From NCBI GenBank assembly GCA_037176885.1, contig JAWWNJ010000048.1:682001-746000 (forward strand): a DNA stretch of 64,000 nucleotides, in the 5' to 3' direction. The stretch comes from Favolaschia claudopus (taxonomy: Eukaryota; Basidiomycota; Agaricomycetes; Agaricales; Mycenaceae). Shown piece by piece: positions 1 to 64,000 of the stretch. Every line of letters starts with the position of its first letter. Position 1 is the first letter of the stretch. Both the position numbers and the translations under genes were made by a program. A model generated the notes under the pieces. That model saw nothing but the letters and a program-made list of their open reading frames with translations, had not been told where the DNA came from and did not search any database.

Positions 1-993
1 GAAGATGTGATTTGCAGGTGGGGTTGCCCGGAGGAACTGGTGACAGATAATGCGCCGGCCTTCCTAGCGGCCGTAGCCTACCTTGAGTCTAAATACGGCA
101 TAAGAAATATTAGAGTTTCGCCGTATAATTCTCAAGCCAACGGGAAAGTCGAAAATGGGCATTTCTCGATGAGGCAATCCTTATGGAAAGCTACTGGCGG
201 GAATCCCAGCAAGTGGTACTGGTTCTTCCCGCAGATGTTGTGGGCTGACCGGGTCACTATTCGACGAGGAACGGGTTGTTCACCTTACTTTATGGTAACG
301 GGCGCACATCCAATCCTCCCGCTGGATATAGAAGAAGCGACTTGGCTAGTGCATCTGCCCGGCAGGACTCTAACGACCGCTGAGTTAATCGGCTATCGAG
401 CCCAGGCTTTGGCTAAGCACGCCACTCACGTCGAACAGATGAGGGAGCGGGTCACCGACGAGAAGCGAGCGAATTTACGCCGGTATGAGATAGCACATAA
501 ACATACTATCGAAGATTACCATTTCGAGCCGGGAGACTTGGTGCTCATCAGGAATACGACCGTTGAGAAATCGCTGAATACGAAGATGGCCGCCAGATAC
601 CTGGGACCAGTAATTATCATCCGGCGTACGAAAGGTGGAAGTTATATCGTGGCGGAGATGGACGGCTCTGTCTTTCAATCGAAGATTGCTCAGTTCAGAG
701 TGGTCCCCTTCGAGCAGCGGCGCTCTATCAAGCTGCCCGCTGACATTCACGACTTAATCGACCTCTCGGCAGAGACGCTAGAAAAGATGGTCCAGGAGGA
801 AGACGGTTATTCTGGAGATGACTTCCAATTCGGGAATGTAAGGTTAACCCCCAGCGGGGCGGCTGACGAAGAGCCGGCTCTGCAGGAGGCCTTGCCCGAG
901 GAAGAAGAAGAGGAAGAGGAACCTGACACGGATGAGCCGCTGCCTTTCAAACGAAAGACTCGTTCTGCCACGAAAGCCGCTGCCCGGGAATGA
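1..993 (+). CDS. pol: Family A Pol, C-terminal part (integrase core to tail), truncated by window start
   Basis: The open frame runs from base 1 with no start of its own and is identical to the last 331 codons of the complete pol at 52553-56662. It holds the second integrase aspartate (TDN motif near base 45) and the glutamate (VENGH near 150), 34 residues apart by my count, so a DDE integrase. A GPY/F-like module follows around 590-710. The end is an acidic glutamate run and a basic tail. No chromodomain was recognised. The gene converges on A5, whose stop codon lies 222 bp downstream on the other strand. Confidence 0.93.
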   Translation, partial: EDVICRWGCPEELVTDNAPAFLAAVAYLESKYGIRNIRVSPYNSQANGKVENGHFSMRQSLWKATGGNPSKWYWFFPQMLWADRVTIRRGTGCSPYFMVTGAHPILPLDIEEATWLVHLPGRTLTTAELIGYRAQALAKHATHVEQMRERVTDEKRANLRRYEIAHKHTIEDYHFEPGDLVLIRNTTVEKSLNTKMAARYLGPVIIIRRTKGGSYIVAEMDGSVFQSKIAQFRVVPFEQRRSIKLPADIHDLIDLSAETLEKMVQEEDGYSGDDFQFGNVRLTPSGAADEEPALQEALPEEEEEEEEPDTDEPLPFKRKTRSATKAAARE

Positions 994-1215
994 ATTACTG
1001 CTACGATATCTACGTTACAGTCTGAAACGAGATTCGAAGTCTTTAAGTAATTGGATTTCCTTCATCTCCCGCCAGTGCGCTGCGAACAGGTTGCGCACCC
1101 GGGGAGTGTGTGGCGGCCAGCAGAAGGATGAGCCGTGAGGTGTCCGAAACGATTGAGCCAGTACCGAGGATTCTGAAGAAAGGGGGACCCGCTGGGGGAA
1201 CTCTTTAGGAACGAG

Positions 1216-2456
1216 TCAGGGAACATGAGCATCGACGCCGGCAGAGGAAGACTCGGGGAAGTCGCGAAGGCGAGCCGAGATCTTCTCTCCTTCGTCGAGG
1301 AGCTGCTCGCGCCGGGCCAGAGAACTACGAAGGTTCTCGTGGATGACCGCCAGCTCGACCATGATGAAATACATCCGCTTGCGCAAGGCAAGGTGGTTGC
1401 TCATGAACTCGGTGCCCATCTCAACGACGCTAGCGGCCTCGTCGACAACAGCACCTGAAGCGGGTGCCGAAGCGTAAAACTCAGCCGTTGCTGTAATAAC
1501 ATTCAGCGGGAAACCACTAACAATGGACGGGAAACTCACCGTTGGTGAGGAAGGAGTCCTCGTGGAACGGGACGTTGTCGATGCGAGCGTGCTTGTTGCC
1601 TTTGCCCTTCTTAGCGGGGGCCGGGCTATGCTGAAAGATTGAAATAAATGACAGAAGCTAAAGCAGAAATAACGTGCGACTTACAGCGCGCGCACCCTTC
1701 TTGCCCGCCATGGCTGATTTAGCCTTGGGACCGGTAGGGGGAGCCTTGGGAGCGGGGACATGCTCATCGTCAACGAGCATCTGGGTGAACAAACACCCAA
1801 CGGCGATGATAGAAGTGTCAATTGTCAGCTCTACACAGGCCAGCTGTTAAACGAAAGAACGAACCTCGTCAGCACCAAGGGTGGTGAGAGCGGGCGATGG
1901 AGCACGAACGGTGCCTTCGTCCTCGTCCTCAGACTCAGGTTCACCCTGAGACCGCCCGCGAGTACTCTTCTAGCGGGGGATGATTGTGAGTCAAGGGTGA
2001 GCACGACAATAAAAGTTAGTGAAACCGACCCGGGTCCCCTTGGAAGAAGAAACGGTGGAGACGGGCGGGATCGCCTTCTTGAAACGGTCTTCGTGAATGG
2101 CCTTGGTGATCCGCCGCAGGACATCGTACCCAGCGGGGAAGGTCACGTCCCGTTTACCATCCGGGTCGTACAAGGAGTGGTAATATTCACGCGAGGTGAA
2201 GATTGCCTCACGAAGAACCGCGCTCTTGTCTTCCAAAATGAAAGGCATGAGCGGGGGAAGGCGCGCCTACGAACGAAAGAATAATGTTAACAAAACGAGA
2301 CTGGTCAATGTAGCCGGCGGCTCTTACGAGAATCTCGGCGACGTCCTTGAGCTGGTTTTTACGAGACTCGGGCGGCGAATACTTGACGAGATTGGCGGCA
2401 ACGTCCATAGCCTTGAGAAAATCGGCTTTGACGGTGTTGTAATCGTTTTGAGACAT
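1216..2456 (-). CDS. A5: class III antisense gene of family A, 6 exons, 310 aa
   Basis: Exons on the minus strand are 2328-2456, 2030-2266, 1865-1969, 1685-1780, 1540-1630 and 1216-1490; their sum is 933 bp with every junction in frame. Donors are GTAAGA, GTCGGT, GTTCGT, GTAAGT and GTGAGT; acceptors are TAG or CAG. The protein has a helical N-terminal half with a SREYYHSLYDPDG motif, a middle rich in acid and then Lys/Gly (KKGKGNK), and a C-terminal segment likely to form a coiled coil (RREQLLDEGEKISARL). C3 has the matching layout (SYHQSATNPNG, KKGKGKGK, QLLVDELKRVL), so the two are homologous. No known domain was recognised, so function is unknown. The intact spliced frame next to pol argues for a retained gene. 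Confidence 0.8.
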
Positions 2457-2707
2457 TTTGGAGGAAGCAGAGTAAAGACAGTAGACGAGGCTGGGGGGTA
2501 TACCCGTCCGCCCGCTGCTTCTTATACTCGAGCGGCCGTAATTAACGCCGTAAGGATAATTTGGACGGAATTTGGTCAACGGCCGAACTTGGATTACCAT
2601 TTATGGTAGATGCACCCGCCGGTGGCGCAGAAAATTATTTCAAACGCACCCGATCGTTCCGTGGCACGAAAATTTGCTGCCGGGGAACCTGAATTTCCTC
2701 TGATCGA

Positions 2708-2746
2708 TCAACTGGGGACAGTTGAGATTTCTGAAAGGGGGAGAGG
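2708..2746 (+). promoter_or_regulatory. Internal PPT-like tract with preceding tetraloop hairpin (family A)
   Basis: A perfect 7-bp stem, TCAACTG and CAGTTGA, closes a GGGA loop (2708-2725). It is followed after seven bases by a purine tract GAAAGGGGGAGAGG (2733-2746). The same layout sits before the 3' LTR of A at 28340-28375 with a different but still perfect stem. It lies 252 bp upstream of the A5 start codon. It could be a second plus-strand primer (a central polypurine tract) or a control element for A5. Confidence 0.7.
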
Positions 2747-2876
2747 TGGGTCACCTAGCACGTCATTTGAGGGCAGCGGGCACATCTTTACCAAGAAATA
2801 AATGTTTCCAAGGCCTCACATGGGGCGGGAGCGTGTGTTATCGGAACGAACTATCCGAAGGTACATGTGCCTGTAT

Positions 2877-3505
2877 CTACACTGCCCGCATCCTAGCCGG
2901 AAGATCCAGGAAAAGATTATTGGCGAGAACGTCTAACCGCTCGCGGATAACAGCAACATACGCAGCCGGGAGATTAGCCGTTTTGGCCTCCTGAAGAAGA
3001 TGGAAAACCAAGCGGGCCTCGAAGTAAAAAGACAGCCGTTGGGCTGCCTCTGCGACGTTCCGCCCGACGATTACAGAATGGTATTGTTGCCAGAATGGGA
3101 ACTGCGCCAGGGTCCCCTCATGAAGGACGTCCCAAGCAGCTAGCTGTTCCTTCGTAGCCGCTAGAAGCGAGCGGGGAATCAGTTGTGGCGCAACAGATAA
3201 GAAAGAAGTCGTCACTTACGATCGGGACCCTCTTTGAAACGGTGCCGGCGGGCAGCAATTTCATCGGCCAGCTCAGCGGTCTGGGTGTACGAGCAGTTGT
3301 GCTTCAGCAAGTAACAGCGGGTGCACGGCGCTCCCCACTCAGTAAACTCGCAATGAGAACGGGCGTTGAGGCACGCAGAGCATACCCGGCCAGGCTGCCG
3401 AATGATGAGGAATTACCCGAGGCAAAATGTTCAGGAACGTACATAGTACTCCCTGAGCGGGCCGACGGGGTCATTCGGGAAGAGTGGATGTTCCAGCAAA
3501 GACAT
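2877..3505 (-). CDS. A4: class II Zn2Cys6-like small protein, 3 exons, 173 aa
   Basis: Exons 3443-3505, 3220-3394 and 2877-3160 give 522 bp in frame, with junction phases 0 and 1. Donors are GTACGT and GTAAGT. Exon 2 encodes C26-x2-C29-x6-C36-x8-C45-x2-C48-x6-C55, the spacing of fungal Zn(II)2Cys6 binuclear clusters, with a Trp-Gly pair just before the fourth Cys. The loop between Cys2 and Cys3 (LNARSH) is less basic than in typical DNA-binding members, so DNA binding is an inference. The third exon is mostly helical with no recognised domain. One of three adjacent class II genes in A (A2, A3, A4), probably local duplicates. Confidence 0.8.
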
Positions 3506-3788
3506 GAGTAGACGACTGAAGCAAATGGGACCTTCCCGCCAGCTTAAATATCTCTCTGAGACCTGGCGGGAGACCCAAAAACAGAGAGATCGACAGCGGG
3601 ACTCATTGCACCCGATGCTCCCGGAAGATCCGCAATACATGTGGAATATCCAACGAGGTGCTGAGCTCCCGCTGGGCAAAAACACGAGGAAGCTTTGGTT
3701 TCTAAGAAGCCTTCCTAATCGGGCAGCTTGAAACAGAGTTTTAAAGATGCAAGTTCGTTTGACAGTGGGAATATATTTCCTACTACGC
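3506..3788. other. Intergenic spacer upstream of A4 and after A3
   Basis: About 280 bp between the A4 start and the A3 stop. It probably holds the A4 promoter. I saw no clear TATA box and no gene. AGCGGG-type motifs occur at about 3594 and 3667. Confidence 0.5.
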
Positions 3789-4460
3789 TTACGGCCCGAT
3801 GAACATGACGGGCGGGAGCCTTGCGCCGGACTGGAGGGCTACAGCGTCTAACCTATCCCGGAGGAGATCTACAATTTCCTTTCGTATGCCCGCCCCCTTC
3901 GCGTCAAACCACAGTCCGTACAAGAAGCGTAGCTGGCCAAACCCAAGGGTGCCGAGCATGGACCTGGCGGCGAGGATGGTGCAAGTACGCACGTCAATGT
4001 ACCTCTTCTCGTCGAGTCGGGCGCCGGCAGCCCTGGCGTACCAGTCAAACTGAGCGATCCGCCCGGCGGAGGGAACTAAAATTCACTAAGACCCCCGCTG
4101 AGAGGTAGAAAGATAGAAAGCAGACTTACCTGGCCGAGAGGCTAGGAGAGTGTCGCGACGACGGCTGTTCTCGGCCTGCCAGACGGACTTCTTAGTGTAG
4201 CAGCACAAGGCGGCGCGGCCTATGAACATGCAGCTGAGGCAGGCTTCACCCCACTGAATCCAGATGCAATGGCGGTAGTTCTTGAGGCAGCACTGGCATT
4301 CGTACTCCGGCTAAGAAGAGGCACCCGTCAGCGGGAGAGCACTGAGAAAGAGCGAAAGACCCACAAACTGAGCTTGAAGTACGAGCTGGTACTCTGAGGG
4401 ACCGGTGAAGCTCCTAAAGCGTTCTGAGTAAAAAGTCGCTGCCAAAGAAAAGGCGGGCAT
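3789..4460 (-). CDS. A3: class II Zn2Cys6-like small protein, 3 exons, 187 aa
   Basis: Exons 4365-4460 (96 bp), 4130-4310 (181 bp) and 3789-4075 (287 bp) sum to 564 bp in frame. The exon 3 acceptor is the TTTTAG at 4076-4081; using the later CAG would give an immediate stop. Exon 2 holds C37-x2-C40-x6-C47-x8-C56-x2-C59-x8-C68, with extra cysteines beside the first and last positions and WG before Cys4. The 181-bp cluster exon, entered in phase 0 and left in phase 1, has the same length in A2, C2 and class I gene C1. The last exon is helical and unrecognised. A synonymous SNP separates this copy from the one at 59458-60129. Confidence 0.8.
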
Positions 4461-4632
4461 CGCTCGAAGGACCCACTGGGCACCGGCCGCTATAAGTAAA
4501 ACCTATAGCCGACGGGTGAGTACCACCGGCTACCGGACCAAAAGCTCAGGCGGAATCAGACATCACGATAACGGCTTGCGACCGGGCAAAGAGATTTATT
4601 TGACCCTAACGGGGAAACGCTACTAGCCTGGG

Positions 4633-5375
4633 TTACCGCTCGAAGGTCTGGCGGCGCGTGCTTTGGGCCAAGGGCACGACGGTCGGAACATTAGAGTCCC
4701 GTCGCCTGATATCATGGAGCGAGATAGCTGCATCGACGTCGCACTGGGCATGGATCGAGCGATCCTGGGTACGCCACTCGCGTAAAACTCGAGACAGGAT
4801 GTTGTAGAAATACAGCCGCCGGCTGGAGTGGGCGGCGTGGTTTAGGTCGTGAGCAATGTCCCAGTCACGAAGGTCGCCAGCAAATTCCTCCCGCCGACGC
4901 AAGAAGTCAGCGGGCTCACCGTCCACCGAACCTATAAACATATCGGGGCTTAAGCCGCCGAGGCGCAGGTGGTACCAGAGTTCGAGGAATGCAAGGTCGT
5001 ACAAAGTGCCGCCTGAATAGAATAAGAAAGATGAGAATTTGAAGAGCGGCAGGACTTACCGCTGCGATAGATGAAAAGTGTCGGAAAGGTCGAAGAAGGA
5101 TAGGTATACTTGAACCAATCCACCCCGGCGAACAAGCATTTGGGGACCTTCGCTTCCCGGCACCTAGTGCACTTAGACCCCCAGTGAAGGAATTCACAGT
5201 CTTCGCCGGCGTCACTACAAGGTGTGCAGACGAGATTCGGCTAGCGGCTGGTTGGACTTGGCGCAGAAATGTGTTGAAGACAGCCTACCACAGTATAAAT
5301 CTTGCGCACGAAGTCTTGACTGACCGCCGGGAAGAAATGGTAGTCGATTAAGACTTCACCTACGGGCTGAGGCAT
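4633..5375 (-). CDS. A2: class II Zn2Cys6-like small protein, 3 exons, 215 aa
   Basis: Exons 5289-5375, 5060-5240 (181 bp) and 4633-5012 give 648 bp in frame; donors are GTAGGC and GTAAGT, acceptors CTAG and TTCAG. The cluster is C34-x2-C37-x6-C44-x8-C53-x2-C56-x7-C64, preceded by a 29-residue exon and carrying HWG before Cys4. The C-terminal exon (about 127 aa) is the longest of the A class II genes, Arg- and Asp-rich, with no known domain. Translation start is the first ATG of the open exon. Role unknown; a nuclear zinc-cluster protein is the best guess from spacing alone. Confidence 0.8.
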
Positions 5376-6155
5376 GACAATGAAGGAAAAAGATGGTTTG
5401 ATTGGCTATCTACCCCTATCGACTATACAAGTACGGTAGCGGGCAGCTCGGGCCGCCGGGCCAGTTCTACTCTACGTTATCGCTCTTACGAGACCGGCGG
5501 GAGAAATGAGGAACTAGCCACCCGGTGGAGTCCGAGGACAGCCGCCGACAGCCAGACGAGAAGCCGCGGGCAAGCCCCGGTATCTGATGACCCCGGTGAT
5601 AAGCACCGTTGCCGTTCGGCATGTTGAAAAACTCGAGAGGTTCAAGGTTCAGCTCGCTCTCCAAGTCGTAATCAGCCGACGGGCGTAGCACTTAGGCGGA
5701 ATCCTTTGCTTAAAGACCCTTACAAATTGCTTAGAGGATCTGGCCGGGGACTCTGACTTTGGAACTTAAATCGAACTTAAGATTTTCACACAGAAAGAAG
5801 GGGCATCGTAAAAGCTTTTATTTTTCATCGGCTCTTTGGCCGGTACACGATGCTAAACTACTTGGGGCATTTGATTTTTATTTCTATGGATCGTGGCGGG
5901 TGGAATTCCACCAGGCCAGATCCTTCGCAACCAGCGGGATTATGGGACCCGTACCCGTAGCTTTTGATGATATTGGGGGCCGCTCGGCCCCCGCGATTAT
6001 TGAATACAGAAAAATATTTCTGAGAAAGAAGTCAGTTGAAGTCGAACTTAGCGGGAAGAATAGGCAAGTTGCTCACTTGCCGCCCGCCCACCCACGAGGA
6101 ACTCTGGAAAGAAGGGTCAGAAGAAGTCAAGGAAGTACTAGTTGGACTCACCGGC
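5376..6155. other. Intergenic region between A2 and A1
   Basis: About 780 bp without a convincing gene. An open minus-strand stretch at 5467-5691 lacks an ATG start and a partner exon. A GC-rich inverted repeat (GGGGGCC, loop, GGCCCCC) lies near 5970-5990 and might act as a terminator or structure for A1 transcripts, which end at 6156. AGCGGG motifs occur near 5437, 5932 and 6050. Confidence 0.5.
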
Positions 6156-8824
6156 TCAGGCATAGTCGTCGAGGTCGATGACGGAGGCCTCGACGGTGTC
6201 GTCGACTTCTCCAACTGCGTCAGCCTCGGCGGCGTCCCCTTCCTCGACAGACATGGTGTCCGCGTCCTCGTCGTCGAGTTGCTCGGCAACGCTGCCGGCG
6301 ACCTCGTCCTCGCTGTCCTCTTCCTCAGACTCGTCCCCGCTAGAGACCTCCTCGAAAGCGAAGGCTTCAGCCAAGAAGTCCCGCTCGAGTGCTAAGTGAC
6401 CCACCTCAGTCACCGGCGCGACGACTTCCGCGTCGCTCACGAACTCCTCGTCCTCAGGCTCGCCGGCACGACCTTTGCCTTTCGAGCGGGATCGCGGCTC
6501 TGGAGTCGGCGGGTGGGATCCGAGATCCATGGCTGGGACGGGCAAGATTGACTTAGCAGGCATTTATGATAGAAGAAATTGAAAAAGGGACTTACCGTCA
6601 AGCGGGCCGTCGTCAGCCGATTCCTCCTCAGTAGGAGAAGGCGGCGGGCGGAACTCGTCGTTGGGCGCGTCGGTCTCGTCGTCGTGAACCACCGGGTCAG
6701 ACTTGACCTTGGACTTCCTGGCGGCAGGAGCTTTACGACGGCGGGGAGGTTTGACTTCCTCATCAGGTGCCTCCATGAAAGTTCCCCGGGCGTACAATTG
6801 ACGGAAGAAACCCGGCACGTTCTGGTGCTTGGCGCTGTAAGGCAGCGGATGCCCATCGAAGTCCAAGGGATCGAGTTCGAGCGGGCCGTCGCCGTCCTTG
6901 TGGGCGCGAGCTCTAACTCTCGAGCCATCGGGGCCGGTCGACGAGACGGGGATCTTCTCGCCCTCTTCGTCCTCCTTGAAGATGACCTCGTAGCAGTCGT
7001 CCGGCTGTGAAGGAAATAAGGAGATAGATAAGATTTAGAAAGGGGGAGGGCTTACCTCGACCTGTATGAACTCAGGTGCCCGCTTGTCTTTATCGTCCGA
7101 CGGAATCAAGAAGAAGCCAAGAGGCGCGGACCGGTCGTTGGCGTCATAAGCCTTATAGAAGTTATAGGCTGTGCCAAAGATCGGGACGTCCGCCTCGTCA
7201 AGGAGCGCCATCGGGAAGAATTGCCAGGCGCGGATTTGGTTGATATCCGTGCCGGCGTGCATCCCCTGGGTCATCGCAATACGAAGCATGTGCTCCATGT
7301 GCTCCTCCCGCTCCTCGACCGTTTTACCGTCGAAGCGGGCGACGAAATCTTCACGTTTGACCTGCCGGCGGGTGGTGAGAATGGCGTGCAGCAATTTGAA
7401 CATTTTGCGGCGAAGGTGGGCATAGGCGCTTTCCAGCGAGTTTTGAATCGAGAAAATGGTTGCGCTGGCCTGATTCACGTCCTCGTTGAGGTCATACCAC
7501 TCTGCAAAGTAACGGTCAGCGGGAGAAAGATAGAAAAATATTTAATTCTTACCCGGGCGGGTCATGGAGGTCCATTCCTTGAGCTCGGTGCCCATGAGGC
7601 TCAGTTCCTCGCCGGTAGCCAAGAAAGTGCAGTCTTTCTTGGACTTCAAACTGGCGCAGGCTGAGCACTCAGCGGGGAATGCGGAGACATCGCACTCCGA
7701 CCCGTTGTGGATACAACGGATGCACCGGGGGCCGTACTAAGGAGAAAACAAGAATTAGAAGAAAACCCAGTCAGCCGTTTGAGGCACTTACCTGAGCGAG
7801 GAACAACTCGAGGGTTGTCACGAAATTGTCAGAGCTGAGGGCGAACATTCCCCGCTCCGGGTCGATCGGGAGCTCCTTGCGCATGGCGGCGTTCGGGTAG
7901 GCAGAAAGGAATTTCTTGAGGAGCTCTTTGTTAGGAATAACAAAGCCCTCTCCTTTGGCCTTCTTAGTGGTCGGCGGGTTCTAGAATTTGGTCTGGTTCA
8001 TACCGGGCGAGATAAACGTTGAAAGAAATGGAACCAAGACTCACCGGGTTGATACCGAGGTTGCGGATGATCATGCGGTAGGCCATGTCGGCCACGACGT
8101 TGGTCATCGACGGCACCTCGTCAATCAACACATGCTCTTGAGGGTGGCGGGGGGTTGGCTTTGATGTGGAGGCCTTCCTCGTCGGCGGGGGTTTGGTGAT
8201 GACTATGAAGGAAAGATTCAGCGGGCGTTTGTACTTGAAAATTAAAAGTTCACTTACGAACGATAGGCTTCTTGGAAGCCTTGACCTCGGATTCGGAGAC
8301 GTACTCGAGCGGGGGAGTCTAGGAAAAATTTATAGTTAACTCTATGTCCGCCTTACATTTGGGGCAACAACGAGTAACTACTACCTCCTGACGGGCGGGC
8401 GCCTTGCCTTTGCCTTTTTCCTTGTCCTCCTTGACCTTCTTCGCCGGCGAAGTTTCGGCGGTGGCGGAGGCTTTGCGTTTCGAGCCGCTGGCGGCAGCCA
8501 GGGGCGAGTCAGCGGGCACCGTGATCTTGCGCTTCCTCACAGTGACCCGGCCGGGGTCTTCGGTGGCGGAGGTGTCTGTCTGAAATGAAGAGTTAGCCGC
8601 TGGGGTTGAGTTAGAAAGAACCACTCACTGTCTTCTTGAACTTCGGGAGAGGCTTTCTCTCCCGGGGAGTATCTTCGTCCTGTAAAGATGAAAAGAGGAT
8701 AAGTAAAGAAGGAACCAAGAAAGGAAAGAATCTCTTACCTTGGGCGCGGGGGCCGGCTTGACTGACTGCTCAGAGTCGGCAGCAGGCTTGCCGCCGCTCT
8801 TGGTAGATTTGGAAGAGCCGCCGG
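6156..8824 (-). CDS. A1: class I antisense gene, exons 4 (part) to 13, split by family B insertion
   Basis: Minus-strand exons here: 8739-8824 (rest of exon 4, including the TSD), 8629-8679, 8385-8579, 8258-8318, 8045-8202, 7792-7980, 7553-7736, 7056-7501, 6596-7004 and 6156-6532. With the 26830-27682 part and one TSD removed, the sum is 2,847 bp, 948 aa, every junction in frame. Exon 10 carries C482-x2-C485-x6-C492-x8-C501-x2-C504-x8-C513, a Zn2Cys6-like cluster. Upstream are basic patches resembling a nuclear signal (GSKRKAS and PAKKVK, residues about 309-326). The last exon is strongly acidic (Glu/Asp runs), like an activation or chromatin-binding tail. Cluster exon (184 bp) followed by a 446-bp exon matches C1 (181 and 446 bp). 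Function unknown; a nuclear regulator is likely. Confidence 0.8.
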
Positions 8825-10661
8825 TGAAACGCTGCACTTGAATATATCGATATGAGATGCAAAGTGCGCAATGGACTAATCCACTACAAAACACACAAAC
8901 AACTCAACCAACACACACAACACTCCAACACTTATATATGTCTCAACAAGATACACCAAGTGCTTCCTATTGAGTTCGTGGGGTCCAATCCGAAATCCAG
9001 ATGTAGTTCAACTTCGTCTACTGGTCTGAACTGATGCAAAACAAGTTCTTTACTGACTATAGTTTAGAGGAAATCCGTCCGCGGACTTTCCAATGAACAA
9101 GGTATATCGGTTTTTAGGATACAAGACTGGGAGGAACTCCGACAGTCAGGGCGAATTGAATATATTAGACACCAGCCAATTGCTAGAAATGCCTCGTACA
9201 CACACTTCTTACAGTGCCACTGCGACTGTAGACCTGAACTTCCAAGCTCTCAGGTTCGTTTGACACTCCTTTATATAGCACAAGCTCCAAGGCACTAATC
9301 GTATCCCGTCAGGTTACGTGCAGGCAAGTCTGAACACGATGCGTCCGCGGATAGATCGTCTACTCTCTTCAACTTGGGGAGATACTAGTTCACTCTTAAG
9401 CACACTTTCACTTCAACTGATTCTGAGTAGTCCGCGGGTTAAGTGGACCAGTCAAACACAACACTGGTAAATGGGGGCGAGCAATGCTCAAACGGGCCAA
9501 GTCCTTGGAAGGTTACTGGGTTGGCTATGCCACGACAAAACTCCACAGTCCAAAGTTTCCGCGGGTGAACGCTTCTAGAAACTTAAGTCTTAATTCACAC
9601 TTGTCTGAACTTCAACAAATCGTTCCTAATGAAGACAAAAACTAGCAAGCAGATAACTCCAATTTAAATGCCTCTACGTCCCTGCCTGAGTACACCAACG
9701 CCGTCAATGACCTGCGCGCGATGAACTAGACAAACGACGAGAAATACATGGTCTTTTATACTAATGCCAAGAAAATACATGATGTAAACAAATCTGAGTC
9801 AAGATATAGAAACAATTGAGTTGGGATTGGGTATACGTAGGTCTAGCAGCCGTCTGCCGCTCTGAATCGTCACGATCCGTCCATGAAAGGTCATCTATTC
9901 TGACCATCTCACGGTTGAATCACTATCTTGGTCATCCGCGGATGTGTATCACTGTTCCGCTCCGACGTGTTTCCCCGGCATCCATGTAGATCCTCTAAAT
10001 CATATGGTTGCTCCACTCCGTCTAGACCGTTCTAGATCTCTAGTTCTGTTTCCAGACCATCAGATCACCGTCTAAGACATTCCTATGCTTCAGTGTCAAA
10101 CTATCTCATCAGCGGCATACAGGAAAGTGCTTCCGTGATGTACATGCCGAGTCCGCGGAGTATTCTCCGTGACATGATGGATGTCCGCAATCACTGTTCC
10201 AGATCTGAGGCATCACCCTGCCGTTGATCCAACGTCCGGCACCCTTATGTTCAAGGTACATTGGTGCGGCAACTTGTCTGTAAGTCTTCGGCAGGTCCGC
10301 GGCGTCTATGTATCTTATAGACCTTTCGTTTGGATACTCCGCGGGCCTTCCTCCGACGTTCCGTCTTGCTTTACTACAAGTCCAGACTGCACTTCAACTC
10401 AGTCTTCATCTGTTACTCTTGCAACACCCAAAACCTTGGGTTACTCCGTGTGCCGCGGGCCTCTATGATTATCTCCAGTAACGTTACGACCAGCAGCTCG
10501 GAGCTCACTCTGATCCTCCTTCAAGTCACCATGAACAGGAGTACTGACTTCCTATTGATAGTCGAGTAAAGCCCTTAGTGCCATGCAGCTAATATGGGTA
10601 TTTGTGCCACAAGTCACTACAAAAGCTAGATAAATACGCGCAAAATTGACCACGCGTATCA
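8825..10661 (-). repeat. Family B 3' LTR (1,837 bp)
   Basis: Equals 24993-26829 at an offset of 16,168. It starts tgaaacgc and ends gtatca on the plus strand; as the element reads leftwards this is its 3' LTR. Nine CCGCGG sites lie within it, near 9078, 9347, 9436, 9562, 9936, 10154, 10295, 10340 and 10453. A minus-strand TATATAAA box sits at 9270-9277. Its small open frames do not look coding. Confidence 0.95.
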
Positions 10662-10697
10662 TCTCCCCTTCACTAAATCTAGACCGTCCTCGGTCTA
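10662..10697 (-). promoter_or_regulatory. Family B polypurine tract and tetraloop hairpin
   Basis: Directly inside the 3' LTR, the element-sense strand reads a stem TAGACCG / CGGTCTA closing AGGA (10680-10697), then GATTTAGTGAAGGGGAGA up to the LTR. The purine run is the expected plus-strand primer. The hairpin has the same position and loop type as in families A and C, with a different stem sequence. Confidence 0.85.
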
Positions 10698-11502
10698 CCA
10701 TTTGTAGCCCTCAGTGTACTAGATATTGAGTGGTCCGCGGACTGACTGCGTCCGACTAGACGTTCTAATTTTTATAGCGCCTACACACATGCACACTTTT
10801 TCACCGTCTATTGGTTTTGAATCTGCAAGCAGAATTCAACCAAGTCCGTTGGTCTCAACCTGCGCTCAGCAAAATCTATTTTTAGACAATTGCCTCCGCG
10901 GACGTCGATCATTACGTAACTGACACTTTCTGTCTGACTTTTATCAAGACAGGGGTGTACACTCTGTTTTTACTCCTCCGCGCTATTCTCGGTAGAGCCC
11001 CAAATTTTCTTTGGCTAACCCTAACCTTACACTCGCGATTACTCGCTTGGACCGTTTCCCGTCCCTCCAGACCCTCAAGTCTTGGTCTGGGTTCCCATTC
11101 AATCGGTACTTTCCGACTCAATATATTCGAAATCTTCCATCAAAAACAAAGCTTTTCAAGGTTCGCTGCGGAGAACCTCTTCTTAACCTTGCTAAAAATA
11201 GCGGGCTTCTAGTGTTCCCTTATCGAGAGTACGATAAGATCTCAATACATTCGTCGCCGCGGCGCGGGACTTCTAGGAAAATTTGCCTAAGTCCGCTTCG
11301 CCACATATACTGACTGGGTTTGCTTTTTGACGCCCACTTCCTTCTGCTTTTCTACCACCACCACCACATCTAGTGCTTTGCACTGTGTGGCCCTTCGTAC
11401 TGCTTTTTGGACTGCTTCTCTTGCTGTTCGACGCACACGTCGCTCAGCACTCGACGTTCAGCAACCTCTTTTGACTCTCCCTGGCGCTCGTCGTCGGTGG
11501 AG
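10698..11502. other. Upstream region of B1
   Basis: About 800 bp between the PPT hairpin and the B1 start codon. It should hold the B1 promoter and 5' UTR. CCGCGG sites occur near 10733, 10893 and 11257. Open frames here overlap each other and have no conserved features, so none is called. Confidence 0.5.
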
Positions 11503-13307
11503 ATGGCCACTCAGCCCAAGAAGAACAAGCCCAAATCTGCCAGAGCGACCAAACCCCGGGGCAAGATCACCGTACCTAAGCCCTTGCCGCCTAAACCTTC
11601 GCCGACCCCTCCAGCGTCTAGTCCTGCGCCTCCCGACGATCTTATGGACCCTCTGGAGTCCCCGGCGGGGCTCATTCTTGCCGACATTCCGCCGTCGCTT
11701 CCGATGTCCGACCCTCAGGCTGCCATCTGGGAGCCTTTCGATAACGATGAGACCCGCGCTTTCCACGAGCTCAACTTTTTGAAGAAAGAACCCCCGCTGG
11801 CTAATCAGGTCGCACGCGCCAAAGCGTTTTATCCCATCATGGTGCGTCTGCTTATTTCTTTCTTAATCCTCTTTGAGTTCTGACTTTCTTCCTTTTGCAG
11901 AAGGCCTATCTCAAAGAAGACGACGTCCCGGACGAAGTTCGACTATTCCTTTGGTCTTCGTCTCGCTTGATGAAGGCCATTTACGATGGCCTCGTTGAGT
12001 ACGAGATGGAGACGCCGACTTTCCTCCGCTCCGCCTACCGCCTCGGCCGCCCTTCGCTCGATTTTCGTCAAGCCTACGACGATTCCGGGGATCTCATTCC
12101 TCACAACTTCGACCTTCCCAAAATCGTTAAAGCCCCTGGACGCGCCAAGAAGGTCGTGGACTCCGATGTAGAAGCTGACGTTCAAGAGTCAGTTTCCGTC
12201 GTCGAGTCCTCCGCGCCTCCTCAGAAACGCCGTCGCGTTGAGGTCGAAATTGCTAAAGCCCCTGCCGCTGCTGTTCCCGTCGTTCAACCTGCGCCCGCGG
12301 CGCCTGCCAAACCGGATCCTCGCACCATCAATATTTCTTCCCGCGACGAGCTTACTGCGGCGCTCTTTTCCATTCCGGCTGAGGTTACCCCGACGCCCGC
12401 GGTGATGCGTATCCCGCGCAATTACGTCACTGATGCGCTCAACCCGCCGCTATTCAATTCCGAGGCCCTCCCGTGCACCTACTGTGCAAACCTATTCCTT
12501 CCCTGCCCCGGCGTAGACCCTAACTCTGCGCGGGGTTCTTCTTGCTCTCGCTGCTCCCAGCGCAAGGAGAAGTGTTCTTTTAATTGGACACCAGAGGAGT
12601 TGATGAAGTTCTTCGAGCACATCCGCCCGTTCCACAACGTGGCGCCGCACTCGATTGCTTCCTTTCTGCAGCGTCTCTACCAGGCCACCGTGGATGCAGA
12701 TTATACTGCTTTACTCCACGCTCGGTCTTTGAGCGCTCAGCGTTTAGCTGCTCAGGATGTTGCTGTGGTCCTCAAAAACGCCGACGAGGCCATGTCCAAG
12801 GCCGCTTTTGACAGCATCTTTGAAGACTCGGAAGATGGGGATCGTATCCGCGAGATCGTCAGCAACTACTTCAAGAACGTTGCCGAATTCAACGCCAACG
12901 ACGACTTCGACGCGGATCACCCAACCTCCCCGGTCATTCCTCCTCCCGACGATGCGCCGGCCGATACTCGCGGAACGTATCATCCCGCGCTTTCCAAGCG
13001 CAACGTTCCTGCGCCGTCGTTTGGGCAAGTCGATGCCTCACTGGCCACGGGAACTCTTTCTGTCCCTTTGGCGCGCCGCGACTACCAGCTGTCGTCCGCG
13101 GTGGACTTCTCGCGCAGCGGTTCAGCACACGCTCCCTTGCCGCGCGATGCGGACAAGGTTCACGCGTTCTCCAAGAAGCCGCCGTACGGTCCCGCGGGTA
13201 TCGCTAAGCCGCGCTCCAAGGACAGGCGTCCTTCGTTTGTGGAGGGGTCAAGCACTGGGCAGGAACTTCGTCGGTCGTCGCGTCGTCAACAGTCGGACTC
13301 GCCGTAA
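11503..13307 (+). CDS. B1: class I antisense gene of family B, 2 exons, 581 aa
   Basis: Exon 1 is 11503-11841 (339 bp, the same length as A1 exon 1); the intron 11842-11900 has GTGCGT and GCAG; exon 2 is 11901-13307. The ATG follows an open stretch without other likely starts. Pro-rich and Lys-rich N terminus, basic PQKRRR patch at about 220-225, then C305-x2-C308-x6-C315-x12-C328-x2-C331-x6-C338, which fits the Zn2Cys6 consensus. After the cluster comes a helical region and a Ser/Arg-rich tail. The eight to twelve introns of C1 and A1 are reduced to the first one here, a pattern expected of intron loss through cDNA from the 3' end. Function unknown; likely a nuclear zinc-cluster protein acting on the element. 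Confidence 0.82.
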
Positions 13308-14338
13308 TTCGTTGGACTTTATATATATACGCAATATTCTCAGCTGTCTGTGCTGTAGGCTGCAGCCGCAACAAGCCAAAAAATGTACTTTGTATATAGT
13401 CCCCGGGCCCCAACTAGCGTAGTTTACATATTGCTTAGAATATTTGTTTGTAAACTCGTAGTTGTCCTTACTAAATGTGACTAGCGCCTCAGGCGCCAAA
13501 TTGCTTTGCTCATATTCAACCGTGTGAACATTTTTCCTTAAGCATTGCTCTTAAGCGCCTTGCCTTAGCGCTTCAACTTCTCGGTCCCCGGACCCCTTTC
13601 CTACCCGGTCCGGTTTTTCGGATCTCTTTTTCTGATCCTATCACGGTGATATCCGCCACTCAGCTTTCTCAACCTAAGTGCGAGCTTCACCCAAGTCCGC
13701 TTACTATTATAATTTGTATTGAGTCATCATATGTCGATCCTCAATTTCAAATTACTGTTTTATAGTAGAACGACTTCAACTTTTCCACTTGTTCTCAGAA
13801 CTCTGCTCCGCGGAGTTTCAACTTCAACATTTATTCAAGTAATGAAGTCTCATTGACTCCTCGATTTCCTGCTAGCTCTTGCTTCTTTATTTTTCTGGTG
13901 AGCTCCGGGGACTTGCCGTCTGACGCGTCTCCGCGGCCCTCCATCAATCAGTGTCGCAAGTCACTGCGTGTAGAAACCGATCATCAATATCCTCCCAATC
14001 AGGATTCCATGACTTCCGATTTTGAAAACATCGGCCTCAATCGCCTATTCTTGGTGAAACAAATTTCTCCAAGCCTAGATATGGTAACAGACGCATGGAC
14101 GCGCGGACGGCACACCGCCCATTCCGTGTCTTGGCTCCCTCTCTCCCCCCAACTAAAATAAAACATGCGTCCTCGCATGCAGTTATATCAGTGAAAGAAT
14201 TGAGTCGCCATGCGTCTTGGCGTGTTCCAGCGATTTGCGCCTTTGTAACCAAGTTATCGTAACTCCCCGGACCTTTTGCACATAAAAGCCAGAGGTCCGC
14301 TCCGCTAAACTTCGTCTCGTTCTGACCACTTCCATGCA
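13308..14338. other. Spacer between B1 and B2
   Basis: About 1 kb without a convincing gene. It contains CCGCGG sites near 13807 and 13930 and the internal PPT-like hairpin at 14135-14179. The plus-strand open frame at 13853-14161 has no conserved feature. Confidence 0.5.
14135..14179 (-). promoter_or_regulatory. Internal PPT-like tract with hairpin (family B)
   Basis: On the plus strand, a pyrimidine tract (14135-14150) is followed by aactaaaataaaa and a stem CATGCG / CGCATG around TCCT (14164-14179). In element sense this is a hairpin with an AGGA loop followed by a long purine run, the same order as at the 3' LTR of B. It lies 160 bp upstream of the B2 start. The stem is 6 bp, the weakest of the six examples. 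Confidence 0.55.
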
Positions 14339-16038
14339 ATGGCGCCTGACCGCCACCCTCCGCCTGCACTCCAGACAGCAATCCAAGGCATTCAACAGGC
14401 TCACACTGAATATCGTGGTCTCCGAAAGGCGAAATTCTCGGATGCGATCTGCAACAGAGCGCTCGACACGGTGCTCGACCGCGTCGTACGTTCGCCATAC
14501 TCCGCTACTCACTACTATGCTGACCCGCGGGGCTTCTTCCAGACCGGATTTCTCCCAATGGCCTCCGCGCTCCAGCACCCCCAGAATGCTACCGTCACCC
14601 AGATCATTCTAGGACTCCCTGACCAGCTTCAACTCGCTGTCAACGAGCACGGCTTCCGCATTCCTAGCAGTCACAACGTTACGCTCAACCAGTTGATCAA
14701 CCGCTACCACAATGCTAAGAAGAAAAAGAAGAAGGACGAAAAGGCCAAGGTGTGCCCTCGTTATTTTATCCCTCTCTCTTAGCTTTTCTACTGACTTATC
14801 CCTTTCAGCATAAGTCCAAGGAGACTGCTGAGGATACCGACGGTGACGACTCCGCGGACGAGGCGTCTGTCGCTGACCAGGTATTCTCTAGGCGTTCTCC
14901 ACCTTACGATTCACTTTAATCGTCTACAGATGGACATTGACAAGGAGGAAGGTATGAATATTACTCCCTACTTGCTTGCCGCGTACGGGGCCAATTACCG
15001 TGCAGGTTCTGGCGCGGTCCCCGGAGGTCTTTCGTTCAACAAGACCAACGGTGGCAAGAACAACAAGAAGAATAACTCCCGCGGAACGGTACGCTCCGCT
15101 GTATTCTCTCTTTTCTTGTCCGTCCATCTAATTTCTGGAGCAGATCAACGTGTGTGGGTCTTGCTCATCGACTCAACACGGTATTGACGCCTGCCCCGTC
15201 AAACCCAAGGACTCCAAAATCTCCGAGGGTAAGGCGCACAAGAAACGCGATGCGTCAGTTGAAATCGTTGACGATCCGATTCCAGAGGAGATGTTCCAAA
15301 ACGTTTGTCGCACTGTTGTACGCTCCATCTCCATGCACCCTACTCACTGAAAATTTCTTTTCCTCAGCGCAAGCTCAGAGCTCAGGCCGCTCAAGAGGAA
15401 CAAGCCTTTCTCGACCAGGACGACTCAATGGTACGTAATCAACTTCTCACGGTTGAATCCCTCTAATACGCAAGTCGTACTAGGTGGAACCTCCCGCGGG
15501 CCTTCAGGCGAGTCAAATTTTTCGTTATACGACTCCCCTTCACTGATTTCGTCCCCAGCCTCCCGCGGAGATCGCTGATCCTGATGATGCCGCTCGTGGT
15601 CGCAAGCGTACTCGTCTGGCGGACGCGGCAGTCGATATGCTCCACGAACCCACTTTCCCGAGTACGTTTCAACGTCCCTTGCTCCGTTATTCACCTCATT
15701 ATTCAATAGATCTTCATCATGATCTCATTGTCATCACAGACCCTGCGATCATGGACAAAGCGGTTCATAACGCCAATGTCCATGCTGAAGAAATGGATCC
15801 CCACGACTTTCGCTCTCAGTCGGAGTTTCTTCGCCACAGCATGCGCTCCGCGGCCTTCAAGTTTCGCTTCTGGTTGTCGGAATACAATAAGTACGACGAC
15901 CATCTCGAGAAGCTCACACTGGACTTCTACCAGAAGTATCCTGATGACAGGCCTATCCGTCGTCCGCACAGCGCGCATGGTGTACGAAAATTCTTCTTTG
16001 CGCACTGGTCTCAGCTTAACGCGCCCTCGCAGCCTTAA
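14339..16038 (+). CDS. B2: class III antisense gene with a CCHC zinc knuckle, about 8 exons, 444 aa
   Basis: Exons 14339-14749, 14809-14880, 14930-15088, 15144-15317, 15368-15430, 15484-15507, 15559-15661 and 15710-16038 sum to 1,335 bp in frame. Exon 6 (24 bp) needs a GC-AG donor at 15508; skipping it also keeps the frame. The N-terminal domain ends in a Lys-rich run (about residues 125-137). Exon 4 encodes C-x2-C-x4-H-x4-C, the retroviral Gag-type knuckle, which suggests nucleic-acid binding. The C-terminal exon is helical and charged, like the ends of A5 and C3, supporting homology. It is not a copy of the B gag gene, whose knuckle and flanks differ. Role unknown; an RNA- or DNA-binding accessory protein is plausible. 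Confidence 0.75.
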
Positions 16039-16715
16039 ATCCCTTGCTAGGATTATATAGCTACAAGTTTCCGTTTTTATATTCGTGTCTTCAACAGACA
16101 CATGTGTCTTCAACAGACACACTTCCGCTGCTCAACCAGCAACCACAGTCTCTTATCAGCCCGGGCGTATCGTACTTCAGTAGTGCTTGCAATACAATTG
16201 TTTTGTCAAGCCATTCCTGTGTGATTTCCCTGGCTTTCTTCAATTCTGAGAGTGAAACTCCGCTCCGCGGGGCGCCAAATCTCCGTTTCTGACTTTGAAC
16301 AACCTCTCATTTCTTCGTCAAAAGAGCCGCGGGAGCCTTAGCGTCTTTAGCCTTCAATTGCTTACGCTGGTTGATTCCCTACATGCTCAAATTCTGAATG
16401 AATGATGGTCCTATCATCAACTTCAACCGACACTCCGTTCCAGGCTTATCTGTTTCCTTCTCCGCAACGCTTGTCGTTCGTAGTGAGGGGTCCGCGGGCC
16501 TCAATTTCTCTACAAATTGGGTTTCTTTCCGCTGGATACCATTCAAAACGCTCCGACAGCACTGCGTTGAACCATTTAAGCTGTGATTGCTCAGTCAACC
16601 GATCGCAACTACACTCCTGAGTGTCCAAAGTGCTGGGTAATGTCTCAGCAGCCCTGTCTGACTTAAAGACAGCTGCGCGGAGCTTCCAAATCCCAAATAC
16701 CCCTTCCGCTCTTTT
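16039..16715. other. Spacer between B2 and B3
   Basis: About 680 bp, probably the B3 promoter. It holds two adjacent copies of a short palindromic unit, gtgtcttcaacagacac (near 16086-16121), and CCGCGG sites near 16264, 16327 and 16492. No gene recognised. Confidence 0.5.
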
Positions 16716-17837
16716 ATGTGCTGCGACCCATACGACGAGGAGAATTTACCACCTGACTACGGCGACTACTACTACTCCACTCCTTCGCCTCATCCCGAGT
16801 GGGACGCTCCTTTCTTCCCCATGGATGAGATAGGCGCTCTTCGTAGCGTTTTTGGCTACAATTACGATGCATCCACCACTAGGGAGCCCAAGATTCTGGA
16901 GGTCCGCGAACGTCTCCGCTACACTCTTGCGTTCCTTGCGGATAACAAGGTGCGCTTCTGTTCTCTCCACATCTCGCTCCTTACTCAGGGGAATTCTTCC
17001 AGCCTACTGCTGCTTGTTCTTGCTGCGAAGCGGAGCACGGTTCTAGGACTTGTAATCCTCAGGCTTGGGGCGCTCCGTGCGATACTTGCCTCCGCAAGTT
17101 CCGCACTTGCCCTTTTACTGAGCAGAACAATATGTTCACCGTTTTCCACGAGCGCGGTGGCCCTGGTACGTTTCCAAAAATCTCCGCGGGGTTTTATTCA
17201 TTGCTGAATTCCCCCCCCAGTTATCATGTTTGGGAACGACAAGTTCCACTTTGGTGAGCTCGCAGAAGAGTTCGACCTCGCTTTCTACTTCCTTCAGCGG
17301 GGCATCCGGTATCGTAAGGAAGGCTTCGTTCAAGCTCTTTCTCAGATCACAGATGTTCACGAACTCGCCTACCTCCGCAAAGAACTCGACATCAACATGT
17401 ACGACGACTCTGCTAAGGAGCTCGTCTTAGCTCGCATCACTGAACTCATTCCTCCGGGGATCCATCCCAAGTCCGTGGAATCTCCCGACAAGTACGCCTT
17501 CGATCCATATTTTCCAAGAAATATACTCATGATTATTTGTTCGGTAGGGGCAAATATGGCCACAACCTTTAATCACTTTCTATTTCTCCTGGACCTCCGC
17601 GGGCCCACTCGTTCCTGTTCATCATCTAGTCCAAACGACTCTTCCTCCTCGCTTTCAGATTCAGATTGTGAAGATTCTGTCTCCTCGAAGTCTTGGGGCG
17701 ATACCCTGATGTTGACTTTGTCGAAGGCAATATCATTTAACTTCTTAGACTTTTTATTCTTCTCTTCTGTACCCTCCGCGGGCTCGTCGTTTACTAGTTT
17801 TTCCAACGCCTCCGTAGAGATATCAATGAACTTTTGA
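16716..17837 (+). CDS. B3: class II Zn2Cys6-like protein, 3 exons, up to 337 aa, 3' end overlaps pol
   Basis: Exons 16716-16949, 17003-17165 and 17221 onward; donors GTGCGC and GTACGT, acceptors CCAG. The first acceptor was chosen at 17000-17002 because the nearer CAG breaks the frame of the cluster. Cluster: C83-x2-C86-x8-C95-x8-C104-x2-C107-x6-C114 with AWG before Cys4. The open frame continues to 17837, running 265 bp into the opposite strand of the pol C terminus (pol stop at 17573). Other class II genes end 82-127 residues after the cluster exon, so B3 may have lost its own stop, or its true 3' end is spliced. The last 88 residues (Ser-rich) mirror the acidic pol tail and are probably not ancestral. 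Confidence 0.65.
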
Positions 17838-20800
17838 ATGTTCTTCGGAATTTGGATTCGTTCCCTCGCTAAGTAAGGGACTACCCTTCCTGCAGCGATT
17901 CTGTCTTGGAATAAAGACCCATCCATCTCCGCAAGGATATACGCTCCTCCCTTGGTGCGTCTTATCACAACCATAGGTCCGAGGTACCTTCCTTTCTTTT
18001 CCATTTTCGAGTTTAATGATTTTTCTACCTCCGTGTGTCGCACCAGAACTAAATCTCCCGGCTTAAAGTCATAGCCTTTGATTGCATGCTTATGGTTCCG
18101 TTCAAATTTCTGAACTGCCAATCGTTTTGCATGGTCAACACGCTCTCTCATATATTCAACATGGGAGACATGCTTGGCTAGAGCTTGCGCACGGTACCCA
18201 ATGAGCTCCGCGGTGGTCAACACTCGGTCTGGCAACTCCACTAACCACGTTGCTTCCTCAACATCCAACGGTAATATTGGATGCGCTCCTGTTACCACAA
18301 AATATGGTGAACACCCCAGACCCTTTCTCACTGTGACTCTGTCGGACCAAAGCATCACATGGAAGAACCAGAACCATTTGGCGGGGTTCCCTCCAGTCGC
18401 CTTGAACAACGCTTGTCTCATTTGAAAGTGTCCAGACTCAATTTTGCCATTAGCTTGCGAATTATAAGGCGAAATTTGAACATTGGCTATTCCATATTTC
18501 TGCCTCAACCACTCCACGGCTTTCTTGAACTGCCCCGCGTTGTCTGTTACAATCCGCTTTGGGCAACCCCAACGGCAGATAATATCTTCAAACAGGAACA
18601 TTCCAATCGCCTGAGCGGAATCCCTCACTAATGGTCTTCCCTCCAACCAGGAACTCAACGAGTCCCTTGCATCAACCACAAGTCCGCATTTATTTGAGAC
18701 TTGTCCCATCACCATCACATCGGTATGGATTACTTGGAAAAGACTTGGTGTATCCGTTACCACAGGCGGGACTTTGATCAAGGTGTGCTGCCTATTTTGG
18801 CAAGGTAGGCAAGTCGCCACATACCAATAAACGTCACACTCCAATCCTGGCCACCAGAATCTCAATGAAATTAACTCCGTAGTGGCATAACTTCCGCGAT
18901 GACCTAGGCTATCATGAGCAGCCTTCATCATAAACATACGGTGTTCCTTGTCAACTACTAATTGATGAGCCATTCCAATCGCTTTTTTATACATCCTCCC
19001 CCCTTTCAAAAAGAAATGTGAGGCAGAGCGGACAAAAGCTCGATATTCTTGGTCGTCATTCATCCCCGCGGGCCTTATTAAAGGGTCCGCTAACCATTCC
19101 TTAATCAATGGTAACTTTGCGTCTCTCTTTTTCATCCACTCCGTGCGATGCTCTTCATCATACGGCTCACGCTTATCTTTGTTCCACTTCAACTCTAAGT
19201 CAGGAATTAATGGTTCCATCATTAGAATATACTCTGGAACTGATTTTCCATCCGTTTCATAGGCCGCTTGCCTTGCCTTTGCGATGTCTGCCTCCGCGGA
19301 CGCAGCGAGCATACACTCCTCCGCGAAATCTTCAACACTCAACGCTTCAGGCTCCATCAGAAGGTAACCACCCCTTTTATCAATAAGGTGCTTAAACTCT
19401 TCAAATTCCAAGGGCTGTTGCCCGTCCGTTACAACATCTTCATGGTCCTCGGGAGGCTCATTCTGATCATAGCCTTCCTCGGAATTTTTGAACTGTTCAT
19501 CCCCGGGAAAAGGATCTCTCCTTGACAATCCATCGGGGGCGAACCTTTCGCCAGGAACATGCTTTAACTTAAAATGGAACATGAGAATTTTCTCAATCCA
19601 ACGGTTTATTGTAGCATTTGGACCCATTCCAGGATTTTTCAACATGCCCTTGATGTACAACGCATCGGTTTCAACCACAAGCTTCCTTGCTCCGAAAATC
19701 CAGTAGTACATGGCTTCAAGAGCTCTCATCATCCCATACAATTCACGTTTGGGTTGTGAGTAGTTTGGTTCAGTTTTCCCCAGCGTTATACTCGCAAACC
19801 GCGCATAGTATTTCTTCTTAGGGTCGTCTGGGTCAAGCTGGTAGATAATTATACCAATAGCTCGCCAAGACGTGTCCACTTGTAATACTATATCTGAAAG
19901 CCAATCGTATCTCAAAGGCTTGAGCGCGGGGCAATCCTTCAGCCTCTGCCTTATCCTTGCCTGCGCTTCATCACACTCCGCGGACCACTTAAAGACGATG
20001 TCTTTCTTGGTAAGATCATTGATAGGTGCGACTATGTCTCCGTACCCTTCAATAAAACTCCGCAAGACTCCAACAGTACCCAAGTATGCCTTTACTTGCG
20101 TAAAAGTATCGCAGGGGCCCCAATTGTTTATCACATCAATCCTTTTGGGATCCGGCAGACGTCCGCGGTACGAACATAAATGTCCTACCACCTCAAACTC
20201 ATCAGCGCAGAGCACCAACTTCTTTCCTGAGAACGTTCCACCAGCATAATTCATGCGAGTAACAATACGGTTCAAATTTTGAACATGTTCCCACACAAAT
20301 CGGCGAATGCCGGAGTTTTCTGGAATCCGTTCCCAATCTCCATTTCCCGTCTCATACCTCGTTAGACCTCCGCGGACCGGTACGTCGTCTATGTAAGGTA
20401 TTGTAACATGCGGAATCTCATCTCTCAAGACATAGGTAACATCATCATGAAAGATAGGAACAGAATTTGTCCAACCCATGGGTAATTTAACTAGCCTCAG
20501 CGCACCAAAGGGCGTCTGGAACGTAGTATAATCCCTGGAGGATTCTGCGAGATCCCTGTTATCATATCCAACGAACATGTCCAATGCAGCACCACAAGCT
20601 CTGCCAGCAAAATGTTCTGCCAGTTTCTCAGTACCCGGGGGCACTCCAGAGTGTTGAATGGTTACTTCATTGAGTCTTTCCAACGAATGTACAATCCGTA
20701 AAGATTTTCCATCTTTCTTGATGACAGCAAAAATCGGCGATCTGTAAGACGAGTTCGAAGGTTCATACACGCCGGCATCAATTTTAGCTTTAATGATGCG

Positions 20801-21733
20801 ACAGAACTCATCGAAATGTCCGGGGGGAATTGGAATTTGTGAGCATACCCAAGGCGTATGAGGCGCCACAGGCATGTCCACGGGCGGAAAGAATTCATGT
20901 TTGAATTGTCCGCGCTCGTCTTCCTCCCAAGCAAAATGCTGATTATGCTCCATCATGAAGTGGTTCAACAATTTCATTTCTTCTGGCAATAAGAAGCCAT
21001 TATCATGAGTCTTGTCGAACACTTCCTTCCGCTCCGCGGTATATCTCCCAGTAGGTGCAAACTCTGGAGGATGCGGACTGATCGTCGGCATGTCCTTCAG
21101 CGGATCACCAGTGATATTCCGCACTATCCTAAACTTCTCATCAACTCGTCCTAAAATGGGCCTCACTTTGTCTGCCACGGGCTTATACTTGTTAGCAAAC
21201 ACCCGCTCTGGTTCAGGCTTGGGATCAAGCTGCTCCATTACGAACTGCTGCCTGGGTGTATCAGGTACAGGCAAATCTAAGTGAACCACATTCTTAGGCG
21301 GTAGTCCGCGGACCGGATCAATCGGCTCCTCGGCACCACCTACTGCAACATTTGTTGACTCCGCCGTCAGAAGAGCCGCCTCCGTGCGCTTAGCCTTACG
21401 TTTGGCATTCTTCTTCTTTCCACGGTTCAACTTTTTCGACCGCTTCTTCGGCTTACTCGGCGGATCGTCCTCTTTAAACAAGAAAATATCCATTCCCTTG
21501 TCTTTTTCCATTGTTCCAGCGTACTGGTTCAACAGAACGGAGGCGTCCCTATCTCCACTAAAACTCTGCTGAGAGGCCATCAAATACGCCATTTGACGGT
21601 CTGCCTGCGTCACAACATCACCCGACTTAGGAAATCCATAACCAATGCAAATCAACTGCCCCTGCTCATCCAACTCAAACGCTACAGTGGCTTCTCCCCC
21701 CTCTACGAGTTCCTCGAAGACCTCTGAAAATCC
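17573..21733 (-). CDS. pol: Family B Pol: RT, RNase H, integrase
   Basis: The frame lies -1 to protease and is reached at a GGATTTT heptamer (21727-21733). The open frame continues to a stop at 17573. Visible domains in order: linker, RT with YIDD catalytic box at about residue 435, RNase H with Asp-Glu-Asp (QVDTSW, KRELYG, VETDAL), HHCC zinc domain (HDSLGHRG ... CLPCQ), integrase core with HTDVM, TDNAG and IESGH, then a GPY/F-like module (RYLGPMVVIRR) and an acidic, Arg-rich tail. All catalytic residues I looked for are present. No chromodomain seen. With gag and protease this makes a complete coding set. Confidence 0.95.
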   Translation of the reverse strand, partial: GFSEVFEELVEGGEATVAFELDEQGQLICIGYGFPKSGDVVTQADRQMAYLMASQQSFSGDRDASVLLNQYAGTMEKDKGMDIFLFKEDDPPSKPKKRSKKLNRGKKKNAKRKAKRTEAALLTAESTNVAVGGAEEPIDPVRGLPPKNVVHLDLPVPDTPRQQFVMEQLDPKPEPERVFANKYKPVADKVRPILGRVDEKFRIVRNITGDPLKDMPTISPHPPEFAPTGRYTAERKEVFDKTHDNGFLLPEEMKLLNHFMMEHNQHFAWEEDERGQFKHEFFPPVDMPVAPHTPWVCSQIPIPPGHFDEFCRIIKAKIDAGVYEPSNSSYRSPIFAVIKKDGKSLRIVHSLERLNEVTIQHSGVPPGTEKLAEHFAGRACGAALDMFVGYDNRDLAESSRDYTTFQTPFGALRLVKLPMGWTNSVPIFHDDVTYVLRDEIPHVTIPYIDDVPVRGGLTRYETGNGDWERIPENSGIRRFVWEHVQNLNRIVTRMNYAGGTFSGKKLVLCADEFEVVGHLCSYRGRLPDPKRIDVINNWGPCDTFTQVKAYLGTVGVLRSFIEGYGDIVAPINDLTKKDIVFKWSAECDEAQARIRQRLKDCPALKPLRYDWLSDIVLQVDTSWRAIGIIIYQLDPDDPKKKYYARFASITLGKTEPNYSQPKRELYGMMRALEAMYYWIFGARKLVVETDALYIKGMLKNPGMGPNATINRWIEKILMFHFKLKHVPGERFAPDGLSRRDPFPGDEQFKNSEEGYDQNEPPEDHEDVVTDGQQPLEFEEFKHLIDKRGGYLLMEPEALSVEDFAEECMLAASAEADIAKARQAAYETDGKSVPEYILMMEPLIPDLELKWNKDKREPYDEEHRTEWMKKRDAKLPLIKEWLADPLIRPAGMNDDQEYRAFVRSASHFFLKGGRMYKKAIGMAHQLVVDKEHRMFMMKAAHDSLGHRGSYATTELISLRFWWPGLECDVYWYVATCLPCQNRQHTLIKVPPVVTDTPSLFQVIHTDVMVMGQVSNKCGLVVDARDSLSSWLEGRPLVRDSAQAIGMFLFEDIICRWGCPKRIVTDNAGQFKKAVEWLRQKYGIANVQISPYNSQANGKIESGHFQMRQALFKATGGNPAKWFWFFHVMLWSDRVTVRKGLGCSPYFVVTGAHPILPLDVEEATWLVELPDRVLTTAELIGYRAQALAKHVSHVEYMRERVDHAKRLAVQKFERNHKHAIKGYDFKPGDLVLVRHTEVEKSLNSKMEKKGRYLGPMVVIRRTKGGAYILAEMDGSLFQDRIAAGRVVPYLARERIQIPKNIQKFIDISTEALEKLVNDEPAEGTEEKNKKSKKLNDIAFDKVNIRVSPQDFEETESSQSESESEEEESFGLDDEQERVGPRRSRRNRK

Positions 21734-23067
21734 TGTTTGGCTTTAGCAGGTTCAGGTGGTTCAGATTTCCCAGTGTCTCGATTAAATTTACGTCCGCGGG
21801 GCACTGTAGGAAAAGTACTAGTGCGTCCTGTATACGGATCTGTAATTGTAACCTCGACTTCGCCGGACTTTTTGCTTGCGAAAACTGTCTCCGCCAAAAT
21901 CTCAAAAGGCCTCCCTAGAAGTACCTCATAGGGAACGCTTGGTAGTATGTGCACCTGGAGGTACATCACAATCCCATTGAAATTGAACGGCACATTTTTC
22001 GCCAACCCCATGGTTGTCTGAGTTTGGTTGTTGGCGGCCACCATATCACAAACGATTTTAGGATCCCATTTCAGACCAAGCTCTTCTGCAAGAGTGGCAT
22101 TCATGGACACAATTTGTGATCCACTATCTGTAATGGCTTCCACATATTTTCCGTTTATGGTTGGGCGAACACACCGGAGTCCTCCAGAATTCACCGCGGA
22201 AGGCACTGAAGGAACCTTCACCTTCCTAGGTTCTTTTCCAGCTGGTAACGACTCAAAGTACTGCAATACTGGGTCACCACAGATCACACTTCCTTGCGGA
22301 AGGTCCCCGTCCCCGGAGGTAACCAACTCTGGGTAGGTGTCAAAGTATAATACCGAGACAGTCGCTCCTGACTCGTCAACCGTCACACAAGACGTTTCTT
22401 CTTCCCGCACATTATCTTCTAGTCCTTCATCTTCGTCCGCGGAGCTCTCTTCAGATTCCTCAGAGACTCGTTGAACCATAAAATTCTGGACCCTAGCTGG
22501 AATAATCTCGCCTGAAGTTGTTTTCAAGAACCGACTCCTATTTTTCCTCTTGCTACCACCTTCTAGTGTACGACGAAGGTTGTCATTACTATCCAAGAGA
22601 GCCCCCAACTTCACCGGAATTACAGTATCACGAATGCTCTTGACAATTTCTGCCGTAGCTGCATCTTTACGCTGCGTGTCCCGCGGCGCTCGAGGCTTTC
22701 GCTCAACTGGTCCTGGCTTAACAGGTTGCTCATCATTGGGTTTCCTGGGTAGTGCAGGTCGAGGCGCGGGGTCAGATAGAGGCTTAACATCTTTGAAGGG
22801 AAGTTCCTTCTCTGTCGCCTTTTTCTTATCCGCTGGCTCGTCCTCGGAGTCGCTGACCTCCTCCACAGTAACTCTAGGTCTCCGCGGGGGATTCCTTCTC
22901 TCCATTACAACTTCAACTCGATTCTCTATCTCAGGCTTCTTGGATTTCTTTCCACTCGAACGCTCGTCTGACTGTTTTTTTGTATTTTTATCATTTTCTT
23001 CACGGTCATTCGTCTTTGGTTCCTCAGGAGCCTTCCGTGATCGGGTCTCCCTCACCGGGTAAAATCC
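21703..23067 (-). CDS. pr: Family B protease region (Gag-PR-Pol middle frame)
   Basis: Open frame in the -1 phase relative to gag, entered at GGATTTT (element sense; 23061-23067) just before the gag stop, and left by a second -1 shift into pol. The N-terminal half is a long Lys/Arg/Pro/Glu-rich disordered stretch. The C-terminal half holds the retropepsin motif TDSGSQIV and the later LLGRPFEIL box, both typical of aspartic proteases of LTR elements. There is no ATG at the start, which agrees with translation by frameshift only. Confidence 0.9.
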   Translation of the reverse strand, partial: GFYPVRETRSRKAPEEPKTNDREENDKNTKKQSDERSSGKKSKKPEIENRVEVVMERRNPPRRPRVTVEEVSDSEDEPADKKKATEKELPFKDVKPLSDPAPRPALPRKPNDEQPVKPGPVERKPRAPRDTQRKDAATAEIVKSIRDTVIPVKLGALLDSNDNLRRTLEGGSKRKNRSRFLKTTSGEIIPARVQNFMVQRVSEESEESSADEDEGLEDNVREEETSCVTVDESGATVSVLYFDTYPELVTSGDGDLPQGSVICGDPVLQYFESLPAGKEPRKVKVPSVPSAVNSGGLRCVRPTINGKYVEAITDSGSQIVSMNATLAEELGLKWDPKIVCDMVAANNQTQTTMGLAKNVPFNFNGIVMYLQVHILPSVPYEVLLGRPFEILAETVFASKKSGEVEVTITDPYTGRTSTFPTVPRGRKFNRDTGKSEPPEPAKAKQDFQRSSRNS

Positions 23068-24455
23068 CGTCCTCCTTGAAGAATTAGTTGCCTAAGTTCC
23101 CCAAGGTTGTTTTCGAGCCTAGCAATCTGTTCATCCTGCGCGGGCTTTCCCGTGTTCCCAGGAGACTCCCGCGGAGTTGAACTTTGCTCTGCGTCCGCCG
23201 CGGTAGAACCAGCCGACGTAAAGAAAACAGCAAAATGATCCTCATGCAGGAAGCTATTATTTCGGTGACTGTAATAGTCGCGCGCTTTGGTCATCGGACT
23301 TTTATTGCGTGGTTCAATAGGAATATTTTTCCCATCGAAGGTCTGAAGTTTTCCATCCTTGGAGAGGGAAAGAATTCCACCCGCTAGGTCCGTCGCACGC
23401 TCCTTGCAGTTGCCAATATAATGATATAACTCCCAACAGTAATAACACTCATCCCTTCTAGGACGCTTGTCACCAGTGTTATGACTTCTATAATCAGATC
23501 TGTCGCCAGACCTCCCCGGATTGTTGGACGTGCCTTTTTCCAAAGCCTCATGCATTTTGGACATAATCTGTTTCTGGTCCGCGGTGAACTTATCCAGATG
23601 TCCAGCAAGTGCTTGTTCGACATTATCCTTCACATCCTTGGAGATGCGCTCTTGACTCGCCTGAGTCTCTTTCTCCAGTCTATCAAGACGAGCTTTCAAC
23701 TTCTCGCCTTCATCCTCTTCTGCGCCATACAACACTGTCGCTTTCCGTCTTCCGTCGGATGTATCTCCAAAGAATATTGAGTCGTTGTTCTTCATGAGAG
23801 TCGTCAAAATATCCTCAAAGTCCGTCCACTCGTACAAATCATCCTGGTGCGTTTGTGGTGCCTTAAACACCTTGCCTGGATTTGCAGTTTCAAACTCCTT
23901 TTTGGCACGCTGGTAGGAACCCAACTCCGTCGGAGATTTGGTTATGATTATCGAACGGAGATCATCTCTGAACGTAGGGTGAATACCCTCAAGAAAATCT
24001 CTCGCCAACTCTCTCTGAGATAACCATTCCCTATCTTGGTTCATGGTTCCTGCGCGTCCGCGGAACTCGCGAATAAAAGTCGACAACTTATTTTCTTCGC
24101 CAAGTCTCACCGGACGATTCCTCCAGCCTTTAAGCCAGGAGGCCCATCCCGCGCGGGAGCCTTTCTCAACTGCTCGTACTTCTGGATACGAATTGATCAC
24201 ATCCGTCTTCCAATCTTCATAAGTTCCAGTTTTATAGGACGACAACGCAGTCCACTCTTTCTGGATCTTACTGTTCGCATAGTGTTGCGCTAGCCACTTT
24301 TTGGCTGTATCACTAATGTTCCCCTGCTTTTCAAACAGATCCTCAATCCCCGACAAGTACTTGGGCAAGTCCCCGGAGTCATCTTCAAACTTCAGGTTAT
24401 GTCTCCCAAACAAGTCAGGAATCTTGGTCTTATCTAGTTCGACGTGCTGGGCCAT
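23052..24455 (-). CDS. gag: Family B Gag with CCHC knuckle
   Basis: The start is taken at the first in-frame ATG (24455), which aligns with the starts chosen for A and C. The same frame is open for a further 111 codons upstream, to at least 24788, without an ATG. The body contains a capsid-like helical region, then a knuckle C-x2-C-x4-H-x4-C near 23410-23450, and a short C terminus that ends at the -1 slippery site. Forms virus-like particles and binds genomic RNA in this class of elements. Confidence 0.9.
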   Translation of the reverse strand: MAQHVELDKTKIPDLFGRHNLKFEDDSGDLPKYLSGIEDLFEKQGNISDTAKKWLAQHYANSKIQKEWTALSSYKTGTYEDWKTDVINSYPEVRAVEKGSRAGWASWLKGWRNRPVRLGEENKLSTFIREFRGRAGTMNQDREWLSQRELARDFLEGIHPTFRDDLRSIIITKSPTELGSYQRAKKEFETANPGKVFKAPQTHQDDLYEWTDFEDILTTLMKNNDSIFFGDTSDGRRKATVLYGAEEDEGEKLKARLDRLEKETQASQERISKDVKDNVEQALAGHLDKFTADQKQIMSKMHEALEKGTSNNPGRSGDRSDYRSHNTGDKRPRRDECYYCWELYHYIGNCKERATDLAGGILSLSKDGKLQTFDGKNIPIEPRNKSPMTKARDYYSHRNNSFLHEDHFAVFFTSAGSTAADAEQSSTPRESPGNTGKPAQDEQIARLENNLGELRQLILQGGRDFTR

Positions 24456-24971
24456 AGTGTTTTGTTGTAGGGGGTTTTGATTGGCTACTGAGTTCGAAAT
24501 AGCCTCAAGGTTCTGATCCAAATGATCAGATTGCTCGCCGTCCGAAGGGATAGCCTGTCCTTGGAAAGGAAACGCTTCTGTCAAGTCTAATTCCTCCGCG
24601 GAACTCGCTCTTCTTCTTCTGCGAACAGGAGATGAACTATACGACCGTCCGGTACTGGAGTTTTTGGTCGTACGGGGTTTTCTGCCAGACGCCGAGGATC
24701 CCCAATTTACTGTCTCTGGTATAAGACTGCTCCTTGAAGTCGACGCTTGAGCGGGTTCTTGTAATGCAACCCTGGCTTGCTCTAGCAAACTCCTTGAACC
24801 TGCTCCGGTATTTAATGGAGACGGGCTACGCTGGTGTTTGCTCTTCCCCGAACTCTTTCGTTTTCGAGGGGCGGAAATGTTGACTGGTTCAACTTTTCCC
24901 GGAAAGTCCTTCTTCTAGACTCTCCCAACTATAGCAACTTGTTTTGCTTCAACAACCAAGAGACAAATGGA

Positions 24972-24990
24972 CCCCTCGCGGTGGGCTCCA
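24972..24990 (-). promoter_or_regulatory. Family B primer binding site
   Basis: Element sense TGGAGCCCACCGCGAGGGG starts two bases after the 5' LTR. It matches 19 bases at the same place in A (49236-49254) and C (33963-33981). It is complementary to a tRNA 3' end with CCA and a U at position 73; the tRNA was not identified. Confidence 0.85.
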
Positions 24991-24992
24991 GA

Positions 24993-26829
24993 TGAAACGC
25001 TGCACTTGAATATATCGATATGAGATGCAAAGTGCGCAATGGACTAATCCACTACAAAACACACAAACAACTCAACCAACACACACAACACTCCAACACT
25101 TATATATGTCTCAACAAGATACACCAAGTGCTTCCTATTGAGTTCGTGGGGTCCAATCCGAAATCCAGATGTAGTTCAACTTCGTCTACTGGTCTGAACT
25201 GATGCAAAACAAGTTCTTTACTGACTATAGTTTAGAGGAAATCCGTCCGCGGACTTTCCAATGAACAAGGTATATCGGTTTTTAGGATACAAGACTGGGA
25301 GGAACTCCGACAGTCAGGGCGAATTGAATATATTAGACACCAGCCAATTGCTAGAAATGCCTCGTACACACACTTCTTACAGTGCCACTGCGACTGTAGA
25401 CCTGAACTTCCAAGCTCTCAGGTTCGTTTGACACTCCTTTATATAGCACAAGCTCCAAGGCACTAATCGTATCCCGTCAGGTTACGTGCAGGCAAGTCTG
25501 AACACGATGCGTCCGCGGATAGATCGTCTACTCTCTTCAACTTGGGGAGATACTAGTTCACTCTTAAGCACACTTTCACTTCAACTGATTCTGAGTAGTC
25601 CGCGGGTTAAGTGGACCAGTCAAACACAACACTGGTAAATGGGGGCGAGCAATGCTCAAACGGGCCAAGTCCTTGGAAGGTTACTGGGTTGGCTATGCCA
25701 CGACAAAACTCCACAGTCCAAAGTTTCCGCGGGTGAACGCTTCTAGAAACTTAAGTCTTAATTCACACTTGTCTGAACTTCAACAAATCGTTCCTAATGA
25801 AGACAAAAACTAGCAAGCAGATAACTCCAATTTAAATGCCTCTACGTCCCTGCCTGAGTACACCAACGCCGTCAATGACCTGCGCGCGATGAACTAGACA
25901 AACGACGAGAAATACATGGTCTTTTATACTAATGCCAAGAAAATACATGATGTAAACAAATCTGAGTCAAGATATAGAAACAATTGAGTTGGGATTGGGT
26001 ATACGTAGGTCTAGCAGCCGTCTGCCGCTCTGAATCGTCACGATCCGTCCATGAAAGGTCATCTATTCTGACCATCTCACGGTTGAATCACTATCTTGGT
26101 CATCCGCGGATGTGTATCACTGTTCCGCTCCGACGTGTTTCCCCGGCATCCATGTAGATCCTCTAAATCATATGGTTGCTCCACTCCGTCTAGACCGTTC
26201 TAGATCTCTAGTTCTGTTTCCAGACCATCAGATCACCGTCTAAGACATTCCTATGCTTCAGTGTCAAACTATCTCATCAGCGGCATACAGGAAAGTGCTT
26301 CCGTGATGTACATGCCGAGTCCGCGGAGTATTCTCCGTGACATGATGGATGTCCGCAATCACTGTTCCAGATCTGAGGCATCACCCTGCCGTTGATCCAA
26401 CGTCCGGCACCCTTATGTTCAAGGTACATTGGTGCGGCAACTTGTCTGTAAGTCTTCGGCAGGTCCGCGGCGTCTATGTATCTTATAGACCTTTCGTTTG
26501 GATACTCCGCGGGCCTTCCTCCGACGTTCCGTCTTGCTTTACTACAAGTCCAGACTGCACTTCAACTCAGTCTTCATCTGTTACTCTTGCAACACCCAAA
26601 ACCTTGGGTTACTCCGTGTGCCGCGGGCCTCTATGATTATCTCCAGTAACGTTACGACCAGCAGCTCGGAGCTCACTCTGATCCTCCTTCAAGTCACCAT
26701 GAACAGGAGTACTGACTTCCTATTGATAGTCGAGTAAAGCCCTTAGTGCCATGCAGCTAATATGGGTATTTGTGCCACAAGTCACTACAAAAGCTAGATA
26801 AATACGCGCAAAATTGACCACGCGTATCA
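24993..26829 (-). repeat. Family B 5' LTR (1,837 bp)
   Basis: Same sequence as 8825-10661 by eye, and directly followed by the PBS, so it is the 5' LTR. A TATATAAA box at 25438-25445 (minus strand) is a candidate for the genomic RNA promoter. Confidence 0.95.
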
Positions 26830-27682
26830 CCGGCGGCCTTGGCGCGAGCCTTGGGCTTGCCGTCGTCGCCCTTCGACGACAACTGCCTCGCTGACGAGGA
26901 AGAGGCCTAGCGGGTGTCAGTTACGACCTTCAATAAAGGGACTGGACTCACCGCGGTGGCCTTGGCCGGCCGAAAATCCTCAGGCGTTAGCCGAGGCGGG
27001 AGGTCGGGAACTTGGAAACTCGAGATACTGGCCGTCGGCTCCTTAGGGACTGTGAACTAGAAAAAGTCGGGAAAATTAGCCTGAAAGGTTGATAGAATAC
27101 GGAAGAGGGCTTACGCTGAGGTCCTCCATGGCCTTCTTGCCGATGGCCAGCTTCCAAAGCTCCGGGCGATGCTGCTGCGGATCGATTCTCTTCAGTTGTC
27201 GCCCGAGGTAATAGCTGAGCGCGATGGCCATCGGGGGGACTTTCTCTTCGCTGCCTTTGGCAAAGTTGAGTCCCGCCCGGTGAATGCCCTAGCCGATTAA
27301 ATCAGTGAAGGAACAATACAGAAAGAATGAAGTAGAAACTTACCAGTTCCTCCTGGAGGTCTTCAATGATCTCGGTGACCTCAGCGGTGGGCGTCTCGTC
27401 CAAGGCCCCGGGGGTGATGAGCTTCTTGGCCTTTTCGAACTTGTCCGAGCGGCCGCGCCAGCTAGACCAAAAATCGATGTGGTCGTTAAGGTTGATTCGA
27501 GGAGTCGACTTGGCGGGGGACTGGGAAGACGGAGCCGCCGACGGTGCAGCAGCCGGAGTCTGTTTTGGCGCAGGTGTTGAAACAGGAGAAGTTGCCCGGG
27601 TGGGAACTCTAGAAGGACGGCGGACGGAGCGAGAAGCTGAAGCCGGCGGGCGTTGGCGGGGTCTTTCTTTATCGGAAGCCAT
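26830..27682 (-). CDS. A1: class I antisense gene, exons 1-4 (5' part)
   Basis: Continuation of the gene split by family B. Exons 27344-27682, 27115-27288, 26952-27056 and 26830-26906; donors GTAAGT, GTAAGC and GTGAGT, acceptors CTAG. The start chosen is the ATG at 27682; the frame is open further upstream, but that part is compositionally different. Exon 1 is Pro/Ala/Ser-rich and then helical. B inserted within exon 4, so this copy should now make only a truncated product unless B is spliced out. Confidence 0.78.
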
Positions 27683-28339
27683 TTCGCGGATGAGACGTCG
27701 CGAGATGAGCGGGCAGGAAGAAGTGGTCCCCAGTGCAAGGCACTCAAGATCGTCGCCGGGTGGAAAGAAGGAAAGAAAGGGCCAGAGGGAGCGAGTCAAG
27801 GGGGTGCCCAAGTTGGGGAATCGGTGGGGAACCTACCAAAATCCTCTCGACTCTTTATACCTCTCGAGGTCGGAGTTTGAATGTTTGATGGGATTCTCTG
27901 GAAAATTTTCATGAGAAACATTTGAATGGAGAAGCGGGGGGTCGCTGCGGCTTCTTTGATCCAAAACATTCCAGATTGCGACCACATACAACGGCCTTAG
28001 AGAGCGCAGGGTTAGAGTTCGACCCTAGTGCTTCTCAAATTGATGTACTTCCGAAAATGGCAATGGTGACGCCTCATAATGAAAATGACGGCATCGCCGG
28101 CCGCGGCGAGAACTTAAGGCGAGAAGCTGTCAACGGAAGGAGAGTGGGAATCTAAAATTAGGTCGCCACGAGTCTTTCGTTAAGGTTTTTTCTCTCATGA
28201 AATACCAAAGGGGACGAGCGGGAACCGGGCCTCACTGGCGGCCCGTTCGTTATCTAAGATTATTCCAAGGCGAAGTTTTGTCTTGAAGTCCCCTTCCCCG
28301 GGAAGATGGATAAGATCCCTAGCGGGCGATCACAAGTCG
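27683..28339. other. Upstream region of A1
   Basis: About 660 bp from the A1 start to the PPT hairpin. Presumed A1 promoter and 5' UTR. Several AGCGGG sites (near 27708, 27933, 28218 and 28321). No gene recognised. Confidence 0.5.
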
Positions 28340-28375
28340 TCAACTCGGGAGAGTTGAAATCTAGAAAGGGGGAGA
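28340..28375 (+). promoter_or_regulatory. Family A polypurine tract and tetraloop hairpin
   Basis: Stem TCAACTC / GAGTTGA closes GGGA (28340-28357), followed by aatct and the purine tract AGAAAGGGGGAGA, which abuts the 3' LTR at 28376. Same arrangement as B and C. Confidence 0.85.
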
Positions 28376-28891
28376 TGATAGGGCCGCCCAGCGGCTAGGC
28401 ATGAAATGCCCGGAATTTATCGATTTTCGAGACCTATCAGCGGGAGAAGTGAGGTTAGGATACTAGAAGATATGCCCGTCCTCGCGGGCAGTATCTTATT
28501 GCTGTGGATAGCCGACAAGCTGGCGGGACACCAACGGGTAGCAGCGGCTTAGCGACGTTTCCATAAACATGGGTGCGAGACTCTGCCGCTGACTATTTCT
28601 AAACTGCCGGGCCAAGGGACTTAGTGGGAAACTACTATCTCGAGGTGCTGGAGGCGACTAAGAGGAACTACCAACCTCCCTGAGGTTAGGCGCTCACCCG
28701 CCGACCAACATGAAGAAGATCTAGCGGGGGACCATACTGAGTTCAACTCCGAACTCAGGACGGCCACCACTCTACCGACGAGCAGGATCACCGGCAGGCT
28801 CTAAACGAGCACGCCGGCTGATTACGGACAGCCGGGACTTAACCGACTGCCAGCGGGAGCACCTCGGAGCCAGCGGCTATCCAGCCAACGG

Positions 28892-30207
28892 TGATAGACC
28901 TGGTATTGGGCCAGGGCTGAATTTATTCATTTTCAGTTCAAGTGCTATTGTATTAAAAGCGTAATACATTAAATACCAAGGGAATACGCTCGTATGAGGA
29001 CTGGCGTTTGCCTGAGCGGCCAGTTAAAGGATTATACACTAGTGGGAGGTCTGGCACTGTCTACGACTGCGCTGGTATAGCGTGGAAGTTATAATACTCC
29101 AGAACAGACCTATCACGATAGGTCTCTAACCATCCGGAATAGGATTGGGAGTCACCCTGTGTTCCGACCAAAGGCACAATGAGTGGGATATAACTTGGGA
29201 CTTATAATAACCTGCCGAAAGGCCAGAAGGAGTGTTTCCTGGAGGCAAGAGGCTTTCACGAATAATTCTATAAACCAATTGTGAGGGATTTGCGGAAGTA
29301 GAATATTCCTACAAAGGAACTACACGTCATGCCGAGTTGGCTGCCGCCGTATTACGATCAAGGAGCACGGTCCGAGGAGGGACACCCATTAATGCCAATT
29401 TGGGCAATATTGATTGGGCCGCAGCGGGCCACTGTCATAACATAATGATCGGAATAAGGACTTGGATTGAATGAACCTTTGATCCATTTCCTGTTCTGGC
29501 CACCAAGGATAGGGCGAGGGCATAGCGGGCCCTAGTTTCTCTCACATTATACCCGTTTGTCAATGGTTCGGTCTCTTATTATTTATTAGTGAAAGGTATA
29601 AAAGGCATCGTTTCTGTACTGGTACTCTAGTGGATTCCCTCCTCTAGCTGTGAGTGTCAAGCCAGTGTCGGCTTCGTGAACAACTAGACGTTGGACTCCA
29701 TTCGAGATAAATTCCAGAAGCTTATTTGTTTCTTTGGTTTGTTTCGTCAATATATATTGTCTGTTGGATCATCTCTTGAATTGTACGCGTGGAATATTGG
29801 AAATTTTGGGAACTTACGCGTGGAATTATAAGAACTTTTGACCTACGGGACGCGTGAAACAGTTATTGGACATCTTACGCGTGGAATATATTGGCTTAAC
29901 AAGCAACTTAAACACCTAAACCTCTTGAGAAGAGTTACATCTCAAACCCTTGTTGAAACCCACACTTCCTGTGTCAACATAGGACTCGTATAGACGTTCT
30001 CTGTACAAAGTCAGCAATCGCGAAAGCTTAAGTTAGTATATTTTGAGTGTTAGAATAGTTGGATTGCCACAGTCTATACTGGACTGGAACCCCGAACCTC
30101 GCACGTCGATCTCATAGTGGTTAGGATTATATTTAAGATTTGATTAGGGATTTAATTCCTTTCATTTCTTGGGTGTTTTCCATAGTTGCCCTATAGTCAG
30201 CGTTTCA
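28892..30207 (+). mobile_element. Family D solo LTR (1,316 bp) inside the A LTR
   Basis: TGATAGACC...GTTTCA, flanked by acgg at 28888-28891 and 30208-30211, and absent from the other A LTR, where the site is intact near 47937. The ends resemble those of the A and C LTRs, so D belongs to the same superfamily. A TATAAAA box lies at 29597-29603. Four copies of ACGCGTG, three of them ACGCGTGGA, occur within about 110 bp (29785-29890). Confidence 0.9.
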
Positions 30208-30879
30208 ACGGCTCTGTCAGAATGATGAGAAGGACATGGCGAGTTGCCGGGGGCATTTCCCGCTGATTGCGGACAACCCGAACGGCGAGTGGCGAGCTGC
30301 TAACGCGACTCGGCTCTCCCTATTTTCCCTGGAACTTAGACTGTTCTGAAGATAGAAGACGAGACGAACTTGACCGCTATCGAGCCGTTGACTAACTACT
30401 CAGCGGGAAGCCTTTTCGACTTCAACTCGACCAGCGGCAGGACCATATTATGAAGGAGGAATTTCGTGTCCCCTCCCGGGGACATGGCAACCAGCACGCC
30501 ATTGCACTGCAATAAGGCGCAATACCCACCCGCCCGCATGGACTTTCTCCGGGAGGCAGTCTTTTCACTCACGACTCGCAATCCTGAATATACCATTGGT
30601 TCCCAGCGGGCGCGGCATCAAACTTGGACACTCTCTCATCATGATTTTATTTGGTTGTTTCTGCTCCCGCTGCATGTATTTAATCTCCCGGTGTACTTTT
30701 TGTTACTCAGTCAATTACCTACCCGAAGACAAGGGCAGTTTGTAGCGGACTCTAGAATTTGAATTGAACTTTGAAAGAGACTAGACTTGATATCTGAGAG
30801 AGACTCGAGTGATACGGAAAGACTTGTGGCATACCGAGCCGCCAGAACTTTGAGAGCCCCGCCAGCCTTTGAGCCCGAG

Positions 30880-31140
30880 CCCTCCTGAAATACGAAGCCC
30901 CGTTTCTTGCTGTTCCGCGGTATAACCAAGACCCCCGTTCGAGCTTGATTCCGCGCCGTCGACGCCCCGTGTGCCAGCCGTTCCGCGGTATAACCAAGAC
31001 CCCCGTTCGAGCTCGCCGCCGCGTAGTGGTGTAACTGCCCGGGTCACTGTTAGTGTCCGCGCCATCGACATAAGAGCCCCGCTTCTCGCCAGAGCCGCGC
31101 CGGTCGTATAAGAACCCCGTCCCGCTGAGCCGCGCCTTCT
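30880..31140 (+). repeat. Degenerate tandem repeat in the A LTR
   Basis: Two near-identical units beginning cgttccgcggtataacca about 66 bp apart (30910 and 30976) are flanked by weaker relatives that share 'aagaNCCCCG'. It is also present in the 5' LTR at about 48606-48866. Possibly an enhancer or binding-site array. Confidence 0.6.
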
Positions 31141-31511
31141 GCCCGCCGGTTGTCATCCAGAAAGCTTCTTGCCGGTTGACGATCCACTACCGGGCGACAC
31201 TTTTCTATTGGCACGGAGACCCTCCCCGCTAGACTCAGAATTTCTCATTTCGAAGTCTCAGAAAGAGTGACTCTTCGCTTCTCCCGCTGCGAATCGTTTT
31301 GCCCGCTACGTTCTCGCTAGACAATCTAGTAGTTCGTCCCGCTCAAACGTAGCGACCTTGATTGATTGAAGCTTGCACAAGTATTCTGAGGGACGATACG
31401 TGCTCCCGCCACCCCGAACACACACACACACACACGTCGTATTGGATTAGATTTTGTGATTTTATATTTCGGTATATTTCACGCCTACACCTACACGCAC
31501 CGTTTCAGCGT

Positions 31512-31927
31512 TTAATATTTGCCCTAACCTCTGGCGAAACTCCTACTAAGTCCCGCACATCCAAAGTTACTTCTGTACGAAGTATCTTATCCGCGACCTT
31601 CCTTCCTAGACCTTCTCTCTGGACAGGGGCCCTGACTTGATACTCCCGCGGCTCGATTTCCGCGGTCTGTTGTTCTAAATCAACCAGTTGATTTTCTGTT
31701 CGATTTCTAACCGGTGGAACCGATACATAAGGAAGTTCAACATAAGCTCTGTTCTCTACAGGTCTTTTGTCTTTGTCGCGCCTATCTTCAGACTCGACTT
31801 CCTCAGCCGCTTTGCTTCTCCAATCTTTGTCTTTATCAGCCCGACCCTTTTCTTTCCGGCTCTCAAGGGGCTTAGCACTGTCGGATTTTTGATGGCTCGC
31901 CCCTATCCCTGAGCTCTTCAAAAATTT
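31512..31927 (-). pseudogene. Family C protease region, N-terminal part, cut by the A insertion
   Basis: Entered from gag by a -1 shift at AAATTTT (plus strand 31921-31927), a perfect XXXYYYZ heptamer beside the gag stop. It encodes a Lys/Arg/Glu-rich linker and then stops at the A LTR. The catalytic part lies in the other C unit at 46073-46783. Confidence 0.8.
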
Positions 31928-33423
31928 GGTCCGGGCTTTCCTTGACTCTGATTCCTCGTTTGAGCAAATTGCTCTTGAGTCGCGGGAAGCTCTCCTGCTT
32001 GTAAACCTCTCATTATCAAGGTCTGAAATATCCCGTTCATATCAAGATTATTCCCGGCCAAAGGCATTGACTGACTTTGAGCCATATAGGTGGGTTGAAC
32101 CACCTGTGGGACTTGATTTTGACTAGTAAGCTGTTGTTCAGCTTTCTGAAGTTTTACCTTCAGAGTCTTTATCTCGTCCATAGCCAACTCTTGGTCCCAA
32201 CCGGTAGAGGTATCATTCTCGGAATTATAGAACGATTCGTAGGTAGCTTGCCAATTTTGGCCAACCGCCTTGTTCTTCCAATAGTTCTCTACTCTCTGTT
32301 TCTGACTCCCTTGTCCGTGAGGAATGAAATTTCCGTCTCCTAGCTTATGGCTTCCATTTTCTATCACTAGATGCCCTTTCTTGATGTGTTCATCTTTATA
32401 TTGGCAATCACGCGAATAGTGTCCGGTTTCCTCGCAATAGAAACATTTACTTTCACCCCTACGTTCCTGTCTTTCACCCGGTGGGCCTTGTCGAGCTTGG
32501 GGTTGCGTGTTATACGCGTAACTCTGTCGCGGGTATTCGCGTTGAGTTTGATGAGGGGGAGGGTCCTTTACATAATTCTGTAAAGTCTTCAACACTTCCT
32601 CGTGTCGCAGTTCTCCCGACCTTTGTATGAGAGCATATTGATCTCGGAGTTGAGCAATGGCTCCATTTATTTCCTCGATCTTCTCTTCATACGGCTCGAC
32701 TTTAACCATTGGGGTTATCGCCGTTTGCCTAGCTTCCGAGTCTATCTTCAACGACGGAGCTTTGTGCTGTTTGGAGGCCAATGTCTCAGCGAGTTTTATC
32801 AACTCTTCCAATTTTATTGGATCCTCCTTGCGGTCATCATTATCCTTGTCCGCGACTCCTGCAAGCGCGGGAAATTGAGTCTTAATTAACATAGTACTGT
32901 CAATTGATCCTCTAAGAGTCGTAGCGAAGCTAGATTCTAGAGTTCCCAAATATTGCTCGCATGCTACCTGGTTAGTCATTAACGCAGGCGCGACATATAA
33001 TTTCTTGACTTCTCTCAAGAATTCTATGCCGAATCGTCTAAGACGTCCTTCTTCGGTAACCGCTATCCCACGGTTGCGTCGACATAATTGCCTTAAAAGT
33101 TCAACAGTTCCAGCGCGCTCCGATTTGATTTCTGGATAACTGAGATAGACTTCACTAAGGAAGTCATCGTAGGTACCAGTCTCATATTTACTGAGCGTCC
33201 GCCAGACGTCTTTCTTTTTCTTAGGCAAGTAATTGGTGATCTGGAGTTTCTTTTCCTTGTCATCGGTGATTCCTCCTAACTCGAAGATTTGTCCAACATG
33301 GTCCACGAAGGTCATAAGATCCTCATAGTCGTCTGTTGTAAATTTCGGAGCATTGGAATCCCAGGCATGAGGGACTTTGAAACTCGCGATCCGTCTTTCC
33401 GTTCTATCTTGTTGATCCGCCAT
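31918..33423 (-). CDS. gag: Family C Gag, 501 aa, intact frame
   Basis: Starts at the ATG at 33423 (MAD, as in A) and ends in TGA at 31918, directly after the slippery heptamer. Helical capsid-like region, knuckle C-x2-C-x4-H-x4-C (near 32410-32450), Gln-rich C terminus. The frame stays open without ATG for about 110 codons upstream (to near 33755), as in A and B. The only C protein still complete on the sense strand. Confidence 0.9.
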   Translation of the reverse strand: MADQQDRTERRIASFKVPHAWDSNAPKFTTDDYEDLMTFVDHVGQIFELGGITDDKEKKLQITNYLPKKKKDVWRTLSKYETGTYDDFLSEVYLSYPEIKSERAGTVELLRQLCRRNRGIAVTEEGRLRRFGIEFLREVKKLYVAPALMTNQVACEQYLGTLESSFATTLRGSIDSTMLIKTQFPALAGVADKDNDDRKEDPIKLEELIKLAETLASKQHKAPSLKIDSEARQTAITPMVKVEPYEEKIEEINGAIAQLRDQYALIQRSGELRHEEVLKTLQNYVKDPPPHQTQREYPRQSYAYNTQPQARQGPPGERQERRGESKCFYCEETGHYSRDCQYKDEHIKKGHLVIENGSHKLGDGNFIPHGQGSQKQRVENYWKNKAVGQNWQATYESFYNSENDTSTGWDQELAMDEIKTLKVKLQKAEQQLTSQNQVPQVVQPTYMAQSQSMPLAGNNLDMNGIFQTLIMRGLQAGELPATQEQFAQTRNQSQGKPGPNF

Positions 33424-33962
33424 TCTGCCTCGACTTAAATCTTCTGAACCTAGAGTCTGAGAACTGTTTTGTGAGTCGAGATTTTCTCTTCTCTCAATTA
33501 TAGGTTCCTGGCTCGTTTGTGGTCGTGAAGAAGAAGCCGTGCTTATTTCTTGATACGCTTTTGCTCGAGCAGAGGTTTTGCCTTTAACTTCGGCTCTACC
33601 TTGTTCAGCAGGCGTTTGTGACTTTGCCTTCTTCTTTGAAGGCAGGCGAGGTAACTCTTGTGGAGTTTTATGCCTGTCGGAACGTCTGTGTAGTGGTTTT
33701 GGAAAACCAGTTGAAGATTGTTCCCCGTCTCCCGAAATCTCGAAAGACTCCAGTTACAAAGTGTCTGTGTTCTAGTTTTACTGAATCTAAGATCCAGTTG
33801 CGACTTTTCTTGTCCAAGTCGCGCTTCGAAGCCTTAAGAGCTCTTCGAAGGATATGCCCGAGTCGCGGCTAGAATTTAGCGCGCCTTTGTAGCAAATCTA
33901 GTTCCAAAAGCCAATAGGCCTTGAATGTATAAATTACTTCTATGAAGTAATAGCCAAATGAA
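33424..33962 (-). other. Family C leader between PBS and gag ATG
   Basis: Most of it is an ATG-less extension of the gag frame (about 33424-33755) rich in Ser, Lys, Arg and Gln; the remainder is untranslated leader. No other feature seen. Confidence 0.55.
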
Positions 33963-33981
33963 CCCCTCGCGGTGGGCTCCA
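33963..33981 (-). promoter_or_regulatory. Family C primer binding site
   Basis: Same 19 bases as in A and B, two bases from the LTR end. It marks the LTR at 33984-35651 as a 5' LTR for the unit on its left. Confidence 0.85.
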
Positions 33982-33983
33982 GA

Positions 33984-35651
33984 TGAAACGCTTGCTATTT
34001 GTTTATTGTATAACTTTATTCGTTGAGATAATAAATCCCTTCAAACAAAATCCACAACTTCAGCTTCGCGTGCGAGTCGGGGTTCCAGTAACGTATCTAC
34101 TGTGGCAATCTGACTATATTCCCCAATCCGAGGATATATGTTATACAATTCGAGGTGTCTATGTAGAGACTGTACCTGTATTGCAATACGGTGGGCCGCG
34201 GCCCACAGTCGCAATGCATTATGGTCGGTAAATGGCCTCCGGTCAATAATACCCGTAATGCAATGCGTCCGTGGTGGCCGAAAAGGCAACAAATATAAAG
34301 TGTCAACACCGGGAATCGAACTTAAAAACGGTTGCATGATGGCAACAATAGCAGCACACAACACACACAACCACTATACCACAAAGGAATTAAAATAAGT
34401 TATACATATCAGTAAAACTTGCTTTGAGTTGGCGCGACTCGATCCTATTTGAGCCTTTCAAACTCAGGACTTAGTTTTTCGCAATGTCGGTTGGTTGTAG
34501 GAGTCTAGGTAATTTATCTTGTTCAAGTTTCCTTTCAATCCTATGGAATATGGCACTAGACTGTTAAGTCGCGCTTAATCCCTTGTACTCGCGTTTCTCT
34601 TATCTCAGAATTCCGTTTCACGCGTCTGATTCCCGTTCAAGTTCACTTATTTCACGCGTTTAACAATTCTCTGATCAAATCACAAGTCCAATTTATAGAT
34701 TGAAAACAAAACAGAAAACTAGTTAAGTTCCCTGGGTTGTCCCACTGGATGTGAACACTCTTTACTGAACGTGCGGCTGATAGCTTACACGGACAATCAA
34801 GGAGGGAGCAATCCACTGGAGCCCAGCTAATAATTTACAGGCTTTATATACTATGCTCGAATAAATATTTACATCTTAATCGGGTATCTACCTACGTGTC
34901 CTGGTACGTGTATTGTCCTTATTTAGCAGACGAGGCTGTTAAGTCACGCCTGTGTGTTGTGGTTGCACGCGCGAGTAACGTGTAAACACACGAGGAGTCA
35001 TTATCGCATCTATCGCGTTGATCCCTCGTGATGGTCACGTGTGCGTGATGGATCCCCTCGATCCTTGACTCGAAACTGGCTTCTATCCCACTCATCGCGG
35101 CTAGCCTTTAGAGGATACAAATGTTCCTGCTACATGCCTCGCCTCGAGGTAAGGTCCTTCCGGTCCTTGCCAGAACTACTAATTCGTTCTTGAGTAGAGA
35201 AATCTCCTCAAGATCACTGATCCTTTGATGATCCGCTCTTCGGCATCCTCGGCAATCCTTCTGCCGCTACTCGGTTCCTCTTGATTCGTCGTTCCGCGAC
35301 TCGAATCCCTTGATCTTGGTCTAGGCGCGCTGCCCAAGTATTCCTCCAATGTTATCCCATGTTCCTTGATGTCCCCTTAGGTCCCAATTCAATTGATAGG
35401 ATGGTTAGACTTAGAAGAGGGATTGATATCCTTGACTACCGTGTACGAGTACCCATTTCTGGATAATCATAAGTCGTAGCCAAGTCTAGCTTTCCTTGCA
35501 TCATTTAGTTAACAGCGCGGGTACGCTTTAACCCTCTGAGATATATTCCAAGAGATGTCCCTATATTCCTCTTAGTTCAAACACGCGTTATATAATGTTA
35601 AACATGTTCAAAATTGAGAAAACACGGGGTGTTTTCATCCCAGGCCTATCA
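33984..35651 (-). repeat. Family C LTR (1,668 bp), shared by two C units
   Basis: Plus strand tgaaacgc...cctatca. The left flank is a PBS and the right flank a PPT, so it serves as 5' LTR of one unit and 3' LTR of the next. A TATATAAA box (minus) is at 34843-34850. Thirteen or so CGCG words are scattered through it. It contains a tRNA-like segment and a 16-bp perfect palindrome near 34190. Confidence 0.9.
34090..34388 (-). mobile_element. tRNA-like / SINE-like segment in the C LTR
   Basis: On the minus strand, an A-box-like TGGTATAGTGG (plus 34371-34381) is followed about 49 bases later by a B-box GTTCGATTC (plus 34313-34321) within a T-arm-like GTTCGATTCCCGGT. The acceptor arms do not pair well, so it is not a working tRNA gene by eye. 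The following 200 bp contain inverted repeats and the palindrome GTGGGCCGCGGCCCAC. A tRNA-derived SINE is likely; its left boundary and any TSD were not determined. Confidence 0.45.
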
Positions 35652-35688
35652 TCTCCCCATTTCATAAATCTCGAGCGTCCCCGCTCGA
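35652..35688 (-). promoter_or_regulatory. Family C polypurine tract and tetraloop hairpin
   Basis: Element sense: stem TCGAGCG / CGCTCGA closing GGGA (35671-35688), then GATTTATGAAATGGGGAGA up to the LTR. It marks the same LTR as a 3' LTR for the unit on the right. Confidence 0.85.
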
Positions 35689-36151
35689 CTCTGCACGCGC
35701 GTTATTCCAATCTCGAGGCGTAATTCTGATTACGTCACTGCCGACACTCCTGAGGTCACCCGAGCGGAACCAAAATTCACTTTGATCTAGTTACTTTTAT
35801 GGTAACTCTCGCCTCGGCTAATCCCAATTTCCTTAATTTTCAGCGCGGGACGGTCCTCTCTCAAGGCAAGCCTACTTAAGAGCCACTTCTGCTCTTATGG
35901 TCATTGGTATGACTAGTGTTCACGTGTTAGCCACGCCCCTTTGCTGATTTTGCCCAATTCTAGGCCAGTTTTGGAATTTCCTCGACATATTCATTTGTCG
36001 CGGCTTCGAAGAAGCTGCGTCAATTCAGAGAGAATCTGGGCTCAAGACTTCTTAGAGCTTATCATTTCCGTGGGAGATGGTCCGTGCGCGACTGTATTGG
36101 CTGCGCAACTAAGGACAAATTCCCCATTCTTTTCTCTTTCCAACTCCCACT
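35689..36151. other. Upstream region of C1
   Basis: About 460 bp, presumed C1 promoter and 5' UTR, rich in CGCG words. No gene recognised; the open frame from 35941 overlaps C1 in another frame. Confidence 0.45.
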
Positions 36152-39120
36152 ATGAACTTCACCGACGACTTCCCCGCCGTCCGCGACCTCGCGCGCGTTA
36201 AGTACGGCCTTCCGCCGTCTTACGGCGCTAGCTCAGCACCCTTCCCAATCACTGAAGAGCACGTAAAACTGCCGCCGAATTCTCCCTATTATCCCCTTCA
36301 CTCTCTCGAGGCAGACCAATTCCTTCGCCTGTCTCCGGACGACCGCAAAGCCCTCGTATTCCTCGAGCACCCCATCGTCGTTCGCTTCATAGGCCTTATC
36401 AAGGATCGCAGCCGTATTCTTCGTTCCAGCCCCGTCTTTTTGCAGTTCATCACCGACCAAGTCCGCCCCATCCTGGTGCGTCTTATACGTTTCCTTTTCT
36501 CTTTCAAAGGGTGCTTATCTTCCCTTTTCTAGACCCACTTTCGTCAGAAGCACTTCGACTCCGTTCCATTGACGCCTCTCTTGCGTCGAGCCTTATGTGG
36601 TATCGCACAGGTTGTCGAGATTGCCCGTCGAAACAAGCTCGTGACTCTCCCTATCGAGTCCAAGTTCCTGCTCCCCGCCTTTATTCGTGACGACAAGGAG
36701 CGCCCGTGGATCAAGGTGAGTACCGTTTTTAATCTCTTTATCCTGTCTCGATCTAATACTTTATTTCAGGAAGAACCTCTCCCTATGAACTTCCAATTCG
36801 CCAACTCTTTCGACCATTATCGCGACCACCACGTCGAAGATCCCCTGCTCACACCTGCCGAGCATAATCTCCTCGTCGAGGCCAAGACCGAAAATCTGGA
36901 CAACTTGTGCCTCCTGCACGACGAACTCATTCCACTCCGCGCCGCGAACATTTCCGTTGCTGAGGCCGACTTGCCTCGCGTTATCCAGGTGCTCGACAAG
37001 GCGGGCGATGATTTCGTAAGTCTAGGTCCTTTTACTTTCGACTCTTGACTTATGTGTTGCTATAGCTCAATATTACTGAGCACGTCATCCGAGAGTCGTC
37101 GTTCACTCGTCGTTTTATCAACACGATGTTCTCTCTCATAGACACCGTCCCCGAGGATCGCCGCCCGTATTGGTGGAAGTACTGCTTCAAGAATCGTCCA
37201 GCCGAGGTACGTCTCTTTCTGCAACTTCTTTCCCAAGTCTTCCCCTTTTCTAATCCTTCTTTTCCTCGTAGATGACAGAGTTCTTGCCCGTGGGCTTCCG
37301 GTTCCCAACCGAGAAGTTTGGCTATAGCCGCGAGCCGTTCCCGTTGCAGACTCTGAAGGAACATGGCGACCCTATCGTGGATGCCTGGGTGTTCCATTGT
37401 CGAGAGGCTCAGCGCGAGGTTAAGCCACCCAGCCCTCCACCTTCTGTTACGAAGCGCGACAAGACCCGGTCTCGCCACTCGTCTGCTCATCCTGAGCCAC
37501 CGTCGCCCGCGTCCATCGCGATGAATCTTAAAATACAGAGAGATGAGCTCCTCCGGGCCAAGGAGAAAGAACCTCTTTTTCTTCCCTCCGATTCGCCCGT
37601 TTCCGACCATGCTCCAGCCGAGGAGGACCCTCTTTTATTGAAGTCTCCTCAGCCTTCCGTTACCGTGGTCATCCCTGCCCTCGCTCGTCCGGGTTCTGCG
37701 GTAAAGAATCCCAAACCGATTCTTAAGGTTCGTTTTCCTTTCCGAATCTTTTGTATTTCTTTTACTTACGATCTCTTTCTTAGAAACCTTCGACGCCTTC
37801 TCGTGAAGTCTCCCTTCCTCCTGTGGTGACAGAGGAACCTTCGTCGCAGGACGACGTTCCTCGTAACTCGAAAAAGCGCCCTGCATCTGCTCCTTCAACC
37901 GTGAGTAGATGTTTCTGATCTCTTTTTGATTGAATCCTTATCTAATCTAAATTGCTTTCTAGCGGCCCAAGATCAACATGTCGTCGCAAGATCGCGCTGA
38001 GTCTGTTGAAGTCGGCCTCGACTACCCGCACGGCCCCGCAGGAGCAATCTCACCCCCACCTGCGGATTCTGAATCCTCCGAAGGCGAAGACGAGCTTTCC
38101 GACAACGAGCGTCCTCAAAAACGCCAGAAGACCTCGGCTCGCGGTGTCACTTCGACCCCGTCTCCCTCGAAGAAGGGACGCAGCAAGTCCACCGCCGTCC
38201 TTGATGAAACCGTGGTCCTTTCAGACGGCAAGATTATCGCCAACAACCAGGAGACGTTTTTCCCTCCGTCCTCGCGCGTCCATCGTACTGGCAACACAGG
38301 TCCTGTTCTTCCTGCCGACGCCGAGCCGATCAAGGTCGAAAAACTGTCGAACGTCCTGACTTTGGCCAAGTCTGATAATATTCTGGTAAGACGCTCGACT
38401 TAATCGTTTTCTACTCGCGCTAACTTTAATTATCCCTTAGCTCAACGGTGCCTGTCTGCCCTGCCTGCAGAGTTCTCGCGACGATTGCGAACACGGGCTG
38501 TTTGCCCGTTGTTCCAATTGCGCTAAGAAGCATGGTTCGCACTGCAACCATAGCTTCACCGCTAAGGAGCAGAAAGGTTTGGCTCGCGCTCTCGAGCCGT
38601 ATTCCAGATTATCGATGAACCGTATGTTATTTCTTTATAACTTCCTTATTTGTCGTTACTGACCCCATTTTCAGGCGTAAACTCGGAGATCGACGCGTTT
38701 TCGGACGCGTTCGAGATCTACGAGGGCCTTCGTCAGCCCTTCCTCAAGGCGCGTGCGTTGGTGATTTCCCTTGGATCCCATGTCGGAGATCGCCTTCGCG
38801 AAAACATAACCGCATACGGCCCAGAGAACGTGCCGGGGCTCGAGGACCTATCGGACGAGAATCGCGAGGCGGTGATGCGTGCCTGGGGAGAAGGAGTTAA
38901 CCTTCTCGCGCCAGAGGCCGAGGTCTCCAGACTACCTTCTCCAATCAACGTCGAAGACGACGAGGAGGATGTCGTGGGCTTGGCTCGCGCCGCTGAGGAA
39001 TCGCTTCAGGCTCATCGTCGCGCGCAGGGTCCCGTCTCTGACCCTGGCGCCGGTTCTTCTCGCGGTCCCGTTCGCGTCTCGCCTCGTAGGAACAAGGGTA
39101 GGAATGAAGACAGGGCTTAG
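36152..39120 (+). CDS. C1: class I antisense gene of family C, 9 exons, 838 aa
   Basis: Exons 36152-36475, 36533-36715, 36770-37015, 37066-37206, 37272-37727, 37784-37900, 37963-38385, 38441-38621 and 38675-39120 sum to 2,517 bp, all in frame, with donors GTGCGT, GTGAGT, GTAAGT, GTACGT, GTTCGT, GTAAGA and GTATGT. N-terminal half helical; then Ser/Pro-rich with a basic PQKRQK patch (about 541-546). Exon 8 (181 bp) has C635-x2-C638-x7-C646-x7-C654-x2-C657-x7-C665, Zn2Cys6-like with slightly longer loops. The last exon is 446 bp, the length of A1 exon 11. The C terminus is Arg-rich. Intact although C pol is dead. Function unknown; same class as A1 and B1. Confidence 0.82.
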
Positions 39121-39574
39121 TCGCGGGCTTGGTGAATTTTCGCGTAAGTCCTCTTTCTTCTTCCTATTCCTTTTCCCTTTTAACGCGTCTTAGTAGAATT
39201 TTTATGTATATCTACTGCCGTCCGTCGCGCGCATCTATCGCGCCAAATTTTTCTTTTTACATACACGCTGCTTGCTACGATGAAAACATCCCGTAGCTAA
39301 ATTTCCATAGTATTTGTACGCGCGTTCGCGCAGGCCGAACAATAAACGGTATCGCCTGCAAAACTTAAAGTGTGAATTCAAGATTATCTTAAGTCAAATT
39401 AGCCGCTAAAGATAATCAGCGCGCCAATTCGCGTGTTTGATTATCGATGACGTTTGACCCATCAAGGGAGCAACCGGTCCAATTGTTCCGAGTACTCCTT
39501 TGAGAAAAGGTTCACACGGTCACTCATATTTAAGTTTTGTCTCGACTTGATTTTCCTTAGGCTTGTAATCCTTC
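39121..39574. other. Spacer between C1 and C2
   Basis: About 450 bp of AT-rich sequence with many CGCG words (for example near 39225-39245 and 39320-39330). Probably 3' UTR of C1 and promoter of C2. No gene seen. Confidence 0.45.
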
Positions 39575-40241
39575 ATGATCACCCCCAATACGCCCAACAT
39601 CTTCGACGCTACTTCTTCGCCTGGTTGCTGGCCTGTGGCCCATCCTGCTGCTTATAAACGCGCCCCAAACTTCTTGAGTTACATGAAGCTGCTCGCGCTC
39701 GACGGCGTACGTTTCTTTCAGAGGATTCTCCGGCGTGTCAAGGCTAACATTTCTCCAGTTCTTTGAGAAGTGCGCGAATTGTCGTGGCTTCAAATACGTT
39801 TGTCATAACGAAGGCTGGGGCAAACCATGCCTCGAGTGCAAGAACACTGGGAACATCTGCCCCTTCGCAGAACGCTCCGAATTCTTATGCCACATCGAGA
39901 TGGAACGCGAGAAATTCCTTCATAATTTCTGCGGCCCTAGTGCGTCTTCCTCTGACTGTCTCTCGAGTCTAGCTAACAGTAATTTCAATTCAGACCGTGA
40001 GGAGGGCCTTATCCAGTTCTACGCCAACGCTCTTCAAGCTTTTATGGCGTTCGACCAGGCAGCCAATCCTAAGGCTAAGAACTTTCGCCGCGATGGATTT
40101 GTAGGACACTTATCCTTAATTTCCGACCCTTGGGCTGTTCAGTTCCTTGTTGATCATGTTGATCATCCTGACTTTGATTTTACTCTGGTAGAGAAACAGG
40201 CGATTATGTTCCAAGCCTCCATTGTTCCTGCACCTATGTAG
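39575..40241 (+). CDS. C2: class II Zn2Cys6-like small protein, 3 exons, 186 aa
   Basis: Exons 39575-39706, 39759-39939 (181 bp) and 39994-40241 sum to 561 bp in frame; junction phases 0 and 1 as in the A class II genes. The cluster is C49-x2-C52-x6-C59-x8-C68-x2-C71-x6-C78, with GWG before Cys4. The C-terminal exon is helical with no known domain. Introns have GTACGT/CCAG and GTGCGT/TCAG. Closest in layout to A3 (187 aa). Confidence 0.8.
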
Positions 40242-40712
40242 TCCTGTACTTCTCCCTTAGTACACGATACACCTTAAATTTACGTCGCGCGACGGAATTT
40301 CCTTATTGAACTTGTTAGGACAAGATTGACGTGTGAAGTCCGATCGAAGTCGTGACTTCGTCGATCTTTCCCGTGACTTACGATCGAGTCGCGCAAACTC
40401 TGTCTTCTTAGTTCAATCGGATTCCTTTCCGCTTTGTAAATCGTCGATAACCGATGTCCAGATTGCGTGTCCTGGTTCTAAGGCACGTGAGATCCTTGAT
40501 ATATCACGTTTTCTTCCCTTAGCGGTGTGTTTTTTCCGCGTAGGCAAGACAATCTCGTGACTTTTGATCGCGGTCACGTTTCTCAGGAACCCAGTAATTA
40601 CGCGCGAGTCGAATCTCGACTCTGTATCCATAGGTTTCGTGCCACGTCTTTTTACGTGTCTAGGGAATGACCAATGAAGTCCCGCCTGACTTTGACGCGT
40701 TTTACTAGTCCC
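40242..40712. other. Spacer between C2 and C3
   Basis: About 470 bp; many TCGCG and CGCGA words (for example 40285-40295, 40390 and 40600). The open frame 40333-40560 shows no conserved feature. Followed by the internal PPT-like hairpin. Confidence 0.45.
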
Positions 40713-40748
40713 CTCCCCATTTCATAAAATTTAACTGTCCTCAGTTAA
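40713..40748 (-). promoter_or_regulatory. Internal PPT-like tract with tetraloop hairpin (family C)
   Basis: Plus strand ctccccatttcataaa (40713-40728) repeats 16 bases of the C polypurine tract at 35653-35668. It is followed by stem TTAACTG / CAGTTAA around TCCT (40731-40748), AGGA in element sense. The stem sequence differs completely from the LTR-proximal one while staying perfectly paired. Confidence 0.7.
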
Positions 40749-40843
40749 CACGTATGACGCCCGCTCCGTCCTATAAAGAGTTCAAGTTCTTTCGACCATT
40801 TACCAGTCTCTTCGACGACTACCCCTCTCTAGTAGCATTAACA

Positions 40844-42223
40844 ATGTCTCCTTCTATTCGCGCTCACCTCACCACCGCTCAATATGAAACCCTTATTTCT
40901 ATTGGGGACAAGGTTGCCGCGACTCGCTATCCCGACCGTTCCAAGCAGCGCGCCTTCCTGGACCAGCAAACCGTCCTCTTGGTGCGTTTGCTTAATTCCT
41001 AGGATTCGCATTGTTGCTGATTCCACGATTCAATTATTTTTCAGGATGGTATGTCGGCTCTCCTTCCTGAGATTGCCAAGGAAAAACCGCTCTACGACAC
41101 CTACTTCGCCGTCAAGAACAGTTACCACCAGTCCGCTACCAATCCCAACGGTGCCATCGGTGGCCGCTACCCTGTTATCGTGGACCTCTGCGCTCGCATC
41201 AAGTACGAACGCGACCGTCTTCGTTCCGGCACCACTGCCACTCAACAAGCTCATCGTACTGAGCTCGAGGAGGCGCGCGCTGTCGCTGAGGATTTAGAGG
41301 GTAAGCCCTCTAAGAAGGGTAAAGGCAAGGGGAAGGTGAGTTTCGAATTTAATCCGTCGCGTTTGTCTAATAATTTAGGCAAAGGCGAAGAAGTCGAAGG
41401 CCACCGTCGAGGATCCCAACGATTCTCCCTTCGATGATTCCGAACTGCCTCTCCCTACCGGTGAGCTCGACGATGTCATGATTGTCGATACTGAGCCGGT
41501 ATGTACCTAGGTCTCGCCTCTCGACTCGAGGTTATTGACCAGCTCTGCGATGCTCTTCGCGCTTTCCAGGTCGAGGCTACTGCGCCTGGGTCTCGCTCGA
41601 CTCAGTCTCTGGACGAGCGTCCTCATGTGAGCAACCCTTTTCAAACTTTGAAAATCCTCGGGCAATTTGCTCGATTAATTCGTCGGGACAGCGTGCCTCT
41701 CAGTCGAGTAGTGCGCGCCCTTCCTCGGTACGCCTCTCATTTCTAAGAATGAAGGGTTTTGACCGAAGGGCTCCCCCTTATCTCAAGGCCATGGCTGTTC
41801 TTGCCCGTACTGACCCCGACTCAGTATCTGGACCCGTTCATGAGGACTTCCCGGTCCCACCACCTCGCAAGCGATCGCGGCCGTCCAACTTTGCCTATGA
41901 GGATTCCGCAGAACAGTATACCGGTGCGTTATCATCTTTCCCAGATTTAAGTCGCGCTTATTTATTATTTAGCGACCGAGCTCGCCACTAACGGCGAAGC
42001 AGTCCAGAAAACTGTTGCCGAAGCTACTAAGCTCGTTGAAGCCAGCTCCTCCGATGATAACCTTGGATCCCTTTGACTACAGGAGGCGGACCTCAGGAGC
42101 CGGATTGGATTTGCCAACTCGCAACTTCGATACACTCTCAATCACCGACAGCTCCTCGTCGATGAGCTCAAACGAGTTCTTGACCTTCAACACGACCGCT
42201 CCGCCAAAGTCCCCTCGACTTGA
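40844..42223 (+). pseudogene. C3: class III antisense gene with an in-frame stop
   Basis: Exons 40844-40981, 41045-41335, 41379-41498, 41570-41626, 41692-41727, 41788-41923 and 41973 onward; frames join throughout (the acceptor before 41788 is AAG, the least certain). A TGA at 42074-42076 interrupts the last exon. The same frame continues for 48 more codons to 42223 with a coiled segment matching the end of A5, so the stop looks like a CGA-to-TGA change. An alternative ATG at 40754 lies only six bases after the hairpin. SYHQS..NPNG motif and KKGKGKGK run as in A5. Product, if made, 293 aa instead of about 341. Confidence 0.7.
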
Positions 42224-42643
42224 GATCCTCGAACGTCCTCAGAACCCAAAGTTCGTTTATTATTCGGGCTTTAGCTTTTCTGCGATTTTCAGCTGATTCT
42301 AGTTCTTTCGAATTAGCATCGAGTCCTCCAATCGCACCCATCGTCGTACTTCCAAGACTACTCATTGTCCTCATTGTGACACATCTCGCCATCACCTTGC
42401 TTTTTGCTAGTAATTTATTTTAGACGCCTCGAGTTTTACCTATGCAAACCCTTCGCCCAACTCCTATTACTGTCTTTACTTGATCTCCCCGAGCAGTCCT
42501 ATCCTCTTTGATACGCCCAACTCGTGATACGCACACTCCTTCACCTCTGTTTCATTTCTTTATGCCTTATGCCCCATGCAATATATGTCTTTACCGCGGT
42601 ACTTTGCGTTTGAACCGTTCCCGGTAATCACCGCTAAGTTATC
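42224..42643. other. Spacer between C3 and C pol (tail to tail)
   Basis: About 420 bp where the convergent transcripts of C3 and pol must end. No gene seen. A CCGCGG word occurs near 42595. Confidence 0.5.
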
Positions 42644-45600
42644 TCACGGTTGAACCTTTCTCCGAGATGACCGACGAGGCTGATCTTCGTACGAGACTTC
42701 CTTTCGAATCTCGTCTAAGTCCAGTTCCTCGACTTGGTCTTCCTCGAATTCATCTTCCTGTTCTTCTCCATCGTCTTCGTCCTGTAGCTCCATCCTTGAC
42801 TTAACGTGAACTTTACGGAACTGTAAATCTTGACCCGAATATTCATCTGAGTCCTTCATCGCAGCCAGTTCGTCAAGTTTTTGCGGAGACAAGTCGATTA
42901 AGTCTAGGATAGTTCCTGGCAGCTCGAGTTTCTCTCTTTGTTCAAAAGGTATTACTCGGAATTGAGCTATTTTGCCTTGGAAGACTGAACCGTCCAGTTC
43001 ACAACATATATATGCGCCGCCCTTGGCACGTCTAACTACTACCATGGGTCCTAAGTATCGAGGGTGCATTTTCCTGTTCAGCGACTTTTCAGTAGTCGTG
43101 TTCCTGACTAGGACTAGATCGCCCGGTTGGAAGTTATAATCCTTTATCTTCCCGCGATTCTCCTCCTCGTACTTTCTGACCATCTTCCGTTTCTCCTCAC
43201 TAACTCGTTCCCGCATTTCCTCCACATGTACTGAATGCTTGGCGAGTGCTTTAGCTCTCAAACCAATTAGTTCAGCAGTGGAAATTGGCGCGCCTGGATA
43301 TTCTACCAACCAGGTTGCTTCCTCGATGTCCAAAGGTAATATTGGATGAGCGCCGCACACTGCGAAGAATGGAGAACATCCCATTCCTCTTCTTACAGTT
43401 ATACGGTCCGCCCATAATACTTGAGGGAAGAACCAATACCATTTCTTAACATCACCGCCGGTTGCCTTATACAATGATTGCCGGATATCCCAGTGCCCTC
43501 TTTCCACAGTTCCGTTCGCCTGGGAATTGTAAGCCGAGATTTTAATTCCAACTACCCCGTACTTCGAGTTTAACCATTTTAGCGCGGCAATGAATTGCTT
43601 GGCATTATCAGTTACAATCCATTCTGGACATCCCCAACGACAGATTACATCCTCGAGTAAGAACTTGCCGATAGTTTCGGCATCCTCAGATCTCATCGGC
43701 CGGCCTTCAACATACCGCGACAAGGAATCCCTCGCCGCTATTGAATACCTGTGACCGTTCGAGACTTCACCCATTATCATGACATCGGTGTGTATCTTCT
43801 GGAAGATGCTTGGAGTCAAGGTAGGCCTTGGCGGAATTTTCAACAGAGCTTTCTGCCTTTGTTGACATATTTTGCAAGTATTGCAAAACCAAGTCACATC
43901 GCGTTCAAGTTCTGGCCACCAAAATCGAAGCTCGATCTGAGAACGAGTCGCGTATATTCCTCGGTGCCCCAAGGCATTATGCGACGCCCTCATCATGTAC
44001 ATTCGATGCTCCTTTGCGACTACCAATTTATGCATCGAGCACGTCAGTCTCAACCACTAACTTCCTGCACCCCAGAAGCCAATATTGCATTGCCTCTAAT
44101 GCTCGCTTTAACCCATACAGCTCGCGCTTCGGCTGGGAGAACCTGCTTTCCCTTTGGTTCAAAGTGATAGACGCAAACTTAGCGTAATACTTCTTCAATT
44201 TATCAAGTACATCATGTTGATAAATTTGAATCCCAATTGCCATCCATGAAGTGTCCACAGCAAGTACAATATCAGAGTCCCAGTCGTAATTCAGAGGTTT
44301 CAGCGCGGGACATACTTTTATCGCTTCCTTGAGTGCACTCATAGCCGCGACTTGTTCCGGACCCCATACGAATTCAACATTATTCCTTAATAACTTCGTA
44401 ATAGGTCTACAGATCTTTGCGTATCCGTCTATGAACATTCGCAGAACCCCAGTCGTGCCTAGGAATTGTCTTACGCCAGAGACGTCCTCGAGAGGTCCCC
44501 AACGAACAATAACTCCGATACGGTCAGTTCCTGGTCTTCTGCCTTCAAAAGAGCAAATGTGCCCAACTACGGGAAAGACATCCCAACATAATATACTCTT
44601 CATACCTGAGAACGTCCCTCCGCTATACTTGAGTCGTTGAATTACACGGTTCAAGTTCAGGAAGTGTTCCCAGATAAACCTCCTAATTCCGGGGTTCTCG
44701 GGTATAGTTTCATACTTTCCGTCTTTATCCTGATATCGAGTTCCCCCTCCTCTGATTGGTACATCATCGATGTAGGGAATCGTTACATGCGGGATTTCAT
44801 CCCTTAGAATATATGTGACGTCGTCATGAAATATTGGAACCGAGTTTGTCCACCCTTGAGGAAGCTTGACTAATCGAAGCGCGCCAAAAGGTGTCTGGAA
44901 CGTTGTAAAGTCCCTAGATCCCTCTGCGATATCTCGATGGTCATATCCTGAGTACAAGTCGAGGCATCCTCCACATGCTCTTCCAGCGAAGTGGTCTGCC
45001 AATTCATCTGTCGCGGGAGGCACTCCTGAGTGAGCAATGGTCACCGCGTTTAGTGGTTCCAAGGCATGTACCAAGCGAATGCTCTTCCCATCCTTCTTCA
45101 CTACTCCGAAGAATTTACTCCGGTACGAGGAATTTGAAGGCTCATAGACCCCCGCGTCTAGCTTCTTCTTTATAACCTTACAAAATTCCTCGAGTTGCCC
45201 GCGCGGAATTGGGATACTTCTTTCTACCCAAGTCTCATGCTCGATCACAGGGAACTCAACTGGAGGGAAGAATTCATGTTTGAAACTTCCTCGCTCCGAA
45301 TCGTCCCATGCGAACCCTGCCTCTTGCTTCATCATTAAGTCGTGCATGAGTTTTCGCTCTTCTTCCCAAAGAAAATCCCCTTCATGCTGCTTGTCTATTA
45401 TTTCCTTTCGCTCAGCGGTATACCTTCCAGTAGGTACGAAGTCCGCTGGTTTGGGATTTAATGGCGGCATGTCCGCTAGAGGATCTCCAATTATCTCGCG
45501 TTTGATTCTATATTTCTCCGGGAGTTCCGTATATACTGGTCGGATTTTCAATCCTACTGGTTTATACTTCTTGCCCGCGAGAACCGAAACCTTTGGTACT

Positions 45601-46100
45601 TCTTCCTTGACTTCCTCAGGACAAGTGCTACAAGGTTCTGGAGATATAAAATCCGCTGAGGCGCAACACCCACACCTTATCCCTTGAGTAAAGGAGTGTA
45701 CTTTCCTTATCTCGACTGGTGTTTTGGTGCGTGGACCTTCTTCGGGCTTCTCGGGGATGTTTGATTCCCCTTGTATCTCGACTTCCGGTCCTTCCCTGGT
45801 ACTCCAAGTAAAGACACCGTACTTCTTGGTTGTCTTATTCTTTTCAAGCTTCTTACCCTTGCGGGTCTTCTGCCTAAACTCTTGGAACAAGGTCTGCGCC
45901 CTCCTATCCCTCTTTAATGCTCTTGATCCAGTTGACGCGCTAATATACGCTTCCTGAATCTCCGTTTCATCGAATGTAAGCCCTCTCGGCTTAAAATATC
46001 CCTCGATCTCTAACTCCTTATTCTCATTAAATCCAAGTTTTAGCGCCACTTCTCCTCGTTCTTGCAGATGCACTAATTCATCGAAGCATGGCGAAAAACC
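42644..46100 (-). pseudogene. pol: Family C Pol, disrupted by an internal deletion and frameshift
   Basis: Entered by a -1 shift at GGTTTTT (plus 46094-46100). The upper frame (44028-46073) has RT with YIDD and the RNase H start up to VETD, then ends. A second frame (42644-44053) resumes just before the integrase HHCC domain (HNALGHRG ... CKICQ) and continues through TDNAK, VERGH, the GPY/F-like module and the basic tail. Compared with B, about 700 bp (the RNase H end and the linker) are missing at the junction near 44035, with a phase change. The element cannot make full Pol and would need help in trans. Confidence 0.9.
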
Positions 46101-47417
46101 TGCTCCGCTTTATCTGGGTCAGCAGTTCCACCCGATTCCTCATCCTCGACTTCCTCAACCGTGACTCGAGATTGCTTTGATGAGCTTTTCTCTCGTCCAC
46201 GAGGAAACGTAGGCATCGAACACCTCTTTCCCGTGTTGGGATCCTTCAAGGTAACCGTCTGAGAATCATTCCTGCCATTATTTACTTGGCATTCAGTTAG
46301 AATCTCAAAGGGCCTCCCCAAAAGAACCTTATACGCCGGACCTCGAATTATATGTACTTGTAGATAGACAGTCATGTCCCCAAATTTGAAGGGAACATTC
46401 TTGGCTAGACCAACCGTCCGTTCAATACTTTTATTCGCGCTTTCCATATGTACAATGATGTCTGGGTCCCAGGATAATTTCAACAGATTAGCCGTCTCGA
46501 GAGACATTGACACAACCTGCGATCCCGAGTCCATAACACATTCTACTCGCGCCTGCTTATTTATAGTCGGGAATATTACCCTTAAATTGGCAGAGTCGCG
46601 CGCTACGAATATTGGTCTCTTCTCGTCCGTATAGATTTGCCTAGGCTTCTCACCCGGCTCGAGATTCTGCAAATATTGAAGGTAGGGGTCCAACACAGTG
46701 ACCGCTCCTTGTGGTACTTCTTCGGTGGTCTGGTTTTGAATAAACACAGAGTTCAACGGAGGTAGTTCGCTCAGGCTAAGTGCGTCGTACTTAGTGCAGA
46801 TGGCGATTGAAATCTGAGTGGATATCGCCAGGCGATGTGGCGACTGGTTATCGCCAGGCCATATCGCCGCATGGCGAATATCAGGTGACCGAAAATATTT
46901 TCCTTGAATTCCGATCGTCTGAGTGCACCCAAAGGTGATCAAATTTGAGAGGAGAGCTTTGAGAAAGGTCTATCAAGGTAATAATTGTTTTCAGTCAGCT
47001 AAGAAGTGGTCAAGTGCAAAAATTGACTCAAGTATAGGCAAACAATCTTACGAAAATATCCTTCAAGTTGGTATATTCCCCTAGTGGTACAAAGCTGTCT
47101 CAAAAAAAGTGCGGTACAATTCATGGATCCACTCCGTCCACGCTTTCCTCGCTTTGGAGGCAGTTTCAGCGCTGTTGACCCCGGTCCCCATAGCTCTTAT
47201 CGCCAGTTCACAAAATCTGGGCGGTCATAAAGCCAGGTTATCGCCACCCGGCGAGGCGATATGGCGATATAAATCGCCATCGCCAACAGCTCTAGTCGTA
47301 CTCCAGTCGCGGTTCCTCTTCCTCGTCCTCGAAAGGTAGGGCTTGTTCAACTTCATCTGCGAACATAACTTTCTTAACCGCGTCCCTGGGAACTGGCTTT
47401 CTAACTTTAGTTACGTC
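46073..47417 (-). pseudogene. Family C protease region, C-terminal part, broken by a MITE and by A
   Basis: Reading leftwards: a short linker piece from 47417 to 47303, the MITE, then the retropepsin part with MDSGSQVV (DSG triad present) and LLGRPFEIL, to the -1 site before pol. The MITE brings a stop codon at its edge. The N-terminal part lies in the other unit at 31512-31927. Confidence 0.85.
46792..47294. mobile_element. 503-bp hAT-like MITE in the C protease gene
   Basis: Flanked by an 8-bp duplication, gtcgtact (46784-46791 and 47295-47302). Terminal inverted repeats are TAGTGCAGATGGCGAT and TAGAGCTGTTGGCGAT (13 of 16 match). Subterminal regions are full of GGCGAT/ATCGCC words in both orientations. 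TAGNG ends and an 8-bp TSD are typical of hAT transposons; no transposase is encoded, so it is non-autonomous. Confidence 0.85.
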
Positions 47418-47421
47418 GCGT

Positions 47422-49233
47422 TGATAGGGCCGCCCAGCGGCTAGGCATGAAATGCCCGGAATTTATCGATTTTCGAGACCTATCAGCGGGAGAAGTGAGG
47501 TTAGGATACTAGAAGATATGCCCGTCCTCGCGGGCAGTATCTTATTGCTGTGGATAGCCGACAAGCTGGCGGGACACCAACGGGTAGCAGCGGCTTAGCG
47601 ACGTTTCCCTAAACATGGGTGCGAGACTCTGCCGCTGACTATTTCTAAACTGCCGGGCCAAGGGACTTAGTGGGAAACTACTATCTCGAGGTGCTGGAGG
47701 CGACTAAGAGGAACTACCAACCTCCCTGAGGTTAGGCGCTCACCCGCCGACCAACATGAAGAAGATCTAGCGGGGGACCATACTGAGTTCAACTTCGAAC
47801 TCAGGACGGCCACCACTCTACCGACGAGCAGGATCACCGGCAGGCTCTAAACGAGCACGCCGGCTGATTACGGACAGCCGGGACTTAACCGACTGCCAGC
47901 GGGAGCACCTCGGAGCCAGCGGCTATCCAGCCAACGGCTCTGTCAGAATGATGAGAAGGACATGGCGAGTTGCCGGGGGCATTTCCCGCTGATTGCGGAC
48001 AACCCGAACGGCGAGTGGTGAGCTGCTAACGCGACTCGGCTCTCCCTATTTTCCCTGGAACTTAGACTGTTCTGAAGATAGAAGACGAGACGAACTTGAC
48101 CGCTATCGAGCCGTTGACTAACTACTCAGCGGGAAGCCTTTTCGACTTCAACTCGACCAGCGGCAGGACCATATTATGAAGGAGGAATTTCGTGTCCCCT
48201 CCCGGGGACATGGCAACCAGCACGCCATTGCACTGCAATAAGGCGCAATACCCACCCGCCCGCATGGACTTTCTCCGGGAGGCAGTCTTTTCACTCACGA
48301 CTCGCAATCCTGAATATACCATTGGTTCCCAGCGGGCGCGGCATCAAACTTGGACACTCTCTCATCATGATTTTATTTGGTTGTTTCTGCTCCCGCTGCA
48401 TGTATTTAATCTCCCGGTGTACTTTTTGTTACTCAGTCAATTACCTACCCGAAGACAAGGGCAGTTTGTAGCGGACTCTAGAATTTGAATTGAACTTTGA
48501 AAGAGACTAGACTTGATATCTGAGAGAGACTCGAGTGATACGGAAAGACTTGTGGCATACCGAGCCGCCAGAACTTTGAGAGCCCCGCCAGCCTTTGAGC
48601 CCGAGCCCTCCTGAAATACGAAGCCCCGTTTCTTGCTGTTCCGCGGTATAACCAAGACCCCCGTTCGAGCTTGATTCCGCGCCGTCGACGCCCCGTGTGC
48701 CAGCCGTTCCGCGGTATAACCAAGACCCCCGTTCGAGCTCGCCGCCGCGTAGTGGTGTAACTGCCCGGGTCACTGTTAGTGTCCGCGCCATCGACATAAG
48801 AGCCCCGCTTCTCGCCAGAGCCGCGCCGGTCGTATAAGAACCCCGTCCCGCTGAGCCGCGCCTTCTGCCCGCCGGTTGTCATCCAGAAAGCTTCTTGCCG
48901 GTTGACGATCCACTACCGGGCGACGCTTTTCTATTGGCACGGAGACCCTCCCCGCTAGACTCAGAATTTCTCATTTCGAAGTCTCAGAAAGAGTGACTCT
49001 TCGCTTCTCCCGCTGCGAATCGTTTTGCCCGCTACGTTCTCGCTAGACAATCTAGTAGTTCGTCCCGCTCAAACGTAGCGACCTTGATTGATTGAAGCTT
49101 GCACAAGTATTCTGAGGGACGATACGTGCTCCCGCCACCCCGAACACACACACACACACACGTCGTATTGGATTAGATTTTGTGATTTTATATTTCGGTA
49201 TATTTCACGCCTACACCTACACGCACCGTTTCA
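47422..49233 (+). repeat. Family A 5' LTR (1,812 bp)
   Basis: TGATAGGG...CCGTTTCA, same length as the reconstructed 3' LTR and without D. A (CA)n run lies near 49144-49162. Followed two bases later by the PBS. Confidence 0.95.
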
Positions 49234-49235
49234 TC

Positions 49236-49254
49236 TGGAGCCCACCGCGAGGGG
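49236..49254 (+). promoter_or_regulatory. Family A primer binding site
   Basis: Reads TGGAGCCCACCGCGAGGGG, identical to the B and C sites. Confidence 0.85.
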
Positions 49255-49773
49255 TGACAGATTATTTGTGTCAAGTCGAAAGAAATCGCTTGTGGACGCT
49301 GCTATAACCTAGCACGAACCATCCGCCGGTTGACTCGAGAATAGAATATACACCCGCCCGTTGAGCCATTAGCTCCAGGCCCGCTATAGAAGATTTTGCC
49401 ATTTAGTTTCGGAAGAGACGTGGCTTCAGAAGGACGATCCGCTAGAGCACCACCACCAAAACCTCGGTCGACCAACACTAGCCTACGTGTCGCTGCCGCT
49501 GCTCTCGATCTCGAGACTGACGATCCTTCCCGCCCGCCTGTTGCTCTTGCCCGGGAACTCTATTCTCTGCGCGGACGAACCCAAGCTCACGCTTATCGTA
49601 CCCGCCAAACCCAGTCGTTGAGCCCCTCTGCTCCACTGGAACAACAAACCTCAACTCAACCGCCCGGCACAAGACCTGTTACGCCCGACGGTGCAGCTAC
49701 CCAGTCGTCAACGACTCTTTCGTCTGTCTCCTCACCACTACTCAACACTTCACCAACCCCTTCAAACAATCCG

Positions 49774-51327
49774 ATGGCTGACGACGGCAACAACAACCCT
49801 GTCGTTCGAGGAAAGAAGCGCGCGCCGGAACCATGGGACAGGAACGCCCCGCTCTTCAAAGAGGAAGAGCCGGAGGAACTCGTTCGTTTCCTGGACCATG
49901 TGGAGCGTATGATGGAATTAGATGAGACGCCGGATGATAAGAAGAACGAGTTTGTCTGCCGCTATACTGCTCAGGCAACCGCCGAGGAGTGGCGGCAATT
50001 CGCCTCGTATTCTAAGAAGTTCGACGACTTTAAGAAAGAAATCCTGGAAAATTACCCGTCCGTAGTCGACCAAAAGAAGGGCTCTGTGCAGAAATTGCAC
50101 CGGCAGCTTCGTAAGTTCACGGAAGAGGGGATCGACCGGGACGATGAAGACGAACTCATGCGCCTAATGCGCGTCATGAACGTCGAGGCAAACAAGCTTC
50201 TCGATTCGAAATTAATTTCGCACCGGGAGGCTCTCCCGATGTTCTTCTCCAAATTGAGTCCTGAGTTCAAGGAACGGATTCTGGAGAACCTCGAGCGGAA
50301 ACCTCCCGCTGCCGGGGATGATGCTGACGAGCCAGAGGTCCGCACATGGACGCTGGCCGAGGTCATGACTGAAGCCAAAAGAATCGCAAAACGCTCGACC
50401 GCTAACTCTGAGTTCTTTGGCGCCTCTGACCGGGGTTACTCGAGCAAGTCCAAGAACGCCAGCGGGTCTGGAAAGGCGTCGAGCGGGCGGTCCATACTAC
50501 CTCACCCAAACGTGACGGTAAAGAAAGAAGAGGAGGACCCTAACAAGTCACTTCTTGAGACGATTAAGGTGTCGGTCGTCACTATGATGGAGCGGCTGGA
50601 TAACCAGACCTCCCAATTAAAAGAGATCGACGCCGCGACCAAGAAGAGGATGGCCGAGTTGGAGTCCTTCTATAAGTCCCTACCGGGCAGAATCCCAGGC
50701 GCCGCTGACTCCCAGTCTTTCCCGCGAATGCCAACCGTGCAATTCAAAGGGAACCTGGCGGATCAGGGGTGTCTTTATTGCGACAAGTTTGGGCATTTTA
50801 GAGATAAGTGTCTCATTCGGCAAGCCCACATAGGGAGTGGAAAGATGAAGGTCGTAGGGTTCAGAGACTCTTTCCCCGATGGGATACCAATCCCGAAAGA
50901 CGGGCACAAGTCCAAGAAGCAGCAGGTAGAGGAGTACCGCCCGGCCGCCCAACCCACGGTCGCTGCGCAAAACTACCAGTCTGTCTTCGCTCAGCTCTCC
51001 GTTCTTGACATGGACGAGCAGGAGCTGGAAGCCGCGCAAGCCGCGTTCAGCCAGAACGAGGAATTCTACTATGACCCGAGAGAAGAAGAATTGGTTTCCT
51101 TGCGAGCTGAGCAAGTAAACCTCCAGCGGCAAGTGACGCAACTCCAGTCGCATGGTTCAGGGGGTGTTCAACCACCCCTTGTGGCTCATCAAAGCCAATC
51201 TCCCCCGCCGCAATTCGACGCCAACGCTGTTGCAATTCTGTTGGCGGCTGTCTCAGCGAACTCTCGCTCTCCCAACGGGGCTGGTCCTTCCCGAACGGGG
51301 AACAGCACCGAAGGAGAGCATTTTTAG
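49774..51327 (+). CDS. gag: Family A Gag, 517 aa from first ATG
   Basis: Start taken at the first in-frame ATG (49774, MAD as in C). The frame is open back to a TAG at 49387 with no ATG, adding about 128 codons rich in Ser, Thr, Pro and Arg. Capsid-like helical region, then a basic linker, knuckle C-x2-C-x4-H-x4-C near 50769-50812, and a Gln-rich C-terminal stretch. Ends in TAG at 51325-51327 inside the first -1 slippery region (GCATTTT, 51318-51324). Confidence 0.9.
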   Translation: MADDGNNNPVVRGKKRAPEPWDRNAPLFKEEEPEELVRFLDHVERMMELDETPDDKKNEFVCRYTAQATAEEWRQFASYSKKFDDFKKEILENYPSVVDQKKGSVQKLHRQLRKFTEEGIDRDDEDELMRLMRVMNVEANKLLDSKLISHREALPMFFSKLSPEFKERILENLERKPPAAGDDADEPEVRTWTLAEVMTEAKRIAKRSTANSEFFGASDRGYSSKSKNASGSGKASSGRSILPHPNVTVKKEEEDPNKSLLETIKVSVVTMMERLDNQTSQLKEIDAATKKRMAELESFYKSLPGRIPGAADSQSFPRMPTVQFKGNLADQGCLYCDKFGHFRDKCLIRQAHIGSGKMKVVGFRDSFPDGIPIPKDGHKSKKQQVEEYRPAAQPTVAAQNYQSVFAQLSVLDMDEQELEAAQAAFSQNEEFYYDPREEELVSLRAEQVNLQRQVTQLQSHGSGGVQPPLVAHQSQSPPPQFDANAVAILLAAVSANSRSPNGAGPSRTGNSTEGEHF

Positions 51328-52577
51328 AGAGTTCGAGGAAGGGGGCAAAGGGGAAACCCAGTGCGGATAAGCCCCCGGAGAAAAGACAAGTACGCCCGCC
51401 TGTAGGAAAGAAAATGGAAGTTGTGATGCCGAAGTTGCCCTACAAGCCGAGGACGCTGCGAAAGCCCGCTGTCGAAGCACAGCCGGCGATCGTGGAGACC
51501 AAGGAAAAGGAGCGGGAGGAGACAGAAGAACAAAATGGCACTCAGCCGCCGGAACTTCCGTATAGGAACGTTCCCCCGGTCAAGCCAGCCAAAAGGCCCA
51601 ACGAACCTAGAGTTCGGCCGGCGGGAAATCCGCAGGCGGCGGCCAACGAAAAGAACTACGAGTTGAAGGCGCCAGTAGAGGACCAGGAAGATGAGGAGGT
51701 CGAATCCTTGATAAAGGAGATCTTTGGAAGCCTGGAAATAGCGCTCCCGCTGGGGAGGTTGTTCGCCCTCAGCCCGAAGTTGCTGCGTCAGGCTAAGGTG
51801 TTGCTCTCGAAGAAGAGAGTCTCGCCCGCTGTTCGAGTCACCCTCGAGCAATTGATTAGCCACGCAGAGAAAGAAGCCGATGAAGATGATGAGTCCTCCA
51901 GCGTAGCCTTGGAGGACCTCCCTTACGAAGCATTAGTTCAGGTCTCAACTGTGGCCGATGGACTCATGCCAGCGGGAGCTCTCATCACTGTCGACCCGGC
52001 AGTGCAATATTGGCAGTCGGTAGCCGATGGTGAGCCGGTGAGAGAAATTTTCGTCGCGATCTCCGAAGCTTCTGCTGGAGAATCAGCGGCCCTGAGAGTG
52101 GTCTTCCCGCTCATTCATGGAGCCGCCGAAGTCGAATGCATTCTGGATGGTGGGTCACAGATAGTGTCCATGGCCCTGTCGGTAGCCACCGAGCTGGGAG
52201 TCAGTTGGGACCCGGATAACTGTATCCACATGATGAGCGCCAACGGGCAAACCGAAAAGTCAGTTGGGTTAGCGAGGAACGTCCCCTTCAGGTTCGGCGA
52301 TATGACAGTGTACCTACAAGTGCATGTTATACGGAACCCGGCATACAAAGTGCTGCTGGGGCGGCCCTTCGAAATTCTGACCGCCAGCGGTATCAAAAAT
52401 ACTTCTGACGGGAACCAGTTCCTGACTCTGACCGACCCCTCCACTTCGAAGCGGGTGGTCGTCCCTACCTTCCCCAGAGGTCAGCGGCGGCAGGTGCGGC
52501 GCGTACAAAACGATGCGCCACCGGCTGCGCAGGCGAGCGGCGAAGAGGAACAAAATTTTCAGAATTCGAGGAGTTGA
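51318..52577 (+). CDS. pr: Family A protease region, DGG instead of DSG
   Basis: Frame -1 to gag, open from the slippery site to TGA at 52575-52577. A Lys/Glu/Pro-rich linker, then a retropepsin fold marked by ILDGGSQIV and LLGRPFEIL. Where B and C have Asp-Ser-Gly, A has Asp-Gly-Gly, one A-to-G change away, which may weaken or abolish catalysis. A second slippery heptamer AAATTTT (52553-52559) leads into pol. Confidence 0.88.
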   Translation, partial: AFLESSRKGAKGKPSADKPPEKRQVRPPVGKKMEVVMPKLPYKPRTLRKPAVEAQPAIVETKEKEREETEEQNGTQPPELPYRNVPPVKPAKRPNEPRVRPAGNPQAAANEKNYELKAPVEDQEDEEVESLIKEIFGSLEIALPLGRLFALSPKLLRQAKVLLSKKRVSPAVRVTLEQLISHAEKEADEDDESSSVALEDLPYEALVQVSTVADGLMPAGALITVDPAVQYWQSVADGEPVREIFVAISEASAGESAALRVVFPLIHGAAEVECILDGGSQIVSMALSVATELGVSWDPDNCIHMMSANGQTEKSVGLARNVPFRFGDMTVYLQVHVIRNPAYKVLLGRPFEILTASGIKNTSDGNQFLTLTDPSTSKRVVVPTFPRGQRRQVRRVQNDAPPAAQASGEEEQNFQNSRS

Positions 52578-55500
52578 TTAACCATCAAGGAGAGTTAGCG
52601 GTTCAGATAGAACTGGACGAGAATAATGTTCCTAGAATTTGCGCTTTGATGAAATCTGGAGAAGAGGGGTTTTCGATGGCCGAGACGAAAATGGCCTACC
52701 TAGCGGCTGCCATGCCAGAAGTTGATGACAAACCCGCGGCTCAGCTATTTCAGGAATATAATGAGCAGCTGACAGAAGGAAAGAACGTCGGCGAATCCTA
52801 TGTAGCCATCGTAGCTAATATAACGGATAAAGTCAGAGAGAAACTGAAGGACCCAGCCGCTGTGTTCATGACAGCCGGTGCCGATGTTGAGTCGCTCAAA
52901 CAGGAGCGGTCTCGGCATTCAGCGGGGGAGCGCTGTCAGTGCTGTGACTACGCCGACTGGGTGGTGCCCGGGTTCGAACACAACGAAACGAAAGTGGTGT
53001 TGATGGAGGAAATCGTTCCTGAGGATCACCCGCCTGAAGTCGAGGTGAAGGAGGTGTTCTCGAAGAAATATAAGCCGGTAGCGCTGAAAGTAAAGCCGGT
53101 CCTCGAGCCGCTCCCTCCCGAGTTCAGGATAGAAAGAAATATCATTGGGGATCCGCTGCAGAATCTCGTCCCGCTAGACCCTCACCCGCCAGAGTTCGTT
53201 CCCGTAGGGAGGTACACAGCGGAAAGGAAAGCGGTAGTGGACGAACTGCATAATGATGGGTTCCTGAATGATGAAGAGATGAAGCTGGTTCATCACATGT
53301 TATCTATACACGAAAATACGGTAGCATGGGATGACAGTGAACGAGGAACTTTCAGGACGGATTTCTTCCCGCCAGTCAAGTTCCCGGTGAAGGCAGACCA
53401 TAAGGTCTGGGTGGAAAGAAATATTCCCATCCCGCCGGGACAGCTGGAAGAAGTCTGCAAGGTGCTTAGGGCGAGTATCGACGCCAATATCTACGAACCG
53501 TCCAACGGCTCGTACCGCACCAAGTACTTTGGAGTTCTGAAGAGTGATAAGAAGTCAATTCGGTTAGTGCATTCGTTGGAGCCGCTGAACGCGGTAACCA
53601 TTGCACACTCTGGGGTGCCTCCCGGCGCCGCGGATCTAGCCGAACATTTCGCAGGAAGGGCTTGTGGGTCCACGTTTGATCTTTATTCTGGGTACAACCA
53701 CCGGCTGATTGACCCGGAATCTCGAGATTACACGACCTTCCAAACTCCGTTTGGGGCGCTTCGATTGGTAAGATTGCCGCAGGGTTGGACCAACTCGGTG
53801 CCGATCTTCCACGAAGACGTAACCTACATCCTGCGAGATGAAATTCCTGCGGTTACCCGGCCGTATATAGACGACGTGCCTGTCGCCGGCGGCTTCACTC
53901 GATATGAGAAGCCTGACGGGACGTACGAGACCATCCCTGAGAACCCGCTGATAAGGGTCCTTGTGTGGTTACACTTGGTAGACTGCAACCGGGTACTTAC
54001 CCGGCTAGCCTATTCTGGGGCGACTGTAAGCGGGAAGAAGTTGCAGATTTGCCGGGGAACCTTTAAGGTGGTCGGCCATGTCTGCTCATACGAGGGCATG
54101 CGCCCGGATGAAGATAGAATCGGCGTCATTGAGCGTTGGGGCCCGCTGAAGGATTTCCACGATGTGAAAGCCTTTCTGGGAACTGTGGGCGTTATGAGGA
54201 TGTTCATCCAAGACTACACGGTCAAGGCTGAACCGATTCAGAAGCTCACCCGGAAAGAAGTCATATTCGAGTGGGGCCCGCCCCAAGACGCCTGCATGAA
54301 AGTTTTGAAGAAGGCTTTGCGAGAATGTCCCGCGCTTAGACCTATAAGATATGAATGGGACACCGAAGTGGTGCTGGCGGTTGATACGTCGTACCTTGGA
54401 GTTGGAGTGCATGTGTACCAGCGGGATCCTTTGGACCTAAATAAGCGGTATTATGCCCGCTTCAGCTCCATACCTTTGAATGAACGAGAGTCGAGGTATT
54501 CTCAGCCCAAGCGGGAATTGTTTGGCTTGAAGAGGGCGCTAGACCACATGCAATATTGGCTGTTGGGCTGCCGCAAGCTGGTTGTCGAGACCGACGCTCA
54601 GTACCTCAAGGGCATGTTGGATCACCCGGGAATGGGACCCAACGCTACGATCAACCGCTGGATCGAGGAGATCTTAATGTTTCATTTCACTCTGAAGCAT
54701 GTACCGGGCAAGACTTTCGGGTCAGATGGGCTCTCCCGCCGGCGTATTCAGCCGGGGGATCCAGAGTATGATCATCCAGAAGACGAGTTCGATAATAATG
54801 AACCGCCGGGTCTTCATCCCGAAAGTAGTGCTTGGCCGCCTCTCAAGAATTTCGAGGATTTCAAGCACGATATTGACACCCGAGGTGGATATATGGTAGC
54901 TGAATTGGCGGGAGATGAGGCTCGGTCAGCCGCTGACTTCGAAAACGACGCCGAACAGGCCTGGGCTTACACCCGCCTTAGTAGAGAATATGTTTTCGAA
55001 GTCTTCTCTCAGTCAAAGGGTGACGACAAGCCAGCAGGCGAGCCGCTGATCCCTGACCTCGAATTGAAATACGACCCGACGAAGCGGGAACCGTATTCTG
55101 AAGACCAACGATCTGTAGCGGCGAAGCTAGCGGACGAGCGGCTGCTCCTCATGAAGGAATGGCGGCGAAACACCCTGGCTCGCCCGGATGGCATGAACGA
55201 CAAAGAATACAAAGCTTTCTTGCGATTCGCCACCGGCTTCTTCGAGGATGCTGATGGAAAACTCTATCATAAATCCACAACGGGGAGCGCACACCAGTTG
55301 GTGGTAGACAAAGGACACCGAATGTATATGATGCGAGCGGCTCATGATAGCCTAGCTCACCGCGGCGTCTTCGCTACCAAATCCTTGATAGAAATGCGCT
55401 TCTGGTGGCCTGAGATGGAGCGGGATGTCACTTGGTACATTAAGACTTGCGAATTGTGTCAATTGAGGCAAAGGACTTTATTAAAGATCCCGCCCGTTGT

Positions 55501-56662
55501 CACTCATACCCCTTCGCTCTTCCAAGTGGTACACGTCGACGTGATGGTCGTTGGTACTCCTTCCAACGGCTTCAATAAAATTGTCGACGCCCGCTGCTCT
55601 CTCAGCAGCTACATAGAAGCGCGGCCGATAAAGAACGAGAATGCCAGAACGCTGGCCTTGTTCTTACTTGAAGATGTGATTTGCAGGTGGGGTTGCCCGG
55701 AGGAACTGGTGACAGATAATGCGCCGGCCTTCCTAGCGGCCGTAGCCTACCTTGAGTCTAAATACGGCATAAGAAATATTAGAGTTTCGCCGTATAATTC
55801 TCAAGCCAACGGGAAAGTCGAAAATGGGCATTTCTCGATGAGGCAATCCTTATGGAAAGCTACTGGCGGGAATCCCAGCAAGTGGTACTGGTTCTTCCCG
55901 CAGATGTTGTGGGCTGACCGGGTCACTATTCGACGAGGAACGGGTTGTTCACCTTACTTTATGGTAACGGGCGCACATCCAATCCTCCCGCTGGATATAG
56001 AAGAAGCGACTTGGCTAGTGCATCTGCCCGGCAGGACTCTAACGACCGCTGAGTTAATCGGCTATCGAGCCCAGGCTTTGGCTAAGCACGCCACTCACGT
56101 CGAACAGATGAGGGAGCGGGTCACCGACGAGAAGCGAGCGAATTTACGCCGGTATGAGATAGCACATAAACATACTATCGAAGATTACCATTTCGAGCCG
56201 GGAGACTTGGTGCTCATCAGGAATACGACCGTTGAGAAATCGCTGAATACGAAGATGGCCGCCAGATACCTGGGACCAGTAATTATCATCCGGCGTACGA
56301 AAGGTGGAAGTTATATCGTGGCGGAGATGGACGGCTCTGTCTTTCAATCGAAGATTGCTCAGTTCAGAGTGGTCCCCTTCGAGCAGCGGCGCTCTATCAA
56401 GCTGCCCGCTGACATTCACGACTTAATCGACCTCTCGGCAGAGACGCTAGAAAAGATGGTCCAGGAGGAAGACGGTTATTCTGGAGATGACTTCCAATTC
56501 GGGAATGTAAGGTTAACCCCCAGCGGGGCGGCTGACGAAGAGCCGGCTCTGCAGGAGGCCTTGCCCGAGGAAGAAGAAGAGGAAGAGGAACCTGACACGG
56601 ATGAGCCGCTGCCTTTCAAACGAAAGACTCGTTCTGCCACGAAAGCCGCTGCCCGGGAATGA
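52553..56662 (+). CDS. pol: Family A Pol: RT, RNase H, integrase (complete)
   Basis: Frame -1 to protease. Counting from 52574: RT with YIDD at 431-434, RNase H with D604, E about 648 and D about 674, HHCC domain about 916-965, integrase core with VHVDVM (about 990), TDN (about 1048) and VENGH (about 1083), GPY/F-like module about 1232-1270, then a glutamate run and basic tail. No stop or frameshift. The last 993 bp are identical to 1-993. Confidence 0.95.
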   Translation, partial: KFSEFEELINHQGELAVQIELDENNVPRICALMKSGEEGFSMAETKMAYLAAAMPEVDDKPAAQLFQEYNEQLTEGKNVGESYVAIVANITDKVREKLKDPAAVFMTAGADVESLKQERSRHSAGERCQCCDYADWVVPGFEHNETKVVLMEEIVPEDHPPEVEVKEVFSKKYKPVALKVKPVLEPLPPEFRIERNIIGDPLQNLVPLDPHPPEFVPVGRYTAERKAVVDELHNDGFLNDEEMKLVHHMLSIHENTVAWDDSERGTFRTDFFPPVKFPVKADHKVWVERNIPIPPGQLEEVCKVLRASIDANIYEPSNGSYRTKYFGVLKSDKKSIRLVHSLEPLNAVTIAHSGVPPGAADLAEHFAGRACGSTFDLYSGYNHRLIDPESRDYTTFQTPFGALRLVRLPQGWTNSVPIFHEDVTYILRDEIPAVTRPYIDDVPVAGGFTRYEKPDGTYETIPENPLIRVLVWLHLVDCNRVLTRLAYSGATVSGKKLQICRGTFKVVGHVCSYEGMRPDEDRIGVIERWGPLKDFHDVKAFLGTVGVMRMFIQDYTVKAEPIQKLTRKEVIFEWGPPQDACMKVLKKALRECPALRPIRYEWDTEVVLAVDTSYLGVGVHVYQRDPLDLNKRYYARFSSIPLNERESRYSQPKRELFGLKRALDHMQYWLLGCRKLVVETDAQYLKGMLDHPGMGPNATINRWIEEILMFHFTLKHVPGKTFGSDGLSRRRIQPGDPEYDHPEDEFDNNEPPGLHPESSAWPPLKNFEDFKHDIDTRGGYMVAELAGDEARSAADFENDAEQAWAYTRLSREYVFEVFSQSKGDDKPAGEPLIPDLELKYDPTKREPYSEDQRSVAAKLADERLLLMKEWRRNTLARPDGMNDKEYKAFLRFATGFFEDADGKLYHKSTTGSAHQLVVDKGHRMYMMRAAHDSLAHRGVFATKSLIEMRFWWPEMERDVTWYIKTCELCQLRQRTLLKIPPVVTHTPSLFQVVHVDVMVVGTPSNGFNKIVDARCSLSSYIEARPIKNENARTLALFLLEDVICRWGCPEELVTDNAPAFLAAVAYLESKYGIRNIRVSPYNSQANGKVENGHFSMRQSLWKATGGNPSKWYWFFPQMLWADRVTIRRGTGCSPYFMVTGAHPILPLDIEEATWLVHLPGRTLTTAELIGYRAQALAKHATHVEQMRERVTDEKRANLRRYEIAHKHTIEDYHFEPGDLVLIRNTTVEKSLNTKMAARYLGPVIIIRRTKGGSYIVAEMDGSVFQSKIAQFRVVPFEQRRSIKLPADIHDLIDLSAETLEKMVQEEDGYSGDDFQFGNVRLTPSGAADEEPALQEALPEEEEEEEEPDTDEPLPFKRKTRSATKAAARE

Positions 56663-56884
56663 ATTACTGCTACGATATCTACGTTACAGTCTGAAACGAG
56701 ATTCGAAGTCTTTAAGTAATTGGATTTCCTTCATCTCCCGCCAGTGCGCTGCGAACAGGTTGCGCACCCGGGGAGTGTGTGGCGGCCAGCAGAAGGATGA
56801 GCCGTGAGGTGTCCGAAACGATTGAGCCAGTACCGAGGATTCTGAAGAAAGGGGGACCCGCTGGGGGAACTCTTTAGGAACGAG

Positions 56885-58125
56885 TCAGGGAACATGAGCA
56901 TCGACGCCGGCAGAGGAAGACTCGGGGAAGTCGCGAAGGCGAGCCGAGATCTTCTCTCCTTCGTCGAGGAGCTGCTCGCGCCGGGCCAGAGAACTACGAA
57001 GGTTCTCGTGGATGACCGCCAGCTCGACCATGATGAAATACATCCGCTTGCGCAAGGCAAGGTGGTTGCTCATGAACTCGGTGCCCATCTCAACGACGCT
57101 AGCGGCCTCGTCGACAACAGCACCTGAAGCGGGTGCCGAAGCGTAAAACTCAGCCGTTGCTGTAATAACATTCAGCGGGAAACCACTAACAATGGACGGG
57201 AAACTCACCGTTGGTGAGGAAGGAGTCCTCGTGGAACGGGACGTTGTCGATGCGAGCGTGCTTGTTGCCTTTGCCCTTCTTAGCGGGGGCCGGGCTATGC
57301 TGAAAGATTGAAATAAATGACAGAAGCTAAAGCAGAAATAACGTGCGACTTACAGCGCGCGCACCCTTCTTGCCCGCCATGGCTGATTTAGCCTTGGGAC
57401 CGGTAGGGGGAGCCTTGGGAGCGGGGACATGCTCATCGTCAACGAGCATCTGGGTGAACAAACACCCAACGGCGATGATAGAAGTGTCAATCGTCAGCTC
57501 TACACAGGCCAGCTGTTAAACGAAAGAACGAACCTCGTCAGCACCAAGGGTGGTGAGAGCGGGCGATGGAGCACGAACGGTGCCTTCGTCCTCGTCCTCA
57601 GACTCAGGTTCACCCTGAGACCGCCCGCGAGTACTCTTCTAGCGGGGGATGATTGTGAGTCAAGGGTGAGCACGACAATAAAAGTTAGTGAAACCGACCC
57701 GGGTCCCCTTGGAAGAAGAAACGGTGGAGACGGGCGGGATCGCCTTCTTGAAACGGTCTTCGTGAATGGCCTTGGTGATCCGCCGCAGGACATCGTACCC
57801 AGCGGGGAAGGTCACGTCCCGTTTACCATCCGGGTCGTACAAGGAGTGGTAATATTCACGCGAGGTGAAGATTGCCTCACGAAGAACCGCGCTCTTGTCT
57901 TCCAAAATGAAAGGCATGAGCGGGGGAAGGCGCGCCTACGAACGAAAGAATAATGTTAACAAAACGAGACTGGTCAATGTAGCCGGCGGCTCTTACGAGA
58001 ATCTCGGCGACGTCCTTGAGCTGGTTTTTACGAGACTCGGGCGGCGAATACTTGACGAGATTGGCGGCAACGTCCATAGCCTTGAGAAAATCGGCTTTGA
58101 CGGTGTTGTAATCGTTTTGAGACAT
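56885..58125 (-). CDS. A5, right copy
   Basis: Same six exons as 1216-2456 shifted by 55,669; one intronic difference (57492). Frame intact. Confidence 0.8.
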
Positions 58126-58376
58126 TTTGGAGGAAGCAGAGTAAAGACAGTAGACGAGGCTGGGGGGTATACCCGTCCGCCCGCTGCTTCTTATACTCGA
58201 GCGGCCGTAATTAACGCCGTAAGGATAATTTGGACGGAATTTGGTCAACGGCCGAACTTGGATTACCATTTATGGTAGATGCACCCGCCGGTGGCGCAGA
58301 AAATTATTTCAAACGCACCCGATCGTTCCGTGGCACGAAAATTTGCTGCCGGGGAACCTGAATTTCCTCTGATCGA

Positions 58377-58415
58377 TCAACTGGGGACAGTTGAGATTTC
58401 TGAAAGGGGGAGAGG
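58377..58415 (+). promoter_or_regulatory. Internal PPT-like tract with hairpin (family A, right copy)
   Basis: Identical to 2708-2746. Confidence 0.7.
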
Positions 58416-58545
58416 TGGGTCACCTAGCACGTCATTTGAGGGCAGCGGGCACATCTTTACCAAGAAATAAATGTTTCCAAGGCCTCACATGGGGCGGGAG
58501 CGTGTGTTATCGGAACGAACTATCCGAAGGTACATGTGCCTGTAT

Positions 58546-59174
58546 CTACACTGCCCGCATCCTAGCCGGAAGATCCAGGAAAAGATTATTGGCGAGAACG
58601 TCTAACCGCTCGCGGATAACAGCAACATACGCAGCCGGGAGATTAGCCGTTTTGGCCTCCTGAAGAAGATGGAAAACCAAGCGGGCCTCGAAGTAAAAAG
58701 ACAGCCGTTGGGCTGCCTCTGCGACGTTCCGCCCGACGATTACAGAATGGTATTGTTGCCAGAATGGGAACTGCGCCAGGGTCCCCTCATGAAGGACGTC
58801 CCAAGCAGCTAGCTGTTCCTTCGTAGCCGCTAGAAGCGAGCGGGGAATCAGTTGTGGCGCAACAGATAAGAAAGAAGTCGTCACTTACGATCGGGACCCT
58901 CTTTGAAACGGTGCCGGCGGGCAGCAATTTCATCGGCCAGCTCAGCGGTCTGGGTGTACGAGCAGTTGTGCTTCAGCAAGTAACAGCGGGTGCACGGCGC
59001 TCCCCACTCAGTAAACTCGCAATGAGAACGGGCGTTGAGGCACGCAGAGCATACCCGGCCAGGCTGCCGAATGATGAGGAATTACCCGAGGCAAAATGTT
59101 CAGGAACGTACATAGTACTCCCTGAGCGGGCCGACGGGGTCATTCGGGAAGAGTGGATGTTCCAGCAAAGACAT
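58546..59174 (-). CDS. A4, right copy
   Basis: Same three exons as 2877-3505; no difference seen. Confidence 0.8.
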
Positions 59175-59457
59175 GAGTAGACGACTGAAGCAAATGGGAC
59201 CTTCCCGCCAGCTTAAATATCTCTCTGAGACCTGGCGGGAGACCCAAAAACAGAGAGATCGACAGCGGGACTCATTGCACCCGATGCTCCCGGAAGATCC
59301 GCAATACATGTGGAATATCCAACGAGGTGCTGAGCTCCCGCTGGGCAAAAACACGAGGAAGCTTTGGTTTCTAAGAAGCCTTCCTAATCGGGCAGCTTGA
59401 AACAGAGTTTTAAAGATGCAAGTTCGTTTGACAGTGGGAATATATTTCCTACTACGC

Positions 59458-60129
59458 TTACGGCCCGATGAACATGACAGGCGGGAGCCTTGCGCCGGAC
59501 TGGAGGGCTACAGCGTCTAACCTATCCCGGAGGAGATCTACAATTTCCTTTCGTATGCCCGCCCCCTTCGCGTCAAACCACAGTCCGTACAAGAAGCGTA
59601 GCTGGCCAAACCCAAGGGTGCCGAGCATGGACCTGGCGGCGAGGATGGTGCAAGTACGCACGTCAATGTACCTCTTCTCGTCGAGTCGGGCGCCGGCAGC
59701 CCTGGCGTACCAGTCAAACTGAGCGATCCGCCCGGCGGAGGGAACTAAAATTCACTAAGACCCCCGCTGAGAGGTAGAAAGATAGAAAGCAGACTTACCT
59801 GGCCGAGAGGCTAGGAGAGTGTCGCGACGACGGCTGTTCTCGGCCTGCCAGACGGACTTCTTAGTGTAGCAGCACAAGGCGGCGCGGCCTATGAACATGC
59901 AGCTGAGGCAGGCTTCACCCCACTGAATCCAGATGCAATGGCGGTAGTTCTTGAGGCAGCACTGGCATTCGTACTCCGGCTAAGAAGAGGCACCCGTCAG
60001 CGGGAGAGCACTGAGAAAGAGCGAAAGACCCACAAACTGAGCTTGAAGTACGAGCTGGTACTCTGAGGGACCGGTGAAGCTCCTAAAGCGTTCTGAGTAA
60101 AAAGTCGCTGCCAAAGAAAAGGCGGGCAT
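59458..60129 (-). CDS. A3, right copy
   Basis: Same three exons as 3789-4460; differs by one synonymous base (59479). Confidence 0.8.
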
Positions 60130-60301
60130 CGCTCGAAGGACCCACTGGGCACCGGCCGCTATAAGTAAAACCTATAGCCGACGGGTGAGTACCACCGGCT
60201 ACCGGACCAAAAGCTCAGGCGGAATCAGACATCACGATAACGGCTTGCGACCGGGCAAAGAGATTTATTTGACCCTAACGGGGAAACGCTACTAGCCTGG
60301 G

Positions 60302-61044
60302 TTACCGCTCGAAGGTCTGGCGGCGCGTGCTTTGGGCCAAGGGCACGACGGTCGGAACATTAGAGTCCCGTCGCCTGATATCATGGAGCGAGATAGCTGC
60401 ATCGACGTCGCACTGGGCATGGATCGAGCGATCCTGGGTACGCCACTCGCGTAAAACTCGAGACAGGATGTTGTAGAAATACAGCCGCCGGCTGGAGTGG
60501 GCGGCGTGGTTTAGGTCGTGAGCAATGTCCCAGTCACGAAGGTCGCCAGCAAATTCCTCCCGCCGACGCAAGAAGTCAGCGGGCTCACCGTCCACCGAAC
60601 CTATAAACATATCGGGGCTTAAGCCGCCGAGGCGCAGGTGGTACCAGAGTTCGAGGAATGCAAGGTCGTACAAAGTGCCGCCTGAATAGAATAAGAAAGA
60701 TGAGAATTTGAAGAGCGGCAGGACTTACCGCTGCGATAGATGAAAAGTGTCGGAAAGGTCGAAGAAGGATAGGTATACTTGAACCAATCCACCCCGGCGA
60801 ACAAGCATTTGGGGACCTTCGCTTCCCGGCACCTAGTGCACTTAGACCCCCAGTGAAGGAATTCACAGTCTTCGCCGGCGTCACTACAAGGTGTGCAGAC
60901 GAGATTCGGCTAGCGGCTGGTTGGACTTGGCGCAGAAATGTGTTGAAGACAGCCTACCACAGTATAAATCTTGCGCACGAAGTCTTGACTGACCGCCGGG
61001 AAGAAATGGTAGTCGATTAAGACTTCACCTACGGGCTGAGGCAT
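60302..61044 (-). CDS. A2, right copy
   Basis: Same three exons as 4633-5375; no difference seen. Confidence 0.8.
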
Positions 61045-61824
61045 GACAATGAAGGAAAAAGATGGTTTGATTGGCTATCTACCCCTATCGACTATACAAG
61101 TACGGTAGCGGGCAGCTCGGGCCGCCGGGCCAGTTCTACTCTACGTTATCGCTCTTACGAGACCGGCGGGAGAAATGAGGAACTAGCCACCCGGTGGAGT
61201 CCGAGGACAGCCGCCGACAGCCAGACGAGAAGCCGCGGGCAAGCCCCGGTATCTGATGACCCCGGTGATAAGCACCGTTGCCGTTCGGCATGTTGAAAAA
61301 CTCGAGAGGTTCAAGGTTCAGCTCGCTCTCCAAGTCGTAATCAGCCGACGGGCGTAGCACTTAGGCGGAATCCTTTGCTTAAAGACCCTTACAAATTGCT
61401 TAGAGGATCTGGCCGGGGACTCTGACTTTGGAACTTAAATCGAACTTAAGATTTTCACACAGAAAGAAGGGGCATCGTAAAAGCTTTTATTTTTCATCGG
61501 CTCTTTGGCCGGTACACGATGCTAAACTACTTGGGGCATTTGATTTTTATTTCTATGGATCGTGGCGGGTGGAATTCCACCAGGCCAGATCCTTCGCAAC
61601 CAGCGGGATTATGGGACCCGTACCCGTAGCTTTTGATGATATTGGGGGCCGCTCGGCCCCCGCGATTATTGAATACAGAAAAATATTTCTGAGAAAGAAG
61701 TCAGTTGAAGTCGAACTTAGCGGGAAGAATAGGCAAGTTGCTCACTTGCCGCCCGCCCACCCACGAGGAACTCTGGAAAGAAGGGTCAGAAGAAGTCAAG
61801 GAAGTACTAGTTGGACTCACCGGC

Positions 61825-63987
61825 TCAGGCATAGTCGTCGAGGTCGATGACGGAGGCCTCGACGGTGTCGTCGACTTCTCCAACTGCGTCAGCCTCGGCG
61901 GCGTCCCCTTCCTCGACAGACATGGTGTCCGCGTCCTCGTCGTCGAGTTGCTCGGCAACGCTGCCGGCGACCTCGTCCTCGCTGTCCTCTTCCTCAGACT
62001 CGTCCCCGCTAGAGACCTCCTCGAAAGCGAAGGCTTCAGCCAAGAAGTCCCGCTCGAGTGCTAAGTGACCCACCTCAGTCACCGGCGCGACGACTTCCGC
62101 GTCGCTCACGAACTCCTCGTCCTCAGGCTCGCCGGCACGACCTTTGCCTTTCGAGCGGGATCGCGGCTCTGGAGTCGGCGGGTGGGATCCGAGATCCATG
62201 GCTGGGACGGGCAAGATTGACTTAGCAGGCATTTATGATAGAAGAAATTGAAAAAGGGACTTACCGTCAAGCGGGCCGTCGTCAGCCGATTCCTCCTCAG
62301 TAGGAGAAGGCGGCGGGCGGAACTCGTCGTTGGGCGCGTCGGTCTCGTCGTCGTGAACCACCGGGTCAGACTTGACCTTGGACTTCCTGGCGGCAGGAGC
62401 TTTACGACGGCGGGGAGGTTTGACTTCCTCATCAGGTGCCTCCATGAAAGTTCCCCGGGCGTACAATTGACGGAAGAAACCCGGCACGTTCTGGTGCTTG
62501 GCGCTGTAAGGCAGCGGATGCCCATCGAAGTCCAAGGGATCGAGTTCGAGCGGGCCGTCGCCGTCCTTGTGGGCGCGAGCTCTAACTCTCGAGCCATCGG
62601 GGCCGGTCGACGAGACGGGGATCTTCTCGCCCTCTTCGTCCTCCTTGAAGATGACCTCGTAGCAGTCGTCCGGCTGTGAAGGAAATAAGGAGATAGATAA
62701 GATTTAGAAAGGGGGAGGGCTTACCTCGACCTGTATGAACTCAGGTGCCCGCTTGTCTTTATCGTCCGACGGAATCAAGAAGAAGCCAAGAGGCGCGGAC
62801 CGGTCGTTGGCGTCATAAGCCTTATAGAAGTTATAGGCTGTGCCAAAGATCGGGACGTCCGCCTCGTCAAGGAGCGCCATCGGGAAGAATTGCCAGGCGC
62901 GGATTTGGTTGATATCCGTGCCGGCGTGCATCCCCTGGGTCATCGCAATACGAAGCATGTGCTCCATGTGCTCCTCCCGCTCCTCGACCGTTTTACCGTC
63001 GAAGCGGGCGACGAAATCTTCACGTTTGACCTGCCGGCGGGTGGTGAGAATGGCGTGCAGCAATTTGAACATTTTGCGGCGAAGGTGGGCATAGGCGCTT
63101 TCCAGCGAGTTTTGAATCGAGAAAATGGTTGCGCTGGCCTGATTCACGTCCTCGTTGAGGTCATACCACTCTGCAAAGTAACGGTCAGCGGGAGAAAGAT
63201 AGAAAAATATTTAATTCTTACCCGGGCGGGTCATGGAGGTCCATTCCTTGAGCTCGGTGCCCATGAGGCTCAGTTCCTCGCCGGTAGCCAAGAAAGTGCA
63301 GTCTTTCTTGGACTTCAAACTGGCGCAGGCTGAGCACTCAGCGGGGAATGCGGAGACATCGCACTCCGACCCGTTGTGGATACAACGGATGCACCGGGGG
63401 CCGTACTAAGGAGAAAACAAGAATTAGAAGAAAACCCAGTCAGCCGTTTGAGGCACTTACCTGAGCGAGGAACAACTCGAGGGTTGTCACGAAATTGTCA
63501 GAGCTGAGGGCGAACATTCCCCGCTCCGGGTCGATCGGGAGCTCCTTGCGCATGGCGGCGTTCGGGTAGGCAGAAAGGAATTTCTTGAGGAGCTCTTTGT
63601 TAGGAATAACAAAGCCCTCTCCTTTGGCCTTCTTAGTGGTCGGCGGGTTCTAGAATTTGGTCTGGTTCATACCGGGCGAGATAAACGTTGAAAGAAATGG
63701 AACCAAGACTCACCGGGTTGATACCGAGGTTGCGGATGATCATGCGGTAGGCCATGTCGGCCACGACGTTGGTCATCGACGGCACCTCGTCAATCAACAC
63801 ATGCTCTTGAGGGTGGCGGGGGGTTGGCTTTGATGTGGAGGCCTTCCTCGTCGGCGGGGGTTTGGTGATGACTATGAAGGAAAGATTCAGCGGGCGTTTG
63901 TACTTGAAAATTAAAAGTTCACTTACGAACGATAGGCTTCTTGGAAGCCTTGACCTCGGATTCGGAGACGTACTCGAGCGGGGGAGT
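61825..63987 (-). CDS. A1, right copy, exons 7-13 only (window end)
   Basis: Exons correspond to 6156-8318 shifted by 55,669, including the Zn2Cys6-like exon at 63222-63405. Exons 1-6 lie beyond the window, so it is unknown whether this copy is interrupted by family B. Confidence 0.78.
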
Positions 63988-64000
63988 CTAGGAAAAATTT

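Follow-up and report, generated by a model that had tools for sequence, protein, structure and literature searches.

Antisense zinc-cluster-like genes and family-specific DNA words suggest self-marking in Ty3/gypsy-type retrotransposons of Favolaschia claudopus

Our analysis suggests self-marking and self-control of DNA by retrotransposons that combine antisense zinc-cluster genes with a short DNA word specific to the family. The window, i.e., the whole stretch of 64,000 nucleotides of Favolaschia claudopus DNA that was analyzed, contains three Ty3/gypsy-type families, A, B and C. Their element-encoded Zn2Cys6-like proteins are predicted to bind and regulate the DNA of their own element in a VANC-like manner, with the antisense block as a regulatory cassette, a reading we consider on balance probable. 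Beyond what was originally predicted, a Zn2Cys6-like domain, hyperdivergence of the long cysteine-cluster gene (L) and a family motif spread over the element make the gene set interpretable.

Elements and their antisense genes

All three families have LTRs, gag and the order PR-RT-RNaseH-integrase, with some Pfam matches (e.g., RVT_1) below cut-off. The elements were placed as follows.

8825-26829, minus strand: element A, whole (LTR identity; Pfam profiles match its PR, RT, RNaseH and integrase zinc domains)
17573-24914, minus strand: gag (24914-23052), PR (23091-21703) and pol (21742-17573) of A
31508-47421, minus strand: element B, permuted (N-part of PR and gag, LTR at about 33993-35651, antisense block, pol, C-part of PR)
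47422-64000, plus strand: element C, copy 2, running past the window end (5' LTR 47422-49233; 3' LTR outside the window)
49390-56662, plus strand: gag, PR and pol of C

The A LTRs (8825-10661 and 24993-26829) are 1837 bp each and 100% identical. B is no simple single element; its permuted order is explained by C, which is inserted within the protease gene of B, and by a B+C tandem with a unit of 37,660 bp. At the inner edge of the LTR, A, B and C have a conserved stretch in common. An A-like family sharing the LTR of A was ruled out, the stretch concerned being two elements with one common LTR.

Between pol and the LTR lies a block of 6.9 kb in A, 7.0 kb in B and about 9.4 kb in C (which extends past the window), and the genes in all three blocks are oriented opposite to gag-pol. 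Besides L, these blocks hold short cysteine-cluster genes (S) and pol-proximal genes (P), modelled with introns of 42-159 bases only.

11503-11841 and 11901-13307, plus strand: A-L, 2 exons, 581 aa
14339-16038, plus strand: A middle gene, an uncertain model with very short exons
16398-17572, plus strand: A-S, cysteine exon 17003-17165; alternative start ATG 16716
36152-39120, plus strand: B-L, 10 exons, 814 aa; cysteine exon 38441-38621
39575-40241, plus strand: B-S, 4 exons, 172 aa; cysteine exon 39759-39939
40754-42076, plus strand: B-P, 7 exons, 322 aa; model uncertain at its 3' end
65342-61825 (61825-64000 in the window), minus strand: C-L, 13 exons, 949 aa; cysteine exon 63405-63222
60302-61044, minus strand: C-S1, 215 aa; cysteine exon 60909-60729
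59371-60129, minus strand: C-S2, 190 aa; cysteine exon 59979-59799
58546-59174, minus strand: C-S3, 173 aa; cysteine exon 59063-58889
56885-58125, minus strand: C pol-proximal gene, 6 exons, 316 aa

Statements on gene classes and motifs cover the window and 20 of the 87 listed loci (designated here by numbers such as L025, the one of the 20 stretches without clear genes). Antisense genes were found in 11 families.

The presence of antisense genes 3' of pol in A, B and C, as originally predicted, was borne out by gene-finder totals of 277, 308 and 313, respectively, as compared with 0, 3 and 15 on the gag-pol strand and with maxima of 15.0, 14.7 and 21.0 in 30 dinucleotide shuffles per block. 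The codon model behind these totals was retrained on the A, B and C blocks too; the antisense strand was already ahead with codon usage taken from gag-pol alone. Multi-exon splicing with kept frames also held up in sequence comparison between copies, on which its support rests. Across 25 of the 31 gene alignments from eight copy pairs (the other six were too poorly aligned), 11 indels were counted in 25,830 exon bases and 64 in 6,568 intron bases. Eight of the exon indels were multiples of three; the other three were of 1 and 14 bases and a 1841-base insert. This count was used in place of a four-pair sum (1 exon indel vs 43), which was set aside because the pairs had been picked. GenBank protein P0121, an independent annotation, agrees with most of the L013 model, except for the start and two exon joints.

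Comparison of dN/dS gave evidence of purifying selection, with values of ≤0.31 in 33 of 36 gene comparisons; the exceptions were L014/L016 (1.06) and two comparisons of L019/L021, one at 0.65 from few changes and one undefined. Genes were dropped if they scored below 10, if fewer than 70% of their codons aligned or if identity was below 60%, among others L of L019/L020 and of C/L022. Partner stops among the rows numbered one for L022/L023, five for L011/L008 and five for L014/L016. An antisense set that is spliced, multi-gene and under purifying selection is, in our judgement, well supported.

Purifying selection also largely refutes the idea that these are captured host genes carried as passengers, with the motif described below arising from biased mutation. 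A Pfam scan of eight of the 11 modelled window proteins found no family above its cut-off and thus points to no known part in the cell or in transposition, as that idea would have it. The recurrence of antisense genes in 11 families and a motif count exceeding codon shuffles speak against it, and we regard it as very improbable. The same eight proteins gave no match to the TRP28 domain (PF04195).

Of the three gene classes proposed for A, B and C, whose numbers were given without coordinates and may not correspond to ours, the cysteine-cluster genes were supported. A-L aligned with L of the L019 family (hhalign, 88.7%), and the relative L036 has a homologue of A-S and separate conserved stretches of the A middle gene. 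Homology of the pol-adjacent class across A, B and C was not supported by hhalign probabilities of 5% (B-C), 38% (B-A, over 40 low-complexity columns) and 0.1% (C-A). Gene and exon lengths fared variously: three of the eight proposed totals equal our models (2847, C-L without stop codon; 648, C-S1, and 522, C-S3, both with stop). The first exon is 339 in both A-L and C-L, and four window genes (B-L, B-S, C-S1 and C-S2) have a cysteine exon of exactly 181 bp. The 446-bp exon after the cluster holds in C and the related L022 and L023 but not in A. C, which had been credited with a single short cysteine gene, has three in our models.

Relatives of P comprised 29 proteins, 21 from Mycena and eight from Favolaschia. 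In Mycena olivaceomarginata, protein P0147 seems to be annotated as an S-like six-cysteine domain fused to P, and the S-P order would therefore be kept in that species. In several families, P ends in a CCHC knuckle. Its predicted fold has a confident helical domain and a coiled coil, with no credible PDB match (best E 0.4), and a profile search of the PDB yielded nothing at E ≤ 1.

The cysteine exon of L and S

The gene types L and S have in common a phase-0 exon with six cysteines, which are invariant in all eight window exons. The Zn(2)Cys(6) spacing pattern is CX2CX6CX5-12CX2CX6-8C (PF00172). By hand count, six of the eight exons follow this spacing strictly, with the second interval off by two residues in A-S and by one in B-L. 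When the eight exons were used in a profile search of the PDB, 12 of the 13 matches at E ≤ 10 were Zn2Cys6 regulators (best PUT3, E=0.0034). The AlphaFold model (pLDDT 79.6) has two short helices, each starting at CXXC, and all 23 of its Foldseek matches at E ≤ 10 were Zn2Cys6 chains (best E 0.11). As the best match to Pfam PF00172 (Zn_clus) reached 14.1 bits, under the gathering score of 21, we call the domain Zn2Cys6-like.

The likeness to the fungal regulators PUT3, GAL4, PPR1, HAP1, LEU3 and AlcR lies in the model fold and, strictly in six of the eight exons, in the six-cysteine spacing, and extends to CGG-type sites in A, C and L011. Unlike those regulators, the window exons fall under the Pfam cut-off and are encoded by retrotransposons; most S genes have WG in the loop between the halves, and in L the cysteine domain is far from the N-terminus. 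An S-protein profile run against 5.8 billion proteins returned 4812 candidates, none at E ≤ 0.01, as compared with 1129 hits for pol. This is weak evidence of absence, since spliced genes are probably poorly represented in that collection.

Family-specific DNA motifs

Each of A and C is rich in a hexamer that is scarce in the other two families of the window.

9079-26626: CCGCGG sites of A, n=57 in 18 kb (first 9079, last 26621)

The 57 CCGCGG of A compare with 6.2 expected, and the 97 AGCGGG of C with 16.6; neither motif exceeds three per feature in the other two window families. The A sites number nine per LTR, 19 in the antisense block and 20 in gag-pol, at a mean spacing of 313 bp, and these whole-element counts rule out CCGCGG as an LTR-only element. 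They are dispersed, and only three rows of tandem arrays occur in the window. Within pol, A has 10 CCGCGG (mean 0.77, maximum 5 in 400 codon shuffles keeping protein and codon usage) and C has 16 AGCGGG (mean 3.7, maximum 10). Density is highest in the LTRs, at 4.9 per kb vs 2.4-3.7 inside A and 7.2 vs 2.1-5.6 for AGCGGG in C.

Such density would suit autoregulators that act chiefly on LTR promoters, limiting or timing transcription like HTLV HBZ or a phage repressor, with internal sites secondary or titrating (copy-number control). Zn2Cys6 proteins are classically promoter regulators, and the exchange of L on a constant background resembles phage heteroimmunity. A promoter-only role, however, needs none of the gag-pol sites of A, which exceed codon shuffles, and B-family LTRs are 95-98% alike over most of their length, yet L differs strongly. 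We consider this reading somewhat unlikely.

In the sampled families with L, the motifs are spread over LTRs, antisense block and gag-pol alike. In most cases they are everted palindromes with zero spacing, i.e., CCG.CGG (A, L011), TCG.CGA (L009-L010) and TAG.CTA (L019, without CGG); the C motif is asymmetric (CAG.CGG) and that of B weak and mixed. In B, no pair of CGG at a specific spacing stood out once multiple testing was allowed for. Zn2Cys6 proteins usually target CGG half-sites, and the site of Pdr1/Pdr3 is TCCGCGGA (PDRE). Genome-wide, GTCCGCGGAC was found 471 times vs 189 for the reverse control, counted over all families together. A fixed 16-bp palindrome built from the L011 base preferences occurred 0 times (reverse control 1), which indicates a base preference, not a fixed word. 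L012 is also enriched for CCGAACC.

An enriched hexamer was present in all six L families, one representative each (log10 point probability -5.7 to -33.5; pieces of 6.4-18.6 kb), and five families without L had none beyond -4.3 (6.5 kb pieces). In equal 6-kb pieces, five of the six L families (B being the exception) went beyond shuffles vs none of the five without L; the 6-kb antisense piece of A, taken alone, stayed within them (-5.9 vs -6.5). L020 (-4.7), L010 (-5.2) and L021 (-5.5) were weaker than the representatives of their families. The L-less L014 has seven GTCCGGAC vs 0.2 expected (-8.5 over the whole 10-kb stretch including flank; -5.1 in a 6-kb piece). Among the intended control pieces, L006 and the 5' parts of L010 and L016 stay within shuffles, and L004 turned out to belong to a C copy, whose motif it shows. 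In RT, each of the families without L shares 77-79% identity with B; they are possibly one lineage, so that the association of L with a motif may rest on few events. Between copies, motif sites differ less than hexamers of the same composition at P<0.05 in four of 10 pairs; the remaining six tests were not significant, and none was opposite at that level. CpG observed/expected was 0.98-1.21 in eight pieces, and CpG protection was rejected as a role, since these values show no trace of the methylation decay that would call for it.

The motif might be unrelated to the antisense genes, either as the target of a host factor or as an RNA signal for gag or the CCHC-bearing P, with the zinc-cluster proteins serving another function. 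Everted palindromes are also short inverted repeats in RNA, P has its terminal CCHC knuckle in more than one family, as stated above, the motif is constant in C and L022 despite the change in L, and L036, the sole A-like copy read, retains it without L. Strand counts of the motif are biased in the C antisense block (33 and 9), in favour of this reading, but balanced in C pol (8 and 7), which argues against an RNA signal. Motifs vary by family within one genome, unlike the target of a single host factor. Furthermore, none was found in families with S and P but without L, and the L009 group has one although L is the only strong antisense gene in its stretches. We judge an unrelated motif unlikely.

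Divergence of L and a predicted self-recognition role

Between B-family elements that are otherwise near-identical, dS was 0.64-1.07 in L vs 0.04-0.16 in S (L028, one of nine copies, was not alignable and is excluded). L dN/dS in this family was 0.12-0.18, low values that an arms race at the protein level would not by itself explain. C and L022 have very different L proteins and an unchanged motif; S proteins could therefore be the binders.

We propose that L, perhaps with S, would be a nuclear protein that dimerizes on the motif sites and so covers the element encoding it. A promoter of its own beside the 3' LTR may drive L, making it independent of the 5' LTR. Its most probable function would be to hold or render the chromatin of the element accessible, an anti-silencing role like that of VANC for VANDAL, or else to adjust how active the LTR is. 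An arms race, or escape from homology-based silencing, may have left its mark in the extreme divergence seen in L, and template switching between co-packaged RNAs might help L diverge. In its fullest form, the proposal is of a self-marking retrotransposon, in which dimeric antisense-encoded zinc-cluster proteins would read a family palindrome that recurs every few hundred bp throughout the element, in coding sequence as well, and protect or tune their own DNA, with L swapped and kept diverse like phage immunity regions; this we hold tentatively, as a good possibility a little short of probable.

HBZ of HTLV-1 is likewise an antisense-encoded nuclear regulator, although a bZIP protein from the single such gene of a mammalian virus. 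As originally noted, plant Ty3/gypsy elements of the Tat/Retand group (Grande, RIRE2, Retand) offer the nearest known counterpart, antisense ORFs that also lie between pol and the 3' LTR; these ORFs have a TRP28 domain, are predicted to bind DNA and are thought to be regulatory, their roles being given as unknown in the passages concerned (PMC11963269, PMC7264820). The window elements differ in being fungal and multi-gene with many introns, in having a Zn2Cys6-like domain rather than TRP28, a domain of flowering plants, and in their family-specific whole-element motif, none being described for Tat/Retand in those passages (PMC11963269, PMC7264820). Boty, a gypsy element of Botrytis cinerea, has an antisense extra gene, brtn (Zhao 2011, cited in PMC8365987); compared by description alone, it is a fungal likeness with one gene. 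VANC of the Arabidopsis VANDAL DNA transposons evolves fast and binds a short family-enriched motif that varies by family (PMC5735166, PMC10398659). A short motif enriched in copies of the own family is also what we find, weakly so in B. VANDALs, however, are DNA transposons with motifs in non-coding tandem repeats, whereas here retrotransposons carry dispersed single sites, in gag-pol too; for the window elements, anti-silencing is a candidate role by analogy.

The function of antisense genes in LTR retrotransposons can now be addressed by binding assay, because a recognizable DNA-binding domain is paired with a candidate target readable from the DNA of each family. If the proposal is true, sequence-specific self-recognition arose in retrotransposons as well as in the VANDALs, and this may be part of why such elements have been successful in Mycenaceae, whose genomes are large.

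Locus and anatomy of elements A, B and C

The window (G000:C48:682001-746000) belongs to a genome of 264.6 Mb in 460 contigs. Copy counts given here may cover both haplotypes, since duplicated BUSCO genes amount to 86.8% in the F. claudopus genome paper. The elements were placed as follows.

8825-26829, minus strand: element A, with two identical LTRs of 1837 bp; its frames for gag, PR and pol are open
47422-49233, plus strand: 5' LTR of element C

Element A lies within C copy 1, in the would-be exon 4 of L there, L being one of the genes antisense to gag-pol; a 4-bp overlap was noted at the joint of this junction (8824/26830). Element C, in turn, interrupts the B protease gene, and the two together are repeated in tandem with a unit of 37,660 bp, the pieces of which are 99.98 and 99.96% identical. 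In the window plus its flanks (L003-L006), the tandem copies join at ~35651 with a single B LTR. The insertion of C in the B protease gene, together with the tandem repeat, is why the order of B appears permuted in the window. A 1314-bp insertion (28892-30205) with a 6-bp target duplication was noted in the 3' LTR of C copy 1. Copy 2 has this insertion in its 3' LTR too, and neither of the C 5' LTRs contains it. Where the 5' LTR meets the interior, A (24958-25001), B (33949-33992) and C (49223-49255) have the same 29-44 bp in common, probably a shared primer-binding site.

Antisense genes: models, types and selection

The blocks between pol and the 3' LTR were analyzed with a simple gene finder, trained first on gag-pol codon usage alone and then retrained on its own output. 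With the final models, the scores of which depend partly on the blocks themselves, the antisense strand scored 277 in A, 308 in B and 313 in the in-window part of C, as compared with 0, 3 and 15 for the gag-pol strand and top scores of 15.0, 14.7 and 21.0 among 30 dinucleotide shuffles per block. An antisense gene scoring >40 was found in 19 of 20 downstream stretches picked from the 87 RT matches listed, the exception being L025. Sense-strand models scoring at least 20 were present at the pol end in C, L022 and L023, as well as in the low-numbered part of the L009, L010, L014 and L026 stretches, which presumably lies outside the element. In stretches such as L012, L013 and L016, the outer part likewise contains a few antisense models.

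Three gene types were defined: L, which is long and has the six-cysteine cluster mid-protein or near the end; S, which is short and has the same cluster; and P, which usually adjoins pol and is charged, with a coiled coil. A CCHC knuckle of P lies in or just past the models of L011 and the L013-L018 group. The family count rests on our own reading of block similarities.

The 11 families of elements, named by their copies
With L: A; B/L007/L008; C/L022/L023; L009/L010/L012/L026; L011; L019/L020/L021/L024
Without L: L013; L014; L015; L016; L017/L018

Comparison of L profiles between families gave hhalign probabilities of 76-89% in four of six comparisons, the weak pairs being A-B (21%) and A-C (10%). 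The P profile of B matched those of the L013 and L019 groups with a probability of 97%; homology of the P of C and of the A middle gene to other P proteins was unsupported by hhalign. Searches with P and P-like profiles yielded 29 proteins (21 from Mycena, eight from Favolaschia), all annotated as hypothetical, and the S-protein profile search found no proteins. In the Mycena olivaceomarginata protein P0147, a stretch with the six-cysteine pattern precedes the P part, which looks like an annotation of S and P as a single gene. Additionally, the GenBank protein P0121 matches most of the independently built L013 model.

A second A-like family, with an RT 88-89% identical to that of A, was read at L035-L036 (C42:1541548-1551999) and makes up 61 of the 87 matches of a separate listing. 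The sole copy of this family that was read, L036, is without L, has kept S and the middle gene, and has one LTR in common with an adjacent A element.

The case for the predicted splicing of the antisense genes, and for selection on them, is comparative. Between copies, third codon positions hold most substitutions and introns most indels. In the 25 of 31 gene alignments, from eight copy pairs, that were at least 90% aligned and at least 75% identical, exons had 11 indels in 25,830 bases, eight of which were multiples of three, and introns had 64 in 6,568 bases. The dN/dS ratio was at most 0.31 in 33 of 36 gene comparisons; of the other three, L019/L021 gave 0.65 on few changes, L014/L016 gave 1.06 on a poor alignment, and one value was undefined. 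The L gene of A (11503-13307) was modelled with two exons, versus 5-13 in most relatives, and intron loss via a reverse-transcribed spliced antisense transcript is conceivable.

Divergence and probable exchange of L

The B-family copies L007 and L008 are 96-100% identical over RT, PR, gag and most of the LTR, and also in the pol tail, P and S; HYPERDIVERGENT L is only 64-94% identical. Among the eight of nine B-family copies that were alignable (L028 was left out), the deep L types are those of B/L027/L030/L032, L007, L008 and L029, and L031 has a mosaic L with a dS of 0.32-0.35 to the B/L027/L030/L032 type. Across these eight copies, dS between L types was 0.64-1.07 and that of S 0.04-0.16; the L exons contained a single gap, of three bases in L029, and no premature stops. 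The first 500 codons are the most variable part of L, and the protein is almost constant in the cysteine exon and downstream of it. In L019/L020 and C/L022, too, the divergence of L by far exceeds that of S and P. The presence of old L types in otherwise young copies points to an exchange of L by recombination, probably through template switching.

Family-specific motifs and a putative self-binding protein

Word counts were scored against second-order expectation, and every L family showed an excess of its own.

Over-represented words (observed vs expected; A and C counts include both LTRs unless noted)
A: CCGCGG, 57 vs 6.2 (single LTR, 48 vs 5.7)
C: AGCGGG, 97 vs 16.6 (single LTR, 82 vs 14.6); CAGCGGG, 47 vs 3.9
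B: AGTCGAG, 18 vs 3.5
L010: ATCGCGA, 16 vs 2.3
L011: CCGCGGAA, 18 vs 0.5
L019: TAGCTAA, 21 vs 1.8
L014, L-less: GTCCGGAC, 7 vs 0.2, flank included
L017, L-less: CAGCTGC, 11 vs 1.4, flank included

Within the window, the A and C motifs each stay close to background outside their own family. Three of the cores (CCG.CGG, TCG.CGA and TAG.CTA) form everted palindromes without a spacer; the C core, CAG.CGG, has the same shape with unequal halves, and the B cores are mixed (TCG.CGG, TCGAGG). Besides TCGCGA, L012 contains CCGAACC 17 times in 6 kb versus 1.0 expected, and its L region holds an 897-bp insert.

Using codon shuffles, which preserve protein and codon usage, the A motif was found to exceed expectation in pol (10 vs 0.77, maximum 5 of 400), PR (5 vs 0.53, maximum 3) and gag (5 vs 0.73, maximum 3). 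For C, AGCGGG was in excess in pol (16 vs 3.7, maximum 10) and PR (7 vs 1.6, maximum 5), the result for gag being not clear (4 vs 1.1, maximum 4).

The best hexamer lay beyond 10^-5.6 in one representative of each of the six L families, with weaker members at log10 values of -5.2 (L010), -4.7 (L020) and -5.5 (L021), and reached 10^-4.3 at most in the five L-less families, on shorter pieces. With equal 6-kb pieces and 20 shuffles each, the shuffles were exceeded in five of six L families versus none of five L-less families; the pieces of B, L007, L008 and L020 fell within their 20 shuffles, and A passed via its gag-pol piece but not its antisense piece. In L036, segments of which are 72-78% identical to A, comparison of positions by hand showed that four of five A sites in aligned segments were kept; with a chance of 0.22 per site at 77.6% identity, this gives P = 0.009. 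The motif was more conserved than words of the same composition (P < 0.05) in four of ten copy pairs, and its conservation was not significant in the other six.

CGG half-sites fit Zn2Cys6 proteins. The simplest joint account would have the family's motif sites bound by L, alone or together with S, to act on the DNA of the element itself; in C, it is possible that the binder is S instead of L. Components of such a system are already known: antisense ORFs in plant Retand elements (PMC11963269, PMC7264820), the antisense gene brtn in Boty (PMC8365987), and self-motifs with a self-encoded binder in VANDAL transposons (PMC5735166), in which the Arabidopsis VANC protein recognizes its own family's short motif and lifts silencing (PMC5735166, PMC10398659). 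No description of antisense genes combined with an own-family motif was noticed in searches of the open-access literature. Anti-silencing, activation and repression are all candidate effects of the predicted binding, and we rate anti-silencing highest because the motif sites span the whole element. A separate antisense promoter would allow the protein to be produced while the 5' LTR is silent.
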